Assembly: GCF_006874625.1 (NCBI RefSeq)
Contig: NZ_CP030034.1
Location: 2,418,001 to 2,482,000 of the forward strand
Direction of reading: 5' to 3'
Length of the DNA stretch: 64,000 nt
Source: Bdellovibrio sp. NC01
Lineage (GTDB): Bacteria; Bdellovibrionota; Bdellovibrionia; Bdellovibrionales; Bdellovibrionaceae
The notes below the pieces were generated by a model. It ran no database searches. It was not told the origin of the DNA and was given only the letters and a program-made list of their open reading frames with translations. The translations under genes and the position numbers were made by a program. How positions within the stretch are numbered: position 1 is the stretch's first letter; the number at the start of each line of letters is the position of its first letter. Shown here in pieces: positions 1-64,000 of the stretch.

Positions 1-1305
1 CTGATGTTTTACAGGACGAATTTCAACAATCGGATCAATCAAACCCGTTGGACGAATGATTTGTTCAACGATGATACCTTCTGATTTTTGCAATTCATAA
101 TTTCCCGGAGTCGCCGACACATAGACCACTTTGTCCATCATCTTTTCGAACTCTTGGAAATTAAGTGGTCGATTGTCCAATGCGGAAGGCAAACGGAACC
201 CATGAGTGACCAAGTTCATTTTGCGCGCACGGTCTCCACGATACATACCGCCGATTTGTGGCACGGTCACATGCGACTCATCAATAAACGTGATGAAATC
301 TTTAGGGAAGTATTCAAGCAATGTCGGAGGTGGCTCTCCAGGTCCACGTCCCGTCAAATGACGAGAGTAATTTTCAATCCCCTGACAGAATCCCATTTGC
401 TCCATCATCTCGATGTCATAATAAGTTCTTTGTTCAAGACGCTGAGCCTCGAGAAATTTTAAATTTGTATTCAAATCTTTCAGCGTCACTTGCAATTCAT
501 CTTGAATTGATTTGATCGCACGCTTGATATTATCATCCCCGGTCGCATAGTGACTTCCAGGATAAATACCGACTTGATCAATCTCTTCCAAAACTTGTCC
601 AGTTAATGGATCGATCCACGACAAGCGTTCGACGAAGTCCCCGAAGAATTCAACACGCACGGCGCGCTCTTCTTCATACGGTGGAAAAATTTCGACATTA
701 TCACCACGCACGCGAACAGTACCGCGTGAAAAATCAACGTTATTACGTTGATATTGAACACGGATAAGCTCACGCAACAAATGATCGCGCTTCATTTCCG
801 TATTCGACACGATCTGAATCATCATGCCTTCGTAGGCTTCTGGTGAACCCAAACCGTAAATGCACGATACGGAACTGACGATAATAACATCACGACGATC
901 AAACAATGAACGCGTCGCCGAGTGGCGCATGCGATCAATCTGTTCGTTAATCGCAGAGTCTTTTTCAATATAAGTATCCGTCGAAGGAATATAAGCTTCC
1001 GGCTGATAATAGTCGTAATAACTGACGAAATACTCTACTGCATTTTTTGGAAACAACTCTTTGAACTCTGCATACAGCTGCGCCGCCAAAGTTTTATTCG
1101 GCGCCAGAATCAACGCGGGTTGATTCATTTGCGCAATTGTATGCGCCATTGAAAATGTTTTTCCTGAACCAGTCACACCAAGAAGTGTTTGATGTTTTAA
1201 TCCTGCTTCAAAGTTTTGCACCATCTGCTCGATCGCTTTTGGCTGATCGCCAGATGGTTTGAATTCAGACACCAGTTGGAAGTTCTTTTTGTAAGTATTG
1301 GCCAT
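1..1305 (-). CDS. uvrB: UvrABC excinuclease subunit B, C-terminal part cut off by window edge
   Basis: UvrB is the DNA-damage-verifying helicase-like subunit of nucleotide excision repair; it is loaded by UvrA and recruits UvrC. Translating the minus strand gives a continuous frame with the Walker A motif GVTGSGKT near residue 43, the [10 protein letters not shown]-like beta-hairpin segment (seen as [13 protein letters not shown]), the [13 protein letters not shown]-like box and the helicase motif VVYVSATP. The frame is still open at base 1, so roughly the last third of the protein is outside the window. The start is uncertain: ATG at 1305 gives the usual N-terminus ([16 protein letters not shown] follows), but GGAGG sits only one base before it; an in-frame ATG at 1332 is the alternative. 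It is divergent from the acylase gene. Confidence 0.97.
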
Positions 1306-1438
1306 CCCTCCGATTGTAGCAAAAATGCGCATTTCTCTCTAGAAATTAAAGGTCTCGCTCTTCGTCATGATTATGCAGAGTGACATTCATATTACATCTT
1401 CATATTGCCACCTGGACCCCTGTTTGTGAGAGTAAAGT

Positions 1439-3745
1439 ATGTCTGCAAACTTTAGAAAAATACTTGTACGCTTCCTGGCTCTTTTCATTCTGATTTGTTT
1501 GGGATGTTTTTACTTTTTTAGACGAACGGTGGCTCCCTTAGAGGGCACCGCGAAGCTGACACAGCTATCCGCGCCCGTTCAGGTTCTTCGTGATCAATAT
1601 GGCGTTCCGCACATCTTCGCCCAGACGAAAAAGGATGCCATGCGTGCGCTGGGATACATTCAGGCCAGCGAACGACTTTTTCAAATGGAGATGTCGCGTC
1701 GCCTTGTCACAGGAACACTTTCCGAAGTTGTCGGCGAGGTTGCCCTTAAGAGCGATAAACTTTATCGCAGTCTTGCTTTACGTCATACGGTCGACAAACT
1801 TCTTACCGACAAAATGAAGGCCGGTGTTTCCAACGATAAAATGCAAGAAGAGATGGAAGCTTACTGCGATGGTATTAATCAATACATCGATACGCACCCA
1901 GCTCCGTATGGTTTTACATTTTTAAGAATGAAGCCTCGTCATTTTACGCCCCACGACGCTTATATGATGACAGGTCACATGGCCTATAGCTTTGGTGTGG
2001 CTTTGAAAAACGATGTGTTGATGTCAGCACTGGCAAAAAAACTAACACCAGAACTATTTAAAGATCTGCGCAACGACTGGCCAACGACTCCGGCTCAGAT
2101 CACAGACTACAAAACATTTAAGCCGCTTTTTGTTGCGACTGAAAATTTATATGCGCCCTATTTTGATGGCAGCAATGCTTGGCTGATCGCCCCGCAAAGA
2201 TCTGCTTCGGGAAAAAGTATTTTTGCCAACGACCCGCACATTGGTTTTTCACACCCAGGCGTTTGGTTTGAAGCCCACATTCACACCCCAGAATTTGAAC
2301 TTTACGGCCATTATCTACCAATGGTGCCTTATGCTGTTTTAGGTCACAGCCGCCATCACGCCTGGGGCTTTACGATGTCACAAACTGATGACATGGATTT
2401 GTATCGTGAACGTTTAGACCGCGATAAAAAAATGGTCGCGTATAAAAACCGTTGGCAGCCTTATGACGAGTGGGATGAGGTTATCAACGTCAAAGACAAA
2501 CCGAATATCACGATGCCTGTGATTATGACTCCGCATGGTCCTTTGATGGACGCCGTTCTTGATGAAAAGAATTTAGCATTGAAGTGGGCTTATAATGAGC
2601 CCGGCAACGACACCATCACAGCGCTTTATAAAATGGGCGAAGCTAAAAACATGAGCGAATTCGAAGAGGCCTTAAAACCCGGTCGCGCGCCCGGTTTAAA
2701 CGTGATGTATGCCGACGAACGCAACATCGCATGGTGGACATTCGGCGATTTTGCAGTCAAAGCAAATCCCAATTCCGATATGATTCTTGATGGTGTTTCC
2801 GGTAAAGACGAATACGTCCGTCTGCTTTCATGGGCTGAAAAACCCCATGATGTAAATCCGCGCGATGGCATCATCGTCACAGCGAATTCTCGTCCAAAAG
2901 AAGCTCCTGCCTATATGCGTGGCGACTGGCAGGCCGATGATCGCTATCAAACGATTTTACAGACTCTACAGACTAAAAAAACTTGGAGCGCTGAAGAATT
3001 TAAGAACATTCAAACGCTCAACTATGATGCTTTCACACCTGGTATCATGAAGATTCTTTTGACGAAGTTGCAGTTGTCCCCTGCGGAACTCGCACAGAAC
3101 AACGCGTTCTTAAATCAACTTCGCAAGTGGAACTTCCATTCAGAACTCAACTCTACAGAAGCCGCGTTCTTTCATGAATGGAACAGTCAGAATTTGAATT
3201 TACTGCTAGCTAATCTGAACGAAGAAGAGCGTTCTGGTTATTTGAATACGACACATGCGTGGGTCTTCTATAAACGTGTCTTAAATAACGAACAATCTGA
3301 ATGGTGGAAAAAACAATCACAAAGCCAGCTGATCACGGAAGGCTTTAGAAAAACTTTGGCGAAACTTGCGAAGAAACCTACGTGGGGCGACATTCATACG
3401 ATCGAATATCGTCATCCATTGGGTCGCAGCTTCCCACTGAGTTTATTATTTAACTTAGGTCCTTACCCAATTCCAGGCGCCTATAACGAAATCAACAACA
3501 ATAAACAACGTGGTTTCACAGGGGAATTTCAAGTCGTGGCTGGTGCATCTACTCGTCGAATTATTGACTTCGCCCAGCCACAAAAAAGCTGGGGTATTTT
3601 ACCGATTGGCAACTCGGAACATATCTTGTCGCCATTCTATAAAGACCAAGTGCAAATGTTTATTAAAGGCGAATACAGACCGCAAATAATGGATGAGTTT
3701 GAAATCACTGCTGGCAAACACTACCAACTGATGTTGCAGCAGTAA
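1439..3745 (+). CDS. Penicillin acylase family (Ntn-hydrolase) protein, membrane-anchored or exported
   Basis: The 768-residue protein has the layout of penicillin G acylase-type amidohydrolases: a hydrophobic N-terminal segment (residues about 9-28), an alpha-chain region with YGVPHIFA and LGYIQASERLFQMEM, then the autoprocessing site DGSNAW with Ser about 245 as the expected N-terminal nucleophile of the beta chain, followed by NDPHIGF and GHSRHHAWGFTMSQTDDMDLY. Family members hydrolyse amide bonds of penicillins, N-acyl-homoserine lactones or related acylated compounds; the substrate here cannot be read from sequence. The length matches the family. No strong Shine-Dalgarno is visible before the ATG. 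The gene is monocistronic and converges on cysS with a 15-base gap occupied by a hairpin. Confidence 0.92.
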   Translation: MSANFRKILVRFLALFILICLGCFYFFRRTVAPLEGTAKLTQLSAPVQVLRDQYGVPHIFAQTKKDAMRALGYIQASERLFQMEMSRRLVTGTLSEVVGEVALKSDKLYRSLALRHTVDKLLTDKMKAGVSNDKMQEEMEAYCDGINQYIDTHPAPYGFTFLRMKPRHFTPHDAYMMTGHMAYSFGVALKNDVLMSALAKKLTPELFKDLRNDWPTTPAQITDYKTFKPLFVATENLYAPYFDGSNAWLIAPQRSASGKSIFANDPHIGFSHPGVWFEAHIHTPEFELYGHYLPMVPYAVLGHSRHHAWGFTMSQTDDMDLYRERLDRDKKMVAYKNRWQPYDEWDEVINVKDKPNITMPVIMTPHGPLMDAVLDEKNLALKWAYNEPGNDTITALYKMGEAKNMSEFEEALKPGRAPGLNVMYADERNIAWWTFGDFAVKANPNSDMILDGVSGKDEYVRLLSWAEKPHDVNPRDGIIVTANSRPKEAPAYMRGDWQADDRYQTILQTLQTKKTWSAEEFKNIQTLNYDAFTPGIMKILLTKLQLSPAELAQNNAFLNQLRKWNFHSELNSTEAAFFHEWNSQNLNLLLANLNEEERSGYLNTTHAWVFYKRVLNNEQSEWWKKQSQSQLITEGFRKTLAKLAKKPTWGDIHTIEYRHPLGRSFPLSLLFNLGPYPIPGAYNEINNNKQRGFTGEFQVVAGASTRRIIDFAQPQKSWGILPIGNSEHILSPFYKDQVQMFIKGEYRPQIMDEFEITAGKHYQLMLQQ

Positions 3746-3751
3746 AAGGAC

Positions 3752-3776
3752 GGAAGTAGCTTATTTAGCTACTTCC
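3752..3776. terminator. Hairpin shared by convergent acylase and cysS genes
   Basis: A perfect 10-bp inverted repeat (GGAAGTAGCT / AGCTACTTCC) with a 5-base loop lies between the two convergent stops and overlaps the last codons of cysS. On the minus strand it is followed by a TTTT run, so it probably terminates cysS; the plus-strand side lacks a clear T-tract. Confidence 0.6.
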
Positions 3777-5212
3777 CAGAATGAACCTTCTGTCGTATCG
3801 CTGACCGCAATACCCATATCGTTTAATTTTGTACGAAGCTCATCAGACTTAGCGAAATCTTTATTCGCACGAGCCTGACCACGTTCCGCAACTAACGTAT
3901 CCACAACAGAACGTTGTAAATTCATTTTCGCAAGCAACAAATCATCCAACTTCACAAGGAAATCATGAGCAGGTTCTTGGAACATGCTCATCATGCTACC
4001 AAAGCGGCGTACAAAGTTTGTAAACGCCACAGCCTTACCTTGAATCGCAGGATTTGTTTTCATACCACGACGAACTTGATTATTGAACTGACGAACGACT
4101 TCAAACAACGTCGCGAAAGCTTCAGGCGTACCAAAGTCATCATTCAATGCATTTTCAATTTTCACCCAAGCATCGTCCGTAATTTTTTGGAAGGCTTGAT
4201 CAGCCATCTTCACTTCGCCTGTCAGATAACTTTCAGCCAAAGCCATCGCCGAATAAACACGACCCAAACCAGAAACCGCGCGATCAATCGCCGCTTCAGA
4301 GAAATCGCTCATCGTGCGATAGTGAACTGATAAAATCATCCACTTGTAAAGTTCGGCACTGTTTGTTTCAAGGAACTCGCGCATCGTAACGATGTTACCT
4401 AAGGACTTCGACATCTTCTGGCCACCGAAGTTCAACATATTGTTGTGCATCCAGTATTTTACAAAATGCTTTCCAGTGCAGCCTTCACTTTGTGCGATCT
4501 CATTTTCATGATGCGGGAAAATCAAATCCATCCCGCCACCGTGAATATCAATCTGCTCACCAAAGATTTTTTGAATCATCGCCGAGCACTCGATATGCCA
4601 ACCAGGACGACCCGGTCCCCACGGAGACGGCCAAGAAATTTCCCCTGGCTTCGCAGCTTTCCACAATGCGAAATCCAATGGATTGCGTTTTTTATCGTCC
4701 ACTTCAACACGGGCACCCGCTTGCAATTCGTCAGTGTGACGACCTGAAAGTTTGCCGTAGTCCTTAAACGATTCGATCGAATACATCACGTCACCTTTGG
4801 CTTCATAGGCTTTGCCTTTTGAAATCAAAGTTTCAACGATGCTTGTGATCTCGTTCATAGATTCAGTCACTTTCGGATTGAAATCATGAGGTCGCAATCC
4901 CAAAGAGTTAAAATCTTTTTTGTATTCAGCGATGTATTTTTCTGCAAGAGCCCCCGGCTCCATATTCAACTCATGGGCACGCGCGATGATTTTATCATCG
5001 ACGTCCGTAAAGTTCAGAGCGTACTGAACTTCATAACCCAAATATTCAAGCCAGTTACGAACCAGATTAAAAAAGACGACGCCACGGAAGTTTCCAACGT
5101 GTAGGAAGTTGTAAACCGTTGGACCGCAGACGTACATTTTTACTTTCTTTGGTTCCAGCGATACAAATTCTTCAAGTTTTTTTGACTCAGAGTTGTGAAT
5201 CTTCAGCGACAT
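3761..5212 (-). CDS. cysS: Cysteinyl-tRNA synthetase
   Basis: This class I aminoacyl-tRNA synthetase charges tRNA-Cys in the cytoplasm. The 483-residue sequence has the HIGH-type signature HVGN at residues 38-41, the KMSKS loop at 266-270, and the expected zinc ligands Cys29, Cys209, His234 and Glu238 (in GPTVYN, GWHIECS and HHENE contexts). Length is normal for the family and nothing is missing. It lies 18 bases downstream of gltX on the same strand, with GGAGATAGGG in the gap serving as ribosome-binding site, so gltX and cysS are likely co-transcribed. It ends in the hairpin shared with the acylase gene. Confidence 0.98.
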   Translation of the reverse strand: MSLKIHNSESKKLEEFVSLEPKKVKMYVCGPTVYNFLHVGNFRGVVFFNLVRNWLEYLGYEVQYALNFTDVDDKIIARAHELNMEPGALAEKYIAEYKKDFNSLGLRPHDFNPKVTESMNEITSIVETLISKGKAYEAKGDVMYSIESFKDYGKLSGRHTDELQAGARVEVDDKKRNPLDFALWKAAKPGEISWPSPWGPGRPGWHIECSAMIQKIFGEQIDIHGGGMDLIFPHHENEIAQSEGCTGKHFVKYWMHNNMLNFGGQKMSKSLGNIVTMREFLETNSAELYKWMILSVHYRTMSDFSEAAIDRAVSGLGRVYSAMALAESYLTGEVKMADQAFQKITDDAWVKIENALNDDFGTPEAFATLFEVVRQFNNQVRRGMKTNPAIQGKAVAFTNFVRRFGSMMSMFQEPAHDFLVKLDDLLLAKMNLQRSVVDTLVAERGQARANKDFAKSDELRTKLNDMGIAVSDTTEGSFWEVAK

Positions 5213-5230
5213 CCCTATCTCCGCGGCTCT

Positions 5231-6712
5231 CTAGATTTTTGCCAACGCTTGCTCTGCACGAGCTAGCAAAGACGATTTTTTAATCAATGGAACAAGAATC
5301 TTCAATTCAGCACCATGAGGTTTACCGATCACCGCCACACGAATTGGCATGAACAAGTTTTTACCTTTAGCACCTGTTTTGTTTTTCACTTCATCTTGAA
5401 GTTTCAAGAATTCGTCTTCAGTCATGAACTCGTTCGGCAATGCTGCTACAAGATCGCGCCACGCAGTTAGAACTGCTTTCGTTGGCTCCCACTTCATCGT
5501 CTCGTCAGCTTCTGGCAAGATCACATAAGATTTATCATTGAGTGGTTTGTACAACTCGATCGCATCCGCCAAAACTTCCATATACGGCTTAAATAATGAA
5601 ATCGATTTATCCTGCCATACTGGATCTTGGGGAAGTTCCATTTTTTCACGCGCCAAAAATGGTTGAATCGCTTTCCACAAATCCGCATTTGGAAGAGCAC
5701 GCAAGTGTTGCGCATTCATCCATTTGAATTTCACGCGGTCAAAGATCGCGCCTGAGTGATTCAAACGCGAAATATCGAAAGCTTGAATCATATCATCTAC
5801 GGACATGATCTCTTTACCTTCTGGATGTGACCAACCAAGAAGTGCGATGAAATTCAAAACTGCTGACGGCAAGTAGCCTTCTTCTTTTAAAAGACCGCAA
5901 GCAACCGCACCTTTACGTTTCGAAAGCTTTTGACGGTCTTCATCCAAGATCAACGCCATATGACCGAACTCTGGCAATTGCCAGCCGAACGCTTCATAGA
6001 TCATCATTTGGCGAAGAGTATTTGGCAGATGTTCTTCCGCACGGAACACATGAGTCATCTTCATCAAATGATCGTCGATCACGCAGCAGAAGTTATAAAC
6101 TGGCATACCGCCAGATCTTAAAATCACAAAGTCGCCGACCATGTCCGAAGGAAAGCGCACTTCACCACGAACTTGGTCATTTAAAATATAATCTTTTTTC
6201 AGCTCGCGCGTTTTAAAACGCACAACCGCTTTCCCACCTTCAGCGATTTTCGCTTTCGCTTGATCCAGAGTCCAATCTTGATAAGGAGAGTTCACATGCG
6301 GAGAACGTCCCGCCTTCAATGCTTCTTCACGTTGCTTTTCGATTTCTTCATCCGTCAAAAAGCAGTAGTAAGCTTTGCCTGCGTTCAATAATTCATCAGC
6401 ATATTTTTTGTAGATATCTTGACGTTCACTTTGACGGTAAGGACCTAGCGGACCCACGTCTTTCAACGTCACAGGGTCAACACCTTCCGCCCACAAAAGA
6501 TTCAACCACACCATATCGTCAACCACGCCACGCAAAGATTCTTGCGTTGAACGTGCTTCATCCGTGTCTTCAATACGCAGAATGAATTCACCGCCATTTT
6601 TTTTCGCGTAAAGATAATTATAAAGCGCAGTTCTTGCGCCACCAACGTGCAGATAACCTGTTGGCGATGGGGCAAAACGAACACGAACATGAGGAGAAAT
6701 TTGCGAAGCCAT
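5231..6712 (-). CDS. gltX: Glutamyl-tRNA synthetase
   Basis: A class I synthetase that charges tRNA-Glu (and, in organisms lacking GlnRS, tRNA-Gln). From the chosen start the protein has 493 residues, with the HIGH-type motif in APSPTGYLHVGG (residues 14-25), RIEDTD at 46-51 and the KLSKR loop at 262-266. The longest open frame begins 75 bases upstream at 6787, but that extension runs through an intrinsic terminator; the ATG at 6712 is preceded by GGAG at a good distance and gives the standard N-terminus, so it is preferred. The gene follows carD, separated by a terminator-like hairpin only about 15 bases before its start, and precedes cysS. Confidence 0.98.
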   Translation of the reverse strand: MASQISPHVRVRFAPSPTGYLHVGGARTALYNYLYAKKNGGEFILRIEDTDEARSTQESLRGVVDDMVWLNLLWAEGVDPVTLKDVGPLGPYRQSERQDIYKKYADELLNAGKAYYCFLTDEEIEKQREEALKAGRSPHVNSPYQDWTLDQAKAKIAEGGKAVVRFKTRELKKDYILNDQVRGEVRFPSDMVGDFVILRSGGMPVYNFCCVIDDHLMKMTHVFRAEEHLPNTLRQMMIYEAFGWQLPEFGHMALILDEDRQKLSKRKGAVACGLLKEEGYLPSAVLNFIALLGWSHPEGKEIMSVDDMIQAFDISRLNHSGAIFDRVKFKWMNAQHLRALPNADLWKAIQPFLAREKMELPQDPVWQDKSISLFKPYMEVLADAIELYKPLNDKSYVILPEADETMKWEPTKAVLTAWRDLVAALPNEFMTEDEFLKLQDEVKNKTGAKGKNLFMPIRVAVIGKPHGAELKILVPLIKKSSLLARAEQALAKI

Positions 6713-6727
6713 GGGACACTCCAAAAT

Positions 6728-6758
6728 GAAAAAAGGCTTGGTGATTAACCAAGCCTTT
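6728..6758 (-). terminator. Intrinsic terminator of carD, directly upstream of gltX
   Basis: An 11-bp perfect stem (AAAGGCTTGGT / ACCAAGCCTTT, loop 5) is followed on the minus strand by a run of T residues. It ends about 15 bases before the gltX start codon, leaving no obvious room for a separate gltX promoter, so it may terminate carD partially or act in the gltX leader. A second small palindrome (ATTAGA / TCTAAT, 6764-6778) lies just upstream. Confidence 0.8.
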
Positions 6759-6785
6759 ACACTATTAGATTTTCTAATTGGAGAC

Positions 6786-6843
6786 AAGTTGCTTCAGCTT
6801 TCGCGCCTGCCGGCGCTGCAGCTCTGCGGGCTCCCGCCCCCTA
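6786..6843 (-). repeat. Post-stop GC-rich repeat, copy 1 (carD)
   Basis: Immediately after the carD stop codon TAG (6841-6843) lies a 55-base GC-rich sequence that matches, without gaps, the 55 bases after the stop of the DHS-like gene (41716-41770): I count 40 of 55 identical positions, with the block GCAGCTGxAGCAACTT-like end best conserved. It contains hairpin-forming parts, including CTGCAG CGC CGGCAG. In both copies it is followed by an intrinsic terminator. I do not recognise the family. Confidence 0.6.
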
Positions 6844-7335
6844 GGCTGTAACGCCGAAGATCGCTTTCACTTCTTCTTCCATGAAAAGCTCTTCTTGGCT
6901 TGTCGCCAAAGTCAGCTCTTTCAAAAGAAGACTGCGTGCAGAATCAAGCATCTTGCGTTCGCCGAAAGAAAGCTCTTTATCGGCTTTCAAAAGGAACAAG
7001 TCGCGCAAAACTTCAGCAATTTCGAAGACAGATCCAGTTTTGATCTTCTCCATATATTCACGATAACGACGATTCCAAGTTTGGTTGTCGATTTTGATGT
7101 CTTTTTCTTTAAGAATGCCTACTACACGAGCAGCTTCAGTTTTAGAAATGATGGGACGAAGACCAGCAGATTTAACATTTGTTGTCGGAATCATGATTTT
7201 AAGACCTGTATCTACCAATTGCATATTGTAGAAGGTCGTTTTCGTGCCTAACATTTCTTTAGTTTCAATAGCTACAACTTTAACTACGCCGTAGCCGGGA
7301 TAAACTGCATTATCACCGATATTAAATGTCTGCAT
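6841..7335 (-). CDS. CarD/CdnL-family RNA-polymerase-binding transcription regulator
   Basis: CarD/CdnL proteins bind the RNA polymerase beta subunit and stabilise open complexes, notably at rRNA promoters, and are widespread in Deltaproteobacteria-like lineages and actinobacteria. The 164-residue protein begins with the Tudor-like RNAP-interaction domain (FNIGDNAVYPGYGVV, then KIMIPTTN and GLRPIIS) and continues with the helical DNA-contacting domain (NRRYREYMEKIKTG, SFGERKMLDSARSLLLKEL). Length is typical of the family. The ATG is preceded by GCGAGG at 8 bases. A sigma70-like promoter can be placed at 7375-7403. The stop is followed at once by the 55-base repeat and then by a terminator. 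Confidence 0.95.
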   Translation of the reverse strand: MQTFNIGDNAVYPGYGVVKVVAIETKEMLGTKTTFYNMQLVDTGLKIMIPTTNVKSAGLRPIISKTEAARVVGILKEKDIKIDNQTWNRRYREYMEKIKTGSVFEIAEVLRDLFLLKADKELSFGERKMLDSARSLLLKELTLATSQEELFMEEEVKAIFGVTA

Positions 7336-7374
7336 CCGAGAACCTCGCTTTTGGACAGAGATCGAACCTTCACT

Positions 7375-7403
7375 GTTCTATCAAATTTGACACGAGTTAT
7401 CAA
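7375..7403 (-). promoter_or_regulatory. Candidate sigma70-type promoter of carD
   Basis: On the minus strand TTGATA (7403-7398) and TAGAAC (7380-7375) are separated by 17 bases, matching 5/6 and 4/6 of the consensus, with the predicted transcript starting roughly 30 bases before the carD ATG. The rest of the gap 7336-7510 holds only a weak, distant inverted repeat (7452-7458 with 7493-7499). Confidence 0.4.
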
Positions 7404-7510
7404 ACCAGAGCACCGCTCCAGGAAATTATTTCAGAGGGAAATTCAGGTGAAAAATGCCCTTAACGCCAAGTGCTGATGATGCAATGATTTCAGGCATTTA
7501 AGGTATGTTA

Positions 7511-9706
7511 CTAAAGTGGCCGAACTGAGTAGATTAAAGCAAAAGCTTGAGTATTTCTCGGGCCTTCGGGAACTCTATAGCCCCTAATTGTCAGTTGGTA
7601 AATTCCGGGCGTTAGGCCTGACAACTCCAGGCTTTCAACGTTATTCACGTGGTCTTCGGACTTCCAAATGTGACCATCAGGATACATTAGCTCCAAATCA
7701 AGGTCGTTCACCAAAGCCGCAGCAGCATTGGGAGAGCCCGGAGCATCCGTCCAAACCAAGTTCGCATACAAGCCTGATTCTTTCGTGACAGTGATCGTGT
7801 AAGTGACCGCTTGATCTTGCGCAACACCGTCGCGCGCATCAATCACGTGGGTCTCGGTATCGTGCGAACCCAGCGCCACCATGTTTTGCATATTCACGCG
7901 ACCATACCCCTCGTCAACGTTCGGGCGAGTCACCAAAATCTCTTGGCCTTTTTCTGCGCCCACGGCACCGAACTGACCGGGAAATAAATCTTCCGCAGAG
8001 TGCAACAACATCGCCTTCACAAGCGCTGCCGAAGGATTTGCAATCCCCCATTTTTCAATCAACATCTGACGAGTCACACCCGCAGCACCCGCTGTCAGAG
8101 GTGCCGCCATCGATGTGCCCCCCGACCATGTGTAGTCTTTGCTAAAATAACCCCACAAACTGGAAGCGCCGTCTTGATGCGATTTCACGCCTAAGATGTT
8201 TGTTCCGGGGGCGACAACATCGGGTTTTAAACGACCATCTTTTGTAGGCCCACGCGAAGAAAATGGCGCAAGTCCACGTTCGTTGTCTGACATTTTTGAA
8301 GAGGCTAAAGGTTCCGCCGCCCACAAGGTGCGACCTTCATTGAGTTTACCAATTTGTGATTGCAGGCCACCATTCGCGACCCAATTTTTAGAAGCGCCCA
8401 CTGTCAGACAGTTTTTTGCAGTGCCCGGAGAGCCCAAACTCATCTCATCGATGCGCCCATCTTTGTTCATGTCAGCACCGTTGTTACCGGCAGCAAAGAC
8501 AACCAACATATCGGGATTGTTGTAAGTCCATTCATCGACCTGCACCGCCGAAGCATCGTAGGCACCCGGATCTTTATTTGATCCCCACGAGTTGGAATGA
8601 ACTCGTGCACCGGATTTAAAAGCAGCATCGAACAATGTTGAAAGCTTTGATGGCACCGTCATGTTCTTCACCAGGGGCGACCACATACTGCCAGCAATCA
8701 AAGAGGCTTCGATGGCGCCACCATGAACCGCGCGATCAGATAAAATTCCGCGACCGACCATCAAGCCCGCCACATGAGTTCCATGCCCCATCGGATCAGC
8801 CCACGAAGTGGAACGCAAACCGAAAGCTTGTCCTTCGATCACGGCATCATGTAGGTCTGGCGTCAAAGTCTGCACATCACCCGAGTCCACGCCCGTATCA
8901 GCCATCGCTAAGATCTGCCCTCGACCGGTGAAAGCTTCCGCGTAAGCCGCATCAAAGTTCATCAACTTTGTTCCCGATTCATAACCAGTCAAAGTCGGTG
9001 GCGCATCGGCATCAGAAGTTTGGAAATCGTAAAGCTCTATTTTTGGTGGAGTCGAAATATGCTCAACCCCTGTTAACATTGCAATCTGCGGAATGAAGTG
9101 CTTACGCGTATAGATCGCAAACTGTTTTCCATGAAATGCATTCGCAAAGTTGTTCGCTTTATTGCCTTGAGAAGTTAAAGAACCACTTAAGGTTGCAGAG
9201 TCTTCAAGTTCAATAAGCGCTTGCGGATCGATCGCTTTGATTTTAGCAAAGATGTTTTGCGCCTCACTGGCGTTGAAGATCCTGATGATTAAAATCTGTG
9301 CTTCGTCCTTATTAAAGACACTTAAGCTTAATAATTCAGATTCTACTTTAAATTTCCAATCGTATTTTACGAAGCCACTGACGTTACTGTGAGTACTTTG
9401 AAACTCACGAAGTTGTAAAGCCGTCGCACGCACAACAAAGGCATCATCAGGGATGTAACCAAAAACTTGGAATGACTTATTCAATGATCTTTTTTGCAGA
9501 ACATTTAACGGTCGCTTGAACTGCAAGATGAACTCAGTCGCTTCAACAGACATTAAATCGTCGGCTGAAAAGTCAGAAATTGCCGCAGATGAGTTTGTCG
9601 AAATTGTGGCGTAATTAAGTTTTAAAGAAGTGCCCGCATAGGCAGATGGCCAAACAAGGAACGAGGCAAAAAATAGAATGATGAAAGCCAGAGACTGTTG
9701 GCCCAT
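7511..9706 (-). CDS. Secreted subtilisin-like (S8) serine protease, KP-43 type
   Basis: A 731-residue extracellular or periplasmic endoprotease. An N-terminal signal peptide (to about residue 24, SAYA) is followed by a propeptide-like region of about 200 residues, then the catalytic domain with Asp270 (MADTGVD), His308 (GHGTHVAG), oxyanion Asn408 (AAGNNG) and nucleophile Ser532 (GGTSMAAP). The C-terminal part from about 610 (LYANLVWTDAPG, NDLDLELMYPDG, YQLTIRGYRVP) is the beta-sandwich typical of KP-43-like subtilases. All catalytic residues are present. Such enzymes are abundant in predatory bacteria and a role in prey digestion is plausible but only inferred. No terminator is obvious after the stop. 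Confidence 0.95.
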   Translation of the reverse strand: MGQQSLAFIILFFASFLVWPSAYAGTSLKLNYATISTNSSAAISDFSADDLMSVEATEFILQFKRPLNVLQKRSLNKSFQVFGYIPDDAFVVRATALQLREFQSTHSNVSGFVKYDWKFKVESELLSLSVFNKDEAQILIIRIFNASEAQNIFAKIKAIDPQALIELEDSATLSGSLTSQGNKANNFANAFHGKQFAIYTRKHFIPQIAMLTGVEHISTPPKIELYDFQTSDADAPPTLTGYESGTKLMNFDAAYAEAFTGRGQILAMADTGVDSGDVQTLTPDLHDAVIEGQAFGLRSTSWADPMGHGTHVAGLMVGRGILSDRAVHGGAIEASLIAGSMWSPLVKNMTVPSKLSTLFDAAFKSGARVHSNSWGSNKDPGAYDASAVQVDEWTYNNPDMLVVFAAGNNGADMNKDGRIDEMSLGSPGTAKNCLTVGASKNWVANGGLQSQIGKLNEGRTLWAAEPLASSKMSDNERGLAPFSSRGPTKDGRLKPDVVAPGTNILGVKSHQDGASSLWGYFSKDYTWSGGTSMAAPLTAGAAGVTRQMLIEKWGIANPSAALVKAMLLHSAEDLFPGQFGAVGAEKGQEILVTRPNVDEGYGRVNMQNMVALGSHDTETHVIDARDGVAQDQAVTYTITVTKESGLYANLVWTDAPGSPNAAAALVNDLDLELMYPDGHIWKSEDHVNNVESLELSGLTPGIYQLTIRGYRVPEGPRNTQAFALIYSVRPL

Positions 9707-9762
9707 GACGCCCCTCCCTTAAAAGGAGTTAGATCATGAGCCGCGAGGGGTATCAATAGAAC

Positions 9763-10170
9763 TTAGAGTTGATGCGCCATGACAGCAAGCGACATATTGC
9801 CTGCCATACGGCCTTTGGCTCCTACGCCCACTTCCATCTCTTGATTTTCAGGAGCGAAGATTTGCGCGCGCTCAGACGCTTTTTTAACGCCGCGAACACG
9901 TTTCGTGACAGTGACATCCATGAAAATGCCTTCTTTGCGATTTACTTGGGATTTTTTCGCGAACACTTCAACCAATGTTTCGCTTTGACCGTCGTCAGAG
10001 AATTCGCTGATGAAAGTCTTTTTGCCCGATTTCGCAACAGTATTGATGGCAAGCGGAGCTTGGCCTTTCAAACCGACACGCATATTAACTTGATATGAAG
10101 GAACCGCTGCAAAACTTTGCGCGGAAAATAGGAATGCTGTAGCTACAACGCTGAAGAAACTCTTTTTCAT
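9763..10170 (-). CDS. Small exported protein of unknown function
   Basis: From ATG 10170 the product has 135 residues: a signal peptide (MKKSFFSVVATAFLFSAQSFA) and a mature part rich in beta-strand-like, charged segments (VNMRVGLKGQAPLAIN, KKTFISEFSDDGQ, VEVFAKKSQV, MDVTVTKRVRG). The ATG has AAGGA at a suitable distance, whereas the longer frame starting at 10227 adds a non-signal-like extension, so the shorter start is chosen. I do not recognise the family. It lies between recG and the subtilase gene on the same strand; nothing ties it functionally to either. Confidence 0.8.
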   Translation of the reverse strand: MKKSFFSVVATAFLFSAQSFAAVPSYQVNMRVGLKGQAPLAINTVAKSGKKTFISEFSDDGQSETLVEVFAKKSQVNRKEGIFMDVTVTKRVRGVKKASERAQIFAPENQEMEVGVGAKGRMAGNMSLAVMAHQL

Positions 10171-10258
10171 TTTGTCACATCCTTGTGAACTTATATAAAG
10201 GATGGCTGAAAAATATTTCCGCTTCAACTACATTTGTTCTATTTCGTAAAAATATTTT

Positions 10259-12346
10259 TTAAGCGATTCCGGCCAATGCTGCAGGACCGTGCTCACGAAG
10301 TAGTTCTTCGCGCAGGCCTTTGTTATCTTGGAATGACAGTTTCGGATCTTTTTTCAGAACCTCGAAAGCCGCTTCACGCGCTTGTTGCAAGATCGCCATG
10401 TCGCGAACCAAGTTTGCAAGCTTGAATCCCGCTAAACCGGATTGACGCGTGCCCATGAATTCTCCGGGCCCACGCATTTCAAGATCGAATTCGGCAATCT
10501 TAAATCCATCCGAAGTTTTTTCCATCATTTCGGTGCGCTGCTTACCTTCTTCTGACACAGCATAACCCATGATCAGAATACAGAAGCTCTTGTGTTCACC
10601 CCGTCCGACACGGCCACGCAACTGATGAAGCTGCGAAAGCCCAAAGCGTTCGGCGTGTTCGATAATCATGATATTGGCGTTTGGCACGTCGACGCCGACT
10701 TCGATCACCGTTGTAGAAACCAAAACTTGGATTTCATGGCGACGGAATTGATTCATGACTTCGTCTTTTTCAGCAGGTTTCATTTTCCCGTGCAACAATC
10801 CGAACTTAACCTGTGGGAATTGCTGCTGGAGTTTTTCAAACTCGCTGACGGCATTCTTTAAATCGATCTTTTCGCTTTCTTCCACCAACGGATAAACGAA
10901 ATAAGCCTGACGACCCTTTTGCAATTGTTCCAGCATAAACTGCAAAGCTTGAGGTCTTTTGCTATCGAAAATCGCGCGCGTTTGAATTGGACTTCTGCCA
11001 GGTGGCATTTCATCGATGATCGAAACATCCAAATCACCATAAACAGTCATCGCCAATGTTCGTGGAATCGGTGTTGCTGTCATAATCAAAAAATGCGGCG
11101 ACTTGCCTTTGTTTTTTAAAACGCCACGTTGTTCAACACCGAAACGATGTTGTTCATCGATGATGGCTAAACCAAGATTTGAAAAAACCACTTCGTCTTC
11201 AATCAAAGCGTGAGTACCGATGATCAAATCGATTTCGCCTGATTGCAGTTCGAATAACAACTCTTTGCGTTCCGAAGCTTTGGTTTTACCGACCAACAAA
11301 CCAAGTCGTACACCTAATGGCGCCAAAACTTTCTGCGCGTTTTTAAAATGCTGTTCCGCTAAAATTTCTGTCGGCGCCATCAAACACGATTGGAAACCGC
11401 TTTCCATCGCATAAAGTGCCGCCATGAAACTAACCAGCGTTTTACCACTTCCCACATCACCTTGAACCAGACGATGCATCGGATGACCTTTTTCAAGATC
11501 CGCTTTGATTTGGGCGAAAACTTTTTTCTGCGCGCCCGTTAACTGATAAGGCAAAGATTTTTCTAAGGCCGCTAATTTGTGACCGGCATTTTCAATTTTC
11601 GGGGCACCCTCTTTTTGAAAGCCCGCCTTACGAGATGCTAACCACAACTCAAGCCAGAAGAATTCTTCAAAAATAATACGACGTTGAGCAGCCGTTTTAA
11701 ATTCCGCATATTCAGCGGCTTTAGCTGGGTCGGGAAAATGCATTTCCTTTAGAGCATCTTTGCGTGATTTTAATTCGTATTTTTGCAGCAACCATTTCGG
11801 CAGGGCTTCTTCAGGCCACTCTTCTATTTGGGCAAAAGCTGAACGGACAAGCTTTTGAATTTTCGCTGTCGCAAGTCCTTCGATCTCTGTGTACAGCGGA
11901 ATCAAAGCATCTTGAGTTTCTTCATCGGGTTCAATGTCGCGAATATCAGGATGATGAAACTCGATGCGCCCACGATACTCTGTCACTTTGCCGACAACAC
12001 GCACTTCCGTGAAGGGTTTGAAGCGCTCAAAATAACCTTTGTAAGGAACGCGGAAGTATTTGCAGTGAATTTGTCCGGAAGCATCTTTCACAACGACGTC
12101 GTACATTTTGCGTGTCGAACGTCCCATATTGATACTGTGAACTGCGACGACTGTCGCTTTGATGCTGACAATATCGTCCGGTTTGAGACTCGCAATGTTG
12201 CGAGCCGCCCTTTGATCTTCATAGGCACGCGGATAGAACTCAAAGAGATCTCTTAAGGTTTTTAAACCTTTGCGATTGAAGAGGTCGCCCAGTTTGGGAC
12301 CGACTCCTTTTAGGTACATTATCTGCGTATCTAGACGAAGGGCCAT
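10259..12346 (-). CDS. recG: ATP-dependent DNA helicase RecG
   Basis: RecG remodels stalled replication forks and branch-migrates Holliday junctions. The 695-residue protein has the N-terminal wedge/OB region (YLKGVGPKLGDLFNRKGLKTLRDL helix-hairpin start, then the OB fold to about 140), Walker A GDVGSGKT at 296-303, the DEQH box with HRFGVEQR, motif III TATPIPRT, and the RecG-typical C-terminal helicase motifs (HGKMKPAEKDEVM, STTVIEVGVDVPNA, QLRGRVGRG). Length is usual. The start codon lies a few bases from the divergent HD-GYP gene region, so both promoters must sit within roughly 60 bases or overlap coding sequence. Confidence 0.98.
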   Translation of the reverse strand: MALRLDTQIMYLKGVGPKLGDLFNRKGLKTLRDLFEFYPRAYEDQRAARNIASLKPDDIVSIKATVVAVHSINMGRSTRKMYDVVVKDASGQIHCKYFRVPYKGYFERFKPFTEVRVVGKVTEYRGRIEFHHPDIRDIEPDEETQDALIPLYTEIEGLATAKIQKLVRSAFAQIEEWPEEALPKWLLQKYELKSRKDALKEMHFPDPAKAAEYAEFKTAAQRRIIFEEFFWLELWLASRKAGFQKEGAPKIENAGHKLAALEKSLPYQLTGAQKKVFAQIKADLEKGHPMHRLVQGDVGSGKTLVSFMAALYAMESGFQSCLMAPTEILAEQHFKNAQKVLAPLGVRLGLLVGKTKASERKELLFELQSGEIDLIIGTHALIEDEVVFSNLGLAIIDEQHRFGVEQRGVLKNKGKSPHFLIMTATPIPRTLAMTVYGDLDVSIIDEMPPGRSPIQTRAIFDSKRPQALQFMLEQLQKGRQAYFVYPLVEESEKIDLKNAVSEFEKLQQQFPQVKFGLLHGKMKPAEKDEVMNQFRRHEIQVLVSTTVIEVGVDVPNANIMIIEHAERFGLSQLHQLRGRVGRGEHKSFCILIMGYAVSEEGKQRTEMMEKTSDGFKIAEFDLEMRGPGEFMGTRQSGLAGFKLANLVRDMAILQQAREAAFEVLKKDPKLSFQDNKGLREELLREHGPAALAGIA

Positions 12347-12405
12347 ACTTGGTCAGTATTGCGGATTTTATTTCTAAGTCAATGAATTCATGGCAGAATT
12401 CCTCT

Positions 12406-13353
12406 ATGGAGTCCTCCAATTATTTCAGAATACGCCTGACGACGATCCGTCCCGACAAGGTGACGGCATTCGATATTTTTGTACTTGTTGATAACAGGTA
12501 CGTCCTGTACTTGCGCGCAGGCGATAAGCTTTCCGATGGAAAGATTGAACGCTTGCACTCGCGTGACACGGGGGATTCTTTCTTTGTGCGCATTGAAGAC
12601 AAACAAGCGTACCGTGACTGGGTCCGCGAAGAGATGAACTCTTCGTTGATCGATCCTTTTTCAAAGGCAAAAATCCTGCGCGAATCCTCTGTGGCTTTGA
12701 TGGAAGATCTTTTTGAGAATCCTGACGTCAATACCGCTTTAGATGAGTCTCGCCCGATCATTAAAGACTTCATCGACCTGATGGAAGGGGCCCCGGAAGC
12801 GATGGGCTTCATGATTTCTTTATCGGGCCATGATTTTTACACTTACAATCACTCTTTAGACGTCTCTATCTACTCGTTAGGTCTAGGGAAAGCGCTGGGT
12901 TACGATGCTAAAACGTTGGAAGAATTGGGTGTCGGCGCCCTTTTCCATGACATCGGTAAACGCAACGTCAGCTTGGACATCCTTTGCAAAAAAGGCGGCC
13001 TGACAGATGCCGAGTGGGAGCAAATGAAAATGCACCCGCAATACGGCTTAATTATTTTGAATAATCATCCGAATATTAGTGACGCAATTAAGGCGGCTTG
13101 CTTCGAGCATCACGAGTCATGGGCCGGCAACGGTTACCCACAACAACTCGTCGCTGAAGAGATCCACCCTTTTGCACGTATCGTCGCTATCACTGATACT
13201 TACGATGCAATGACGACTCAGCGTTCTTACAACGTTCCATTGAAGCCATTGGATGCAGTGGAAATGATGAAAGAAAAATTAGCGGGCCGTTATGATCCCG
13301 ATATGTTGAAAGCAATGTACTCTGTTTTGTTTAAGATAAAGGTCGCTTCATGA
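12406..13353 (+). CDS. HD-GYP domain protein (putative cyclic-di-GMP phosphodiesterase)
   Basis: HD-GYP proteins hydrolyse cyclic di-GMP. The N-terminal half (about 130 residues) is a domain I do not recognise; the C-terminal half carries the HD signature (FHDIGK, then LCKKGGLTDAEWEQMKMHPQYG) and a GYP motif written HHESWAGNGYP, in which the Asp of the usual HHExxDGxGYP is Ala, so activity could be altered. The start is unsettled: TTG 12349 (AAGGG upstream, but three bases from recG), ATG 12382, or ATG 12406, chosen because it leaves promoter space; none has a convincing Shine-Dalgarno. The stop overlaps the start of the next gene by four bases (ATGA), indicating translational coupling. Confidence 0.88.
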   Translation: MESSNYFRIRLTTIRPDKVTAFDIFVLVDNRYVLYLRAGDKLSDGKIERLHSRDTGDSFFVRIEDKQAYRDWVREEMNSSLIDPFSKAKILRESSVALMEDLFENPDVNTALDESRPIIKDFIDLMEGAPEAMGFMISLSGHDFYTYNHSLDVSIYSLGLGKALGYDAKTLEELGVGALFHDIGKRNVSLDILCKKGGLTDAEWEQMKMHPQYGLIILNNHPNISDAIKAACFEHHESWAGNGYPQQLVAEEIHPFARIVAITDTYDAMTTQRSYNVPLKPLDAVEMMKEKLAGRYDPDMLKAMYSVLFKIKVAS

Positions 13354-13730
13354 AGAACATTATTCACTCTGTCTTTTTAATCGCGCTTATTCCGTTGATC
13401 GCTATGGCGCTTGAACCAACAAATCCGCAGGGCTTCTGCGATCGTTTCGTTGGCGATAAAGATGTCTCTCAATGCAAAGAGAAGATTCAAAAAGATGATG
13501 TTGATTGGTATGCAGCCACTGTTTGCAATCTTCAACACGATGATAAAACGTTCTGGTCATGCTGGGACAGCATCAAAGGTCAAAGCTTCAACCCTGCTGC
13601 TTTAGATAAATGCGCAGAGAACCAAGAGCTTTCAGATGTACAACGACAAGAGTGCGTTGTCTCAGCTCGTGCTGGCCGCGAACCTGCTTCAACAAATGCG
13701 ATCTACCAAGCATTAAAAGTTACTAAGTAA
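13350..13730 (+). CDS. Small exported cysteine-containing protein
   Basis: A 126-residue protein with a signal peptide (to about residue 20, PLIAMA) and six cysteines in the mature part (CDRF, SQCKEK, TVCNLQ, SCWDS, DKCAEN, ECVVS), which suggests disulphide bonding in the periplasm. It overlaps the HD-GYP stop by four bases and is therefore probably translated with it, and it ends in a good terminator. I do not recognise the family; the coupling to a cyclic-di-GMP enzyme is the only clue to role. Confidence 0.8.
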   Translation: MKNIIHSVFLIALIPLIAMALEPTNPQGFCDRFVGDKDVSQCKEKIQKDDVDWYAATVCNLQHDDKTFWSCWDSIKGQSFNPAALDKCAENQELSDVQRQECVVSARAGREPASTNAIYQALKVTK

Positions 13731-13758
13731 TCGCACTTACTAATTAAATTTTTTGAAG

Positions 13759-13789
13759 GCCTCGAATAGGATCTATTTGAGGCTTTTTT
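13759..13789 (+). terminator. Intrinsic terminator after the HD-GYP operon
   Basis: The stem GCCTCGAATA / TATTTGAGGC (one G-T pair) with a short loop is followed by seven T residues. Confidence 0.8.
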
Positions 13790-13848
13790 ATTTCCCCCGT
13801 CCTTGACTCTTCGTATCCAGGCTTCATCGTTTGTCACGGAGGCCCCAC

Positions 13849-14568
13849 ATGGATTCACACATTGCAAATGCGGAAGTTCCTGAATCACAGGACATGCTCA
13901 ACGAGGCCTCTTCACAACCTTATATCTGGCATCGTGTAAGTGCCACATGGTTAAGTCGTAAACCTTCTGTCAATGCGGGGATCATCTCAGCGTTGGCGAC
14001 TTTTATTCTCATCATTGGCAGTGTGATCTATCAGCAAAATTTCTTTCATGCGCAAGAGTGGATGGCAGCAAGTCCCCAACGAGTTTTCCAACACAAAGAA
14101 TACTGGCGACTATGGACGACTTTGTTTGCTCATGCTGACGTTCATCACTTGCTTTCAAACACGCTCTTCTTTTTTATTCTGGGATATTTTATTAACGGCT
14201 ATTTTGGTTTAGCCTTGTTCCCGTTTGCGGCTTTTGCCTTTGGTGGCATCACAAATATTTTCGTCCTGATGAACATGCCTGAAGATGTGAAATTGATTGG
14301 CGCTTCAGGTGTCGTGTATTGGCTTGCCGGTTTATGGCTGACACTTTATTTTGCGATTGATAAACGCCGTACAATTTCGGCGCGCGCCTTGCGTAGTGTG
14401 GGTGTTGCATTGGGTGTCTTCATGCCGACCACGGCTTTTGATCCTTCCGTCAGCTATAGTGCGCATTTGATTGGCTTTATCATTGGTGCTCTTTATGCGG
14501 GTTTATATTACTGGCGTCATCGTCGCAAATTTAATGCTGCCTTGGAATATCAAATATTCGTCGACTGA
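13849..14568 (+). CDS. Rhomboid-family intramembrane serine protease
   Basis: Rhomboids cleave transmembrane substrates within the inner membrane. The 239-residue protein has about six hydrophobic segments, the family motif HADVHHLLSN in the loop/TM2 region, the catalytic GASG serine (GASGVVYWL) and the catalytic histidine in SAHLIGFIIGALYAG. Both members of the Ser-His dyad are therefore present. ATG 13849 is chosen because GGAGG precedes it at six bases; the longer frame starts at a TTG inside this ribosome-binding site. It stands alone between a terminator and a 197-base gap. Confidence 0.93.
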   Translation: MDSHIANAEVPESQDMLNEASSQPYIWHRVSATWLSRKPSVNAGIISALATFILIIGSVIYQQNFFHAQEWMAASPQRVFQHKEYWRLWTTLFAHADVHHLLSNTLFFFILGYFINGYFGLALFPFAAFAFGGITNIFVLMNMPEDVKLIGASGVVYWLAGLWLTLYFAIDKRRTISARALRSVGVALGVFMPTTAFDPSVSYSAHLIGFIIGALYAGLYYWRHRRKFNAALEYQIFVD

Positions 14569-14765
14569 TTCGTGCACTGAGGTTCGACATATTTTGTGAA
14601 ACGCCTCATGCTATTCTGAGAAATCTTTTATTTGGCTATTGAAAATTCAGCGAAATTTGAGACGTCAGCAGATATTTTGTCTAGATGACTACGAAATTAT
14701 CTTCGTGAAACAACTCAGAAGCCGCAGATCTGTTAGAATAAAAAAATTGAATTGAGGGAGAGACA

Positions 14766-15308
14766 ATGGTTCTTAAAAAATCATGGCGCGGCTTTCTTCT
14801 TCTACCGTTTTTGTTTCTAATGGCCTGCGCACAGGGTGGTTCTGGATCTGCATCGGACGGATCTAATAATACGGCGACAAGCGCCGACCCCATTGCTGGC
14901 ACGAATGGTTGTGGCGCTATGAATTCGCAAGAATGTGCCGTGATCGATTTAGTTAATACCGAAAGAGCAAAACAATCTTTAGCTTCTTTAAAACCCCTTC
15001 CCGCTTGTGTTGCGGAAGCGCAGTCGCATGCGGCTGACATGGTTACACGCAATTTCTTTTCTCACGACAGTCCTAGCGAAACCAGTACACAACGTTTTCA
15101 ACGTTTCGGAGTCGCTTTTGGATATTATGGCGAAAATATTGCCTTAGGATATTCTTCACCGGAAGCCGTGATGAGTGGATGGATGAATTCGCCCGGTCAC
15201 AAAGCAAATATTCTAGGCGCGAACTTTCATTCCATGGGCGTCGGCCTTGCAACTAATTCGAGTGGCGTAATGTATTGGGTTCAGTGTTTCTCGAGTCAAA
15301 ACCCCTAG
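14766..15308 (+). CDS. CAP-domain (SCP/PR1-like) lipoprotein
   Basis: The 180-residue protein has a lipoprotein signal with lipobox LMAC (Cys about 21) and a Ser/Gly-rich linker, then a CAP domain: DLVNTERAKQSLASL, HAADMVTRNFFSHDSP, YGENIALGYSSPEAVMSGWMNSPGHKANIL and FHSMGVGLA. The conserved His and Glu of the CAP cavity are present (FFSHD, GENIA). Bacterial CAP proteins are secreted or surface-attached with poorly defined roles. GAGGGAGAG precedes the ATG. The 197-base upstream gap (14569-14765) holds no gene that I can see, only small palindromes. Confidence 0.92.
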   Translation: MVLKKSWRGFLLLPFLFLMACAQGGSGSASDGSNNTATSADPIAGTNGCGAMNSQECAVIDLVNTERAKQSLASLKPLPACVAEAQSHAADMVTRNFFSHDSPSETSTQRFQRFGVAFGYYGENIALGYSSPEAVMSGWMNSPGHKANILGANFHSMGVGLATNSSGVMYWVQCFSSQNP

Positions 15309-15363
15309 TCAGATCGAATTAAACCGCTAAAAAAAATGTAAGTTCTCTTTTGGCTTTCAAGTG

Positions 15364-15398
15364 GGGCTGTCAATTAACTCGACAGCTCTGTACTTTTT
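15364..15398 (+). terminator. Probable terminator after the CAP lipoprotein gene
   Basis: GGGCTGTC / GACAGCTC pair over eight bases (one G-T) with a nine-base loop, followed after a few bases by a T-rich tract. It lies about 55 bases after the stop. Confidence 0.5.
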
Positions 15399-15452
15399 AA
15401 TTTTCAAGAGGTTTTCCTGCCAAGATGAAATCTTTCTGGTAAAACCTTTTCC

Positions 15453-16187
15453 ATGAAAAATCTTAAGCTTTTTCTGACAGCTTCGTTCGTCTCTCTGGCT
15501 TTGGCAGCTTGTAGCTACCCTATGGAAGAAATCGGTCTTTTCAAAACAGGAAAGAACGGTCTTCCAGATATCGGCAGTTTCTCGTACGACCAAACGATCA
15601 GTTTTGATGTTTTGAAAACAACATCACTGCGCAGCTGTCTGGAGTGTCACACCACTGGCCGTAACGCCATGGGCACCGCTGAACAAGCACTTGCGCTTAA
15701 AGGTAAAATCCTGGATGAGGTGAACAGCAATCAAATGCCACCGAAAGCCAGCGGTTATAAATCACTGACGGATTGTGAAAAACAAATCCTCGAATCTTGG
15801 TTTGATGATCAAGCAAGTGGCCGTCCAAGCGGTAAAATTAAAGATTTGCCAAAGTGTGCGGGTCAGTCAGCTCCTCCAGTAGAAACAAAACCTGATATCA
15901 CTAAACTTCCGGTGACGTTCGAAAACCTACAGAAGTACATCATCGCGCCGAAATGCTTAAGCTGTCATGCGCACGATGTTGAAGACGTTGAAACAGTTTT
16001 GGATTCAGTCGCTGCAATGAAAGAACATGGCGTTCTTGCTGATACTGCAGAAGAAAGTAAGCTCTATAAAATCGTATTGCCGACGGCAAAACGTCAAATG
16101 CCACCGTTGAAATCGGGACTTCCGCGTTTGACAGCTGACGAAACCGCCTTCTTAAAAACGTGGATTGATAACGGCGCTCACGAATAG
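15453..16187 (+). CDS. Di-haem c-type cytochrome lipoprotein
   Basis: A 244-residue lipoprotein (lipobox LAAC) with two haem-binding CxxCH motifs, CLECH and CLSCH, in two repeated modules. Each module ends with a likely axial-ligand segment containing MPP (NQMPPK and RQMPPL) and an ESWFD/KTWID helix, the arrangement seen in cytochrome domains of the Planctomycete type. It is expected to be a periplasmic membrane-tethered electron carrier. Its partner is not evident; the following exported protein is 20 bases downstream on the same strand and may be co-transcribed. Confidence 0.87.
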   Translation: MKNLKLFLTASFVSLALAACSYPMEEIGLFKTGKNGLPDIGSFSYDQTISFDVLKTTSLRSCLECHTTGRNAMGTAEQALALKGKILDEVNSNQMPPKASGYKSLTDCEKQILESWFDDQASGRPSGKIKDLPKCAGQSAPPVETKPDITKLPVTFENLQKYIIAPKCLSCHAHDVEDVETVLDSVAAMKEHGVLADTAEESKLYKIVLPTAKRQMPPLKSGLPRLTADETAFLKTWIDNGAHE

Positions 16188-16207
16188 TTAGAACGGAGTT
16201 TTTCTAG

Positions 16208-16672
16208 ATGAAATTTCTGATTCTGCTTTCCTTGTTGGTTTCAGTCACGGCTTTCGCCAACACAGATCTTCCGACTTGCAAAAACAAAATGGAAGATCTG
16301 CAAATTAATAATGAACAAGTTATCGAATGGCGTAGCACGCAAAAACCTAAGTTTTTGGGTCGTGCATTTATTCAGGGCGTGATTGTCTCTGAAATTGAAA
16401 ATCGCCAAGGCCACGTGCACTTCGAAGTCGACTTAGATAAGGACCTTTCAACGACCAATGATCGCGTTGAAGTGATCTATAATATCGAATTCGGAAATTT
16501 GCCAGACTACAGAGCCGGCGATGAGCTAATTGCCTGCGGCGATTTTATCGTTGATTCGTGGTCACCAATGGGTGCCGTTGTGCACTGGTTGCATTACAAT
16601 CCAAAAGTTAAAAACAAACACGAAGACGGCTTCATCGTGATCCACGGTGAATTGGCTGGACTCAACAAATAG
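16208..16672 (+). CDS. Exported DUF3465-like (OB-fold-like) protein
   Basis: A 154-residue protein with a signal peptide (to about residue 17, TAFA). The C-terminal segment VVHWLHYNPKVKNKHEDGFI resembles the HWTHHDP...HxDGW signature that I recall for DUF3465 proteins, and the middle part (AFIQGVIVSEIENRQGHVHFEVDL, YNIEFGNLPDYRAGDELIACGDF) fits the same OB-like layout. Function is unknown. GGAG lies nine bases before the ATG, and the gene follows the cytochrome lipoprotein with a 20-base gap. Confidence 0.65.
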   Translation: MKFLILLSLLVSVTAFANTDLPTCKNKMEDLQINNEQVIEWRSTQKPKFLGRAFIQGVIVSEIENRQGHVHFEVDLDKDLSTTNDRVEVIYNIEFGNLPDYRAGDELIACGDFIVDSWSPMGAVVHWLHYNPKVKNKHEDGFIVIHGELAGLNK

Positions 16673-16741
16673 CACTTTGTCCTTTCACACTTAACAGTAA
16701 CTTTCTTAGCAGAGCCAGCGCTTCTTACCTAAACTGATCAT

Positions 16742-18886
16742 ATGGATAATAGCGCAAATAAACAGCCATGGTGGACGTGGATTCTTCCCATCGTGTTCTT
16801 TCAATTAGGAACGCAACTGAGTCTTGTCTACCAAATCGCGCCGGGCGTTTCGACGTTCTATTTTCCTATCGCCTTTGCATTTGTCATGATTCGCTGGTGG
16901 GGCTATCGCATTCTGCCCGCCTTATTTATCAATGCCACTTTATCAGCAGGGCTATTTGGTATTACCAAGTATTCCGTTTATCCCTTGATAGGTTTAGTTG
17001 ACGTGGTCGAAGCGTGGGCTTCGTACGTGCTGGTGAAAGAGCGTTTTAAAGGAACGAAGTGGTCACCAACTCCAACAAATCTTGTGATCTATGCCGTGCA
17101 TGGATTACTGATTCCTTCGATGGTGGCTGCGATCTTTCAGCAGGCCATGTTGTTTACGACAGGTTATGCGGATTCCAACACCATCGTTTGGCAAGGTTTC
17201 AGTGCCTTCATTGGTGACATCATGACTGGCGTTGGAATCTCGATCCCACTGATTATTATTTTAACTCCTTACCTTGATAAAAAAGGTCTTAATAAATTCC
17301 CGATCGAAAGCTTCGATTTAGATTGGCGTTGGAAGATGCCACTGAAAGAAAAGATCATTCTTGGCGGAGGCATCGCGACCGCTTTTGTCACGGGCATCAC
17401 TGTCCCTATTTTTCGCTTTTGGTATTTCGTCGGCATTTTCATTTTATTACCAGCGATCTGGTATGGTCTTGAATGTGCAATGATTGTCAACACCATGATT
17501 GGCTTTCTGACACTCGCCTATCCTGCCATCGCCGGAGAACCTTGGCCACGCACCAATGAATCCTTGCAAATCGTCGCGACATTATTAACTTTAAGCTTTT
17601 CTGCCCTGGTTGCTGGTTCCGCAGTGACCTATCATCGCAAAAAAATCCAACTGGTTGTTGAAACCGAAAATGAATTAAAAATCGCCAAAGAACAGGCCGA
17701 AGAAGCTTCACGGGCGAAATCTGACTTCCTAGCTCGTATGAGCCATGAAATTCGCACGCCTTTAAATTCTGTCCTAGGGATGTTAGAGCTTTTACGTGAA
17801 ACAAATTTGTCTAAAGATCAAGAACGTTACTTAACGTTATTCAGTCATGCCGGCGAAAATCTTAAAGCATTAATCAATGACCTTTTGGATTTTTCAAAGA
17901 TCGAAGCGAAGGCCCTGTCGATAGAAAACATTTCCTACAACGTGCACTCAACCATTCGTAGCGTTTTTGAAATTCTGCAAATCAAAGCCGAAGAAAAAGG
18001 TCTGCATTTTGAGTTGGACATTGATAGCACCGTGCCGCTTTTTCAGATTGGTGATCCGACACGTTTGCGCCAAGTATTATTTAATCTTATTGGTAACGCT
18101 TTAAAGTTCACCGACGAAGGCGAAGTGCTGATTAAGGTTTACGTCGAAAAAGGTGAATCCGATAAACTCGTGATCGAGGTTCGCGATACGGGAATTGGAA
18201 TTCCACGCGATAAACAACAAAATTTATTCTCCCCTTTTACTCAAGGCGAATCAGCCATTACACGAAAATATGGTGGGACAGGTTTAGGCCTCGTTATCTC
18301 TAAAAATCTCGTGGAAATCATGGGTGGTGACATTGAACTGCGCAGTCTTGCTGGTCGCGGCACGACGTTCAGAATCACTTTGCCTCACCGTCCTGACGTC
18401 TCGGGTCCGCAAGAAAAAATCCAAGCGACACCGACGAAGTGGCCAGAATATTTTGGCAACAAGCGCTTTAAGTTATTGTTAGTGGACGATTCTGAAGACA
18501 ATCGTTTGTTGATCACTCATTATCTGAAAAATCTTCCGTTCGATATTACTGATGCAACCAACGGCAAAGAAGCGGTTGAGGCCTTTAAAAAAGAAAGATT
18601 CGATGTCGTCTTTATGGATATGCAGATGCCAGTCATGAGCGGATATAAAGCGACTGAACTGATTCGTCATATTGAAAACGAAAACCATATGAAACGCACA
18701 TGTGTGATTGCTTTGACTGCGACAGCGGTGCTTGAAGAATTACAGCGAACTTTAACAAGTGGCTGTGATCGTTATATGGTGAAACCCGTTAAGAAAGCCG
18801 AAGTCGTTGAATGTTTAGTTCAAGCGTTGACGACGAAAGTTCCTGAAAGTGAAGCTTTCAGAGAGCCGCCATCACCAAGTATTTGA
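16742..18886 (+). CDS. Hybrid sensor histidine kinase with MASE1-type membrane sensor and receiver domain
   Basis: The 714-residue protein starts with a multi-helix membrane region of about 300 residues resembling MASE1 sensors ([25 protein letters not shown] and at least seven further hydrophobic stretches), a short coiled coil, the HisKA domain with phosphoacceptor His335 ([10 protein letters not shown]), a HATPase domain ([23 protein letters not shown]) and a C-terminal receiver with acidic pocket LLVDDSEDN and phosphoacceptor Asp626 (VVFMDMQMP), Thr in ALTAT and Lys in MVKPV. All catalytic residues are intact. No output response regulator lies next to it. Its last 67 bases overlap the convergent thioesterase gene. 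Confidence 0.94.
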
Positions 18887-19272
18887 ACTTCGACAACGTC
18901 TTTCACTCTGTTTTTCTGCTTTAATTCACTAAAGAATGCTTCTTCTTGCTGCAAGTTTTTGAAGCGCGCAACCACGTCGAAATCTGTGTCGACCGGACGA
19001 TAATAAGAGATTTCGCCTTTGGCGATGACAATGTTGTCGGTATTAATATGATAATGCTTAAGGCCCGCTAGCACTAAGGCGTAAGCCGACATCACGCCCG
19101 TCGCATAAAGGCTGCCACCAAAAGCGGTGCCTTTATGGTTAAGATTTTTCTCTAAAGACACGCGGAAATGGACCTTGCTTGAAGTGATCTCGACCACTTC
19201 AATGCCCAAATGCTCATAGAGCTTAATTTTATCTCTTAAGATAGCCTCAAGCTCCTGGCCTTTTACTTCCAC
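18820..19272 (-). CDS. YiiD-C-type hot-dog fold putative thioesterase
   Basis: The 150-residue protein matches the C-terminal thioesterase domain of YiiD-type proteins: LGIEVVEITSSKVHFRVSL, then the hot-dog helix signature NLNHKGTAFGGSLYATGVMSAYAL, and KGEISYYRPVDTDF. These are presumed acyl-CoA or acyl-ACP thioesterases, with substrate unknown. Its start overlaps the rhodanese stop by 10 bases, so the two are an operon. Its 3' end overlaps the 3' end of the histidine kinase by 67 bases on the opposite strand, and both frames look genuine to the end. Confidence 0.85.
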   Translation of the reverse strand: MEVKGQELEAILRDKIKLYEHLGIEVVEITSSKVHFRVSLEKNLNHKGTAFGGSLYATGVMSAYALVLAGLKHYHINTDNIVIAKGEISYYRPVDTDFDVVARFKNLQQEEAFFSELKQKNRVKDVVEVQILGDGGSLKASLSGTFVVNA

Positions 19273-20222
19273 TGTTCATATCCTCCAGCGAAGTTCACGG
19301 ATTGACGGTAACCCATCGCTCTTAAAGCGTATGTCACCGCCGCGGAACGCACCCCGTGATTGCTGATCACAAGAATGATTTTGTCTTTACCAATGTTTTT
19401 ATTCGTCAAAAGTTTTTCAACTTCACGATTTGTCATGCCCTTGTCGTTAAAGAACTCACGCCATTCTAAATTCACAACGGGCGCTTTCACTTCTTTATGT
19501 TGAGTTAGATTTTGAATGCCGAACTCTTGTGGCGAGCGCACATCCAAGATCACAACCTTTCCTTTGGCATCGTTGAAATTCATACCAAACAAGCTTGGTG
19601 CAGGGCCATCTAATGCTCCCGGAGGAATACCACCCAAAGCCTTCGTGCGCGCTTTACTTGAAAACTTCATCGGCGGCAGTTGCTGAAGAGCGTAGGCCTT
19701 GAAGTTATCAAATGAGATCGTCAACGACTCATCGACAACTGGCTTCCAATAAGGTTTGTTTTTAACATCGGGACGATCCTCTTTGGGATTGAGCTGGCGA
19801 TAAGATGTATTCACCAAAGTGTAAACCTCTTTCACCCCAAGAACTTGCAAGGTCCAAGCGACACGGCCTTCTTCACCGTTACCTTGACGACCTTTTCCCA
19901 AGACCACCACTTTTGAATCCATGTCGATACCGATCAAAGATAAACGTCGTGCGATCGCAAACAAATCCGTCTGCAAAGAACCACGATATCTTGGATCTTG
20001 TTGCGAGAAATCTTCCCATCGCACATTGATCGCACCTGGCACATGCGCCAAGTTAAATTCAAATGGAGCACGCACATCCAAAATAACTGGATTGTCGGCC
20101 ATCACTTTTTCTGCGGTGATTGTTCCCGGAATGATAGGTTCTTGTGAAACTACTTTTGTCGGCGTTTGTTGGCAGGCTGTGAACAACGTCACTGCCGCAA
20201 TCAGAAGAACTAAGGCACGCAT
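19263..20222 (-). CDS. Double rhodanese-like lipoprotein lacking both catalytic cysteines
   Basis: A 319-residue lipoprotein (lipobox FTAC, Cys about 17) with two rhodanese folds: the first starts at NPVILDVRAPFEFNLAHVPGAINV, the second at GKVVILDVRSPQEFGI. The active-site loops should carry Cys after the VVVY-type strand, but they read VVLGKGRQGNG and VISNHGVRSAA, so both domains lack the sulphur-accepting Cys. It is therefore more likely a binding or structural protein than a sulphurtransferase. It sits in the envelope and is translationally coupled to the thioesterase. Confidence 0.88.
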   Translation of the reverse strand: MRALVLLIAAVTLFTACQQTPTKVVSQEPIIPGTITAEKVMADNPVILDVRAPFEFNLAHVPGAINVRWEDFSQQDPRYRGSLQTDLFAIARRLSLIGIDMDSKVVVLGKGRQGNGEEGRVAWTLQVLGVKEVYTLVNTSYRQLNPKEDRPDVKNKPYWKPVVDESLTISFDNFKAYALQQLPPMKFSSKARTKALGGIPPGALDGPAPSLFGMNFNDAKGKVVILDVRSPQEFGIQNLTQHKEVKAPVVNLEWREFFNDKGMTNREVEKLLTNKNIGKDKIILVISNHGVRSAAVTYALRAMGYRQSVNFAGGYEQWK

Positions 20223-20287
20223 TTCTAACCTCCATATCAGAGAAGGACCCTACAGGAGGATACGTACCACACGGGACCCTTTTCTTG

Positions 20288-20314
20288 AAAAAAAGGGAGC
20301 TTGTCCGCTCCCCT
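20288..20314 (-). terminator. Intrinsic terminator of lysS
   Basis: On the minus strand GGGAGC / GCTCCC with a six-base loop, flanked by extra A-T pairs, is followed by seven T residues. It lies about 30 bases after the lysS stop. Confidence 0.8.
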
Positions 20315-20341
20315 TATTTTACTTCAAAATTCTCTTACCAA

Positions 20342-21820
20342 CTACTTAGTAATTCTCATAGTTGGGAAGAAGATAATATCGCGGATACTTGGACGATCTG
20401 TCAGGATCATCACGATACGTTCGATTCCAAGACCCACACCACCTGTTGGTGGCATGCCCGAGTCGATCGCCAACAAGAAATCTTCATCCATAGGATGCGC
20501 TTCTTCGTCAGAACCACGGCTGGCTTCTTGTTCTTTCAAACGCGCTGTTTGATCTTCTGGATCGTTCAACTCTGAATAAGAGTTACCGATTTCCATGCAC
20601 GCAGCAAACGGCTCGAAACGCTCAACCAAACGATCATCACCGCGGTGAATTTTCGTCAGTGGAGAAATTTCTTTTGGATGATCCATCACGAACGTTGGTT
20701 GGAACAAGTGCTGTTCTGCTGTTAGCTCAAACAGCTCCATCACCATTTCGCCACGTTTGCCTGGTTTATCCAAATCGCCGCCGAATTTATTAACAGCTTC
20801 GAACAATTCTTGATCTGTCGCCTTGTCTGGATCGATCTTCGCGTATTCACGAACACCGTCATGAACAGTCAAACGTCTCCAAGGAGGCGTGAAATCAATC
20901 TCTTTACCTTGATAAGTCACTTTCATGCTGCCAGTGATTTTCAAAGCCAGAGTTGAAACCAACTCTTCGAATTGTTTCATTTGATAGTTGTAGTCTGTGT
21001 AGGCTTCGTAGAACTCTAGCAACGAGAACTCAGGATTGTGAGTACGATCGATACCTTCGTTACGGAAGTTTTTGCTGATCTCGTAAACTTTTTCAAAACC
21101 GCCCACCAAAAGACGTTTCAAATAAAGTTCAGGCGAAATACGCATGTACAACTTCATATCCAAAGCTTTGTGATGAGTCGTGAACGGAGTCGCCGCAGCA
21201 CCACCGTAGATTGGTTGAAGTGTTGGCGTTTCAACTTCCATGAAACCGCGTTCATCCAAGAATCTGCGGATTTCAGAAATGATTTTTGAACGAGTTTGGA
21301 ACACTTTGCGTGAATCCGCATCTGTCATCAAATCCAAGTGTCTGTGACGATACTTGATTTCGATATCCTGAACACCGTGGAATTTTTCTGGAAGAGGTTC
21401 AATTGATTTCGTCAAAATTTGGAAGTGTTTCAAGTAAATTGAAAACTCACCTTTTTGCGATTTGAAAACGTAACCTTCAACGCCCACGATGTCGCCAAGG
21501 TCTACCAATTCAAAGGCAGCCTTTTCCATCTCTGGAAGTTCTTCCGTCTTCACGTACACTTGCACAGTACCTGTTTGGTCTTGCACGTTGAAGAAGCATG
21601 CCTTACCCATCGCACGCAAAGTCATCAAACGACCTGCGATACGGTAAACAGATTCAGGCTTCTTTTCACCTGCTTGCAAACCAGCAGCATGAGTTTCTAC
21701 GATAGAGGCAATCGCCGTCTTATTTTCGAAAGCATACGGATAAGGGTTGATGCCTTTCTCGCGAAGGGCATGAAGTTTTTTACGTTTCTCCGCTCTTAAC
21801 GGATTTTCTTGAATCGACAT
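20342..21820 (-). CDS. lysS: Class II lysyl-tRNA synthetase
   Basis: The enzyme charges tRNA-Lys. The 492-residue protein has an N-terminal OB-fold anticodon-binding domain (YRIAGRLMTLRAMGKACFFNVQDQTG), class II motif 1 around RRFLDERGFMEVETPTLQ, motif 2 FRNEGIDRTHNPEFSLLEFY and motif 3 GVGLGIERIVMILTD. Length and motifs are normal. AGGA precedes the ATG. It lies 12 bases downstream of the aldolase gene on the same strand, so the two are probably one transcript ending at the terminator near 20300. Confidence 0.98.
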   Translation of the reverse strand: MSIQENPLRAEKRKKLHALREKGINPYPYAFENKTAIASIVETHAAGLQAGEKKPESVYRIAGRLMTLRAMGKACFFNVQDQTGTVQVYVKTEELPEMEKAAFELVDLGDIVGVEGYVFKSQKGEFSIYLKHFQILTKSIEPLPEKFHGVQDIEIKYRHRHLDLMTDADSRKVFQTRSKIISEIRRFLDERGFMEVETPTLQPIYGGAAATPFTTHHKALDMKLYMRISPELYLKRLLVGGFEKVYEISKNFRNEGIDRTHNPEFSLLEFYEAYTDYNYQMKQFEELVSTLALKITGSMKVTYQGKEIDFTPPWRRLTVHDGVREYAKIDPDKATDQELFEAVNKFGGDLDKPGKRGEMVMELFELTAEQHLFQPTFVMDHPKEISPLTKIHRGDDRLVERFEPFAACMEIGNSYSELNDPEDQTARLKEQEASRGSDEEAHPMDEDFLLAIDSGMPPTGGVGLGIERIVMILTDRPSIRDIIFFPTMRITK

Positions 21821-21832
21821 TGCTAGTTCCTA

Positions 21833-22756
21833 CTAGAGTTTTTTACCGGCGAAAGCTTCCATTACGTTGTGCAAAAGTTCCATGCCTTCTTTTTTTGGAC
21901 GTTGGAATGCATTACGACCCATGATTGAACCGAAGCCGCCACCAAGAGCGATTTCGTTCACTTCTTTCAAGATCTCTTCAGTGCCTTTTGCTTCACCACC
22001 AGAGAAGATCACAACACGTTTACCGTTGAAGCAAGATTGCACAACGTGACGGATACGATCAGTCAACGTGTTAATTTTGATACCTTGTTCAGCGTAAACT
22101 TTTGCAGCCGCTGCTTGTTCAACGTGAGCTGTTGGCGGTTTTACTTTGATGAAGTGCGCGCCCAATTGAGCCGCGATATGAGCTGCGTAAGCGATAACGT
22201 CAATCGCAGTTTCACCGTCTTTAGAAAGTTGTTCGCCACGAGCGTAGGACCAGATGATCACAACAAGGCCCGCGTTTTTCGCCAAGCGTGAAGCTTCTGC
22301 GATTTCTTCGTACATTTGCTTACGTTCGCCAGAACCTGGATAGATTGTGAAACCGATACCTACGCAACCAAGTCTCAAAGCATCGTCGATGTATGACGTC
22401 AATGCAGAGATAGGGCGTTTGTCACCGTATAGAGTGTCAGAGTTATTGATTTTCAAAATCAAAGGAATCTCACCCGCGTAATCACGAGCGATCGCTTCAA
22501 GAGCACCTAGTGGAGCCGCATAGGCAGAGCAACCTGATTCAATCGCAAGCTCAACGTGGTAAGCTGGATCGTAACCATCTGGATTTTTCGCGAAAGAGCG
22601 TGCTGGGCCGTGCTCGAAACCTTGATCCACTGGAAGAATCACAAGTTTACCTGTGCCCGCCAATTTACCTTGGTTGAACATGCGAGCCATATTCGTCAAT
22701 ACGCCTGGGTTGTCAGCGCCGTACCAGCTTAAAATCTCTCTAACTCTTGGTGTCAT
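21833..22756 (-). CDS. Class I (DhnA/FbaB-type) fructose-bisphosphate aldolase
   Basis: The enzyme cleaves fructose 1,6-bisphosphate in glycolysis through a Lys Schiff base. From ATG 22756 it has 307 residues with the family segments LVILPVDQGFEHGPARSF, LILKINNSDTLYG, the presumed Schiff-base lysine region AHFIKVKPP, and the phosphate-binding end VVIFSGGEAKGTEEIL and GFGSIMGRNAFQRP. The start is set by AGGAG eight bases upstream; the longer frame to 22834 lacks such a site. It heads the aldolase-lysS transcript and is divergent from the nfu gene. Confidence 0.93.
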   Translation of the reverse strand: MTPRVREILSWYGADNPGVLTNMARMFNQGKLAGTGKLVILPVDQGFEHGPARSFAKNPDGYDPAYHVELAIESGCSAYAAPLGALEAIARDYAGEIPLILKINNSDTLYGDKRPISALTSYIDDALRLGCVGIGFTIYPGSGERKQMYEEIAEASRLAKNAGLVVIIWSYARGEQLSKDGETAIDVIAYAAHIAAQLGAHFIKVKPPTAHVEQAAAAKVYAEQGIKINTLTDRIRHVVQSCFNGKRVVIFSGGEAKGTEEILKEVNEIALGGGFGSIMGRNAFQRPKKEGMELLHNVMEAFAGKKL

Positions 22757-22853
22757 TAAAACCGCTCCTGTGTAGTATTTCCTCATGTTTAAAGCCAAAC
22801 CAACGTATTGAACTTTTTCAGGATAATCAAGCATGGCGCATCGATTAACACGC

Positions 22854-22880
22854 TTGGCAGAAACCCCTGTGTGGTATACT
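22854..22880 (+). promoter_or_regulatory. Candidate extended -10 promoter of the nfu-MATE genes
   Basis: TGGTATACT at 22872-22880 is a good extended -10 element (TGn plus 5/6 of TATAAT). TTGGCA at 22854-22859 could serve as -35, though the spacing of 15 is short. The predicted transcript starts about 20 bases before the ATG at 22909, after the AGAGAGG ribosome-binding site region. Confidence 0.5.
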
Positions 22881-22908
22881 GTGGCCTGGCTCTACAGAGA
22901 GGTCTTTT

Positions 22909-23457
22909 ATGAACAAGGTTAGCTACGAAATCACTCCCAATCCGTCTACGATGAAGTTCCTTTTGCACACAAAAGTTGCAGAAGAAGGCTTTGATTGTCC
23001 AACGGCGCAGGAGGCAGAGCGTTCTCCCCTTGCTTCAAAAATCTTTGGCTTCCCGTGGACGAGTGCGGTTTACGTCGGCACTGATTTCATTACAGTGACG
23101 AAGCAAGACTGGGTGGACTGGGAACTTTTGGCTCAGCCCTTGAGTGGTTTGATCCAAGAACACATGGATCGCAAAGAACCCGTGGTTGTGCAATTCGTAA
23201 CAAACCACGAAGAGTACAATGAAAATGACTCAACACTTGTTCGCAATATCAAATCTGTTTTGAACCGCGAAATTCGTCCGGTTGTTGCGCTTGATGGTGG
23301 CGACATTGTCTTCAACAGACTTGAAGGCAACACTCTTTACATTCACATGAAAGGTGCATGCTCGGGCTGTCCAAGTTCAAGCATCACTTTGAAAGAAGGC
23401 ATCGAGACGCGCATGAAAGAGCTGTTCCCGGAAATTCATGAAGTTCTTGCAGTCTAA
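22909..23457 (+). CDS. Nfu-type iron-sulphur cluster scaffold/carrier
   Basis: The 182-residue protein joins an N-terminal Nfu-N domain (EITPNPSTMKFLL, then SPLASKIFGFPWTSAVYVGTDFITVTK) to the NifU C-terminal domain (IRPVVALDGGDIVFN) carrying the cluster-binding CxxC in GACSGCPSSS. Such proteins deliver [4Fe-4S] clusters to apo-enzymes. Both domains are complete. The last 20 bases overlap the MATE gene, which is read in another frame, so the two are coupled although no functional link is obvious. Confidence 0.95.
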   Translation: MNKVSYEITPNPSTMKFLLHTKVAEEGFDCPTAQEAERSPLASKIFGFPWTSAVYVGTDFITVTKQDWVDWELLAQPLSGLIQEHMDRKEPVVVQFVTNHEEYNENDSTLVRNIKSVLNREIRPVVALDGGDIVFNRLEGNTLYIHMKGACSGCPSSSITLKEGIETRMKELFPEIHEVLAV

Positions 23458-24799
23458 GTCCTTTCACGAGACGAAACTTTTATTAAAACTTGCAGGTCCC
23501 ATTATCGTAGGTCAGCTGGGTCAGAATATGATTCAACTGGCTGATACGGTGATTGTTGGCTCGCTTGGGCCTGTCGCTCTAGGTGCTTCTGCATTTGCGA
23601 GCAGCTTGTTCATTGTTTTTTTGATCTTTGGTTTAGGAATTTTAGCTCCTACAACAGCTTTGTTCGCAAAGATGCAGGGCCAAGAAAATTTCCCTTTAGG
23701 TGGAACTCTCCTGCGCCATTCACTATTTGTCGCCTGTGCGATTAGTGCCGTGTTGGTCGCGGGAGTTTATCTTTTAATTCCGCACTTAGAAATTTTTGGC
23801 CAGCGTGCTGAGATTCTCACTCAAGGTATTCCGTTTTTAAAATTGCTTACGTGGTCCATCGTTCCGTCGATGATTTATCAATCTTATAAGCAGTTCACCG
23901 ACGGTATCGGCAAAACCAAAGTGGGCATGTATATTATGATCGCCGGTGTGATCATCAACGTGCTTTTGAATTATGGTTTGATTCACGGTTATCATGGTCT
24001 TCCCAAAATGGGTCTGGTGGGATCGGCATGGGCGTCGTTGATCGCTCGCTGTATCATGGCGTTCTGCATGGTCGCGTATGTTCACCTGAATCCAAAATTC
24101 GCGCATTACTTTAGCGAGCCGTGGATTCACCGTTTCGATAAACAGATGATCAAGAACATGTTGCGCTTGGGAATTCCAACAGGCTTCACTTATTTCTTTG
24201 AAGTCGGTGCTTTTTCGTCTGCGGCTGTCATGATGGGTTGGTTCGGAGCGATTCCGTTAGCCGCACATCAAATTACTATCAGCTTGGCATCGACAAGTTT
24301 CATGATCACTTTAGGTGTCGGTATTGCTTCAAGCATCCGTGTCGGCTTCGAAATGGGTCGTGGTGATTATGCGCAGGCTCGTCACGCGGGCTTCACGGCA
24401 ATCAAAGTGGGCGCGATCTACATGGGCCTTTGCGCTCTTGGATTCTTCTTCCTTCGTCACTGGTTCCCGACATTTTACGTGAACGATCCCGATGTTATTG
24501 AGTGGGCTGCGAAATTTTTCGTCGTGGTTGCGATCTTCGAAATTTTTGACGGCGTGCAAGCGGTGGCAATCGGTTCACTTCGTGGCATGAGTGACACGCA
24601 AATTCCTAGCATCATCGCCTTTTTTGCATATTGGGTGATGGGCTTGCCTGGCGGTTATGCACTGGCGTTTCACTTAGGAGTTGGCCCCGTGGGTATCTGG
24701 ATGGGACTGTTGATCGGACTTATTTTCGCATCCATCCTTCTTACGTTACGCTTTCATATTTTAAGTAAGAAATATCTCACAAATGTAGGCACGAATTAG
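23438..24799 (+). CDS. MATE-family multidrug/toxin efflux transporter
   Basis: An inner-membrane Na+- or H+-coupled exporter of 453 residues with twelve predicted hydrophobic segments in two homologous halves. The N-terminal half begins LLLKLAGPIIVGQLGQNMIQLADTVIVGSLGPVALGA, which is the MATE signature, and the second half has MLRLGIPTGFTYFFEVGAFSSAAVMMGWFG and VQAVAIGSLRGMSDTQIP. The frame overlaps nfu by 20 bases; an earlier start is not available without longer overlap. The substrate is unknown. Confidence 0.93.
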   Translation: MKFLQSKSFHETKLLLKLAGPIIVGQLGQNMIQLADTVIVGSLGPVALGASAFASSLFIVFLIFGLGILAPTTALFAKMQGQENFPLGGTLLRHSLFVACAISAVLVAGVYLLIPHLEIFGQRAEILTQGIPFLKLLTWSIVPSMIYQSYKQFTDGIGKTKVGMYIMIAGVIINVLLNYGLIHGYHGLPKMGLVGSAWASLIARCIMAFCMVAYVHLNPKFAHYFSEPWIHRFDKQMIKNMLRLGIPTGFTYFFEVGAFSSAAVMMGWFGAIPLAAHQITISLASTSFMITLGVGIASSIRVGFEMGRGDYAQARHAGFTAIKVGAIYMGLCALGFFFLRHWFPTFYVNDPDVIEWAAKFFVVVAIFEIFDGVQAVAIGSLRGMSDTQIPSIIAFFAYWVMGLPGGYALAFHLGVGPVGIWMGLLIGLIFASILLTLRFHILSKKYLTNVGTN

Positions 24800-24856
24800 A
24801 CCTTAGTTCCGTTCTGAGACTTTAGGTTCACCGATTTTTTACCGATATTTTCCATA

Positions 24857-25420
24857 ATGTCGTTAAGGTACGTAGGACCACTTTGTCTCATTATGAGCTG
24901 CTTGTTTGTCGCTGCATGTACGGATGCAAATCCCAATGTAGCGGCGCTTCGTGCATTGGACGACTTCGACTTCCGAAAAAACTTTATCGTCGCTTCTGAT
25001 TTATTATCCGTTCCACTTCAAGCCAAATGTTCTGCTTACGTCGATCGCGTTGATGTCAGTTTCGACGGTGGTGTGACGTGGACTAACACTGCAACTTACG
25101 ACACGTCGTCGTTGTTGAAATGTGGTAGTGCCGATTACTCCGTGACTCTTTCGAATTCAAAAGCGCCATGGAGCTCTATGACTTTCACAACAGGACAAAC
25201 TGTTGTGGTACAATTCCGTGCGCACACGCGTGCGAATTCTTACATCTATCGCGATATTTCTGTGAAATACACGCCTTCGGCAACAATTCGCCAAGAAGTT
25301 CTTGCGGGTTCTGGCTCGGCATCAGGTTCTGGTTATAAACTAACAGGCCGCTTGCGCGCGCAAAAACAAACTGTCGCAACGGGTTCGGGCGTGATCTTAC
25401 GCGGGAGGATTTTAGAATGA
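24857..25420 (+). CDS. Lipoprotein of unknown function, partner of the S74 fibre protein
   Basis: A 187-residue protein with signal and lipobox VAAC (Cys about 21). The mature part looks beta-rich (VDRVDVSFDGGVTWTNTATYD resembles repeats in carbohydrate-binding or sialidase-like sandwiches) and ends in a Gly/Ser-rich tail (GSGSASGSGYKLTGRL). No Shine-Dalgarno is evident; an internal ATG at 24893 would shorten the signal too much. Its stop overlaps the start of the fibre gene by four bases, which strongly suggests that the two are made together. I do not recognise the family. Confidence 0.8.
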   Translation: MSLRYVGPLCLIMSCLFVAACTDANPNVAALRALDDFDFRKNFIVASDLLSVPLQAKCSAYVDRVDVSFDGGVTWTNTATYDTSSLLKCGSADYSVTLSNSKAPWSSMTFTTGQTVVVQFRAHTRANSYIYRDISVKYTPSATIRQEVLAGSGSASGSGYKLTGRLRAQKQTVATGSGVILRGRILE

Positions 25421-28400
25421 TGAAGTCATTCTTTTTCCTCCTTCTGACTTTACCTTCATTGGCTATGGCAGCTTCGCCAAGCCCTGGTGGTCTATTCACC
25501 TATGAAGGTGTCTTGACTGATACCAGTGGCACTCCGATCACGACTTCAAAAGTCGTTACGTTCCAAATTCTTTATTCTTCGTGCGTAGCCTTTGAAGAAA
25601 CGCAAAACGTGACACCAGGATCGAATGGTGAATTCAGTGTGATTATCGGTAGCGGTACACGCCAAGATAGCACCGGCAACACGGCCGAGCTGATCTTCGC
25701 TTCTTCTGGCACGATCAACTGTTCAAATTCATCTGCAGTCACCGTTTCAACGGCGGCCAATCGCAGTCTGCACATCAAAGTAGACAGCTCTGATTTAAGT
25801 CCCGACGTGACGATTACGAATGTGCCAACGGCCGTTCGTGCAATGGTCGCTGATAAGTTAGGCTCGAAGTCTGCAAGTGATCTTGTCGCAAAAGCAGATG
25901 TTCCGACGTGTGCGGCTGGCGAGTATTTAACTTATTCTGGTTCTGGTTTTGTTTGTACGCCGTTTGTTTCAAATGCTGGAACTGTAACGAGTGTGACTTC
26001 TTCTTCGCCAGTCATCACAGTTGCCAACAACACGACGACTCCGACTTTGACTGTGGCAACAGCCACGGGATCTACTTCAGGATTTTTGACAGCGACGGAT
26101 TGGAATACTTTTAATTCTAAAATGGGTACAGCTCTTGATGCTGGTAAAATTTATGTCGGTAATGCTGCTAATACCGCAACCGCGGTTCCCGTGAGTGGCG
26201 ATGCAACCCTTTCAAGTTCGGGTGCCTTGACACTCGCATCTGCGGGCACAGCGGGCTCTTATTATAAAGTAACAACAGATGCGAAAGGTCGTGTGATCTC
26301 TGGCTCGACAGCGTTAATTGCTTCTGACATTCCCTCATTGGATTGGTCAAAAATCACTTCGGGGAAACCGACAACATTAAGTGGTTATGGCATCACAGAT
26401 AGCGTGATTAATAATGGCGGCACACCGTCGATTCAATCAGGTCTTGATTCTGCAAAACCGGCTTCGCCTTCTACGGGCGCGATTTACTTCGCTACAGATA
26501 CGAAAGTTATTTATCAGTATAATTCGAGCGCTTGGGTTGTTATCTCCTCTTCAGGAGGTGGTGGCACGATTTCTGGCGTCACTGCAGGAACTGGTTTAAC
26601 TGGTGGCGGGTCAACGGGTTCCGTGACATTGAGTCTTGCAAACACTGCGGTGACGGCGGGATCTTATACTCGTGCTAATATTACGGTGGATGCTCAAGGT
26701 CGTATTACGGCAGCAACAAATGGTTCACTTGTTAATTTAATTTCCGATGTTTCTGGCACTCTGCCTGTAGCAAATGGCGGTACGGGCGCTTCGACATCAA
26801 CAGCTGCGTTTAATAATTTATCTCCGTTAACAACGAAAGGCGATTTATTAGCGCGTGATTCAACAGGCGCGGTGCGCTTCCCTGCTGGCGTTGATGGTCA
26901 GGTTTTAACTTCAAGCTCTGTATCCTCTTCAGGTCTTGCATGGACAACTCTTTCGTTAGCTCCGACGGGAACTGCAAGTGGTGATTTGAGTGGTACGTAC
27001 CCGTCACCAACAGTCGCAAAAATAAGTGGCGTGCCTGTTAACTATGGAACGTTATCAGCCAGTCAGTTTCTAAAATACAATGGTACAAATTGGACGAACG
27101 TTTCTTTGTCGACGGCAGATCTGGCTGACGCGGCTTCTATTATTAAATCCAGTCAAATGCCTGGCAACTGTTCGTCCTCTCAGACGTTGACGTTCTCATC
27201 ACCAACAGGAACGTGGGTGTGCTCAACGATCACGGTCTCACCTTCGGCGTTTGCTTCTCAACCGGCGAACACTGTTTTGATCGCGCCAAATGGCGCGGCT
27301 GGCACTCCGTCATTCCGTACGTTGGTAGCAACAGATTTACCTGTGGGTGGTTATGACGCCACTTACTTTAAATTAGGTGGTCAATCCTTTGGTGCTTCGG
27401 CGTTACTTGGTACAATTGATGCGTACCCAGTTAGTATTCTTACAGGAAATAAAAAAGCCATCACCACAACGCCGACCTCTGGTTTTGTCGGCATTGGTCC
27501 TGATGCAGTGGCTGGTCCGACATATCCATTAGATGTGACTGGAACTCAAACCACTTCGAATATTATTTCTGCGACTCACTATTCAGATACAACCCTTGGC
27601 GCAACTCTGGGTGGTAAAAAAGCTCGTGGCACACCTACGACGCCAACCTCCCCTGTTACGGGTGACACTCTGACGGGTCTTTATGCTTATGGCTATCGCT
27701 CTGGCAGTGCGTTCACTTATCCATCTGCTGCAATTGAAATGAATGCAACAGAAAACTATGGCTCCTCTACAGGTGGCGCCGACATGTCATTTAAAACAAT
27801 GATTAATGGAAGCGGTGGAACTTTAAGCGGGGCCTTCACTCGAATGTACATTGCGAATGATGGTAAAGTGGGTGTCGGCACAACAACTCCGGCTGCACGA
27901 CTTCATGTTGTTGAAACGGGCACTCTTCCCTATCCATTCGCTGTTTCATCAGCACAAACTGTGACAGGAATTCGTTTAGAAAATACCAACTCCACAACCT
28001 ATAATTGGACTATGGCTGCGGTGAACGATGGTGGCTACATCATCAAAGATATTAATGCGGGCGTTGAACGTTTCCGCATTCAGCCTTCTGGCAACGTGGG
28101 TATTGGTACAAGCTCCCCAACTGCACTTTTCACAGTGAATGGAACAGCACTTGGAACGGCTTGGACAACATCTTCGGATGTGCGTTTAAAAGAAAATATC
28201 GTGGAAATCGAAAATCCACTCGAAAAAATTCTACAACTTCGCGGAGTTGAATTCGATTGGCGCAAAGACGTTAATCAACCAACCACTCACGAACGTACTC
28301 ATGATATTGGTGTGATCGCACAAGAAGTTGAAAAGCAATTCCCAGAAGCCGTCGAAACACCAAAGGATGGCGGCTTCAAAACTGTTGCTTATTCGAAGCT

Positions 28401-28608
28401 CGTCTCGCCACTCATCGGTGCAGTGAAAGAGCTTTATGCGCGCTTAACTGGTGTCAGTGAAGTTCAATCAACTCAAGCTCGTGCAATTGCGTCTCTTGAA
28501 GAAAAAACGCAACAGCTTGAAGAAGCCAATGCCGCTAAAGACAAAGAGATCCAAGCGTTGAAGTCTTATCTGTGTGCGAAGGACCCTTCGGCACCAATCT
28601 GTAAGTAA
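25417..28608 (+). CDS. Exported tail-fibre-like protein with C-terminal S74 chaperone domain
   Basis: The 1063-residue protein has a signal peptide (to about residue 18, LAMA), an N-terminal beta domain, then long Ser/Thr/Gly-rich fibre repeats of the type found in phage tail fibres (GTVTSVTSSSPVITV, TLPVANGGTGAST, TKGDLLARDSTG, GDLSGTYPSPTV, VGVGTTTPAARLHV and VGIGTSSPTALFTV). The C-terminus is a Peptidase S74 intramolecular chaperone: SSDVRLKENI places Ser920 and Lys925 five apart as in self-cleaving endosialidase chaperones, then HDIGVIAQEVEKQFPEAV, and a terminal coiled coil with two Cys. It is expected to trimerise, self-cleave and sit on the cell surface. GGAGG precedes the first of two adjacent ATGs. 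Confidence 0.92.
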   Translation: MMKSFFFLLLTLPSLAMAASPSPGGLFTYEGVLTDTSGTPITTSKVVTFQILYSSCVAFEETQNVTPGSNGEFSVIIGSGTRQDSTGNTAELIFASSGTINCSNSSAVTVSTAANRSLHIKVDSSDLSPDVTITNVPTAVRAMVADKLGSKSASDLVAKADVPTCAAGEYLTYSGSGFVCTPFVSNAGTVTSVTSSSPVITVANNTTTPTLTVATATGSTSGFLTATDWNTFNSKMGTALDAGKIYVGNAANTATAVPVSGDATLSSSGALTLASAGTAGSYYKVTTDAKGRVISGSTALIASDIPSLDWSKITSGKPTTLSGYGITDSVINNGGTPSIQSGLDSAKPASPSTGAIYFATDTKVIYQYNSSAWVVISSSGGGGTISGVTAGTGLTGGGSTGSVTLSLANTAVTAGSYTRANITVDAQGRITAATNGSLVNLISDVSGTLPVANGGTGASTSTAAFNNLSPLTTKGDLLARDSTGAVRFPAGVDGQVLTSSSVSSSGLAWTTLSLAPTGTASGDLSGTYPSPTVAKISGVPVNYGTLSASQFLKYNGTNWTNVSLSTADLADAASIIKSSQMPGNCSSSQTLTFSSPTGTWVCSTITVSPSAFASQPANTVLIAPNGAAGTPSFRTLVATDLPVGGYDATYFKLGGQSFGASALLGTIDAYPVSILTGNKKAITTTPTSGFVGIGPDAVAGPTYPLDVTGTQTTSNIISATHYSDTTLGATLGGKKARGTPTTPTSPVTGDTLTGLYAYGYRSGSAFTYPSAAIEMNATENYGSSTGGADMSFKTMINGSGGTLSGAFTRMYIANDGKVGVGTTTPAARLHVVETGTLPYPFAVSSAQTVTGIRLENTNSTTYNWTMAAVNDGGYIIKDINAGVERFRIQPSGNVGIGTSSPTALFTVNGTALGTAWTTSSDVRLKENIVEIENPLEKILQLRGVEFDWRKDVNQPTTHERTHDIGVIAQEVEKQFPEAVETPKDGGFKTVAYSKLVSPLIGAVKELYARLTGVSEVQSTQARAIASLEEKTQQLEEANAAKDKEIQALKSYLCAKDPSAPICK

Positions 28609-28746
28609 GCTCACGAGTTCTCTAATGAACTCGGTCAAAGCTCGGTGAAGAAAATAATTAAGTAGCAAATCATTCTCATAGCGTGACAGTTTTCCGCCTC
28701 AAACCATGACGATAAATTCCAATTTCTTTTTGTAATCTTCCATCTT

Positions 28747-28755
28747 TGCTAAACT
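28747..28755 (+). promoter_or_regulatory. Possible extended -10 element before the PA14/Fn3 gene
   Basis: TGC followed by TAAACT resembles an extended -10, about 25 bases before the ATG. No convincing -35 is seen. The gap 28609-28779 also holds a 6-bp hairpin (GAGTTC / GAACTC, 28615-28632) without a T-tract. Confidence 0.25.
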
Positions 28756-28779
28756 ATTGGCATTGACGTTGAGGTACGT

Positions 28780-29958
28780 ATGATGAAAATGCACATGGTC
28801 GTTCTTGGCAGTATTCTGCTGGCAGCGAGTATGTCTTCTGGTAAGCAAGCTGAAGACATTCGCTATAAAAAGGGTCTCATGAAGAGCATCCGCTGCGTCT
28901 TCTCTGGCCACAAAACCCAAACAGGTCCCACTATCGGCTCGGTGAATTTTGAAGATGCCGACAATACAGTGTGTGACCCTCTTTCAGGAAATGCAGCCGC
29001 CTCTCCAGAAAATGGTTTGCTTGCAAAACTTTATGTTAAGAGTTCCTCCATGACCAATGTGGCTGGGGTTATGGACTATTACAATAAAGGTGATGTGATC
29101 GATAAAAAGATTTACTTCGCCGACGTGAATGTACCTACTCGCCTATTCACAGAAGGTTTCTCAACGCAAGCGGGCTCGACACTTGTTGATGCTAACGGCA
29201 ATAAACTTATTGAAAATTTCGCATTGGAATATACATCGGTTCTGCAATTAGCAGACGGCGATGAAGCTGGTCACTATGAAATTGCTTCGCTTGCCGATGA
29301 CGGTGCCCGCGTCTTCATCAAAGAGGGCGATAAATGGAATGAAATTATCAACAATGATGGCAATCACGCGACTCGTATGGGCTGCCCTTATCGCACAGTT
29401 TATTTAGACAAAAATTCAAAAATCCCTGTGAAGGTCTTGTACTATCAAGGTCCACGTTATCACTTAGCCAATGTGTTGATTTGGAAACGCCACAACGCCG
29501 CTCACTCGTGGAAAAATCCATCGAATCACTCGTTGTGCGGTTTCACAGGTAACGATTACTTCTATATTTCTAAGAATGGCAAAAAAGGCTTAGCAATGTC
29601 TTACCTAGAGTTCACTGGTTGGAATACAATTCCTGCTAAGAACTATAAAATGCCAGATCAAGCTTCGAATCCTTGCTCAGTGGATCCATTGGCATTGACA
29701 GACTTTGCAATCGGTTCTTTGAGTGGTGGTTCAGCAACATTCAGTTGGAAAACGAATTATGCTTCGAACAGTCAGTTGCGCATTATCAATCAATTTACTT
29801 TCGAAGAAATCTATACCGATGTTGATGCGAATATGGTGACGAACCATTCAGCCTCACTATCGGGCCTGACTCCTGGAGTGATGTACTATGTGCAGGGTAT
29901 ATCCGTGGATGCTCAAGGTCGCGTCGTACGCTCGGGTCTTATTACTTTAGCTCCTTGA
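28780..29958 (+). CDS. Exported PA14-like plus fibronectin-III-like protein
   Basis: A 392-residue protein with a hydrophobic N-terminal signal. The middle (LLAKLYVKSSSMTNVAGVMDYY, YTSVLQLADGDEAGHYEIASLADDGARVFI, IPVKVLYYQGPRYHLANVLIW) resembles a PA14 domain, a carbohydrate-binding beta-barrel of adhesins and glycosidases. The last 90 residues (TDFAIGSLSGGSATFSWKTNYASNSQLRI, LSGLTPGVMYYVQGISVDAQGRV) look like an Fn3-type sandwich. GAGGTACGT precedes tandem ATGs. It follows the fibre gene by 171 bases and ends in a terminator, so it completes a surface or adhesion cluster. Domain calls rest on pattern recognition. Confidence 0.75.
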   Translation: MMKMHMVVLGSILLAASMSSGKQAEDIRYKKGLMKSIRCVFSGHKTQTGPTIGSVNFEDADNTVCDPLSGNAAASPENGLLAKLYVKSSSMTNVAGVMDYYNKGDVIDKKIYFADVNVPTRLFTEGFSTQAGSTLVDANGNKLIENFALEYTSVLQLADGDEAGHYEIASLADDGARVFIKEGDKWNEIINNDGNHATRMGCPYRTVYLDKNSKIPVKVLYYQGPRYHLANVLIWKRHNAAHSWKNPSNHSLCGFTGNDYFYISKNGKKGLAMSYLEFTGWNTIPAKNYKMPDQASNPCSVDPLALTDFAIGSLSGGSATFSWKTNYASNSQLRIINQFTFEEIYTDVDANMVTNHSASLSGLTPGVMYYVQGISVDAQGRVVRSGLITLAP

Positions 29959-29983
29959 TTTTGATTAAGGATCTTAAAACGCC

Positions 29984-30012
29984 AGAGGGGCCCACAAGGC
30001 CCCTCTTCTATT
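29984..30012. terminator. Bidirectional terminator between PA14/Fn3 and MHS transporter genes
   Basis: A perfect 9-bp stem (AGAGGGGCC / GGCCCCTCT, loop 5) lies between convergent stops, with TCTATTTTT on the plus-strand side and GCGTTTTAA on the minus-strand side. Confidence 0.8.
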
Positions 30013-30013
30013 T

Positions 30014-31450
30014 TTAATTCATGTCTCTCATGGCACCAGCAGGTCGTACTGTGGGGCCACCCTTACCACCCAACGGCGGCGTAGGTGTCGGTGTCGTTGA
30101 ATGCCAAGTGACGTCGCGCTGTTCTTTAATGAACAATGTCCCGATAATAAATGTCATCAGTGCGACCGCGATCGGATACGCAAGCCCCGCGAAGTGATTG
30201 CCGGTGCTTGCAACCAACGCTGTTCCAATGAATGGCACTAAGCCCCCGAACACGCCGTTACCGATATGGTACGGCAATGACATCGAAGTGTAACGAATAT
30301 TCACTGGGAACAATTCAACCAAGAAGGCCGCGATCGGTCCGTAAACCATCGTTACGAACATCACCTGAATCCACACTAAGAATGTTAACATCCCCACATT
30401 AGGATTCAGCGGAGCCGCCATTGGATCGGCAGAATTCCAGCCCGAATAAAATTCCAAGCCCTGATAGATCGGATAGTATGCAAGTGCTGCGATTAAACAT
30501 CCAGCCATCATAATTTTCTTACGTCCGATGCGATCTGAAAGAGCCCCGAAGAAAACAAAGAATGGTGTCGCACACAGCAATGCCACTGCGATGATTTTAT
30601 TTGCCAGCACGAAATCAATTTTTAAAACCGTCTGCAAATAATAGAGAGCATAGAACTGCCCCGTATACCACACAACCCCTTGCCCTGCGGTTGCACCTAA
30701 CAAAGCTAAAATCACCAGACGACGATTTGCTGGTTGTGCGAAGCTGTCGTGCAAAGGACGTTTTGATCCTTTGCCTTCTTCTTTCATTTTAATAAACAGC
30801 GGCGACTCGTGCATTTTCCTACGAATCAAATATGAAGCAACGACCAGCACGATCGACAGCAAGAACGGAATCCGCCAGCCCCAATCTTTGAATCCTGCTT
30901 CACCCATTGATAGACGTGTTGCTAAGATCACACCCAGTGACACGAACAAACCCAGAGTCGCCGTCGTTTGAATGAAGCTTGTATAGTAACCGCGTTTTCC
31001 GTCGGGACTGTGTTCCGCCACATAAGTCGCAGCACCACCGTATTCCCCACCCAAGGCAAGACCTTGCAAAAGACGAAGTACCAATAAAAGAATCGGCGCT
31101 AAGATACCGATCTTTTCGTAACCCGGTAGCAAACCGATGGCTGTCGTCGCAAGCCCCATAATTAATAAGGTCACCATGAATGCATATTTACGACCGACAA
31201 GATCGCCAACCCTGCCGAATACCAAAGCCCCAAACGGACGAACAATGAAGCCTGTCGCAAATGTTGCGAGTGTACTTAATAGAGCTGCGGTTTCATGTCC
31301 TTTAGGAAAAAACTGTGCAGAAATAATTGTCGCTAAACTTCCGAAGATATAAAAGTCATACCATTCAATCAAAGTCCCGGCACTGGATGCCATGATGACT
31401 TTCCAGATATTACTTGGTTTTTCTACTGCCTTCATCGTTGTAGTAGCCAT
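30014..31450 (-). CDS. MFS transporter of the metabolite:H+ symporter (MHS) type
   Basis: A 478-residue inner-membrane symporter with twelve hydrophobic segments and MHS hallmarks: SSAGTLIEWYDFYIFGSLA in TM1, GRVGDLVGRKYAF between TM2 and TM3, RLLQGLALGGEYGGAATYVAEH in TM4-5 and GALSDRIGRKK in the second half. Family members carry proline/betaine, shikimate, alpha-ketoglutarate or citrate; which one is not decidable here. ATG 31450 is chosen because AGGAGGG lies nine bases upstream. The C-terminus has an unusual Pro/Thr/Gly-rich tail of about 30 residues (TPTPTPPLGGKGG). Confidence 0.92.
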   Translation of the reverse strand: MATTTMKAVEKPSNIWKVIMASSAGTLIEWYDFYIFGSLATIISAQFFPKGHETAALLSTLATFATGFIVRPFGALVFGRVGDLVGRKYAFMVTLLIMGLATTAIGLLPGYEKIGILAPILLLVLRLLQGLALGGEYGGAATYVAEHSPDGKRGYYTSFIQTTATLGLFVSLGVILATRLSMGEAGFKDWGWRIPFLLSIVLVVASYLIRRKMHESPLFIKMKEEGKGSKRPLHDSFAQPANRRLVILALLGATAGQGVVWYTGQFYALYYLQTVLKIDFVLANKIIAVALLCATPFFVFFGALSDRIGRKKIMMAGCLIAALAYYPIYQGLEFYSGWNSADPMAAPLNPNVGMLTFLVWIQVMFVTMVYGPIAAFLVELFPVNIRYTSMSLPYHIGNGVFGGLVPFIGTALVASTGNHFAGLAYPIAVALMTFIIGTLFIKEQRDVTWHSTTPTPTPPLGGKGGPTVRPAGAMRDMN

Positions 31451-31572
31451 TAATGATTTCCCTCCTGCAAATGGAACATTCAGCCACATTGTTGTTGAGT
31501 CCAGACTCTACCCTCAACGAATTCCGTTAAAATTTCTTATGTTTAATTTTGCATTGTTAGAAGACAGGGCAA

Positions 31573-31605
31573 ATAAAAAAGGCCAAAGGGAGCACCTTTG
31601 GCCTT
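31573..31605 (-). terminator. Intrinsic terminator of the ABC1-like gene
   Basis: An 11-bp perfect stem (AAGGCCAAAGG / CCTTTGGCCTT, loop 5) is followed on the minus strand by six T residues and ATTT. It lies 25 bases after the stop. Confidence 0.85.
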
Positions 31606-31630
31606 CATAATTTATTTTCAAAAACTATTT

Positions 31631-33730
31631 CTATAGGAACACACCTTCACAGCTTAATGAAACTCCCGCATGTGGAATATCCACCGGAATTGTAGGAGTC
31701 ACCGGTTGTTGCGGGCGAATACGATTTGCAATTTCTTGCAGGCCGAGCTTCAAAAGATCCGCGCGCGAAAGCTTTTCTTCGATTACCAAGCGTTTGTAAA
31801 CCAGTGCAGGATTTTGTATCGCAAATGATTTCAGCATTCCTGAAATTGAAAGCGTACTTCCACTGTCTTGCAAAAGTTTATTCACGATCACGATACCGCG
31901 ATTTAAACTGATAAAGTCATAAGGCAAACGCAAGCCCTGTAACATCGCCCACTTCGTCCAGCCATCGATAGAAGCTTCTTCGACTGAAAGAGTTTGTTTC
32001 ATGCGTGCAGCAACTAATGATTTCAACTGAGTTTGTGTGACAGTGTTATTGCCTTTATCACTGATGCTCCAGAAACCGCGTGCTGTCAGCTCAGGGTTCT
32101 TCAGTTCAACACCGACACCCAAAACCATCACCTGACGTTGCAATTCAGGTGAAATCACACCGCCCATTCCGTAATCCAGAATAGCGACGTTAATCTTTTC
32201 ATCTGTCAGACGAACCATGAAGTTACCTTGGTGCAGATCCGAGTGATAGAATCCGCCGCCGAATAACACTTCCTGGCCCCACATCTTAGCTAACGCTTCT
32301 ACAACACCTTTTTTTAATTCAGGAACCAACTCAGCCCAAGCATTCGCTTCTTTATCAAGCTTTTTACCAATGACCATTTCTTGAATCATGAATTTTGATT
32401 CTTTATTTTTTGGATCATAGATGTGCGGCACATGGAACTCGATATAGTTTTTATACTCGGGAGTATTCATCAATACTGTTTTATTGTAACGAGTCGCCGC
32501 AAGCTTTTGGCGCGCGATTGTGTCTTCTTGACTGAGCTCTGCCGTTACTGTTGCAGTCAGATCATTCACGATAGGAGAAAGCTTCGGGGCTCCCGTTTTT
32601 GCGAATTCTTCGTTGTTATCTAGAATAGCAGCCACTTCTTTAAGAATACGGGCATCTTCTTCAACGCGCTTTTCGATATCTGGTTTAATGAAGCGCACAA
32701 CCACATCTGCACGTTTGCCGTCGATAAGGATTTTTGCGCGGTGAACTTGGGCCATCGTACCTACGCCCAATGGTTTGCGTTCAAAATATAGGAACTGATA
32801 ATTAGCTTTTTCAGCTTGCAGAATTTCTTCCACTTGACGGTATGGAACGGGACGAACCGCATCTTCAAGACTTTTGAAAACCTTGATCATTTCAGGGCTT
32901 AAATCTCCCTGACGAGCCACGATTTGCAAAAGTTTTTGCAATTGTGGACCGCTGTTTTGCACCATGATTTCAAACTTCTGCATGTCTGAAGAATTCAAGT
33001 TTTCACCTAAAAACGAAGACACGATCAGTTTCTTTGAAGCTGGCGACAGGCGCGAAAAATATTCTGAAAACATGGTCTGCAAAACAATTCTTAAGGACAC
33101 ATCAGATGACTTCGCCATTTCCGAAGTTGCGATCTTTTCACCGATGCGATTGAATTCCTGCATCTTATCTTTAAATAGCGCTTCGTTTTCTTGCAACAAC
33201 CACTGTTTCGCAAGCTCTTTACCCTGTGGATCTTGCAACAAGGCCAGCGCATTAGACACGATATCAGCAGATTGTAAGTGTTTAGCGGCCTCTTTATCAG
33301 ACTCGCCCATTAATTTTAACTGCTCCGTTTGCCATTCAATGTATTTATTGATTTGCGCTTGGATACGAGGGCTTTTAGCATGGTATTCGACGATACCACG
33401 TGGACCGTCTTTTTCGATCAACTGTAAATCCAAAGCAACGCTTTGAGTATTCGGCCATTCACCACGGAAATGTTTTAGGAATTCTTCGAAATTAGTGACT
33501 TCAACAGTTTGTACGGGAATTTGGGCTACTGTCGTAAAGTATTTTTCGGCGCGATCCAGGTAATCGCGTTGGATGTCTTTGGCTTCACCGTGTGCGGCTA
33601 ACGCGTAGGTCATCGCTACCCGTTGCTCATAAGACAAATACAGATCCTGCTTCTTGGAACTTGCCCAAGAAACACAGGCCAGCAGGAACGCTAAGCATAG
33701 GCCGATTACAGCTGTAAACCGTCTCAACAT
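31631..33730 (-). CDS. Exported ABC1/UbiB-family atypical kinase-like protein
   Basis: ABC1/UbiB proteins are protein-kinase-like ATPases linked to quinone and lipid metabolism and normally face the cytoplasm or a matrix. This 699-residue protein starts with a clear export signal (MLRRFTAVIGLCLAFLLAC...SWA). After a helical region of about 260 residues comes the kinase-like core: PLGVGTMAQVHRA at 319-332, where the Ala-rich loop usually reads AAAS; VVVRFIKPDI, where the VAVK lysine position is Arg346; the retained catalytic loop HSDLHQGN (496-503) and a DYG metal-binding motif (Asp519). AAGGGTG precedes ATG 33730; the longer frame to 33754 is less likely. Possibly a pseudokinase or an envelope protein with altered nucleotide use. 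Confidence 0.87.
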   Translation of the reverse strand: MLRRFTAVIGLCLAFLLACVSWASSKKQDLYLSYEQRVAMTYALAAHGEAKDIQRDYLDRAEKYFTTVAQIPVQTVEVTNFEEFLKHFRGEWPNTQSVALDLQLIEKDGPRGIVEYHAKSPRIQAQINKYIEWQTEQLKLMGESDKEAAKHLQSADIVSNALALLQDPQGKELAKQWLLQENEALFKDKMQEFNRIGEKIATSEMAKSSDVSLRIVLQTMFSEYFSRLSPASKKLIVSSFLGENLNSSDMQKFEIMVQNSGPQLQKLLQIVARQGDLSPEMIKVFKSLEDAVRPVPYRQVEEILQAEKANYQFLYFERKPLGVGTMAQVHRAKILIDGKRADVVVRFIKPDIEKRVEEDARILKEVAAILDNNEEFAKTGAPKLSPIVNDLTATVTAELSQEDTIARQKLAATRYNKTVLMNTPEYKNYIEFHVPHIYDPKNKESKFMIQEMVIGKKLDKEANAWAELVPELKKGVVEALAKMWGQEVLFGGGFYHSDLHQGNFMVRLTDEKINVAILDYGMGGVISPELQRQVMVLGVGVELKNPELTARGFWSISDKGNNTVTQTQLKSLVAARMKQTLSVEEASIDGWTKWAMLQGLRLPYDFISLNRGIVIVNKLLQDSGSTLSISGMLKSFAIQNPALVYKRLVIEEKLSRADLLKLGLQEIANRIRPQQPVTPTIPVDIPHAGVSLSCEGVFL

Positions 33731-33882
33731 GATACACCCTTGTGAATAAAACAATTCACTAAGAAAAGATGCACAGCTCAGACCATGGGCATAAATACTT
33801 TAGGGCCTTACCACTCCCTAAGAGGTGTGTATGGGCTAGACAGGCAGCAAACTCTGTCGCTGCCTTTTGACTGTCGTGAGGC

Positions 33883-34674
33883 TTACTCTAAAACTTCGAG
33901 AGTATCGCCAATTTTGATTTGTCCTTCGTTCTCAGGAATCCACAAGACACCGAAGTTTACGCCCTTGTCATCGCGACGATACGACGCCAAAGTTTTCAAC
34001 GGTTCAGCACCCGTTTTTTCTCCGGTTTTTTGGTCGATAGTGATGATCGCACAACGCGCGCATTTCTTCGGTAACGAGAAAACCACTTCGCCGATTTTGA
34101 TTTTCTTCCAAGATTCTTCTTCGAACGCCTGACCACCTTGGAACACAATATTAGGACGGAAACGATCAACACCGACTGGAGTTCGCAGGCGGCCATTTAG
34201 ATCTTCCAAACTTTTTGTATTTACTAAAAGTAAAGGACGACCGTCAGAAAAACGCACTTCAGGTTTCCAATCCGCTTGATGAGAAAGCACGCGGCGTTGT
34301 GAATAAGGCGCATAACGAACCAAACGACAATTTGTCCCTAGGTACTGCGACAACCCCTGCGAGTACAGATCTGGTTCCAAAGCGGCTTCAAACGTATCAT
34401 TCCATACCGACACTTTGACCTTGCGCTGGAACGAGTTGTTCTTAGAAATTTTAAAGAACATCTTTTGAAAACCCACAGTCAATGCAGCCTGATCATTGAA
34501 GACTTCCACAGTTGCAAGCTTAGGAACGGTTCTTTGCGAAACGAACTTTCCATTTTCATCAATCAGCATCCACTGGCGATCGCCCTCTGGACCTTCATGG
34601 GTGATTTTCATGTCTTTAACTGCTTGGCCACGCGCCGACTTAATCGGATAGATAAAAAGTTCTTCAATTCTCAT
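33883..34674 (-). CDS. MOSC domain protein with MOSC-N beta-barrel (YcbX/mARC-like)
   Basis: The 263-residue protein begins with the MOSC-N signature (IEELFIYPIKSARGQAVKDMKITHEGPEGDRQWMLID, split here as the barrel) and ends with the MOSC domain: VGVDRFRPNIVF, CARCAIITIDQKTGEKTGAEPLKTLASYR and FGVLWIPENEGQIKIGDTLEVL. The conserved Cys of RCAIITID is the expected molybdenum ligand. Relatives reduce N-hydroxylated compounds with the molybdenum cofactor. No ferredoxin domain follows, so an external electron donor would be needed. No clear ribosome-binding site is seen before the ATG. Confidence 0.9.
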   Translation of the reverse strand: MRIEELFIYPIKSARGQAVKDMKITHEGPEGDRQWMLIDENGKFVSQRTVPKLATVEVFNDQAALTVGFQKMFFKISKNNSFQRKVKVSVWNDTFEAALEPDLYSQGLSQYLGTNCRLVRYAPYSQRRVLSHQADWKPEVRFSDGRPLLLVNTKSLEDLNGRLRTPVGVDRFRPNIVFQGGQAFEEESWKKIKIGEVVFSLPKKCARCAIITIDQKTGEKTGAEPLKTLASYRRDDKGVNFGVLWIPENEGQIKIGDTLEVLE

Positions 34675-34792
34675 AGCGCAAGTTTTCTGCGAGTGGCGTT
34701 TACAGGCAAGAGCTTTCTATTTCAGTGAGCTTGCGCGTCCAAGTTTTTAATCCGCTGTCCACCGATCCAAGGTCTGCCCGGCGTTAATGTCG

Positions 34793-34821
34793 TTTACGCT
34801 AAACACAGACCTCTTTAGAAT
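34793..34821 (+). promoter_or_regulatory. Sigma70-like promoter of the hydrolase/GMC operon
   Basis: TTTACG (34793-34798) and TAGAAT (34816-34821) are separated by exactly 17 bases, 4/6 and 5/6 of consensus, and lie about 22 bases before the GTG start, with AAGGAA as ribosome-binding site between. Upstream, GCGCAAG and CTTGCGC form a widely spaced inverted repeat around 34677-34738. Confidence 0.6.
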
Positions 34822-34843
34822 AAAATAAACAAAGGAAACATTA

Positions 34844-36616
34844 GTGACAACACATCGCACTTCCCTCGAGTTCACAGAGAGAATGGCCGGCCACTTCGTG
34901 CCAAAACAATTCAACCTTTCTGCAGAAAATCCCCTTAAGAAAAACGATTTCGTACAGATTGAATCAGGTTCAAATCGAGAAGATTTTGAATTCACTTTGA
35001 CGATCAAAACCAACGACATCGATCAGTTCATTACCGATCCTCTTTTACAAGCAGAAGCCTTCGGCGTGATTAGTGGACTTTCAGACCAAGAACCTTTGAA
35101 AATCGAACAAGGTATTTTCAATCTGTTTGTGCGCCCTGATGCGAGCCCTGATTTAGATACAGCAAAAGAAATGCACTACACCCTATTCTTGAAAGATGCC
35201 CAAGGAAAACCGTGGACTTTCTTTGGCTTCAAAGAGGTCGTCAAAGAAGACACCTTTGAGATGTGGGCGCAAACGACAACGCTGTATTATTATATCTGGG
35301 AAGGCCATTCGACGTTTGATAATCCCATCGCTAAAAAAGTGCGCGGCGTAGGAATTTTGCGAATTTCAGTCAGCGACTTCATCAAGCAATTAACGACATT
35401 TAAAACGAATGCTGCTTCGATCGTCGATGAACAAGAAGCTATCGTAAAATTCTTAAACGTCTTTGCTGGTAATTTGTGGCAGGCCTATGCGCCGTTTGTT
35501 TTTACAACCACAAGTTCGCGTTGGAACGAGCATCTATTCCCAATGAATACCACTCAAGGTGTGGCTATGGGGGAAAAGACGTTACATCCCATCGATACCC
35601 ACGACGGGCTTACGATTTCTTTGCAACGCTTTAAAGTGAAAGAAACGAAAAACGTCGTGCTGCTTTTGCACGGTCTGACAACTTCAACGGACATGTACAT
35701 CATGCCCGAGCATCAAAACTTTGTGAACTATCTGCATTCGAATGGTTTTACGGATGTATGGTCATTGGATTGGCGTGGAAGTGGCAGATTCACTTACAAC
35801 TTGATGCCACACCGTTATAACTTAGACGACATCGCAAAGAACGATATTCCGAAAGCTTTGGAGTTCATTCGTCAAAGCTGCGGTAAAGACGTCAAAGTTC
35901 ACGTGGTCTGCCACTGCGTGGGTTCAATCAGCTTCATGGCGTCGCTTGCTGCGGGTTATGTCGACAATATTGCAAGTATCATTTCAAACAGCGTATCGCT
36001 AAGTCCAAAAGTTCGCTGGCAGGCATTTTTAAAGATGATCTTTGGACCCGAACTTCTTGAATACATCTTTGGTTATGCGTACATCAGTCCGCGCATGGCC
36101 TACTTCCCGGGGCCGGGGTTTGGTAAATGGTTATACTGGATGGAGCGAGGCATTCGTCACGAATGTAAAGAGCCTGCCTGTCACCTCGTTAGTTTCATGT
36201 GGGGTTGGGGTTATCCTGCCGCTTACAACCATCGCAACATGCATCCGACGACTCACCGTCGTTTAGTGGATCTATTTGGTGGCACAAGTTTTCACTATTA
36301 TCGCCATATTCGAAAAATGCTTTTTGCGAAAGCATCGGTGTCGTTCGATAAAAAAATTAATTACCTTGAAGAGTGTAAAAAGAAAACTCTGCCGCCGACG
36401 TTGTTTATCAGTGGCAGCGACAATCACATCTTCCCAGGATCGAACAAACAAACTTATGAAGCTCTAAAAGACAGCAAAAACGCAGACCGCGTACAATATC
36501 TTGAATTCGCCAATTACGGCCATCAAGACACATTCATGGGTCAGTATTCACATATCGAAGTGTTCCCACAACTTTTAGCGTTCTTAAAAAAACACGAGGT
36601 GCGCGATGCAAATTGA
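34844..36616 (+). CDS. Alpha/beta hydrolase with N-terminal accessory domain and Cys at the nucleophile position
   Basis: The 590-residue protein has two parts. Residues 1 to about 225 (FTLTIKTNDIDQFITDPLLQAEAFG, FNLFVRPD, TTTLYYYIWEGH) form a domain that I recall from long GMC-oxidoreductase fusion proteins of other bacteria. The rest is an alpha/beta hydrolase: oxyanion segment LLLHGLTTSTDMY, nucleophile elbow VVCHCVGS with Cys358 where Ser is usual, acid segment FISGSDNHIFPG and a late His in FANYGHQD. A Cys nucleophile is known in PHA synthase-like hydrolases. The start is GTG with AAGGAA upstream. It overlaps the next gene by 11 bases, and its C-terminus has no membrane segment. Confidence 0.85.
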   Translation: MTTHRTSLEFTERMAGHFVPKQFNLSAENPLKKNDFVQIESGSNREDFEFTLTIKTNDIDQFITDPLLQAEAFGVISGLSDQEPLKIEQGIFNLFVRPDASPDLDTAKEMHYTLFLKDAQGKPWTFFGFKEVVKEDTFEMWAQTTTLYYYIWEGHSTFDNPIAKKVRGVGILRISVSDFIKQLTTFKTNAASIVDEQEAIVKFLNVFAGNLWQAYAPFVFTTTSSRWNEHLFPMNTTQGVAMGEKTLHPIDTHDGLTISLQRFKVKETKNVVLLLHGLTTSTDMYIMPEHQNFVNYLHSNGFTDVWSLDWRGSGRFTYNLMPHRYNLDDIAKNDIPKALEFIRQSCGKDVKVHVVCHCVGSISFMASLAAGYVDNIASIISNSVSLSPKVRWQAFLKMIFGPELLEYIFGYAYISPRMAYFPGPGFGKWLYWMERGIRHECKEPACHLVSFMWGWGYPAAYNHRNMHPTTHRRLVDLFGGTSFHYYRHIRKMLFAKASVSFDKKINYLEECKKKTLPPTLFISGSDNHIFPGSNKQTYEALKDSKNADRVQYLEFANYGHQDTFMGQYSHIEVFPQLLAFLKKHEVRDAN

Positions 36617-37706
36617 TTTCCACTTAGGAGTCACTTACGTCCTTGCCCGCATGAGTGGCTTTAGTCCCTTTGAAGCGAACACCATCGCCAGCAGTTCACA
36701 ATATGTCGACGACGCTGTTGAGTCAGGAAAGATCTTATTCACAAACAGATCCGCTTATGAATTCGAAGCCAGTGCGCATCGCATGTTAGACTATCGCAAT
36801 TTTGAAGAGCTTGCGAATCATCACGTGTGGATTCCTTTCCACTTTATTCCCGGCAACGAAATCCGCAGCAGCGGCGCCGATTCCTTGGTGCAAAGGCTGA
36901 TCTGCCGTCCTAATAGCGTCATCGCTCAAGATATTCTTAAAAGCACAATCACAAACTTTAATCGCAACTTCGGTTATCACCTGCTTGGTGTAACAACGCA
37001 CGCCTACGTCGATACCTGGGCCCATCAGGGCTTTGCCGGCATCACTGACAAAGTAAATATGGTTGATGAGATCTACGACGACGAAGGCGAACTGGATCAA
37101 GAGATGATGACCTATCGCAAGAAATACTTCCGCAGAAATCCACTGCGTCGCCTGGTTGACTGGATCAAATCTTTTTTTGTCAGCAAGTATCTGCCGGTGG
37201 GGCACGGTTCGGTCTTAAGTTATCCGGACTTGCCCTACTTGCGTTGGCGCTACAAAGACTGGGAAGGTCGCATCATTCGTCGCGACAACCCGGCCGATTA
37301 CATGCAAGCCGTCCATCATGTCCTGGAATTCTTTAAAGAGGTTCGCAAAGCGCACAATTTACCGTTGGTAAAAGTTTTCGACGAAGACATTGCAAAAATC
37401 AAAGAGCTGATTGAAAGCATCGACGACGAAGAAGGCACGGATCGTTTAGAAAAATGGAAAAACGAAATTCTTTGCGGCGCTTTTAAATTTGGAACCGATG
37501 TCTGGAGATATCAAGCGGAAGGCCCAGAGTCCTGGCTGAAAGAAGCCTTCGATATCGAATTCCACGAACAATTTGAAATGGAAAACGTGGCTTACAAGGA
37601 CTCTTTCTTAAAATCCAACTGGAAGATGATGCACGATGCGCTGATTTATTATCGTTTCAGCGTCCTGCATGAGGTTCTTCCTAAACACGAAATCTGTGTA
37701 GCGTAA
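36606..37706 (+). CDS. DUF6765-like, PLC-like metal-dependent protein of unknown function
   Basis: A 366-residue cytoplasmic-looking protein with the start MQIDFHLGVTYVLARMSGFS, then ASSSQYVDDAV, FHFIPGNEIRS and THAYVDTWAHQGFAGI. The spaced His/Asp residues (DFH, QYVDD, HAYVDTWAHQ) resemble the metal-binding pattern of zinc-dependent phospholipase C/P1-nuclease-like helical folds, and the opening matches what I recall of DUF6765; both are tentative. It overlaps the hydrolase gene by 11 bases and precedes the GMC gene by 8 bases, so it is a fixed member of this operon. No signal peptide. Confidence 0.75.
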   Translation: MQIDFHLGVTYVLARMSGFSPFEANTIASSSQYVDDAVESGKILFTNRSAYEFEASAHRMLDYRNFEELANHHVWIPFHFIPGNEIRSSGADSLVQRLICRPNSVIAQDILKSTITNFNRNFGYHLLGVTTHAYVDTWAHQGFAGITDKVNMVDEIYDDEGELDQEMMTYRKKYFRRNPLRRLVDWIKSFFVSKYLPVGHGSVLSYPDLPYLRWRYKDWEGRIIRRDNPADYMQAVHHVLEFFKEVRKAHNLPLVKVFDEDIAKIKELIESIDDEEGTDRLEKWKNEILCGAFKFGTDVWRYQAEGPESWLKEAFDIEFHEQFEMENVAYKDSFLKSNWKMMHDALIYYRFSVLHEVLPKHEICVA

Positions 37707-37714
37707 GGTTCAAC

Positions 37715-39406
37715 ATGAAAACTGATTTTGATTATGTCGTTATTGGTTCTGGTTTCGGTGGCTCAGTCATGAGCTGTCGTTTGACTGAAAAAGGTTACAA
37801 CGTTTGTTTGCTAGAGCGCGGTCGTCACTGGAAAATGCATGAATTCCCCCGCCGCCCGCAAGATATTCAAGACAATATGTTCTGGGACCCGGAAGATAAA
37901 AAATTTGGTCTGATGGAGTTCCGCGACACACCCGAAAGTGACGTCATGACTTTGACTGCCAGTGGCCTTGGCGGTGGCAGCCTGATTTACGCAAACGTTT
38001 TGTATCGAATGCCAGAAGAGTTTTTCCAATTAGGTTGGCCTAAGATCTTTAATCGCAAAACGCTTGATCCCTACTATGACAAAGTGATCGCAACGATGGA
38101 GGCGAAACCCTATCCCGTCGATACCGACAGTTATTATAAAAACACGCCGAAAACATTTGCACTGAAGAAAGCCGCTGAAGAAATGCCACAGAATCCTGAG
38201 GCAACGGCGAAACAGGAATTTGTGCTTCCTCCCCTTGCGGTCCGTTTTGAAGGCGAATTCCCAGGACATCAAACTTTGAATTCCCATGGTGCCATTCAAT
38301 CGAAATGCACGAAATGCGGTGAATGCGATATCGGTTGCAACATCCACGCAAAAAATACTTTAGATCTGAATTACATTCAACGTGCGCGCTTCTTGAAAAA
38401 CGCTGGCAAACTTGAAGTGAAAACTCAGGCTGAAGTAACGAAGATTGAACAGGTCGAGGGTCATTATAAAGTTACACTCGTTGTTCCAGAGTTCCCACTG
38501 CAAGAAATTGTCATCACAGCAAACAAAGTGATTGTGTCTGCGGGATCTGTGGGCTCATCGTCTTTACTTTTAAAAATGAAAGCCAAAGGTTATTTGCCAA
38601 AATTAAATAACAACCTTGGTAAAAAATGGTGTGGCAATGGCGATTTGCTGGGAATGGTTTTCGACGCAAAAAAACCGCTAGATCCAACGAATGGTCCCGT
38701 GATTACTGGTGCTATTAAGTATTCATTTAAAAATTATCCAGACGGTTTCCCGCACGGCATGTACTTAGAAGATGCGGGCTTCCCGATCGGCATGGCGTGG
38801 TACTTGTCAGGTAAAGTTCCACAATTCGATGGCATCACGGGCGTCTTTAAACTAGCGTGGCAAAATATTAAGAAATTCGTTTGTAAAACCTTTGGCATTC
38901 ACATCACACCGCAAATTAATGTCGGTGATGAATTTGCGCGCGCCTTGGATAAAGCGGACTTTGCCCGCCGTGCATTTGTTCTGTTGGGCATGGGCCGCGA
39001 TAGATCCGATGGCATCATTCGTTTGCGCGAAGATGGCCAAGCGGTGATTGAATGGAAAATGGATAAGAGCGAACTTCATTTCGAGCGCGTGCGCACTGAA
39101 ATGAAAAAGATCGCCGAAAATGTCGGTGGTGTTTTTGTCGAAAATCCCCTGACCTATTTGAATAAAGTCATCGCGGTTCATCCACTGGGCGGCTGCCCGA
39201 TGTCTGACGATCCTGCGGAAGGTTTTGTAAATTCAAAGGGTGAAGTCTATGGCTACGAAGGACTTTATGTGATCGATGGCAGTATTCTGCCAACGTCGAC
39301 GGGACCAAACCCGTCGCTGACGATTGCTGCCGTCGCTGAGTATATCGCAGATCAAATCCCCGTGAAGGTCAGACTGTCTGATTATTCCGCAGCGTCGGCG
39401 CAGTAA
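37715..39406 (+). CDS. GMC-family FAD-dependent oxidoreductase (cholesterol-oxidase-like)
   Basis: A 563-residue flavoenzyme beginning with the FAD Rossmann motif VVIGSGFGGSVMSCRL and LLERGRHW, a second FAD-binding segment TASGLGGGSLIYANVLYRMP, a four-Cys segment KCTKCGECDIGCNIHAKNTLD, and the C-terminal GMC end HPLGGCPMSDDP with IDGSILPTSTGPNPSLTIAAVAEYIA. The His in HPLGGC and the late Asn are the expected catalytic pair. Substrates in this subgroup include sterols and other hydroxylated lipids. No Tat or Sec signal is present, unlike secreted cholesterol oxidases. It ends four bases from the convergent thioredoxin/TPR gene. Confidence 0.9.
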   Translation: MKTDFDYVVIGSGFGGSVMSCRLTEKGYNVCLLERGRHWKMHEFPRRPQDIQDNMFWDPEDKKFGLMEFRDTPESDVMTLTASGLGGGSLIYANVLYRMPEEFFQLGWPKIFNRKTLDPYYDKVIATMEAKPYPVDTDSYYKNTPKTFALKKAAEEMPQNPEATAKQEFVLPPLAVRFEGEFPGHQTLNSHGAIQSKCTKCGECDIGCNIHAKNTLDLNYIQRARFLKNAGKLEVKTQAEVTKIEQVEGHYKVTLVVPEFPLQEIVITANKVIVSAGSVGSSSLLLKMKAKGYLPKLNNNLGKKWCGNGDLLGMVFDAKKPLDPTNGPVITGAIKYSFKNYPDGFPHGMYLEDAGFPIGMAWYLSGKVPQFDGITGVFKLAWQNIKKFVCKTFGIHITPQINVGDEFARALDKADFARRAFVLLGMGRDRSDGIIRLREDGQAVIEWKMDKSELHFERVRTEMKKIAENVGGVFVENPLTYLNKVIAVHPLGGCPMSDDPAEGFVNSKGEVYGYEGLYVIDGSILPTSTGPNPSLTIAAVAEYIADQIPVKVRLSDYSAASAQ

Positions 39407-39410
39407 AAGA

Positions 39411-41102
39411 TTATTGAGTCACCAGCGATTTTTTTAGTTCTTCCATCGCTGCAACTGTTTTCTTATTCGCCTCTAGTTTTGCTTCCGGTAAAGCTAGAGC
39501 TTTGTTCAAAGTTTCAGAGGCTTGTTTTTGTTGATTCAAGCCTTTTTGAATCTCTGCCAACATCTTCATGTTGTACAATTTCAAATCAGAAGTCAGTTCA
39601 ACCGCTTTTTCAGAATAAGGCAGTGCCTTTTCGAAATCTTTTTCACGGAAGTAGTAACCAGCAAGTTTCGTGTAGTAAACGTCTGATTTCGGATTTGCCT
39701 CGATCAATTGTTTTAGCCATTTCACGACGTCTTCTTTTTGACCTGCTTGTTTCATATAAGAAAACGCCGTCAACAATTGACCAGGACGAGCCACCGAAAG
39801 CTTCATCGCTGAAACTTCAGTCGCAAGTTCGTCCTTCGTGGCTTTCAAACGATCTTGGACATCGAGGAATTCATACGTGTTCGCAAGTTGCGCCAGAAGC
39901 TCAGCACGCTCAAAGCCCGTGTAATCGCCTTGCAAAGTGTTCGCGAAGAACGCTTTACGTTCTGCCGCTGTTGCCAAAAGTCTTTGGATTTCAGACAGAT
40001 TTTTATCAGCAATTGCTTTTGCTTCAGCTGGGATCGTCTTTTGTTCGCCTTTAAGGGCTTTCGCTAATTGCAAGCGCCAGTCCATCACTTCAGGCGATGC
40101 CGAATACACTGCAATCCACTTTTCCAAAGTCTTTTGATAAGCATCTTTAGTTTTAGCATCTTTTTCGAATGCTTCTTGTGCAACATTCACTTCGCTGACG
40201 GCCAACATCAAGCTGTTTTCATTTAATGGAGCTAGCCATTTCGCAGCTTCATCATATTTCATCGCATTGAAAGACAACGTCGCAAGAGTTTTGCGCGCCT
40301 CTTTATCGCCAGCTTCAGCTTTCTTCGTCAGTTCTGCTGTTGAAGCCAATTTTTTAGATTGCAGATCCGTCAATTCTTTCGCCAAAACGTCAGCCGTTCT
40401 GAAATCCAACAAACGCGCTAGTTCATCGCCATTGCCGTTCATTAAGATCATCGTTGGAATTGCGTGCACGTCGTATTTATCCGCCCAGATTTTATTATCT
40501 GCGCGATCAATGTTCACACTGACTTTGATCAATTTACCAGAAGCTTTAATGAATGCTTTTTCACCGAAAGTTTCAGTTTCAAGACGGATACAAGATGGGC
40601 ACCATGGAGCATTGAAATCAACGAGCACTGTTTTCTTTTGAGCTGCCGCTAACTTCAAAGCCTCTGCCAAGTTGTTTTCATAGAAGCCGTGTTTATTCTT
40701 TTTAAGTGCGGCTGGCTTTGCAACCACCGGCACTGCGGCTTGCACTTTATCAGCCGCATTCACAGCCGCGACAAGCTTGTCCGCTTTAATCACATAAGTT
40801 TCTTCATGCGACTCGCACACTGTGTTTTTGTCATCACAAACATAGAAACTTAATTTGAATGCTTGTCCTTTAGCAGAAGACGCGTCGAAGATGATTTCTT
40901 GCGCTTCTTTTTTAGTCGGCTCAACTGATTTGTCACCTATCGCTAAAGAGGCTGGTGCATCCTTATTGAAATGGAAGCCTTTATCGATATTACCGATAAT
41001 TTTTGTGCCTTGAAGTTTAAGATGTGCTTTACCGTCAGAAAGACGAGCGAAAGCTGTGAATGAAAAAGCTGCGAAAATAAGACTAATAAGAATCGTTTTC
41101 AT
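39411..41102 (-). CDS. Exported thioredoxin-fold protein with TPR repeats
   Basis: From ATG 41102 the product has 563 residues: a signal peptide (MKTILISLIFAAFSFTAFA), a DsbD-N-like beta domain with two Cys (FYVCDDKNTVCES), a thioredoxin domain with the redox motif WCPSC in VDFNAPWCPSCIRLETETF and cis-Pro in AIPTMILM, then a long helical region with TPR-like repeats (VYYTKLAGYYFREKDFEKALPYSEKAVEL). A periplasmic disulphide-handling role is likely. The start has no Shine-Dalgarno and is the last three bases of a perfect 12-bp hairpin; a GTG two codons upstream is the alternative start. Confidence 0.88.
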   Translation of the reverse strand: MKTILISLIFAAFSFTAFARLSDGKAHLKLQGTKIIGNIDKGFHFNKDAPASLAIGDKSVEPTKKEAQEIIFDASSAKGQAFKLSFYVCDDKNTVCESHEETYVIKADKLVAAVNAADKVQAAVPVVAKPAALKKNKHGFYENNLAEALKLAAAQKKTVLVDFNAPWCPSCIRLETETFGEKAFIKASGKLIKVSVNIDRADNKIWADKYDVHAIPTMILMNGNGDELARLLDFRTADVLAKELTDLQSKKLASTAELTKKAEAGDKEARKTLATLSFNAMKYDEAAKWLAPLNENSLMLAVSEVNVAQEAFEKDAKTKDAYQKTLEKWIAVYSASPEVMDWRLQLAKALKGEQKTIPAEAKAIADKNLSEIQRLLATAAERKAFFANTLQGDYTGFERAELLAQLANTYEFLDVQDRLKATKDELATEVSAMKLSVARPGQLLTAFSYMKQAGQKEDVVKWLKQLIEANPKSDVYYTKLAGYYFREKDFEKALPYSEKAVELTSDLKLYNMKMLAEIQKGLNQQKQASETLNKALALPEAKLEANKKTVAAMEELKKSLVTQ

Positions 41103-41129
41103 AGGCACATTAAAGTCAATGTGCCTATG
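41100..41129 (-). promoter_or_regulatory. Perfect hairpin ending in the start codon of the thioredoxin/TPR gene
   Basis: CATAGGCACATT and AATGTGCCTATG form a perfect 12-bp inverted repeat with a six-base loop. On the transcript of the minus strand, the final ATG of the 3' arm is the start codon. No T-tract follows, so it is not a standard terminator of the upstream PAS gene; sequestering of the initiation site is possible. Confidence 0.5.
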
Positions 41130-41146
41130 AATGTCTAGTCATTCCT

Positions 41147-41569
41147 TTATGCGGCCTTTTTGACGATCTCGCTTTGACCAGCGATTAAAATGCCGCTGAT
41201 TTGATCCTGATGAAAGATCGGCACCGCAAGGTCAACAAGGGTTTTAGCCCGCAGCTGCTCGCCCATGCTTTCGCGAACAAAGTAGCTTCGCTCTTTTGCC
41301 AAATCTTTACCTAGCAGCGCCCGCGCCGCTAAGGCTTTGAAGACCTCTAAGCCATCATTTTCGAAGTGATAAAGACTTTTGATATTGTAAAGACAAAGAT
41401 CCAACGGTGAATACGAAGTCATCTTCTTCATGTTTTCGTTATAGTAAATTAGATCGCCTTCTGAGTTCCACAGGCGAATGAGTTGTTGATCCTTTAAAAG
41501 CCTCAATGCTACGGGATCAACGGAAAGCTGACGTTGTTCAAGAAACGTCAGAAGAGCTTTCTGTGACAT
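41147..41569 (-). CDS. Stand-alone PAS-like sensory protein
   Basis: The 140-residue protein contains RLLKDQQLIRLWNSEGDLIYYNENMKKMTSYSPLDLCLYNIKSLYHFEN, LVDLAVPIFHQDQISGILIAGQSEIV, consistent with a single PAS/PAC fold (sensor strand, FxxhhG-like helix, then closing beta strands). There is no output domain. ATG 41569 is chosen because GGGGGA precedes it; the longer frame adds four residues. It follows the DHS-like gene and its terminator and precedes the thioredoxin/TPR gene. The partner or ligand is unknown. Confidence 0.65.
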   Translation of the reverse strand: MSQKALLTFLEQRQLSVDPVALRLLKDQQLIRLWNSEGDLIYYNENMKKMTSYSPLDLCLYNIKSLYHFENDGLEVFKALAARALLGKDLAKERSYFVRESMGEQLRAKTLVDLAVPIFHQDQISGILIAGQSEIVKKAA

Positions 41570-41655
41570 GCAATCCCCCACCGAACTCTAGAATACAAGC
41601 TCTGCCAAAAATTTCCTATCACGGGAATGAAATCTTAAAGAAAGCATCTCAAAAT

Positions 41656-41689
41656 AAAAAAAGGGCTTCCGTTGTAAGGAAGCCCTTTT
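41656..41689. terminator. Strong bidirectional terminator downstream of the DHS-like gene
   Basis: AAAAGGGCTTCC / GGAAGCCCTTTT, 12 bp with a seven-base loop, followed on the minus strand by seven T residues. It lies between the DHS-like gene with its repeat and the PAS gene, whose start is about 90 bases further on. Confidence 0.85.
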
Positions 41690-41715
41690 AATTTGTGTCT
41701 CATATTGTCGCAACG

Positions 41716-41773
41716 AAGTTGCTCCAGCTGCCGCGACTGCCGTGGCGGCAGCACTGCCCGCGTCCGCGGACTA
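41716..41773 (-). repeat. Post-stop GC-rich repeat, copy 2 (DHS-like gene)
   Basis: Begins immediately after the TAG stop (41771-41773) of the DHS-like gene and matches copy 1 after carD over 55 gapless bases with 40 identities. It contains the palindrome GTCCGCGGAC near its 5' end and the hairpin CTGCCG CCA CGGCAG at the same position as the imperfect hairpin in copy 1; GCAAC TTC GTTGC follows. It is then followed by a terminator. Confidence 0.6.
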
Positions 41774-42742
41774 GTGACCCATTACGTAAGCGAAGATCAA
41801 AGGTGCAACGATAGTTGCGTCTGATTCAACGATGTACGATGGAGTTGTTGGAGCCAATTTACCCCAAGTGATTTTTTCGTTCGGGATCGCACCAGAGTAC
41901 GAACCGTATGAAGTTGTAGAGTCAGAAATTTGCGCGAAGTAGCTCCACAATGGGATGTCTTCGTGACCCAAGTCTTGTTCCAACATTGGAACTACGCAGA
42001 TTGGGAAGTCACCAGCGATACCACCACCGATTTGGAAGAAGCCAACTGGAGCTTTTTTAGAAGCTGACATGTACCATTCAGCCCAAGTTTTCATGTACTC
42101 GATACCGCCTTTAACAGTCGTCGATTTTTTGATGTCACCTTTGATGATGTGACCAGTGAAGATGTTACCCAAAGTAGAGTCTTCCCAACCTGGAACAACC
42201 ATTGGAAGATTTTTTTCAGCAGCAGCCAACAACCAAGAATTTTTTGGATCGATTTGGTAGTACTGATTCAATTTTCCAGAAAGAAGGATTTTGTACATGA
42301 ATTCGTGCGGGAAGTAAGACTCACCTTTTTGGTCAGCTTCTTGCCAGTATTCAAGAACTACGTTTTCGATACGACGGATTGCTTCCTCTTCAGGGATGCA
42401 AGTGTCAGTCACGCGGTTCAAGTGTTTTTCCAAAAGTTTTTGCTCATCAGCTGGAGTCAAATCACGGTAGTTTGGAATGCGTACGTAGTGATCGTGAGCT
42501 ACCAAGTTGAAGACGTCTTCTTCAAGGTTCGCACCTGTGCAAGAAATCGCGTGAACTTTACCAGAGCGGATCATTTCAGCCAAAGAAAGACCCAATTCTG
42601 CTGTAGACATTGCACCTGCAAGTGTCACAAGCATTTGGCCTTTATTGTCGATGTGAGTTTTATAGCCTTTAGCTGCATCTTTCAAAGCGGCCGCATTGAA
42701 ATGACGGTAGTGATGTTCAATAAACTGAGAAATTGGTCCCAT
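41771..42742 (-). CDS. Deoxyhypusine-synthase-like protein
   Basis: From ATG 42742 (AGGAG upstream) the protein has 323 residues of the DHS fold: LVTLAGAMSTAELGLSLAEMIRSGKVHAISCTGANLEED, then VPGWEDSTLGNIFTGHIIKG and QISDSTTSYGSYSGAIPNEKITWGKL, which make the NAD/spermidine site. In eukaryotic DHS the catalytic Lys follows the GGG motif; here the segment is FFQIGGGIAGDFPICVVPML with no Lys. Bacteria lack eIF5A, and DHS-like bacterial proteins are thought to act on polyamines or small molecules. It is preceded by the methyltransferase gene and followed by the 55-base repeat and a terminator. Confidence 0.9.
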   Translation of the reverse strand: MGPISQFIEHHYRHFNAAALKDAAKGYKTHIDNKGQMLVTLAGAMSTAELGLSLAEMIRSGKVHAISCTGANLEEDVFNLVAHDHYVRIPNYRDLTPADEQKLLEKHLNRVTDTCIPEEEAIRRIENVVLEYWQEADQKGESYFPHEFMYKILLSGKLNQYYQIDPKNSWLLAAAEKNLPMVVPGWEDSTLGNIFTGHIIKGDIKKSTTVKGGIEYMKTWAEWYMSASKKAPVGFFQIGGGIAGDFPICVVPMLEQDLGHEDIPLWSYFAQISDSTTSYGSYSGAIPNEKITWGKLAPTTPSYIVESDATIVAPLIFAYVMGH

Positions 42743-42794
42743 TTGCGCTCCTGTTATTTTGAAGGTTCGCAAAGTAGCACGTTTACCTAAAAAC

Positions 42795-43850
42795 TCAAGC
42801 AGAGAATGGCTTTTGTGCAAGGATCGCCTTAGAGAAAAAACCCTGGTCGTGTCCAGTACTTACAAAGCCTGCCTGCGCGATCAGATCTTCCATCGGAGTC
42901 AGACTGTAGTTCTTATAAAAGGGCTCGTGAAAATCCACTGGAAATTGCTCCAAAGCCCACTCTAAGTCTTTGGCATCCTGCTTCTGCACAGAATCAACAA
43001 AGCCTAGATAACCGCCAGGCTTCAAAGTCCGCAGACTTTCCTCTAACACCTGACGACGGACTTCCAAGGGTAATTCGTGAAATAGAAAACATGAATAAAC
43101 GAAATCAAACTGTTTATCGCGGAATGGCAGCTGTTCTGCGGCCCCTTGAACAAAATCCATGCGCGTGAATTCCGCCAGATTTTCCTGGGCTTTCTTTAAA
43201 TAGGGCTCACTCAAATCCAGCAGAGTGATTTTGGCTTTAGGAAAAGCCAGTTTCATAAACCGCGACAGGCGGCCCGTTCCCGCGCCCACTTCTAAAAAGT
43301 GCAGACCTTCCCCATCGCCGGGCAAAACTTCTTTCGCTAGCGGAATAATCAAACGCCTCATCGCATCGGCTGCTCCTGAAAACAGGATTTCGACCTGATG
43401 TTCATAAAGCTCTGCTGATTTTTTAGTCAGATAGCCGCCGGATTGATAATGGAAATTTCGCTGATAATATTCTGGAACATCGCGCATGTATTCGCGTGCT
43501 TCATGATTAAACTCATGCGCCTCACGCTCGTTACGACGTTTAGAAATAGAAAAACCGTCGACAAGGATTTTCGGATAACGAAGAGCATGTTTACTTAAAG
43601 ATTCAGGTTTTAAAACTTCGACAGGATAAATGCCGCGGCTGATATTATCGCTGTCTTTGCGAAGCAGCTGATAAAGTTCCTGTGCTGATTTTTGCAGATG
43701 TTTTTTGACGAGATTAGGTTTTTTATCGTGGCGACTGCTTAACAGTCGCTCAATCAGTGGCAGACTCATCTGTTGCATCGTAAAATGAACAGAGCGAGCT
43801 AAAGAATACCCCAGTGCTAAATTACTTCGCAGCAGCGCCTTGCTTTTCAT
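42795..43850 (-). CDS. Class I SAM-dependent methyltransferase
   Basis: The 351-residue protein has about 170 residues of helical N-terminal sequence that I do not recognise (with many basic residues, KRRNEREAHEFNHEAREYMRDVPEYYQ), followed by a class I methyltransferase core: motif I LHFLEVGAGTGRLSRFM, acidic motif II ITLLDLSEPYLKKAQENL, motif III FVQGAAEQLPF and motif IV FDFVYSCFLFHELP. The substrate is unknown. It overlaps the preceding small membrane protein gene by 29 bases and lies 52 bases before the DHS-like gene. Confidence 0.9.
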   Translation of the reverse strand: MKSKALLRSNLALGYSLARSVHFTMQQMSLPLIERLLSSRHDKKPNLVKKHLQKSAQELYQLLRKDSDNISRGIYPVEVLKPESLSKHALRYPKILVDGFSISKRRNEREAHEFNHEAREYMRDVPEYYQRNFHYQSGGYLTKKSAELYEHQVEILFSGAADAMRRLIIPLAKEVLPGDGEGLHFLEVGAGTGRLSRFMKLAFPKAKITLLDLSEPYLKKAQENLAEFTRMDFVQGAAEQLPFRDKQFDFVYSCFLFHELPLEVRRQVLEESLRTLKPGGYLGFVDSVQKQDAKDLEWALEQFPVDFHEPFYKNYSLTPMEDLIAQAGFVSTGHDQGFFSKAILAQKPFSA

Positions 43851-43956
43851 TGACCACCTTCTTTTGTTGCGCCCAATGTCTAAATGTTAACCCTAGCATG
43901 ACGAATCCGGCAATAACAACCAGACCGACGATGGTGAACCACGCAGCTACTAACAT
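43822..43956 (-). CDS. 44-residue single-pass membrane protein
   Basis: A short frame starting at ATG 43956 encodes 44 residues: a hydrophobic helix (WFTIVGLVVIAGFVMLGLTF) followed by a basic, polar tail (RHWAQQKKVVNEKQ) ending AAAK. AAGGAG sits seven bases before the ATG, a strong ribosome-binding site. The frame overlaps the tcdA stop by seven bases and the methyltransferase start by 29 bases, the pattern of translationally coupled operon genes. The tail should face the cytoplasm by the positive-inside rule. No family recognised, but signal and position make it a real gene. Confidence 0.75.
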   Translation of the reverse strand: MLVAAWFTIVGLVVIAGFVMLGLTFRHWAQQKKVVNEKQGAAAK

Positions 43957-44816
43957 GAGACTGCTCCTTCTTTTTTCGCTTCTGCATGAACTTCATTCAC
44001 GATATGCGACGCCATAACCAAACCAAATGAACCCGTGATAAAACTTGCAGAACCATAGATCATGTTACGGTTGTCACAGCCATGGAAATCATTTGTTTTT
44101 GGGCACACGCACTTAAAGCCCATACCTTTATCGTATTTCAACTCTTCCGGCATCATCACCGGCTCGTCAGAAAACACACATGGAATACCAAAATGCTTTT
44201 CTGGGAAATCGTATTTTTGACGAAGAATTTTACGCAATTGATGAGCTAGAGGACACGTGTGTGTCTCTGCCAAATCTTTTTTCTGAATACGAAGAGGATC
44301 TAATTTCGCTGCCGATCCTGCTGAGGTAATGACTTTGATATTTTCTTTCACACACGTTGCAAGCAAGTGCGCTTTCGCCGTCAAGTTGTCGATCGCATCG
44401 ATCAAGAAATCAGGTTTCACTTCAAGCATCTTGTCGGAATTTTCAGCGTTATAGAATTCAGAAATCACTGTGACTTTTGCTTGCGGATTGATTTTGCGTA
44501 AACGCTCGCCCATCACTTCGGCTTTCTTTTTGCCGACCATGCCTTGAACCGCATGCAACTGACGATTTGTGTTTGTGATACAAACTTCGTCGAAATCGAC
44601 GATTGTGATGTGACCAACGCCCGAACGCGCCAAGGCTTCCGCTGCCCACGAACCCACTCCACCGATACCAACGACCATCACGTGTGTGCTCATCAATTTG
44701 CGCATCGCTGGATCGCCAACAAGGCGGCCCATACGGTCAAAACGACGGTGCAAAACGTATTCGGTTTCTGGCGGCTGTTGTAGCTCAGGTGCTACGGCAG
44801 TTTGTGTGTTTTCCAT
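43950..44816 (-). CDS. tcdA: tRNA threonylcarbamoyladenosine dehydratase
   Basis: TcdA (CsdL), a ThiF/E1-like enzyme, uses ATP to cyclise the t6A modification at position 37 of tRNAs. The 288-residue protein has RRFDRMGRLVGDPAMRKL, the nucleotide-binding VVGIGGVGSWAAEALARSGVG, VDFDEVCITNTNRQLHA and LIDAIDNLTAKAHLL. The C-terminal region has several Cys (CVCPKTNDFHGCDN) that may bind metal. Length is typical. It starts two bases after the tatD stop and overlaps the 44-residue membrane protein gene. Confidence 0.93.
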   Translation of the reverse strand: MENTQTAVAPELQQPPETEYVLHRRFDRMGRLVGDPAMRKLMSTHVMVVGIGGVGSWAAEALARSGVGHITIVDFDEVCITNTNRQLHAVQGMVGKKKAEVMGERLRKINPQAKVTVISEFYNAENSDKMLEVKPDFLIDAIDNLTAKAHLLATCVKENIKVITSAGSAAKLDPLRIQKKDLAETHTCPLAHQLRKILRQKYDFPEKHFGIPCVFSDEPVMMPEELKYDKGMGFKCVCPKTNDFHGCDNRNMIYGSASFITGSFGLVMASHIVNEVHAEAKKEGAVSC

Positions 44817-44818
44817 TC

Positions 44819-45616
44819 TTACGTGTCTCCAAAAAGACGGTGAAAATTCCCTGTAGTGATATCTAATATTTCCAGGGGATCAAGTGATTTTAACTCCCCT
44901 ATAGTCTTTGCCACTTCCCAAATGCTTTCAGGTGGATTTAAGCGACCTTGATACAAAGGCGGCGCCTGATCCGGGCTGTCACTTTCAATCAATAAGAACT
45001 CCAAAGGGATCTCGCGGACTGCTTGGTGAAGCTTTTGGTTATCGGGACGAGCTACGGGGCCCCCAACAGACAGATAAAGACCACGATTTAGGAAATCCTG
45101 AGCCTTCGCTGCACTGCCGTTGAAGGAGTGTACCATGCCTTTTTGTTCTGGAAGCCCAAACAGGTCCATAATCCTAAGAGCAAAATCGTGAGCCTGCACC
45201 AAATGCAGAACCATCGGCTTGTGAGCGAGCTGTGCTAATTCCAATTGCGCTTCAAAAACCGTGATCTGACGGTCTTGAGAATCCTTCATAATGTGCGGGC
45301 GAAAATCCAAACCAGCTTCACCCAAACCTTTTGCTTGAGGAAGCTGTGTCGCCAAAAGATCAAGAGCCTGCTCACACGCCTCTTCGTCGTGATCGACAAC
45401 CCAATACGGATGCAATCCAAAACACAAGCCAATGTGCTTTGGATAACGTGCTTTCAGAGCTTTCTGTTTTTCCCAATCCTCGGGCCCCACTCCGCCTTGC
45501 ATGAAGAAATGAATGCCTTTTTGGCGCGCTTCTTCGATGATCTGATCTTGCTGACCATCCCATCGTGCATCTGCCAGATGCCCGTGAGCATCGACCCAAC
45601 TTCCAAAAGCCACCAT
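44819..45616 (-). CDS. TatD-family metal-dependent hydrolase
   Basis: A 265-residue TIM-barrel hydrolase of the TatD DNase group. Metal ligands are seen as WVDAHGHL at the N-terminus, GLGEAGLDF (Glu), PMVLHLVQAHD and MVHSFNG, and LLIESDSPDQAP near the end. Family members have 3'-5' DNase or deacylase activity on aminoacyl-tRNA. The ATG has GGAGGAAAT immediately upstream. It is the first gene of the minus-strand series tatD, tcdA, membrane peptide, methyltransferase. Compared with standard TatD it carries a slightly divergent first metal motif (DAHGHL for D(S/A)HCHL). Confidence 0.87.
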   Translation of the reverse strand: MVAFGSWVDAHGHLADARWDGQQDQIIEEARQKGIHFFMQGGVGPEDWEKQKALKARYPKHIGLCFGLHPYWVVDHDEEACEQALDLLATQLPQAKGLGEAGLDFRPHIMKDSQDRQITVFEAQLELAQLAHKPMVLHLVQAHDFALRIMDLFGLPEQKGMVHSFNGSAAKAQDFLNRGLYLSVGGPVARPDNQKLHQAVREIPLEFLLIESDSPDQAPPLYQGRLNPPESIWEVAKTIGELKSLDPLEILDITTGNFHRLFGDT

Positions 45617-45724
45617 ATTTCCTCCGTCCGCTCAGCTAGACTTTCATCCTTGAAAACGTCTCATAAAAACTCGACTCGAACAAGGCTCGACTGACGCCGA
45701 TATGTCACAGGTGAAGGAGTGTGT

Positions 45725-46780
45725 ATGAAGCACAAAAGCTTACGTTTGGGTTTTGATGTGACTATGGAAAAGGGCACAACTTGGAAGCCTTTGAAAGTTC
45801 AATTCTGGAATCAAGAAGCTGATTTTAAAAAGTTCTCCCCTTCAGAGCCATTTAAATACATGGCTGACGCATTGACAGGTTTGTCTTTGGTCAAATTGAA
45901 CAACTACATCAAATCTCCTGTGGCAACTCCACATGTTGATTATTCTTTCGCCTTCGATGCATGGAAAGCTTTAGACCCGCATGTCGAGCTTTACGAAAGA
46001 TCCAATGCTCGCGTGCGTGCATTGCAATCACATCTTGCTGTTGTTGATCCAAAATTGTGCGCAGAGTTTGAACATCAGTTCAACGAAAGCTTTGATTTGG
46101 CGATGAAACCTTGGGGTGTTGACCTTTCAGAGTTGTGCCACCTTCTTGAGACTTTCACGTGGTTTGAAAAACAAGTCGGTTCTCCGTTGTTATATAACTT
46201 CGGTTTGAACTTCTCTAAACCATTCATGGAAAAGCTGCACTGCTTGTATTCATTCTTGTATCACTTGCGTGGCATTGTTGCCGTTGATCACAACGCTCAC
46301 GTTGAAGATCACTCGCACGAAGCTGTTAAAGTCGATGCAATTTCTGATTACTTGCCACGCGCTGAATACATCGTGAACGATGCTTTGCTGTATTGGAATT
46401 TCAAAAAATTGGCTCAGCCATTCACAGGTCCTAAAGCAGATGCTCGTGTTGAAAAACTTTTTGCGCATCCAATGGAAAAAGCTTTCCACAAGTATTCGCA
46501 CAACGCTTGCCACTTGGTTGATAATCTTCCAAAAAGTTTCGTGAATTCATTGAATCCTGTTGAACTTGAAGAAGCTTTGTTCTTGGTGCAAATGGATTGG
46601 TTGTTGGGCTCGCCTGCGGGCTTGTGCTTCAAAATCCGCGAAGAACTTTTTGGTCTGCAAAGTGGTTACGAAAAAGTTTTCTGGAAAGACAACGAACCGA
46701 AGTTCCACAGCAAACCATTTGCCTTGCACTTGGCTTGTGAGCTGACTCCAGAAACTGTGTTCGGTACAAAAGCCGCATAA
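45725..46780 (+). CDS. Conserved-looking cytoplasmic protein of unknown function
   Basis: A 351-residue protein without signal peptide or membrane helix; it looks mainly alpha-helical, with many aromatic and histidine residues (HHRGIVAVDHNAHVEDHSHEA region reads YHLRGIVAVDHNAHVEDHSHE; also HKYSHNACHLVDNL). AAGGAG precedes ATG 45725 at five bases, so this start is preferred over GTG 45719. Codon use is like that of its neighbours and highly biased, suggesting good expression. I do not recognise the family. It is monocistronic, divergent from tatD and ends in a terminator shared with the DedA gene. Confidence 0.8.
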   Translation: MKHKSLRLGFDVTMEKGTTWKPLKVQFWNQEADFKKFSPSEPFKYMADALTGLSLVKLNNYIKSPVATPHVDYSFAFDAWKALDPHVELYERSNARVRALQSHLAVVDPKLCAEFEHQFNESFDLAMKPWGVDLSELCHLLETFTWFEKQVGSPLLYNFGLNFSKPFMEKLHCLYSFLYHLRGIVAVDHNAHVEDHSHEAVKVDAISDYLPRAEYIVNDALLYWNFKKLAQPFTGPKADARVEKLFAHPMEKAFHKYSHNACHLVDNLPKSFVNSLNPVELEEALFLVQMDWLLGSPAGLCFKIREELFGLQSGYEKVFWKDNEPKFHSKPFALHLACELTPETVFGTKAA

Positions 46781-46824
46781 TTATAATTTAAATTTTCAGC
46801 TTTGATTTACATCTTTAGAAACAA

Positions 46825-46856
46825 AAAACCCGCTTCAAAAGAGCGGGTTTTTCTTT
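46825..46856. terminator. Bidirectional terminator between the unknown gene and dedA-like gene
   Basis: AAAACCCGCT / AGCGGGTTTT, 10 bp with a seven-base loop, flanked by A- and T-tracts on both sides (TTTTTCTTTTT on the plus strand). Confidence 0.85.
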
Positions 46857-46861
46857 TTAGA

Positions 46862-47542
46862 CTATTTAGAAGCAGCCTCTGCTCTTCTTTCTAAAAACTT
46901 CTGGCGCAATTTCTTCGCCACGAAATAGATGATCAACAATAACAAGATGATCCCAACCACGATTTTGAATTCACGCAGTTTCTTTAAAATAGGCTCGCCG
47001 TAATGAGCCAGCAAATAGATCTGAGTTGGAACTGAAATCAACGCCGCGATACCGTCGATCAACAAGAACTTCCACAATGGGAAGTGCATCATACCGCAAA
47101 CCAAGTGACCTGGGAAACGCACACCTGGAGTGAAACGGAAAATACCACATGCGTACATGCCGTATTTATGAGTCCACTCTTCCACTTTTTTCATTAGGTG
47201 CGGTGGAAACATTCTGTGCATGCGCGGATGATAAAGAAGCTTACGCCCGAAACTTCGCCCTATCGTATATATCAGCGTGTCACTAAAGACGACGGCGATA
47301 AAGGCGACAATGGCGGCATAATGAACATTCACGACAGGCGCATTAGGATATGGCGGTGGGAACACATCTGGGTTTTGGCCAACGAATGCCAAAATACCAA
47401 CGCTGATCAAAGTCAGCTCTTCTGGAATCGGCAAACCCACGGCAGAAAGCAGCATCATCCCTACGATGACAAGATAAACTGTCCCCGGTGAATATGCGAA
47501 CTGCGAGATCCATTGAAAAATGGGTTCGTTAGCTAATTCCAA
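46862..47542 (-). CDS. DedA-family inner-membrane protein
   Basis: DedA (SNARE-associated/VTT) proteins act in lipid flipping and membrane homeostasis. The 226-residue protein has GLPIPEELTLISVGILAFVGQNPD, the family segment FSDTLIYTIGRSFGRKLL, and RFTPGVRFPGHLVCGMMHFPLWKFLLIDGIAALI, with four or five hydrophobic helices and a basic tail (KKLRQKFLERR). The start codon appears to be TTG 47542, supported by AGGAGA eight bases upstream; no ATG gives the N-terminal helix. It converges on the preceding gene and is divergent from the pseudouridine synthase. Confidence 0.9.
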   Translation of the reverse strand: MELANEPIFQWISQFAYSPGTVYLVIVGMMLLSAVGLPIPEELTLISVGILAFVGQNPDVFPPPYPNAPVVNVHYAAIVAFIAVVFSDTLIYTIGRSFGRKLLYHPRMHRMFPPHLMKKVEEWTHKYGMYACGIFRFTPGVRFPGHLVCGMMHFPLWKFLLIDGIAALISVPTQIYLLAHYGEPILKKLREFKIVVGIILLLLIIYFVAKKLRQKFLERRAEAASK

Positions 47543-47640
47543 AAATAAGTTCTCCTAGCAAACTAATATGGAGTAACTTGAACGGCTTGAATACTGACGT
47601 CACACCGTGCTAAGTACAATTCCACCACGCAAGGATTAGT

Positions 47641-48489
47641 ATGCAGAGCGCAAGAGGATTTGAATACGGAGTAAAGCATATAATCAGCCCTCAGTCGGGA
47701 CTGATTGGTGATGTTTTATTAAGCACTTGCGATCTCACACTTGCTCAATTCGAAGAGTTGTTAGCACTAGGCGCGATATATTTGAATGGAGAACGTCTTC
47801 AAGATAATTTCTCGGTTTCAGAAGGTGCCTACTTAAGAGTCCACACAAAACCACGTAGATTCCCAAAGAACGATGGTCTGTGGCGTGAGCGTATTATATT
47901 TGAGAATCAACACTTTATAATTGTGAACAAAATCTCAGGCCTGCCCGTTCATGCCTCGGTTGATAACATTCAAGAAAACTTGCAAGCCTATTTAGAACAA
48001 ACCGTCGGACAAAAACTTTTTGTCACACATCGCTTAGATGTTCCCACAAAAGGTCTGATCGTCTACGCAAAGACCACCGAATTCCAAACAGCCTTCAACA
48101 AACTCTTAATCAGCAGAGAGATGACAAAAATCTATCGCGCCAAAACAATGCGCGCGCCATCTCTTGGTATGCTCACACATTTTATGGAGCCATCTCCACG
48201 CGCACCAAAAAAAGTAGATCGTGAACACCACGAAGGCTGGCAAGAATGCTTACTAGAAATTTTAAGCGTTGAAGAACAAGCAGATAAAACCTTTGATGTA
48301 AAAATCAAACTGCACACAGGAAGAACCCACCAAATCCGCGCACAGTTAGGTTTCGAAAACTGCCCCATCATAGGCGACCACGCCTACGGCGCAGAAAAAA
48401 TCTGGACAGAAGAAAAAATCGAACTAGAAGCCAATGAACTCAGCTTCACAAATCCAATCACTAACGAACATCATCATTTCAAATTATAG
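47641..48489 (+). CDS. RluA-family RNA pseudouridine synthase
   Basis: The enzyme isomerises uridine in rRNA or tRNA. The 282-residue protein has a short S4-like N-terminal part (QFEELLALGAIYLNGERLQDNF), the catalytic core IIVNKISGLPVHAS and HRLDVPTKGLIVYAKT with the active-site Asp in HRLD, and the C-terminal GRTHQIRAQL...DHAYG signature. Which site it modifies is not decidable. AAGGA precedes the ATG. The base composition of the 3' half is richer in A than in the neighbours. It ends in a terminator shared with the outer-membrane gene. Confidence 0.93.
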   Translation: MQSARGFEYGVKHIISPQSGLIGDVLLSTCDLTLAQFEELLALGAIYLNGERLQDNFSVSEGAYLRVHTKPRRFPKNDGLWRERIIFENQHFIIVNKISGLPVHASVDNIQENLQAYLEQTVGQKLFVTHRLDVPTKGLIVYAKTTEFQTAFNKLLISREMTKIYRAKTMRAPSLGMLTHFMEPSPRAPKKVDREHHEGWQECLLEILSVEEQADKTFDVKIKLHTGRTHQIRAQLGFENCPIIGDHAYGAEKIWTEEKIELEANELSFTNPITNEHHHFKL

Positions 48490-48501
48490 AATACAGAAAT
48501 A

Positions 48502-48528
48502 AAAAAGGCCGCTCGAAGCGGCCTTTTT
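48502..48528. terminator. Bidirectional terminator after the pseudouridine synthase
   Basis: AAAAAGGCCGCT / AGCGGCCTTTTT is a 12-bp perfect stem with a three-base loop (CGA), between two convergent stops. Confidence 0.9.
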
Positions 48529-48539
48529 CTTTACTACGC

Positions 48540-49469
48540 TTAAAACACGTAAGCGTTTGTCATTAAAGAGTACTGTGTATTGAATGGCTGCCAAATTTTA
48601 ACATCTTGGCCTCTGTAGCTATTAAGCATTGTATCGTTGCTCATACCAAGCGTGAACGATAGACCACGCATGGGACGAATCCACACGTCGACACCCAAAC
48701 GCAATGCAGTCGTGTGGTTGCCATCAAGCTCTTCAACGTTTGAAGTGTGGTACCAGCTTTCATTGAAACCTGTTTTAGTTGTGACGCTGAACATGCTGTT
48801 GATGTCGTATTGAAATTGTAGGTAGTGCTCAAGACCGAACTGTTTGTTCGTTTGACGTGGGTCCGTTACGTAGAATGAGCCGTCATCATACATTGGAATA
48901 GTATCGTTCAAAGATGCCGTTCTGCTTTGCCAGTAGATATCTGGTTTCGCAACGTAGGCAACGCTTAATGAACGCGTGATTTGATAATCAGCGTAACCTT
49001 CCAAACGGATTTTTGTGATCAAACCTTGGTTCTGAGATTGTTTGCTTGTTGGAAGATAAGCTTTCACCTTACCAGACAAATCCACGTCACCGATGTAACC
49101 CAAGTCATAGTTTGAATACACGAAATGAATATCAGCTAAAGAAAAATCAGAAGTCACTTCATCGCCGTACTCGTTGTTACCTGCAGTATTGAAATACCAT
49201 GGCAAACGCATTGAAGCTTTTTGTACAGAATCGATTTTGTAGTTCACTGACAAGTAGTCATAAGAATCAACAGAGCGATTTGATTTCTCTTCTTTACCTG
49301 GTTTCATATTGCTGACAGAGGCGATCGAGAAGAAAGTAAGAGACCAATCATTTGCTCTGCCAGAAATAGAAGTTGAAAGTGCAGCGTCGTCAGCATCCAA
49401 AATCGCAGCAAAAGCTGGAGAGGCTAAAAAGGTGCTGGCAACAGCAAGGCTTAAAATCTTCTTCAACAT
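48540..49469 (-). CDS. Outer-membrane beta-barrel-like protein
   Basis: A 309-residue protein with a signal peptide (to about residue 21, PAFA) and alternating amphipathic strands rich in Tyr, Trp and Phe, ending in Phe (TQYSLMTNAYVF) as outer-membrane barrels do. It contains segments such as LEGYADYQITRSLSVAYVAKPDIYWQS and RLGVDVWIRPMRGLSFTLGMSNDT. AGGAGATAGAT precedes the ATG. Function is unknown. The codon use suggests good expression. It is divergent from the EEP lipoprotein. Confidence 0.82.
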   Translation of the reverse strand: MLKKILSLAVASTFLASPAFAAILDADDAALSTSISGRANDWSLTFFSIASVSNMKPGKEEKSNRSVDSYDYLSVNYKIDSVQKASMRLPWYFNTAGNNEYGDEVTSDFSLADIHFVYSNYDLGYIGDVDLSGKVKAYLPTSKQSQNQGLITKIRLEGYADYQITRSLSVAYVAKPDIYWQSRTASLNDTIPMYDDGSFYVTDPRQTNKQFGLEHYLQFQYDINSMFSVTTKTGFNESWYHTSNVEELDGNHTTALRLGVDVWIRPMRGLSFTLGMSNDTMLNSYRGQDVKIWQPFNTQYSLMTNAYVF

Positions 49470-49623
49470 ATCTATCTCCTCGAAAGTCCGAATAAATTCT
49501 CGTCGGTTATGCCATAGCGCCTTGCATTACACAATAGCCAAAGTTTAGACACCCGATGTCTCATTAAAATCCTAAAACTCTTTACGCTTGAGTCATGAAA
49601 GCAAACCCCTTACCTTTGGGGGC

Positions 49624-50826
49624 ATGAAAAACTTTCGATCTGTCCAAAAATTAATCAGCTCTGTTTTCGCTCTTATTTTCTTCGTTGTTATCACTGGTTG
49701 TGCGGTTGGCTTCCAGAAAGATAAATGGGATCTACCCAGCAAAGCGCCGAATGAAATCAGCGTGATGTCTTTCAATATGGAGAACTTGTTCGACACAGTT
49801 CACACACCAGGACACGAGGACTACACATATCTTCCTAAGAGTGTAAAACAAAGCGATCCAGCGATGCGCGAAGGCTGTATGAAAGCGAATGATTCTTCAT
49901 ATCGCCGTAACGAATGCTTCGGTACAGATTGGACTCCAGAAGCTCTAGATAAAAAACTGACAAACATCTCTAAAGTTGTATTAGACGTTGATGGCAACGG
50001 CCCAGACAACTTGTTAATTATGGAAATCGAAAGCGATGTTGTTCTTCATAAACTCAACACAGAGTACTTGAAGAAAGCGAATTACATCACAGAAGTTATT
50101 ATTGATGGCCCAGACAAGCGCGGTATCAACGTGGCGTTCTTGTCGCGTTTCCCATTGGTTGGAAAACCGGTTCTTCATCCGATCCCATGGAAGCCAAAAA
50201 ACGATAACGATAAAACTTGGATGGAACGTTCACGTCGTATCTTAGAGGTGACTGTCAAAGCTCCAAACGGTGATCCTATCACGTTCTTCGTAGCCCACTA
50301 CCCTTCACAAGCGAATCCGACTTACTGGCGCCAACAAATCGCTCAGTTCACAGTGGATTTGATGAAAGGCAAAGGCCCGAACGCGATGGTTATCGCGGGT
50401 GGCGACTTGAACATCACACACGAAGAAGAAGACAAAGAGCACATCTTCAAAGACATCTTAAGCCAAGGTGGCGCGGTTTCTCACTTCGTGGGTTGCAAAG
50501 ACTGCCCGGGCTCTCACAACTATAAAAAATCATGGTCTTTCCTAGACGCTCAAATCTACGGTAAAGCCTTGCTTGCTGACGGTACAGGTTCTTACGAAAT
50601 GGAACCAGCAACTATCGACGTGATTCGCTACAATCAAGTTCACTTGTCGAAAGGTAAATATCCAAAACGCTGGGACTACGACACACAAACAGGCGTGTCA
50701 GACCACTTCCCACTTTATGTTCGTTTGAAACAAAGAAGTGAAGCCAAGACTCCCGTAAAAGACGAACCAGCAGCGACAGAGAAAAAAGCTGACAAGAAAG
50801 AAACGAAGTCTAAAAAGAAAAAATAA
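49624..50826 (+). CDS. Endonuclease/exonuclease/phosphatase-family lipoprotein
   Basis: From ATG 49624 (GGGGG just upstream) the product has 400 residues with a lipoprotein signal (lipobox VITGC). The EEP fold is shown by VMSFNMENLFD at the start, LLIMEIESD, FFVAHYPSQ, GGDLNITH and the C-terminal SDHFPLYV, supplying the metal-binding Asn, Glu, Asp and His residues. It is an envelope-tethered nuclease or phosphodiesterase. The last 27 residues are almost only Lys, Glu, Ala and Thr, ending in KSKKKK, an unusual tail. A strong terminator follows. Confidence 0.9.
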   Translation: MKNFRSVQKLISSVFALIFFVVITGCAVGFQKDKWDLPSKAPNEISVMSFNMENLFDTVHTPGHEDYTYLPKSVKQSDPAMREGCMKANDSSYRRNECFGTDWTPEALDKKLTNISKVVLDVDGNGPDNLLIMEIESDVVLHKLNTEYLKKANYITEVIIDGPDKRGINVAFLSRFPLVGKPVLHPIPWKPKNDNDKTWMERSRRILEVTVKAPNGDPITFFVAHYPSQANPTYWRQQIAQFTVDLMKGKGPNAMVIAGGDLNITHEEEDKEHIFKDILSQGGAVSHFVGCKDCPGSHNYKKSWSFLDAQIYGKALLADGTGSYEMEPATIDVIRYNQVHLSKGKYPKRWDYDTQTGVSDHFPLYVRLKQRSEAKTPVKDEPAATEKKADKKETKSKKKK

Positions 50827-50863
50827 GCTGCCAAACTCCTGTGAAATTGGAGTAGCGGAAAAT

Positions 50864-50891
50864 AAAAAGGCCACTGACGAGTGGCCTTTTT
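50864..50891. terminator. Bidirectional terminator after the EEP lipoprotein gene
   Basis: AAAAAGGCCACT / AGTGGCCTTTTT, 12 bp with a four-base loop (GACG), between two convergent genes. Confidence 0.9.
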
Positions 50892-50916
50892 ATTTCTCAA
50901 AGAAGAGTTCTACAGT

Positions 50917-51870
50917 TTATGGAACCTGTAGGCGGCTAATATCAACTGTCGGACGTTTTCCGCAAGTTGCAAGATCTTTGACCCAACCTTTGATTGTGAT
51001 GCTATCTTCGGCGAACGTAACTTTATATTGGTTTTTCGGACCAGCACTCGCATCAACAGTACCAACAAGCTTGTTGCACATACCGTTTAGATTCAACGCT
51101 AGCGCACCACCTTTAAGGTTTGAATTGAATGTCTTGCCGTTAAAGCCTGGATAAGTCATCGCTGCATCCATAGAAACGATTTTAACATCTGAAGTTAGCA
51201 ACGAAGCTTTATCAACAACCACAGTCACTGCGATAGTCACTGCGTTTGGCACATTCTTGCCACCTTTTGAGCCGGAGATTTGACCCGCAGATTTCAATTC
51301 AATTTTTAAATTCGCTGCATCTACTGAAGTTGCTTTTACTGCGTATGTTTCTTCTTCTAAATTTACGTAAGTCTTTTTAGCGTCTGGATTGTCGACAGTT
51401 GAATTCACATTCGCACCAGTCGCAGACAAAGACTCAAGCAAGCCATCTTTCATAGTATAAACGACGTTAATACTTTTACTAGCTTTAGCAACCCAAGCGG
51501 CATCATTAGATTGGTAAGTATAACCTTGATAAACAGACGTAATCTTAGCCGTCTTTGCACCGTCTTCACGATCTTGACCCGCTTCAACCACGTATTGAGT
51601 TTTGCGAGCTTCGGTGTCACCACTGATCGCAACCTTAACTAACTCTACTGCTTCAATTTGTTTTTCCATCAAGAATGAAGACAGCGAGTAATTACTTAAG
51701 CTGAACTCGTTAGCGTTCTTTTGGTTAGCCTTACCGTTGCCTTTATTATTAAGCTGACGGATTTTCGCACGTTGATCGTCAGTACCGACTTTCACGTCAC
51801 GAGGTGTGCAGGCCGCAAGACCCATCAAAGAAGAAACGAATAGCGCTGGAATTAGTTTGCTTGTTTTCAT
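50917..51870 (-). CDS. Lipoprotein of unknown function
   Basis: A 317-residue lipoprotein with lipobox LAAC (Cys about 21), an Asn/Lys/Gly-rich linker (NNKGNGKANQKNANE) and a beta-rich mature domain (VVYTMKDGLLESLSATGANVN, LKIELKSAGQISGSKGGKN, VTIAVTVVVDKASLL) with two Cys near the end (GMCNK, ATCGK) that may pair. I do not recognise the family. It lies 73 bases downstream of the RlmL-like gene on the same strand and may be the last gene of that operon or separate. The ribosome-binding site is weak. Confidence 0.8.
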   Translation of the reverse strand: MKTSKLIPALFVSSLMGLAACTPRDVKVGTDDQRAKIRQLNNKGNGKANQKNANEFSLSNYSLSSFLMEKQIEAVELVKVAISGDTEARKTQYVVEAGQDREDGAKTAKITSVYQGYTYQSNDAAWVAKASKSINVVYTMKDGLLESLSATGANVNSTVDNPDAKKTYVNLEEETYAVKATSVDAANLKIELKSAGQISGSKGGKNVPNAVTIAVTVVVDKASLLTSDVKIVSMDAAMTYPGFNGKTFNSNLKGGALALNLNGMCNKLVGTVDASAGPKNQYKVTFAEDSITIKGWVKDLATCGKRPTVDISRLQVP

Positions 51871-51943
51871 GGTCCAGGAATCTACATGGATTCCCTGTAA
51901 ACTTCTAGGGGCTAAGTCCCAATTCTAACCGAATCCTGAAAAT

Positions 51944-53128
51944 TTACAGTGGTGTCAAAATGGTGAACAAACAGCGCAGTCCACCATTGTTAATTTTAAG
52001 CTCTTTTTCGACCTTATAACCAATAGGTGCTTTCTGAAGACGTTCTTTATCTGGAAAAAGAATACCCAAAGCTTGGGGCTTAAAGTTTGTGCAGAACGCT
52101 TCTGCTAAGCCTTTAAGGCCGCCTAAGCCCTCACTTGAAAGACGTTCTCCGTAAGGTGGGTTTACCACCATCCATAATGGACGAGCCCCCGTCCACGTCG
52201 TGTCCATCGAATTCTTATGCAGAACCTCTAAAGGCGTCGATTTGAAATCGGCCTTTTCTTGAAATTGAATTTGTCTTTCAACTTCTTTGAAATTTTCAGA
52301 GACAACCTTCAGCATTTTTTCTTCGATATCAAATCCGACAAATGCTTTAAACATATTCGAGGAAGGAAGTTCGTAGTTAAAAACGAAAGTCTCTGACAAA
52401 AACAGCTTGGGAGCTTTCTTCCATTTTTGGAAAGCAAAAGGACGCTTAAACTGACCTTGCCACAAGCTGCGCGCCTCTGTCAGGAAAGTTCCGGCACCCA
52501 TCATTGGATCCAGCAAAGTCACTTCGCGAATTTCTGCTGGAGTGGCTTCGCCAATCATTTCTTTCAACAAGTACGCCGCAATCGTTTCGCGCAAAGGGGC
52601 TTCCCCTTTCAGAACCGACCAACCACGCTTATGCAAATGTTCACCCGTTGCATCTAAAGAAATCGTGCACAGATCTTCTTCCATACGAATGTAAATCGAA
52701 CCTGCGAAATCTTTGGCCTCGGTCTTTGGAAACAATTCGCTTAATGCTTTTTCAGCACTTTCTTGCAGACGTTTTTCATTATTCAAACGACTTTTTTGCG
52801 CGGCCACTTCCCACTCGACATGGCCGTGAGCCAAATATTCTTTCCACGGCAACGCTTTAAATTTCTGATAAAACTTTGGCAGATCCTTCGTGCGAAACGA
52901 AGTCATACGCAGCAACACGCGATTCGCGGTTTTCAAAAAGAAATTAAACTGTAAAGCTGCGAACAGTTCCGTTTCAAACTCAAGTCCACCCTGCAACACT
53001 TCCACTTCTGGGAATGGCAATGAGTGGGTTTTTGAATCTTTACCTAACAAATAAGGCCAGCACTCTTTCATTTCTGCGAGTGTCGTTAATTCATAACCTA
53101 GCGGAGTTGAAACGAAAAACTTGTTCAT
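51944..53128 (-). CDS. RlmL/TrmN-type THUMP-domain RNA guanine-N2 methyltransferase
   Basis: The 394-residue protein has an N-terminal THUMP-like region (MNKFFVSTPLGYELTTLAEMKE, then ANRVLLRMTSFRTKDLPKFYQKFKALPW) and a Rossmann methyltransferase with SLDATGEHLHKRGWSVLKGEAPLRETIAAYLL, LLDPMMGAGTFLTEA and the catalytic NPPYGERL. These features fit 23S rRNA G2445-type or tRNA G6-type m2G methyltransferases; the exact site is unknown. Its ATG shares one base with the stop of the upstream outer-membrane gene (TAATG), with the ribosome-binding site TGGAGA inside that gene's last codons. Confidence 0.9.
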   Translation of the reverse strand: MNKFFVSTPLGYELTTLAEMKECWPYLLGKDSKTHSLPFPEVEVLQGGLEFETELFAALQFNFFLKTANRVLLRMTSFRTKDLPKFYQKFKALPWKEYLAHGHVEWEVAAQKSRLNNEKRLQESAEKALSELFPKTEAKDFAGSIYIRMEEDLCTISLDATGEHLHKRGWSVLKGEAPLRETIAAYLLKEMIGEATPAEIREVTLLDPMMGAGTFLTEARSLWQGQFKRPFAFQKWKKAPKLFLSETFVFNYELPSSNMFKAFVGFDIEEKMLKVVSENFKEVERQIQFQEKADFKSTPLEVLHKNSMDTTWTGARPLWMVVNPPYGERLSSEGLGGLKGLAEAFCTNFKPQALGILFPDKERLQKAPIGYKVEKELKINNGGLRCLFTILTPL

Positions 53129-54186
53129 TAAAATCTCCAGTAAGCATCAACGGTAAAGTAATAACCATCAACAGGCGATAGCTTAAACGATGAAATGTTC
53201 GTCGAGTTCACCGACAGGCCACCATGGAAGTGATCCCAAATCTTTAGATAAGTTAAATAACCACCGATCGCTTTTTTCTCGAAGTTGTAGGTCGGACCTA
53301 ACAACACGCGATCCCAATTGCCCAAGATAAATTCATATCCCGTCTGGAATGATGACGTACCCAAAGATTTAATGGCTGTTGCATCTTCGGCGTTTTCAAA
53401 ACTGAAAAGAGCCAAGGTTGCAAACGTATGCGACAAAGTGCTTTCCGAAGAAATCGAGTCCCAATAAAAGTTCAGATTCAGAGTCGATTTATCTTGTGAA
53501 GGAATTCGCGCAAACGTCGGACCGACTGAAATCACGGTCGAATTCGATTGATATGCTCTAAACTTAGCTGTCGCATTGTAAGCACCCAATAAATAACCAG
53601 GAAGAACCGCCTGCACTGTCAGCCAATCTTTCCAGCCATAATCAAGCTGACCGTACCATGTGATCAGATATTCATTTTCCCACAAGGTCTCTGCCGTATC
53701 ACCGACGGACAAACCTTGAGTGATAAGCGGCTTGTACTTTGCCGACACCAAAGGCGAGCGACGACGAATCATCAGATCCGTACTCCCCTTATAGCGCGCA
53801 TTATCCGTGGTCATATCGATATGCATCAGTTGATCGCCAACTTGGATCATTTCCGCACGTGATTGACGAAGAAGCTCACAGCGCAGTTCATAGGAACCAT
53901 CGCCACGGCCCAAGACATCTTTCACTTCAACGAATGCAATGATGCCAACATTTTTACTTTGTGAATCGACGAAGATCACTTCGCCCGGGAACCAGTCTGA
54001 ATTGTAACTGACGGCTCTGATCGTTTTACTATCAACGATAGCTTCAATACGGGCACGAGATTTTGAGTCTTTAATAACTAATGGCGGAGGATTTTTATCC
54101 TCGAGTGGAATAACCACTTCATCGTCAGTGGCATTGGCCCACAGGGCTTGCGGCAATAAAAGAATAAATAGGACCCAAAACTTCAT
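53128..54186 (-). CDS. Exported outer-membrane-barrel-like protein
   Basis: A 352-residue protein with a signal peptide (to about residue 18, ALWA), a globular N-terminal domain of about 130 residues (FPGEVIFVDSQSKNVGIIAFVEVKDVLG, RCELLRQSRAEMIQVGDQLMHIDM) that resembles periplasmic flagella- or secretin-associated loops, then a strand-rich C-terminal part (YGQLDYGWKDWLTVQAVLPGYLLG, VISVGPTFARIP) ending in YWRF, the typical last-residue Phe of barrels. Function unknown. It lies 15 bases after the 765-residue lipoprotein gene and is coupled to the RlmL-like gene by a one-base overlap. Confidence 0.78.
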   Translation of the reverse strand: MKFWVLFILLLPQALWANATDDEVVIPLEDKNPPPLVIKDSKSRARIEAIVDSKTIRAVSYNSDWFPGEVIFVDSQSKNVGIIAFVEVKDVLGRGDGSYELRCELLRQSRAEMIQVGDQLMHIDMTTDNARYKGSTDLMIRRRSPLVSAKYKPLITQGLSVGDTAETLWENEYLITWYGQLDYGWKDWLTVQAVLPGYLLGAYNATAKFRAYQSNSTVISVGPTFARIPSQDKSTLNLNFYWDSISSESTLSHTFATLALFSFENAEDATAIKSLGTSSFQTGYEFILGNWDRVLLGPTYNFEKKAIGGYLTYLKIWDHFHGGLSVNSTNISSFKLSPVDGYYFTVDAYWRF

Positions 54187-54201
54187 GGGTCCGACGATAG
54201 C

Positions 54202-56499
54202 TTAGTTTGGGGCCTTATTCAATTGATCCTTCAGTGTTCCGAACAGTCTCAGGATTTCTTTACGAGTCGCTTCATCCTTAAAGTGCTTCGAAAATTGGAA
54301 TCCAAGGATCCCGCTACCACCCGGCATCGTTCCATTGAACACTAAATAAGCAAATCCCTCTTTAATGATGAATTCATATTTAGTCGGGCTGACTGTTTTA
54401 AAGAACGACATGAAGCGTGGTGCCGCAGCATAAACCTCATCCAACGACAAAGTCTGATTCTTATCAGTATCGTATGTCACCATAATCGATTCGACATAGT
54501 GAAGAATCATCACCATCGTACGAATATTCGAGGTTTCAATCAAACCTGGTTTCTGATCAGCCGACAGCGACGAATCCTTCAAGTATGTGTACACAGCATC
54601 GTAATCAGCCGCATTCAGACCTTTAATGAAAGCTGTCATCCCTGGCATGTTATTGAAGTACATTCCGAAATGATCGCGGAAATGCTGCTTAAAGCACGTC
54701 TCTTTCATGTAGTATTCGCCGAAGATGTCTTTTTGATCTACACGGCACATTGCCATGTCTTCAATAATATCGCTACTTGTAGAAAGACCTGCGCTGAAAA
54801 GAAGACTGACGAACTCAAACGTTTCGCGCATGTCCATCCAATCATCACCATTTCCAGAGAACGTAAAGAAATTCGCCTCTAAGAAACTGCGGGAACCGGA
54901 ATTGCCCGTGCGTGGGTCGAAAGCTTTGATATCAAGACCCAACTCATTAAATTCATCATACCATGCAATCAATCCTGCTTTGCTCATGTGCGCGCTGCTA
55001 AGATCGTTTTTCGTATTTTCAGCATAACCCAACATCAGCATACGCGCGATGGCACGCATCAGATTCATTTTCGTCAATGACTTCCACGTCACAGGAACTG
55101 ATTTCGAACTCAAGGTTTCGATCACTCGGCCCTTTGAGTTGAAGTTGATCATATTGTCGGCTTTAAGCAATACGCCCAAGTCATTCCACGACTGCTCCAA
55201 CGCCATTTGTTCTAATGGATTATCGGTCAACCCTTTTTCAATCACGAAGTTCTTATTAAAGCGCTCATAAGAATCGATCAGATCTTTCTGCGTAATTGAT
55301 GCTGATTTTTCATCGAAATTTGCTAGATCAAAGAAACTTTGATCCATGCGCCAGATATTGAATTCGCGACGAAGTGCTGCCAGATGTTTTTTATCTAAGC
55401 CCAACAACCCACGCGAATCGCCCTGGCGTTCAGGCGAAAGCATTCTTAACAAAACGATGCGATAGATTTTTTTAATCGAAGTCGCTTTAATGTCCATGCC
55501 GAACTTAAAGCGCGACATCACTTGATCAACAAGAACGTCGATGTCTTCAGCCGGGATCAAACCTTCATTTTTCATTTGGTAGCAGTTTTCAATCAGGCTT
55601 AAACCTTGATTGATAAACTGACTGATTTGACGAATGTCATTTGGACCTTCAAAGCTCGTATTGCCGATGACATAACGGTACTTCAACGCCAAACCATAAA
55701 GATCGATCAACGTATCAAGGCTTTCTTTCCATTGATACAGTTTCGTCAATTGTGTGCGACGACCCATCAAGATGTTCTTAACCGATTCCACCATAGGAAC
55801 CCAGTCACGCACTTGTTCATACGGTTCAAACGGTTCAGAACCACGCAAGAAATCGCCAAGACCTGAAAGCGCACGCTTGCCGTCTTCAAAACTATAATCG
55901 GAACTAGAAAGTTGAGTTTTATCCAGAAGTCTTTGCAATGTGAAACGCAGCTGTTCAGTGGCCGCAGAAACTTGCTCCCACGTCGTGGCCTTGTCGTTTG
56001 CCTGATTCAATAAAATCTTCATGTGCGGCGATAGCTGCACAGCTTCGTCGCGTAGGATATCTAACAAAGAAACCAGACGCACGATCTCCTCTTTTGTCAG
56101 ATAACTATCGCTACCACCCAAAAGAGCTTTTTTAATTTTCATCAATTCGGCAGCGAACTCAGGAGAAACGTTATTTTCTTTTAGGAAATACTTCCCGAAG
56201 AAGTTACGCATTTCTTCGATTGTGTAAGCACCAGGAACTGAGCCATAAGTTTTATCTTTAAAATAATTTAGGGCGTCTTTTGTACAATCAAAAGCTCCAC
56301 GAATGCGTTTTTCACTCGCCTCGCCGACAGAGAAATCTTTTAACTGACTTGGAACTTCCTTCAGACACGCCAGTCTTTGATTCGAGAATTCAAGAACTTC
56401 AGGCTCTTGCTTTTTACCATTCAAGAAATCACTACAGCCTGCCAGTGACAGACCCATGGAAGCCGCTAAAATAAGGTTCAGAAATTTCTTATAATGCAT
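54202..56499 (-). CDS. Large helical lipoprotein with an EF-hand-like motif
   Basis: From ATG 56499 the product has 765 residues with lipobox LAGC. The mature protein is largely alpha-helical. Near the end is a loop DTDKNQTLSLDEV that fits a canonical EF-hand (Asp1, Asp3, Asn5, Glu12), and other acidic loops such as NNDG occur; several Cys are scattered. GGGA lies six bases before the ATG, and the frame starting at 56511 is less likely. The start overlaps the stop of the upstream 452-residue porin-like gene by 11 bases. I do not recognise the family; it could be a calcium-dependent envelope structural component. Confidence 0.8.
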   Translation of the reverse strand: MHYKKFLNLILAASMGLSLAGCSDFLNGKKQEPEVLEFSNQRLACLKEVPSQLKDFSVGEASEKRIRGAFDCTKDALNYFKDKTYGSVPGAYTIEEMRNFFGKYFLKENNVSPEFAAELMKIKKALLGGSDSYLTKEEIVRLVSLLDILRDEAVQLSPHMKILLNQANDKATTWEQVSAATEQLRFTLQRLLDKTQLSSSDYSFEDGKRALSGLGDFLRGSEPFEPYEQVRDWVPMVESVKNILMGRRTQLTKLYQWKESLDTLIDLYGLALKYRYVIGNTSFEGPNDIRQISQFINQGLSLIENCYQMKNEGLIPAEDIDVLVDQVMSRFKFGMDIKATSIKKIYRIVLLRMLSPERQGDSRGLLGLDKKHLAALRREFNIWRMDQSFFDLANFDEKSASITQKDLIDSYERFNKNFVIEKGLTDNPLEQMALEQSWNDLGVLLKADNMINFNSKGRVIETLSSKSVPVTWKSLTKMNLMRAIARMLMLGYAENTKNDLSSAHMSKAGLIAWYDEFNELGLDIKAFDPRTGNSGSRSFLEANFFTFSGNGDDWMDMRETFEFVSLLFSAGLSTSSDIIEDMAMCRVDQKDIFGEYYMKETCFKQHFRDHFGMYFNNMPGMTAFIKGLNAADYDAVYTYLKDSSLSADQKPGLIETSNIRTMVMILHYVESIMVTYDTDKNQTLSLDEVYAAAPRFMSFFKTVSPTKYEFIIKEGFAYLVFNGTMPGGSGILGFQFSKHFKDEATRKEILRLFGTLKDQLNKAPN

Positions 56500-57847
56500 A
56501 AGAAATCCCAAACATCAGACGATCGTTGTTCGCGAATTGCGCGATGTCGTTGACGTTATTTTTATTTGTTGGACCGGCTTTAAGAACTTGCATCTCGCCA
56601 AAAAGCGACCACAAGCCTGACAGACGATAGCGAGAGTTCGCACGGATCAATTCAAAGTCGTTTTTATCCGATTGAGTATAACTTAATTTTACGAAAAGGC
56701 GCTGACCGCCGCCCATGTTTAAATTCGTCAGAACTGAAACTTGGTTCGCCTCTTGGAACGGATACAGATTCGTCAGCGGCGTATTGGCTAAGTTTTCACC
56801 GACCTCTTTCACTTCGCCACCGAAGATATCTAAGCGCATGATATTAAAGGCCCACATGCCGTTGTCCCATTCGATGAAAGGACTGACAAGCAAGGCATCT
56901 TCAAAGATCGGCTGACTCCATTGATCTTCAAAAAGTTTCTCTTTATTGGGACGATCCCACAGACCGCTGATACCCATTTTCCATTTGTTGTACTTGTAGG
57001 TGACATCCATGCCCGTCAACGAGTGATAGAACACTTGCGGCTGCAACTCGACATTTCCTTTTAAAGTCGAAAGATCAAGGCTTCCTTGATAACCCAAGGC
57101 CAAAACGTTGTCAGGACCATACAGATAACTGATTTGCGTACGGAATGCTTGCGGATCACCAAAGGCGATCTTTGCACCGTAAGAGTTTTGCAGAACGATT
57201 TGGGATTCATTCGGTTGATCGAAACGATATTGCATCGCTGTCGCTTCGTTCCAGATTCTGACACTTTGTGGTGGCTGATGAAACCACGGATTGCCCTTCG
57301 CGAAGTCGCCGTTTTCAATCTCAAAGCTCGGGCCTTGATTCGGGATATATAAAGGAGAAGCAAACAACACAAAAGTATATAACGGCTTATCCACTTGCCA
57401 GAAAATACCTGACAGGCCTTGTTCTTCCGGAGCCAGTGGATTCCATTTAAATACCGGCTGCCAAACACCAAAATTCCAGCGCGAATCGAGTTCATTCCAC
57501 AGCAGTTTTTTGCGACCAATATAGAATGTCTCTGTCGTCCTTTGGCGGTTTTGATAGAAAAATTCGCTGATATTCAGATAATTCATTAACGGCGAGCCCA
57601 TAGCCACACCGCCTGAAATATCCATTCTAAGGTTGTCTTCAGAGAAAGTTTCGGTCTTTAGTTGAGCGCCAACGAATTGATAGTTGGTTTTTTGCGTAGC
57701 TTCAAATTCAGGGCTGATATAGGAGTCAGAGAAGAGCTTCATCTCTGTTCGCACCTGTGCAGCTGCAAATAGTGGCAAGAAGAGCGCTAAAATAGCTCCC
57801 CAAAATGCCTTAAATTTAGTCCCGCTGCGGGTGGTTTTGAAAGTCAT
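56489..57847 (-). CDS. Outer-membrane porin-like protein
   Basis: A 452-residue exported protein: signal peptide (AILALFLPLFAAA) and a long series of amphipathic aromatic strands (YNKWKMGISGLW, SPFIEWDNGMWAFNIMRLDIFGG, RLFVKLSYTQSDKND, SRYRLSGLWSLFGEMQVLKAGP) ending in FGISYAL. ATG 57847 has AGGAG four bases upstream and is preferred to the frame start at 57934. It heads an operon of porin-like, helical lipoprotein, second barrel and RNA methyltransferase genes. It is divergent from the GT9 gene. Substrate unknown. Confidence 0.82.
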   Translation of the reverse strand: MTFKTTRSGTKFKAFWGAILALFLPLFAAAQVRTEMKLFSDSYISPEFEATQKTNYQFVGAQLKTETFSEDNLRMDISGGVAMGSPLMNYLNISEFFYQNRQRTTETFYIGRKKLLWNELDSRWNFGVWQPVFKWNPLAPEEQGLSGIFWQVDKPLYTFVLFASPLYIPNQGPSFEIENGDFAKGNPWFHQPPQSVRIWNEATAMQYRFDQPNESQIVLQNSYGAKIAFGDPQAFRTQISYLYGPDNVLALGYQGSLDLSTLKGNVELQPQVFYHSLTGMDVTYKYNKWKMGISGLWDRPNKEKLFEDQWSQPIFEDALLVSPFIEWDNGMWAFNIMRLDIFGGEVKEVGENLANTPLTNLYPFQEANQVSVLTNLNMGGGQRLFVKLSYTQSDKNDFELIRANSRYRLSGLWSLFGEMQVLKAGPTNKNNVNDIAQFANNDRLMFGISYAL

Positions 57848-57970
57848 TGGACTCCTGTTCTGAATAACATGGAGCAAAGGTTGGGCCCCGCGTCCCCGAT
57901 TTAAAGCCTTCCTCCCTTTCCATATTTTAAACATGTGACCTTTTACGGCGCCTTTGGTAGGCTCTTTGGG

Positions 57971-59011
57971 ATGTTAAACAACGCCCCAACTGCCAAAATT
58001 TTAGTCATCCGCTTTTCCAGCTTTGGAGACGTGGTTCAGACTCTGAGTGTGCCTTCAGCACTTGCCCAAACCTTTCCGGGCGCTGAGGTGCAGTGGATCA
58101 CTCGTAAAGACATGGCGCCTTTGCTGAAAAACCATCCTCACATTCAACGTGTGTGGGAGTTTGATCGTAAAACGGGTCTACTTGGTTTGATTAAACTTGT
58201 ATGGAGCATGCGTGCGGAAAATTTCACGCACATTTACGATGCTCACAACAACATGCGTTCGCGTGTGATTGCGTGGATCTTACGTCCTCTTGGTATCATT
58301 GGTATTGGTCCAAAATTTATTCGTCGTTCAATTCGTCGTTGGAAAAGATTTTTGCTTTTCAAACTTCGCATCAATACTTTTGAAATGCCATTCAATGGCC
58401 AGCGTGATTTGTTAGAGCCTTTGCAGAAATGGGGCGTTTCGAAAATCGCTCCTCCGGCTCCACAGATTTTTCCAAGTGAAGAGAATTTAAAAAAAGCGGC
58501 AGAGGTTTTAGGTGACTATACCAACGCCATTGCTTTAGCGCCGTCGGCTGCGTTCTTTTTGAAACGTTGGCCGAAAGATTATTGGAAGGATTTGATTCAA
58601 TTACTTCCAGGCGAAAGATTTGTTTTACTTGGCGGCCCCGAAGATTCGTTCATCGAAGACATTCATGCGGTTGCGCCGGATCGTGTATTGAACCTTGCTG
58701 GAAAATGTTCGTTGAACGTTTCGTCGGCTGTGGTCGCTTTGTCTCGCGCCGTCGTTAGCAACGACACAGGTCTGTTACATGTGGCAGAACAATTGGGCAA
58801 ACGCACCATTGCTTTAATGGGACCAGCCCCTTTTGGTTTCCCTTCTCGTCCGACAACAAAAATCATGGAACTTGATTTGTATTGCCGCCCTTGCAGCAAA
58901 CACGGTCAGGGTCCTTGTGTGAATAAAGAAAAATATCATAAATGCCTTGTCGATATCACGCCTCCACAAGTGGCGGAACAACTGCAAGGAATTCTTAGAG
59001 GCCATTCGTGA
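57971..59011 (+). CDS. Glycosyltransferase family 9 (LPS heptosyltransferase-like)
   Basis: GT9 enzymes add heptose to the Kdo of the LPS inner core. The 346-residue protein has ILVIRFSSFGDVVQTLSVPSALA at the start, VQWITRKDMAPLL, then ALAPSAAFFLKRWPKDYWKDLI, FVLLGGPED and the donor-binding SNDTGLLHVAEQLGKRTIALMGP. The four C-terminal Cys (YCRPCSKHGQGPCVNKEKYHKC) are common in this group. The start is uncertain: ATG 57971 with weak AGG upstream, or GTG 57935. Its stop overlaps the waaA start by four bases (GTGA). Confidence 0.92.
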   Translation: MLNNAPTAKILVIRFSSFGDVVQTLSVPSALAQTFPGAEVQWITRKDMAPLLKNHPHIQRVWEFDRKTGLLGLIKLVWSMRAENFTHIYDAHNNMRSRVIAWILRPLGIIGIGPKFIRRSIRRWKRFLLFKLRINTFEMPFNGQRDLLEPLQKWGVSKIAPPAPQIFPSEENLKKAAEVLGDYTNAIALAPSAAFFLKRWPKDYWKDLIQLLPGERFVLLGGPEDSFIEDIHAVAPDRVLNLAGKCSLNVSSAVVALSRAVVSNDTGLLHVAEQLGKRTIALMGPAPFGFPSRPTTKIMELDLYCRPCSKHGQGPCVNKEKYHKCLVDITPPQVAEQLQGILRGHS

Positions 59012-60297
59012 GCTCACTTGTTTTTGCATTTTATAAATACGCCTTGATGCCTTTTGCTTTCTACATGTTGCAACTTCTTCGTCCGTTCTTTAGTGGCAAA
59101 ATGCGCGAAATGATCGAAGATAAGAATTCAGGCTTTTATAAAATCAAAAAAGCAGGCTCTGAAAATGAATTGGCTTTAGCACGTCCTTTGTGGATTCACG
59201 CGGCCAGTGGCGAAATCGAATACGCCCGTCCGGTGATTCGCGAATTTAAAAAGCAATATCCAGATCTACCGATCATCGTGACTTATTCTTCTCCTTCCGC
59301 TAAAAAGATTCTGGAAGGCTTGCATGACGTCGATATGTGGGGTGCTTTGCCGTGGGATCTAGAGTCTTCACTGACTGCCTTCATCACGAAATGGAATCCC
59401 CGTGCGGTTCTTTTCTCGCGCACAGATGTGTGGCCTGTGCTTGCCCAAGTAGCGGCAAAAAAGGGTCTGCCTTCTTGTTTATTCTCTGCCACGTTTGCAG
59501 ATAATTCTTCGCGCTTGAAAGGTATGACTCGTTATCTGACGAAGTATTCTTTGGATCGCATCAGTGAAATTCACTGTGTGTCTGAGGAAGACAAACGCAA
59601 TCTGGAAAGCTTGCATTTGAAATCTAAGATTTTTGTAAGTGGCGACACGCGCTTCGATCAGGTTTTCCATCGCTTGGAAAATCCAAAGCCGTTGAAATCA
59701 GGACTAATGCCAACTCCGGATGAATTTGTCTTTATCGCAGGCTCGACATGGCCTGAAGATGAAAACGCGGTGATTCCTGCTTTGGCGAAGTTAAAACGCC
59801 AGGCTTTTAAAGCGATCATTGCGCCCCATGAAACAACGCCGGCACATCTTGAAAAATTAGAAAAACAAATGAGCGATGCGGGTCTTCCGTTCGTGCGTTA
59901 TTCAAAAACAACGGAATGGCCGACAGGCAGTATCTTATTGATCGATCAAGTCGGCATTTTGGCAGAGCTTTACACATGGTCAGACATGGCCTTCATTGGT
60001 GGCTCGTTCAAAAAACAAGTGCATTCGGTGATGGAAGCTTTAGCCGCAGGATTGCCGGTGATGGTGGGACCTTTCCATCAAAACAATCGTGAAGCTTTGT
60101 TTTATCAGAAAAAGAATTTCTCGTCAGGGATGATCGTGCAGGTTGTGCATTCACCAGAAGATATCGTGGTGTTGATTGATCGTATGCGTAAGCAGTTCGA
60201 ACAAATCCCGCATATCAAAGAAGAAATCCGCTCCGAAATCGGTAAGAACAAGAACAGCACGCAACGTGTGCTTTCTTCGATCGCGCAGCAGCTTTAA
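59008..60297 (+). CDS. waaA: 3-deoxy-D-manno-octulosonic acid (Kdo) transferase
   Basis: WaaA (KdtA) adds Kdo to lipid A precursor on the cytoplasmic face of the inner membrane. The 429-residue protein has an N-terminal membrane helix (MSSLVFAFYKYALMPFAFYMLQ), WIHAASGEIEYARPVIREFKKQYPDLPIIVTYSS, VLFSRTDVWPVLAQVAAKKG, and the C-terminal donor domain IAGSTWPEDENAVIPAL, DQVGILAELYTWSDMAFIGGSF and HSVMEALAAGLPVMVGP. The usual HaaSvGE reads HAASGEIE. The start is GTG, overlapping the GT9 stop by four bases. The end overlaps the convergent SRAP gene by four bases. Confidence 0.93.
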   Translation: MSSLVFAFYKYALMPFAFYMLQLLRPFFSGKMREMIEDKNSGFYKIKKAGSENELALARPLWIHAASGEIEYARPVIREFKKQYPDLPIIVTYSSPSAKKILEGLHDVDMWGALPWDLESSLTAFITKWNPRAVLFSRTDVWPVLAQVAAKKGLPSCLFSATFADNSSRLKGMTRYLTKYSLDRISEIHCVSEEDKRNLESLHLKSKIFVSGDTRFDQVFHRLENPKPLKSGLMPTPDEFVFIAGSTWPEDENAVIPALAKLKRQAFKAIIAPHETTPAHLEKLEKQMSDAGLPFVRYSKTTEWPTGSILLIDQVGILAELYTWSDMAFIGGSFKKQVHSVMEALAAGLPVMVGPFHQNNREALFYQKKNFSSGMIVQVVHSPEDIVVLIDRMRKQFEQIPHIKEEIRSEIGKNKNSTQRVLSSIAQQL

Positions 60298-60959
60298 TTT
60301 TCTTCGAACAGCTTCATTTGGCCTGTGTATGATTTCATTCGCTCGCCTTGTTCAAAGGAAAGATCTTGAAAAAGGCGCGCGTGTTTCAGAAATTCAAGCC
60401 ACTCGGTGCGGGACTCTCTGCCCATAATCCATTCTGTGCAATCATCTGGATCTAGGAAAATCGGCGAACGGTCATGACCTGCTTCAAGAATTTGCGGCGT
60501 TGGTTCTGTCGTTAAGATAGCAAATGACCGCACGAAATGCCCCGTCTGCTTATCAAACCATTGATCCCAAATGCCCGCGGCAAAAAGCGACGTTGTGTCT
60601 TTCGCAGAGATTCCTATTTTGTGCCCTTCAAATAATCCCATGGCAGCAAATTCGAAAAACTGATCCATCACAACAATACAATGCCGAGTCGCAAAGGGCT
60701 CTTTCCAAGATGGCTTTGTTAACACTTCCTCAATGCGCGCGTTGTAGGTTGCAAACTTTGGTTTTCTTTCCGTAGACCACGACGGGATCAACGAGAAATT
60801 CATATACTCCACTTGCATCTCTCCTTGAGGAGCGATGATCACTGGAGCAGATGAATGCGGATGCAAGACGGGCTCAACCTCGCGGATGATGGCCGGCAAT
60901 TTAACCTTAAAATACTTTTGAATAGTGTTGAGGCTTGCCGCCGCATAAGTTGCGCACAT
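60294..60959 (-). CDS. SRAP-family (YedK/HMCES-like) abasic-site-processing protein
   Basis: SRAP proteins form a covalent thiazolidine cross-link with abasic sites in single-stranded DNA through Cys2. The 221-residue protein begins MC as required, and has the ring-stacking and catalytic residues in FATYNARIEEV (Asn), DQFFEF (Glu, where the usual context is GFYEW) and GHDRSPIFL (His, usual HxRMP). All three catalytic residues are present although the motifs diverge somewhat. Length is typical. The stop overlaps waaA on the other strand by four bases. Confidence 0.9.
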   Translation of the reverse strand: MCATYAAASLNTIQKYFKVKLPAIIREVEPVLHPHSSAPVIIAPQGEMQVEYMNFSLIPSWSTERKPKFATYNARIEEVLTKPSWKEPFATRHCIVVMDQFFEFAAMGLFEGHKIGISAKDTTSLFAAGIWDQWFDKQTGHFVRSFAILTTEPTPQILEAGHDRSPIFLDPDDCTEWIMGRESRTEWLEFLKHARLFQDLSFEQGERMKSYTGQMKLFEEN

Positions 60960-61133
60960 GCACGGAGTAAATCATTTTTTAGCGCCACAAACAAACTCTG
61001 ACGCCACCCCGAAAAACTAACCAGAAAGGTCCACTGTCAAAGTTTGAGACAGTTTGAAATTTATCCAATGCCTTTATATTCGCGTTCCAGATCGAGATGT
61101 CGTGGCCTTGGCTTTGCAATTGCCTCCAATATT

Positions 61134-62888
61134 ATGAAAACGTTTAAACGCACACTATTAGCGATAGCGATGACTTCGGGTGTTCTAGGCTCATTGGTAA
61201 GCTCTGTGGCTTCTGCCGATCCTATGGAGACGCCAAGCCCCTCTATGTCGATAGCTTTTAAAAACGCCGATCCTGCTAAAGGGGTCTGGACTGTGCGTAA
61301 ACTTCAATGGGACGCCAACGACGAGCTTGGCTACCAAAACTTCGTCGTAAGAATGGCGAAGTCTAAGTGTAATAGCGTTGATTCATGCTTTAAAGACCCT
61401 GTTGCTAATCCTTATTATGATGCAAGCCAAGAAGCTGATGTGTTTTATTACGCTGACTGTGGCCGCTTCCCTTATCTTCTACGTATGTATTATGCGTGGA
61501 AAAATGGTCTGCCATTCACTGCTGTTGCTGGTAAATCAGGTACGGAAGAAGACATTAGCGAGTGGACAAAAGATCAAATGTTGCAAGGAAACTTCTTTCC
61601 GAATGCAGCCCGCGATTTCGCTCTTAATAACAGTAAAAATGGCGTGATCATGAAATCACGTATCACGGTGCCGTCGACGAATAACAAGTCCTACAACTTC
61701 TTTACTTCGGCGCGTTCAATCATCGGCAGTGTGAATTCAGCGAACTATCGTTTCGATGCAACTTTGCAGATGCCTGTAGATCCTGATTTCTATCCTGTGA
61801 AAATGGATCGCGACAATATCAAACCAGGCACTGTGATCTACGATCCGTCTGGCCACGTGGCTGTTGTTTATGAAATCACAGCGACAGGTGACATCCGTTA
61901 TTTTGACTCGCATCCTGACAACGGTGTATCTCATAAAATGTATAATAAGGCATTCTTGCGCAGCCGCCCTGCTCACGGTGCAGGCTTTAAAAACTTCCGT
62001 CCTTTTGCAATCACAAACGCGAAAGTGACAGGTGCCGGTTATTCTTCAGGGACGCTGGTAACGGCACAAAACAGTCAACTTCGTGGCTTTTCTCTTGAGC
62101 AATTCAACGGCACAATTCCAGACCCTGCAGGCAATTGGGCAAAAGGCACTTTTGCAATTCAAGGTCGCCAAGTGGATTACTATGAATATTTGAAACTCGC
62201 TTTGGCAACAGATGCGAACGCAAAGATTCGCCCCTTGGAACAATTGAAAGCTGAAATTGATGAAATGTGTTCAGGCTATCAAGACCGTGCCTTAGATGCG
62301 CAAAAAGCGATTGATCAAGGCTTGCACTTGCAACCACATCCTGAAACATTGCCGAAGAACATCTTTCAAGCTGATGGTGATTGGGAAAACTATTCGACGC
62401 CAGGTCGTGACTTCCGCCTTCGTTCTAACTTCTATGACATCGTGAAGTCGATGAAGAGTTATAACGAGCGTATCAAAGCGCGCGATAACTTGATCGAGTA
62501 CTCTGGTGGTAATTTCAAAGCGGAACTTTTAGCGATGGCGAAAGCTGCTGGCGAGTCATGCAAAATATCTTACAAAAACACTCGCGGTCAGACTGTCACG
62601 TTCAATCTTCTGGAAGGCTTTTTGCGAGTAAACCGTATGTCTTTCGACCCATATTTCTGTATGGAAAGACGCATGGGCGCAAGCACTCCGCAAGAGCTTG
62701 CAAGCTGCTCTGACGACGAAACAAAAACTCGTTGGTACAAAGCTGAGAACTTTATTAGAAATCAGCTCGTAAAAGATACGACTGTTATTTATGGCCAAAA
62801 CCTCGAGGAACTCGAAGCCGAAAACGCGAAGAATCCGAATTTCTATCGCTACGATTTCTTGTACTACATCGATAAATACATCCAATAA
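61134..62888 (+). CDS. Exported protein with putative papain-like (NlpC/P60- or CHAP-like) hydrolase domain
   Basis: From ATG 61134 the product has 584 residues with a signal peptide (TSGVLGSLVSSVASA). The N-terminal half holds a segment ADCGRFPYLLRMYYAW, where Cys heads a helix as in NlpC/P60 and CHAP hydrolases, and later PGTVIYDPSGHVAVVYEI followed by DIRYFDSHPD, which match the His strand and polar third residue of that fold. The C-terminal half is helical with several Cys. Relatives cut peptidoglycan peptides; this assignment is by pattern only. No Shine-Dalgarno is clear; the longer frame from 61044 has no signal sequence. It is upstream of an outer-membrane protein gene. Confidence 0.7.
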   Translation: MKTFKRTLLAIAMTSGVLGSLVSSVASADPMETPSPSMSIAFKNADPAKGVWTVRKLQWDANDELGYQNFVVRMAKSKCNSVDSCFKDPVANPYYDASQEADVFYYADCGRFPYLLRMYYAWKNGLPFTAVAGKSGTEEDISEWTKDQMLQGNFFPNAARDFALNNSKNGVIMKSRITVPSTNNKSYNFFTSARSIIGSVNSANYRFDATLQMPVDPDFYPVKMDRDNIKPGTVIYDPSGHVAVVYEITATGDIRYFDSHPDNGVSHKMYNKAFLRSRPAHGAGFKNFRPFAITNAKVTGAGYSSGTLVTAQNSQLRGFSLEQFNGTIPDPAGNWAKGTFAIQGRQVDYYEYLKLALATDANAKIRPLEQLKAEIDEMCSGYQDRALDAQKAIDQGLHLQPHPETLPKNIFQADGDWENYSTPGRDFRLRSNFYDIVKSMKSYNERIKARDNLIEYSGGNFKAELLAMAKAAGESCKISYKNTRGQTVTFNLLEGFLRVNRMSFDPYFCMERRMGASTPQELASCSDDETKTRWYKAENFIRNQLVKDTTVIYGQNLEELEAENAKNPNFYRYDFLYYIDKYIQ

Positions 62889-62892
62889 TACT

Positions 62893-62946
62893 ACTCCGGC
62901 GAAGCCGGAGTGCAAGCCAGCCTCCCGTCTCACCCTGAGATGGGAG
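62893..62946 (+). repeat. Tandem pair of GC-rich hairpins between two exported-protein genes
   Basis: ACTCCGGC / GCCGGAGT (8 bp, loop GAA) at 62893-62911 and CTCCCGTCTCA / TGAGATGGGAG (one G-T, loop CCC) at 62922-62946 lie just after the stop of the hydrolase gene. Neither has a T-tract. The rest of the 173-base gap holds no gene that I can see. Confidence 0.6.
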
Positions 62947-63061
62947 CGCCAAAGAATGTCACGTGTATAAAGTCTGCGGATTAAGTCTTTTAATTTTGAA
63001 ATGAAGACTATTTCGCCGCGCACAGCTTTTGAAATACATCCCTGTGAATAATGGGGTTGGA

Positions 63062-64000
63062 ATGAAAAGAAGTGCTATATCAACAATTTGTCTCACTCTG
63101 ATACTGAGTATGAAAGCATGGGCGCAAGCTCCTGAAACTCAGCTAAGCACTTCTTTGCCTACACCAAAGAAAGAATCAAAATTCCAAGCTGACTGGCGTT
63201 TACGCATGGCTGGCAACGATTTCCAAGACGATCAAAGCCAATCTAAATACGTTGATATGCGTTTGGATTTACGCGCGAAATACACTCTGACATCTTCATT
63301 CTATTTAGATCTGCAACCGTCAGTGCGTTTGGTTTCAGGCCAATCGCAAACTATTGATGGCGCCGATAAAATGGAAAATAAAATCCTTTTGAATCAGGCG
63401 GCGGCTCATTATAACCCAATCGACAGCTTGCGCCTTTCTGCAGGTGCTTTAAGCCAAAGATATCTTCACTCTAGCCTTCTTATTGACGACATGGCCTTCC
63501 CTGCGGCTCGCGCAATGGCGATCTACAATGGCTCAATCGTGAATACAGGTCTTGCGGTGGAAACAGCAATCCCGACTTCAACATCACTTAGCACAAATAC
63601 GAAAGAGCTAGAACCGACTCCTTCTTTGAACACAGCGACTTTGCTTGCAAACGTGGGCAACAAAGATGCGTTCTGGAAAAATCGCGTTGGTTACTTCATC
63701 TATAACAACTTGCCATCTGCAGTCGCCCAGCAGTCTTTGCTTCTTGGTAACATGCAGATTTCTAACGAATCAGATGCGAAATATGCATTCATCAATAAGT
63801 TCCAAGGTATTGAAGCGTATACAGAGTTGCAATTGCCAGTGCTGACACACTTGGATCTTTTGGCAGGTGCTGAATACTTACATAACGATCAAGTCTCTTC
63901 AGAAGATGCAGATGCTTCATTTTACTGGGGCGGAGGCAACATCCATATGACTAAGAATATGGATTGGACACTGAAAGCCGGTTATTTCTCGGTAGCACCG
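63062..64000 (+). CDS. Outer-membrane protein, N-terminal part (cut by window edge)
   Basis: The frame starting at ATG 63062 (GGGG upstream) is open to the last base, giving 313 residues. It has a signal peptide (TICLTLILSMKAWA) and amphipathic strand-like sequence (FQADWRLRMAGNDFQ, YVDMRLDLRAKYTLTSSFYLDLQPSVRL, YNPIDSLRLSAGALSQRY, AYTELQLPVLTHLDLLAGAEYL read as EAYTELQ), typical of outer-membrane barrels that are compared with an experimental profile of carrier or porin proteins. Function cannot be stated and the C-terminus is outside the window. Confidence 0.8.
   Translation, partial: MKRSAISTICLTLILSMKAWAQAPETQLSTSLPTPKKESKFQADWRLRMAGNDFQDDQSQSKYVDMRLDLRAKYTLTSSFYLDLQPSVRLVSGQSQTIDGADKMENKILLNQAAAHYNPIDSLRLSAGALSQRYLHSSLLIDDMAFPAARAMAIYNGSIVNTGLAVETAIPTSTSLSTNTKELEPTPSLNTATLLANVGNKDAFWKNRVGYFIYNNLPSAVAQQSLLLGNMQISNESDAKYAFINKFQGIEAYTELQLPVLTHLDLLAGAEYLHNDQVSSEDADASFYWGGGNIHMTKNMDWTLKAGYFSVAP

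Follow-up and report, generated by a model that had tools for sequence, protein, structure and literature searches.

Two 55-nt sequences in a 64,000-nt stretch of Bdellovibrio sp. NC01 DNA (the window) are copies of one structured element, which probably represents a genus-specific family of very short, non-autonomous double-hairpin elements that are mobile, or at least turn over very fast, and whose favoured slot is the base directly behind a stop codon. The evidence comes from the size and distribution of the family, the covariation of its stems, its position relative to stop codons and the comparison of orthologous sites in related species.

The element copies in the window

The two copies (Table 1) align without gaps on the minus strand (6840-6786 against 41770-41716) with 40/55 identities, as an earlier note on this DNA had described, and the runner-up ungapped placements in the window score 28/55 (30 for copy 2 against its own opposite strand). 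It also holds that both copies start at the first base after the TAG stop of their host genes, carD and a deoxyhypusine-synthase-like gene (DHS), and that a terminator-like hairpin with T-run stands behind each. The central hairpin claimed for both copies could be upheld for one of them: in the minimum-energy fold of copy 2, where the usual internal loop is closed, CTGCCG pairs with the second CGGCAG within P3-P4, but the CTGCAG/CGGCAG pairing named for copy 1 is absent from the fold of that copy. Taken alone, the folding z-score of the window copies is modest (-2.1).

Table 1 Element copies, host genes and neighbouring hairpins in the window
Feature	Position	Strand	Basis
Element copy 1 (whole)	6786..6840	-	R1 79.0 bits, E 3.3e-14 in own genome; blastn family
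Copy 1 hairpin P1, GGGC-GGGA-GCCC	6828..6839	-	consensus structure with covariation; same fold when folded alone
Copy 1 stacked stem P2-P3-P4, GNA/GNA-type internal loop	6791..6827	-	consensus structure with covariation
Host gene carD, TAG stop directly 5' of element copy 1	6841..7335	-	Pfam CarD_C and CarD_TRCF_RID
Intrinsic-terminator-like hairpin and T-run behind copy 1	6729..6758	-	sequence
Element copy 2 (whole)	41716..41770	-	R1 69.6 bits, E 4.5e-12
Copy 2 hairpin P1, CCGC-GGAC-GCGG	41758..41769	-	consensus structure with covariation; own fold
Copy 2 stacked stem P2-P3-P4, with paired (closed) internal loop	41721..41757	-	consensus structure; own fold
Host gene, deoxyhypusine-synthase-like (DHS), TAG stop directly 5' of copy 2	41771..42820	-	PF01916
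Intrinsic-terminator-like hairpin and T-run behind copy 2	41656..41689	-	sequence

Family size and taxonomic spread

A blastn-type search of the own genome (one contig of 3,975,853 bp) with either copy gave the 14 distinct places from which the covariance model R1 was built; R2 is a wider model. The covariance-model search, which the earlier note had set as its refuting test, found further copies: 24 in the own genome at E<0.02 (R1), both window copies included, and 23 at E<0.01 (R2). The window pair is thereby confirmed as real, beyond chance, and its two sequences are members of a large family. Across the genus (genomes whose records are titled Bdellovibrio) R2 (E<=1e-3) gave, among the matches listed, at least 302 copies in 22/24 genomes (a lower bound owing to strict match filters and a capped number of scored candidates) with 0 to 36 copies per genome, and in the other genomes of the order two copies, both in one of 116 genomes, again among the matches listed at this threshold. 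R1 also gave a single weak match in G044 (E 0.03, search at E<=0.1). A degenerate pattern run over genome_contigs (84,980 species) matched seven stretches, each with Bdellovibrio in its title; the own genome and records near it may have been excluded. The dispersed, lineage-specific structured element proposed earlier is thus borne out, with many copies, nearly all in Bdellovibrio genomes.

The same strict degenerate pattern had no exact match in viral_contigs; a phage origin was rejected on this count, a weak ground as it is one strict pattern. No Rfam family reached its gathering score in the window and none matched at E<=0.1 in five loci, and identity with a known RNA family of that collection was therefore rejected. 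The element family appears in no title or abstract opening of the Bdellovibrio literature covered (preprints and most subscription journals lie outside this coverage). The word 'repeat' was not found in the accessible part of PMC3627812, and in that of PMC12985086 B. bacteriovorus appears as a table row only.

Fold and covariation

The consensus structure comprises a 12-nt hairpin, P1 (columns 2-5/10-13), and then a longer stacked stem made of P2 (14-15/49-50), P3 (18-21/42-45) and P4 (25-29/34-38); P1 was missed by the script in 9/138 copies. In an alignment of 113 matches in relatives' loci (109 distinct rows), which was fitted to the structure and is biased in its favour, standard pairs fill 95.9% of the pair cells, double changes occur in 13/15 pairs, and the double-change cells number 185, where shuffles give 31.9 +/- 4.5 and slid controls 2 to 31. 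A structure-free MAFFT alignment of the first 14 own copies has 21 such cells against 6.9 +/- 1.9, the structure having been picked after folding those copies singly. Conservation is highest at positions that are mostly unpaired, namely AG behind P2, both G-N-A strands (N free) of the internal loop between P3 and P4, and GRA before the 3' strand of P2; the unpaired linkers and the GNA/GNA internal loop are near-invariant. G-U pairs outnumber A-C mismatches (16 against 4, p 0.012), which indicates that the sense strand is the folding strand. A copy behind pheT (L054:1501-1582) measures 82 nt in total, its P4 loop containing an additional hairpin-like insert.

Compensatory change, near-invariant unpaired positions and folding of the sense strand are also what would be expected of a selected post-stop RNA structure serving to protect the mRNA 3' end, to insulate adjacent genes or to help termination, its position following from function and the coding copies being by-products. 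We consider this explanation possible, at appreciably lower probability than mobility or fast turnover; further points on both sides of it emerge below.

Position relative to stop codons

Positions were read in the best 138 of the retrievable copies, taken by score and not as a random draw: 32 own-genome rows minus 4 duplicates and 4 weak ones, 113 rows of relatives minus 2 duplicates and 5 weak or overlapping ones, and all 8 rows of a further set. They form 84 site groups by upstream flank, orthologous sites in related species being incompletely independent, and ORF calls were mechanical. In the own genome 14/24 copies lie directly behind a same-strand stop (13 after ORFs of >=60 aa, and L052 after a shorter ORF, by eye), and the post-stop hosts encode, among others, CarD, deoxyhypusine synthase-like, RecA, TopoVI-A/Spo11-like, Tex, TldD/PmbA, Lgt, ApaG, pirin and M16 peptidase proteins. 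The 84 groups divide into 41 post-stop, 9 sense in ORFs, 7 antisense in ORFs and 27 'other', a class that still includes the post-stop copy L038 as well as L070, L131 and L132, whose ORFs continue across the element and end at a stop just beyond it; in some 'other' groups (L144, L133/L140) the first unit is partial and itself adjoins a stop.

In 41/84 groups, or 41/68 groups outside ORFs, the element starts at -2 to +4 nt relative to a stop on the same strand, whereas this slot makes up 4.0% of intergenic bases (1.26 Mb, rough gene calls; binomial p 1e-39). The preference for the start of the 3' UTR noticed earlier is therefore sustained, and the more general location at gene 3' ends holds in part, the remaining groups lying elsewhere, including in ORFs on either strand. 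Of the 44 groups with one or more post-stop copies, 41 have an upstream ORF of >=150 aa, and P2, the start of P2-P4, begins 12-14 nt behind the stop in 31/43 groups. A distance of 12-14 nt behind the stop is about that of the mRNA entry of a terminating ribosome. In a control of terminator-like hairpins (148 of 968 genes) the median start was 21 nt behind the stop, with 28/148 starting at <=4 nt, so that hairpins in general share the post-stop slot somewhat, but far less than the element. A terminator follows within 110 nt in only 18/44 post-stop groups. Identity with an intrinsic terminator was rejected: the element ends in a GCAACTT-like sequence without T-run, and separate terminators follow. 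At L058:1501-1555 the GGAGTAACTT end of the element runs into the ATG of the next gene, with GGAG 6 nt before that ATG, and the element may supply the ribosome binding site there.

The orientation of the copies speaks for a selected RNA structure, since 44 groups have a copy behind a same-strand stop against three sites at which only the inverted end abuts a stop (L104/L145, L111, L148). So do four convergent gene pairs in which both ends abut a stop and the element fills the gap between the two (L114, L130, L142 with L133/L140, L169).

The stop codons themselves are biased, with TAA 20, TAG 19 and TGA 2 per group, where mechanically called ORFs of >=150 aa lead one to expect 20.5, 11.3 and 9.2 (p 0.004). 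TAA or TAG stands at the foot of 62/69 post-stop copies (partly by definition), 7/43 'other' copies, 0/13 sense and 0/13 antisense intragenic copies; on these counts the idea that the element includes a TAG tag was rejected.

A stop codon directly in front and one open, Ala-rich frame behind it would also suit an element for programmed stop-codon readthrough, at which the earlier note had hinted. This idea we regard as very improbable: the gap to the stop modulo 3 is 0, 1 and 2 in 25, 10 and 9 groups, so that the frame is not kept, and the next in-frame stop follows 2 to 60 codons on in 41/44 groups, with no common end to the extensions.

Copies within open reading frames

Sixteen of the 84 site groups lie inside ORFs, and most are readable in Ala-rich frames; sequences like SAAAGSAGATAVAQAEAT appear in the sense frame and like ASASATAVAPALPAA in the antisense frame. 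Sense copies are found in PheT (within the B5 domain), in the C-terminal part of a ribonucleotide reductase, in ScpB, between the domains of lipoyl-E2 proteins (L068, L094, L097) and at the C-termini of a queuosine-biosynthesis protein and an ABC ATPase; an E2 also hosts an antisense copy, L102. The antisense ORFs at L055, L093 and L153 lack the Ala-rich frame and may be spurious. As judged from the predicted reading frames, open-frame copies appear to reside in loops, linkers and ends of proteins. Copies within ORFs, on both strands, count against a structure selected at mRNA 3' ends.

Turnover between species

Occupancy was compared between species, with one genome each. The element is present at the carD 3' end in 1/22 orthologs read (own genome only) and at the DHS 3' end in 2/22 (own genome and G014; one of 23 loci, L220, was misread), and the pheT element occurs in the own gene only among the 19 printed (18 other orthologs, with four more lacking motif-search success and the contig-cut L196 left out). 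The spacer behind pheT has different copies in several species. The patchiness at carD and DHS, like the two of 24 genus genomes with no copies among the matches listed (E<=1e-3), weakens the case for a selected RNA structure.

The site comparison covered 47 of 54 rows, the two window rows and five weak or overlapping ones being left out. Close relatives provide filled and empty versions of the same gene end, as at L318, where TTTGACTAA followed by the element stands against TTTGACTAACTAACCC; among three close relatives, further pairs are L307/L348 and L294:2955, and at the latter the empty genomes have TGA where the filled genome has TAG. These three pairs have no consistent target-site duplication, and a TA or TAG duplication, suggestive in single pairs, was not consistent across them. 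Unfilled orthologs can retain a remnant, TGAAGCAGCTT (L300 and L294:14454 sites), and two species (L336 against L294:14454) carry the element at the same gene end in opposite orientations.

Stems are exchanged at occupied sites. Between L332 and L294:762, 6/18 stem bases differ, in P4, with 9/9 pairs kept in both and 3/270 bases changed in the upstream flank, and three species have three different P1 hairpins at one orthologous site (L342/L299/L320); identical stems are kept at other sites (L307/L348, L313/L334). Summed over 15 pairs, differences amount to 44/244 in stems, 80/542 at other element positions and 292/4200 in the upstream flank, so the striking part is the block-wise, paired change of stems and not a higher stem rate. 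Plain transposition leaves stem exchange with near-constant flanks unexplained, and re-insertion or gene conversion must be added. It is the patchy occupancy, the filled and empty orthologous sites and the swapped stems together that argue for mobility or very fast turnover of the element.

A second palindromic family, unrelated to the element and about 122 bp long, was seen at L201, L202, L209, L213, L267, L313:4667, L327, L088 and others, with a varying outer stem like GGTCGATGAAAAGG/CCTTTTGATCGACC and inner CTGCGTTG and CTCCGCCTTGC. Eight of its 15 distinct copies in the fetched loci lie <=5 nt from a stop codon, four of these eight being at carD because carD loci were fetched.

Relation to known mobile repeats

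The earlier note had suggested a REP-like mobile sequence, and the element might be a REP mobilised by a Y1 (RAYT) transposase. REPs with GTAG tags (RAYTs for GTAG) or CGTC tags are likewise short GC-rich hairpins near gene 3' ends with some intragenic copies, known in several species and in tRNA synthetase genes too, and GTAG-REP termini often supply the TAG stop (PMC3733652). Y1 genes are common in the genus, with 79 matches in 21/24 genomes, and the same paper notes no obvious correlation between transposase genes and REPs. However, none of 49 Y1 loci (partly overlapping, and fewer than the 79 matches) has an element copy at E<=1 within 1.5-2 kb on either side; G022 has 12 Y1 matches and 3 elements, and G007 no Y1 match and 16-20 elements. 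GTAG stands at the foot of 15/138 copies, all post-stop and none of the 26 intragenic ones, and a CGTC tag was found in 3/138 copies by a loose test. Unlike tagged REPs, the element is without tag and without a Y1 link found, and it has a two-unit fold, conserved internal loops and exchangeable stems. What stands of the suggestion is the mobile-like dispersal; the tagged REP does not, and mobilisation by a RAYT is in our judgement unlikely. Inverted repeats enclosing the unit, a feature of MITEs, were not seen in the copies printed.

Y1 matches number 0 to 12 per genus genome, with most in G022 and G011. At an own-genome match (L272:1614-2400; G000:C1:612800-617000), which lies between two stretches about 70% alike, 41-nt inverted repeats stand 705 nt apart and are 93% complementary; the region is perhaps a RAYT-like unit flanked by inverted repeats.

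The best reading by analogy is that the element works like two other kinds of repeat. Rickettsia palindromic elements (RPE), palindromic repeats given as about 150 bp in one review, occur in-frame in unrelated protein genes (PMC10969869), and RPE-4 and RPE-6 are short CGTC REPs (PMC3733652). Compared by description and not by sequence, RPEs resemble the element in their in-frame copies in unrelated protein genes and differ from it in that the element is about 50 nt and has its main slot behind stop codons. Mobile GC clusters and double-hairpin elements of mitochondria are optional GC-rich hairpins of 30-80 bp, found in tandem arrays and in coding and rRNA genes, and for yeast M4 clusters an upstream TAG motif is a possible target (PMC4464245 and PMC2800124). 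They share the double-hairpin fold and the patchy presence, a resemblance for which no homology is claimed; whereas they belong to organelle DNA, the present element sits on a bacterial chromosome, and the TAG or TAA before it is in most cases a genuine stop codon.

Discussion

If the family is mobile, its folded single strand (RNA or ssDNA) would be recognised by host or other machinery, which would spread the copies; no moving agent was found among the partners searched, the Y1 transposases. An insert behind a stop codon would leave the gene and the following start signal intact, and in transcripts a post-stop copy would form the beginning of the 3' UTR. Probably the post-stop place is also preferred at insertion itself. 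Between targeting of this slot and selection for it we lean slightly towards targeting, because of the exactness of the slot, the inverted cases, the reuse of the slot by the second family and the shortage of TGA; the orientation bias and the conserved RNA loops speak for selection.

UAG and UAA are the codons of release factor 1. It is conceivable, though we give the idea rather little weight, that machinery which reads stop codons and prefers UAG/UAA places the element, insertion being coupled to termination or to the mRNA end made there. Such a process would fit the second family of about 122 bp in the same slot and the opposite orientations at L336/L294:14454, and, if true, the safe haven would be the stop codon in general and not any one gene.

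The element thus joins the intragenic habit of palindromic repeats and the habit of double-hairpin elements, in a predatory bacterium, and adds a sharp post-stop preference. Annotators should note that element inserts can be the source of Ala-rich tracts in Bdellovibrio proteins, PheT and E2 among them. The filled and empty orthologous sites in sequenced relatives make the family a clean case in which to learn how tiny elements move and whether stop codons can serve as a target.

Follow-up and report, generated by a model that had tools for sequence, protein, structure and literature searches.

Three adjacent genes of Bdellovibrio sp. NC01, lying within the 64,000-nucleotide stretch of DNA that was analysed (the window), may form a cytosolic, modular lipid-processing operon in which a GMC flavoenzyme and a cysteine hydrolase constitute the core and a DUF6765 protein is optional; we put the chances of this reading as a whole at about even. 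According to the ORF calls, all three genes lie on one strand and span positions 34844-39406 (Table 1). The overlap of 11 bases between genes 1 and 2 (36606-36616) and the gap of 8 bases between genes 2 and 3 (37707-37714) agree with the original prediction, and Shine-Dalgarno-like purines precede each start (AAAGGAAAC for gene 1, GAGG for gene 2, and AAGG for gene 3). The 17-spaced promoter that had been proposed upstream is present as a match (34793-34821, 9 of 12 consensus bases), but six matches of that quality occur in the region compared with 7.6 +/- 3.0 in shuffled sequence. Because it is equally common in shuffles, it carries no weight as evidence.

Table 1. Features of the three-gene operon, with positions in the window.
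Feature	Position	Strand	Remarks
Gene 1, hydN-hydC protein	34844..36616	+	590 aa, GTG start; unnamed N-terminal domain and alpha/beta hydrolase with Cys nucleophile
Gene 2, DUF6765 protein	36606..37706	+	366 aa; PF20551 match
Gene 3, GMC flavoenzyme	37715..39406	+	563 aa; FAD GxGxxG, catalytic His489/Asn532
hydN domain, unnamed, ~residues 1-225 of gene 1	34844..35518	+	without Pfam or PDB match
hydC, alpha/beta hydrolase domain, ~residues 231-590 of gene 1	35534..36613	+	Abhydrolase_1
Cys358 codon, nucleophile elbow H-C-x-G	35915..35917	+	invariant 47/47
Asn527 codon, catalytic-acid position G-x-x-D	36422..36424	+	invariant 48/48
His560 codon, catalytic His, H-x-D	36521..36523	+	invariant 48/48
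Putative Fe-S site of the GMC protein, C198-x2-C201-x2-C204-x3-C208	38306..38338	+	invariant 43/43
Weak sigma-70-like promoter match TTTACG-17-TAGAAT	34793..34821	+	not above chance

A survey of 60 relatives yielded 10 Bdellovibrionota genomes with a full-length DUF6765 protein, and in all 10 the hydrolase and GMC genes directly adjoin it, which bears out the expected conservation of the neighbourhood. The gene order is hydrolase-DUF6765-GMC in nearly all of them; L019 and L024 have hydrolase-GMC-DUF6765. NC01 shares the flanks on both sides with L011, part of them with L016, and none with L012, L013, L014, L015, and L017; because the flanks mostly differ, synteny does not account for the conservation of the block, which is kept as a unit. 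The hydrolase is present in 21 of 144 genomes of the class. Nine loci, all from Bdellovibrio, hold hydrolase and GMC genes without DUF6765 between them, and one genome (G006) holds both forms. Since these nine loci keep the pair alone, the hydrolase-GMC pair is the core and DUF6765 an addition.

Gene 1 had been described as a hydrolase whose elbow reads CHCVGS, with Cys358 in place of serine, and this cysteine is kept across phyla. Abhydrolase_1 covers residues 270-397 of the protein (Pfam), and the nucleophile elbow C356-H357-C358-V359-G360 fits the Sm-x-Nu-x-Gly pattern of alpha/beta hydrolases. His357, Cys358, and Gly360 each occur in all 47 homologues having letters at that position, none of which has serine at the elbow, and His560 and Asp562 are invariant in 48 of 48. 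In this fold the catalytic aspartate lies in G-x-x-D after beta7, a place that we take to be occupied by G524-x-x-N527, in which residue 526 is variable and Asn527 is found in every homologue (48/48). With an invariant cysteine and an invariant asparagine at these two positions, the protein does not conform to a serine lipase or esterase with its Ser nucleophile and Asp/Glu acid. Judged from these residues, the catalytic set is likely Cys358-His560-Asn527, an apparent Cys-His-Asn triad with the same residue types as papain-like proteases. The original prediction was silent on the replacement of Asp by Asn as the catalytic acid, as it was on the separate N-terminal domain and on the four-cysteine motif of the GMC protein.

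Acid and gastric lipases of the Abhydrolase_1 type (1k8q, 6v7n) resemble gene 1 in the core, the nucleophile elbow, and a His-x-Asp near the C terminus, whereas gene 1 differs from them by the exchanges of Ser to Cys and of the catalytic Asp to Asn, by its N-terminal hydN, and by being intracellular. A cysteine nucleophile in the elbow is also found in PHA synthase and dienelactone hydrolase. These enzymes use Cys-Asp-His, whereas gene 1 would use Cys-Asn-His, and the family is not otherwise close. A cysteine nucleophile would be expected to form a thioester, suiting acyl transfer or thioester cleavage. Engineered cysteine lipases retain the aspartate, and it has been asked whether natural cysteine-lipases exist (PMC6642262), a question on which a natural cysteine alpha/beta hydrolase with asparagine at the acid place bears. 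The N-terminal hydN domain gave no Pfam family and, in a profile search of PDB sequences, no meaningful match. Elsewhere hydN is fused to GMC proteins, located at the C terminus of patatin proteins, or encoded by a stand-alone gene, and it is most likely a shared accessory domain linking the GMC enzyme and the cysteine hydrolase.

Gene 3 had been recognised as a GMC flavoenzyme resembling cholesterol oxidase but lacking an export signal, and both points stand: it matches the GMC families PF05199 and PF00732, with GMC_oxred_N and _C scoring 45 and 68 bits against cut-offs of 23 and 24.6, and no export signal is apparent on reading the sequence. The FAD motif G11-G16, H489, and N532 are invariant in the homologue alignment. 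A PDB sequence search gave cholesterol oxidases as the best solved relatives (E 2e-27), and the GMC-type cholesterol oxidases (1coy, 1b4v) share with gene 3 the GMC fold, the FAD motif, and the His/Asn pair (H489/N532). The assignment to the cholesterol oxidase equivalog itself (NCBIfam NF058674) was rejected, as its score of 212 bits falls far short of the 850 required. No close GMC paralogue was found elsewhere in this genome.

All 43 GMC homologues have Cys198, Cys201, Cys204, and Cys208 (C-x2-C-x2-C-x3-C), which the aligned cholesterol oxidases lack; gene 3 further differs from the latter by its partner hydrolase. In the FAD glucose dehydrogenase alpha subunit of Burkholderia cepacia (BcGDH; 6A2U), a 3Fe-4S GMC enzyme with the same His/Asn pair, the cluster ligands are C212, C218, and C222 (C-x5-C-x3-C; PMC6719666). 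The spacing C198-x5-C204-x3-C208 is identical, so gene 3 contains the three-cysteine arrangement of the BcGDH type, and in the search with the GMC family profile 6a2u ranks directly after the cholesterol oxidases (E 1.4e-19). Because the invariant motif overlays the BcGDH 3Fe-4S site, the GMC protein probably carries an Fe-S cluster beside the flavin that takes the flavin's electrons. The additional Cys201 would probably make this a 4Fe-4S cluster, and one Pseudonocardia copy has exactly the three-cysteine form. The protein thus looks like an Fe-S dehydrogenase rather than an oxidase, and a GMC enzyme of this four-cysteine type, if true, would be an extension of the class of Fe-S dehydrogenases that bioelectrodes employ. 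Compared with 6A2U, gene 3 is apparently cytosolic and of low sequence similarity, and the Bdellovibrio operon has neither a multihaem cytochrome nor a hitchhiker subunit; no cytochrome gene of any kind lies within the three genes. A literature search found nothing on ChoD with iron-sulfur.

The middle protein is indeed of the DUF6765 type, with a nearly full-length match to PF20551 (E 2.1e-96, 324 bits against a cut-off of 26.6). Its description as PLC-like, with metal-binding-like His and Asp residues, is supported by the ligand series of the P1/S1-PLC enzymes and by matches of the predicted fold. A first structure model from 10 sequences (pLDDT 67) gave no fold match, and a model from 62 sequences reached a mean pLDDT of 84. 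Foldseek E-values were not significant. In a second-look structural alignment against 273 chains, all those listed are clostridial phospholipase C or S1, P1, and TBN1 nucleases, aligned over 150-170 residues from residue 1 with Z scores of 4.4-6.5, of which even 6.5 lies below a level that is safe alone. The hhalign probabilities against the S1-P1 (PF02265) and PF00882 (Zn_dep_PLPC) profiles were 0.8-3.5%, with no Pfam hit, and searches of PDB sequences with the DUF6765 profile and of a viral fold library gave no meaningful match and no match, respectively. No paper naming DUF6765 was found.

Residues D4, H6, D35, H79, H132, D136, H140, H200, and D208 are invariant in the 62 DUF6765 sequences and retained in secreted relatives (L184-L189). 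The S1-P1 proteins of related genomes have W1, H6, W-x-D, H, H-x3-D, H, and H..D in the order seen in DUF6765, and the ligand series of the PLC/P1 superfamily (N-term, H, D, H, H-x3-D, H, H..D) is present. The N-terminal residue of S1 nuclease is itself a zinc ligand (PMC5201275). DUF6765 thus resembles the phospholipase C/S1-P1 superfamily in the ordered N-terminal residue, H6, WxD/YxD, HxxxD, H, and H..D, and perhaps in its predicted fold (Z up to 6.5), whereas it has no detectable profile similarity, is intracellular, constitutes its own Pfam family, and contains the extra conserved D4, D36, and H58. Modelled fold and conserved ligands speak well, though not conclusively, for a trinuclear zinc site, and DUF6765 is a probable zinc phosphohydrolase; this would be its first structural assignment. 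The secreted relatives, found in other Bdellovibrionota, are proteins of ~550-660 aa in which a signal peptide precedes a set of metal ligands like that of DUF6765. They represent a second, exported DUF6765 branch, the mature start lying at the matching position right after the apparent signal peptide.

For a wider survey, the best 80 DUF6765 loci among genome contigs, some of them short, were used. They span cyanobacteria, Gamma- and Betaproteobacteria, Desulfobacterota, Nitrospirae, and others, and by our count GMC and/or hydrolase domains lie close to DUF6765 at 24 of the 80. Amphritea (L047, L071) encodes a single GMC-hydN-hydC protein of 1143-1144 aa with DUF6765 as the next gene, whereas Nostocales have GMC-hydN (~780 aa), DUF6765, and then hydN-hydC. 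Plasmid records hold three-part GMC-hydN-hydC fusions in Leptospira, Azospirillum, Rhizobium, Bernardetia, and Variovorax, the fused proteins being ~1140 aa long, and separate genes for hydN, hydC, and/or GMC in Pseudonocardia and Rhodococcus. The suggestion that the operon is the split version of an actinobacterial fusion is therefore correct as to form: fusions exist, located in Gamma-, Alpha-, and Betaproteobacteria, Leptospira, and Bacteroidota, but the actinobacterial homologues retrieved are separate genes. Nothing was found in the literature on a GMC-hydrolase fusion. Whole genomes also contain DUF6765 without the hydrolase, and since it can be present where both partner genes are missing, its role may be independent of theirs.

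Other neighbours were seen at several of these loci. In anaerobes and some others, the neighbours of DUF6765 are a glycyl radical enzyme whose type is unassigned, its radical SAM activase, and an unnamed protein of 639 or 213 aa (L058:1492-7631, L027:6574-9092). Cyanobacteria have a patatin phospholipase-hydN fusion beside an acetoacetate-decarboxylase (ADC)-like gene (L028:11155-12720, L041:11362-12957), a protein with a glycosyl hydrolase family 1 match and a solute-binding-protein family 3 match inside it (L041:13016-15274), and a cluster that also encodes a RoxA-like cytochrome c, a P450 most similar to CYP152, and an unnamed protein of 489-559 aa that matches no Pfam family (L029:11139-16267). 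On a Rhodococcus plasmid, a type I PKS cluster contains a stand-alone hydN directly ahead of a cysteine hydrolase (L166:7399-9065). An Aeromonas conjugative plasmid has DUF6765 beside Mov34/MPN and ThiF (L168:4001-7975), a combination seen in some defence systems; a defence reading of DUF6765 was rejected, as it matched no PADLOC model. Patatin-hydN, the ADC-like gene, the fatty-acid-type P450, the RoxA-like cytochrome c, and the type I PKS are neighbours of a lipid type, none of which was recognised at the Bdellovibrio operon, and the context in cyanobacteria and Rhodococcus may transfer poorly to Bdellovibrio.

In the order of reactions that we infer, DUF6765 would act as an intracellular trinuclear-zinc phosphodiesterase or phosphomonoesterase of the phospholipase C/P1-nuclease type and release a lipid alcohol by cleaving off its phosphate or head group. 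The GMC enzyme would oxidise an alcohol group of the lipid-like substrate by means of FAD and the His/Asn pair, an Fe-S cluster at its surface relaying the electrons to a carrier instead of their passing directly to O2. The hydrolase would form a thioester on Cys358, assisted by His560 and Asn527, and then hydrolyse or transfer the acyl group. A more far-reaching form of the proposal, which we advance tentatively and consider rather doubtful, is an undescribed, widely transferred module that acts on a new lipid class: a natural Cys-His-Asn alpha/beta hydrolase and a 4Fe-4S GMC dehydrogenase would be connected through a new accessory domain and would share one reaction path with a phospholipase-like, trinuclear-zinc enzyme inside the cell. 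Checkable chemistry is thereby proposed for three protein families, and since the module is spread over many phyla, one assay would help to annotate many genes.

The module could instead be biosynthetic, finishing or decorating a self-made lipid such as a surface glycolipid, a polyketide-lipid, or a signalling oxylipin, with the cysteine enzyme as an acyltransferase. The Rhodococcus hydN and hydC genes lie within a type I PKS cluster, the cyanobacterial loci with their P450, RoxA-like, and ADC-like genes resemble specialised-metabolite clusters, and cysteine nucleophiles in this fold are known from the acyl-transferring PHA synthases. Yet no synthase, acyl-CoA ligase, or glycosyltransferase was recognised beside the Bdellovibrio operon, and we regard a biosynthetic role as possible but on balance unlikely. 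A little less probable again is that DUF6765 is a nuclease- or nucleotidase-type protein, present in the operon for historical reasons, with the hydrolase and GMC enzyme as the functional unit. This would accord with the nine Bdellovibrio loci, with the whole genomes that have DUF6765 and no hydrolase, and with the S1/P1 nucleases among the structural matches. On the other hand, the genes overlap and stay together, in several different arrangements, across Bdellovibrionota, cyanobacteria, and Amphritea, which argues for a functional tie of DUF6765 to the pair.

Oxidation and cleavage of a sterol or terpenoid from prey, as put forward in the original prediction, appears quite improbable. Cholesterol oxidases are the closest solved GMC relatives, but the four-cysteine motif of the Fe-S type is absent from them, and gene 3 falls far below the cut-off of the cholesterol oxidase model, which speaks against a sterol-like substrate. 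Apart from the resemblance to the GMC family and the predatory habit of the host, nothing supports sterol use or a role in predation; cyanobacteria and other bacteria that do not prey commonly have the module, and its proteins have no signal peptides. Nor are sterols known from the Gram-negative bacteria on which Bdellovibrio usually preys. Apart from the operon, positions 31631-33754 of the window encode an ABC1/UbiB-like protein with an apparent N-terminal signal peptide, as read from its sequence.
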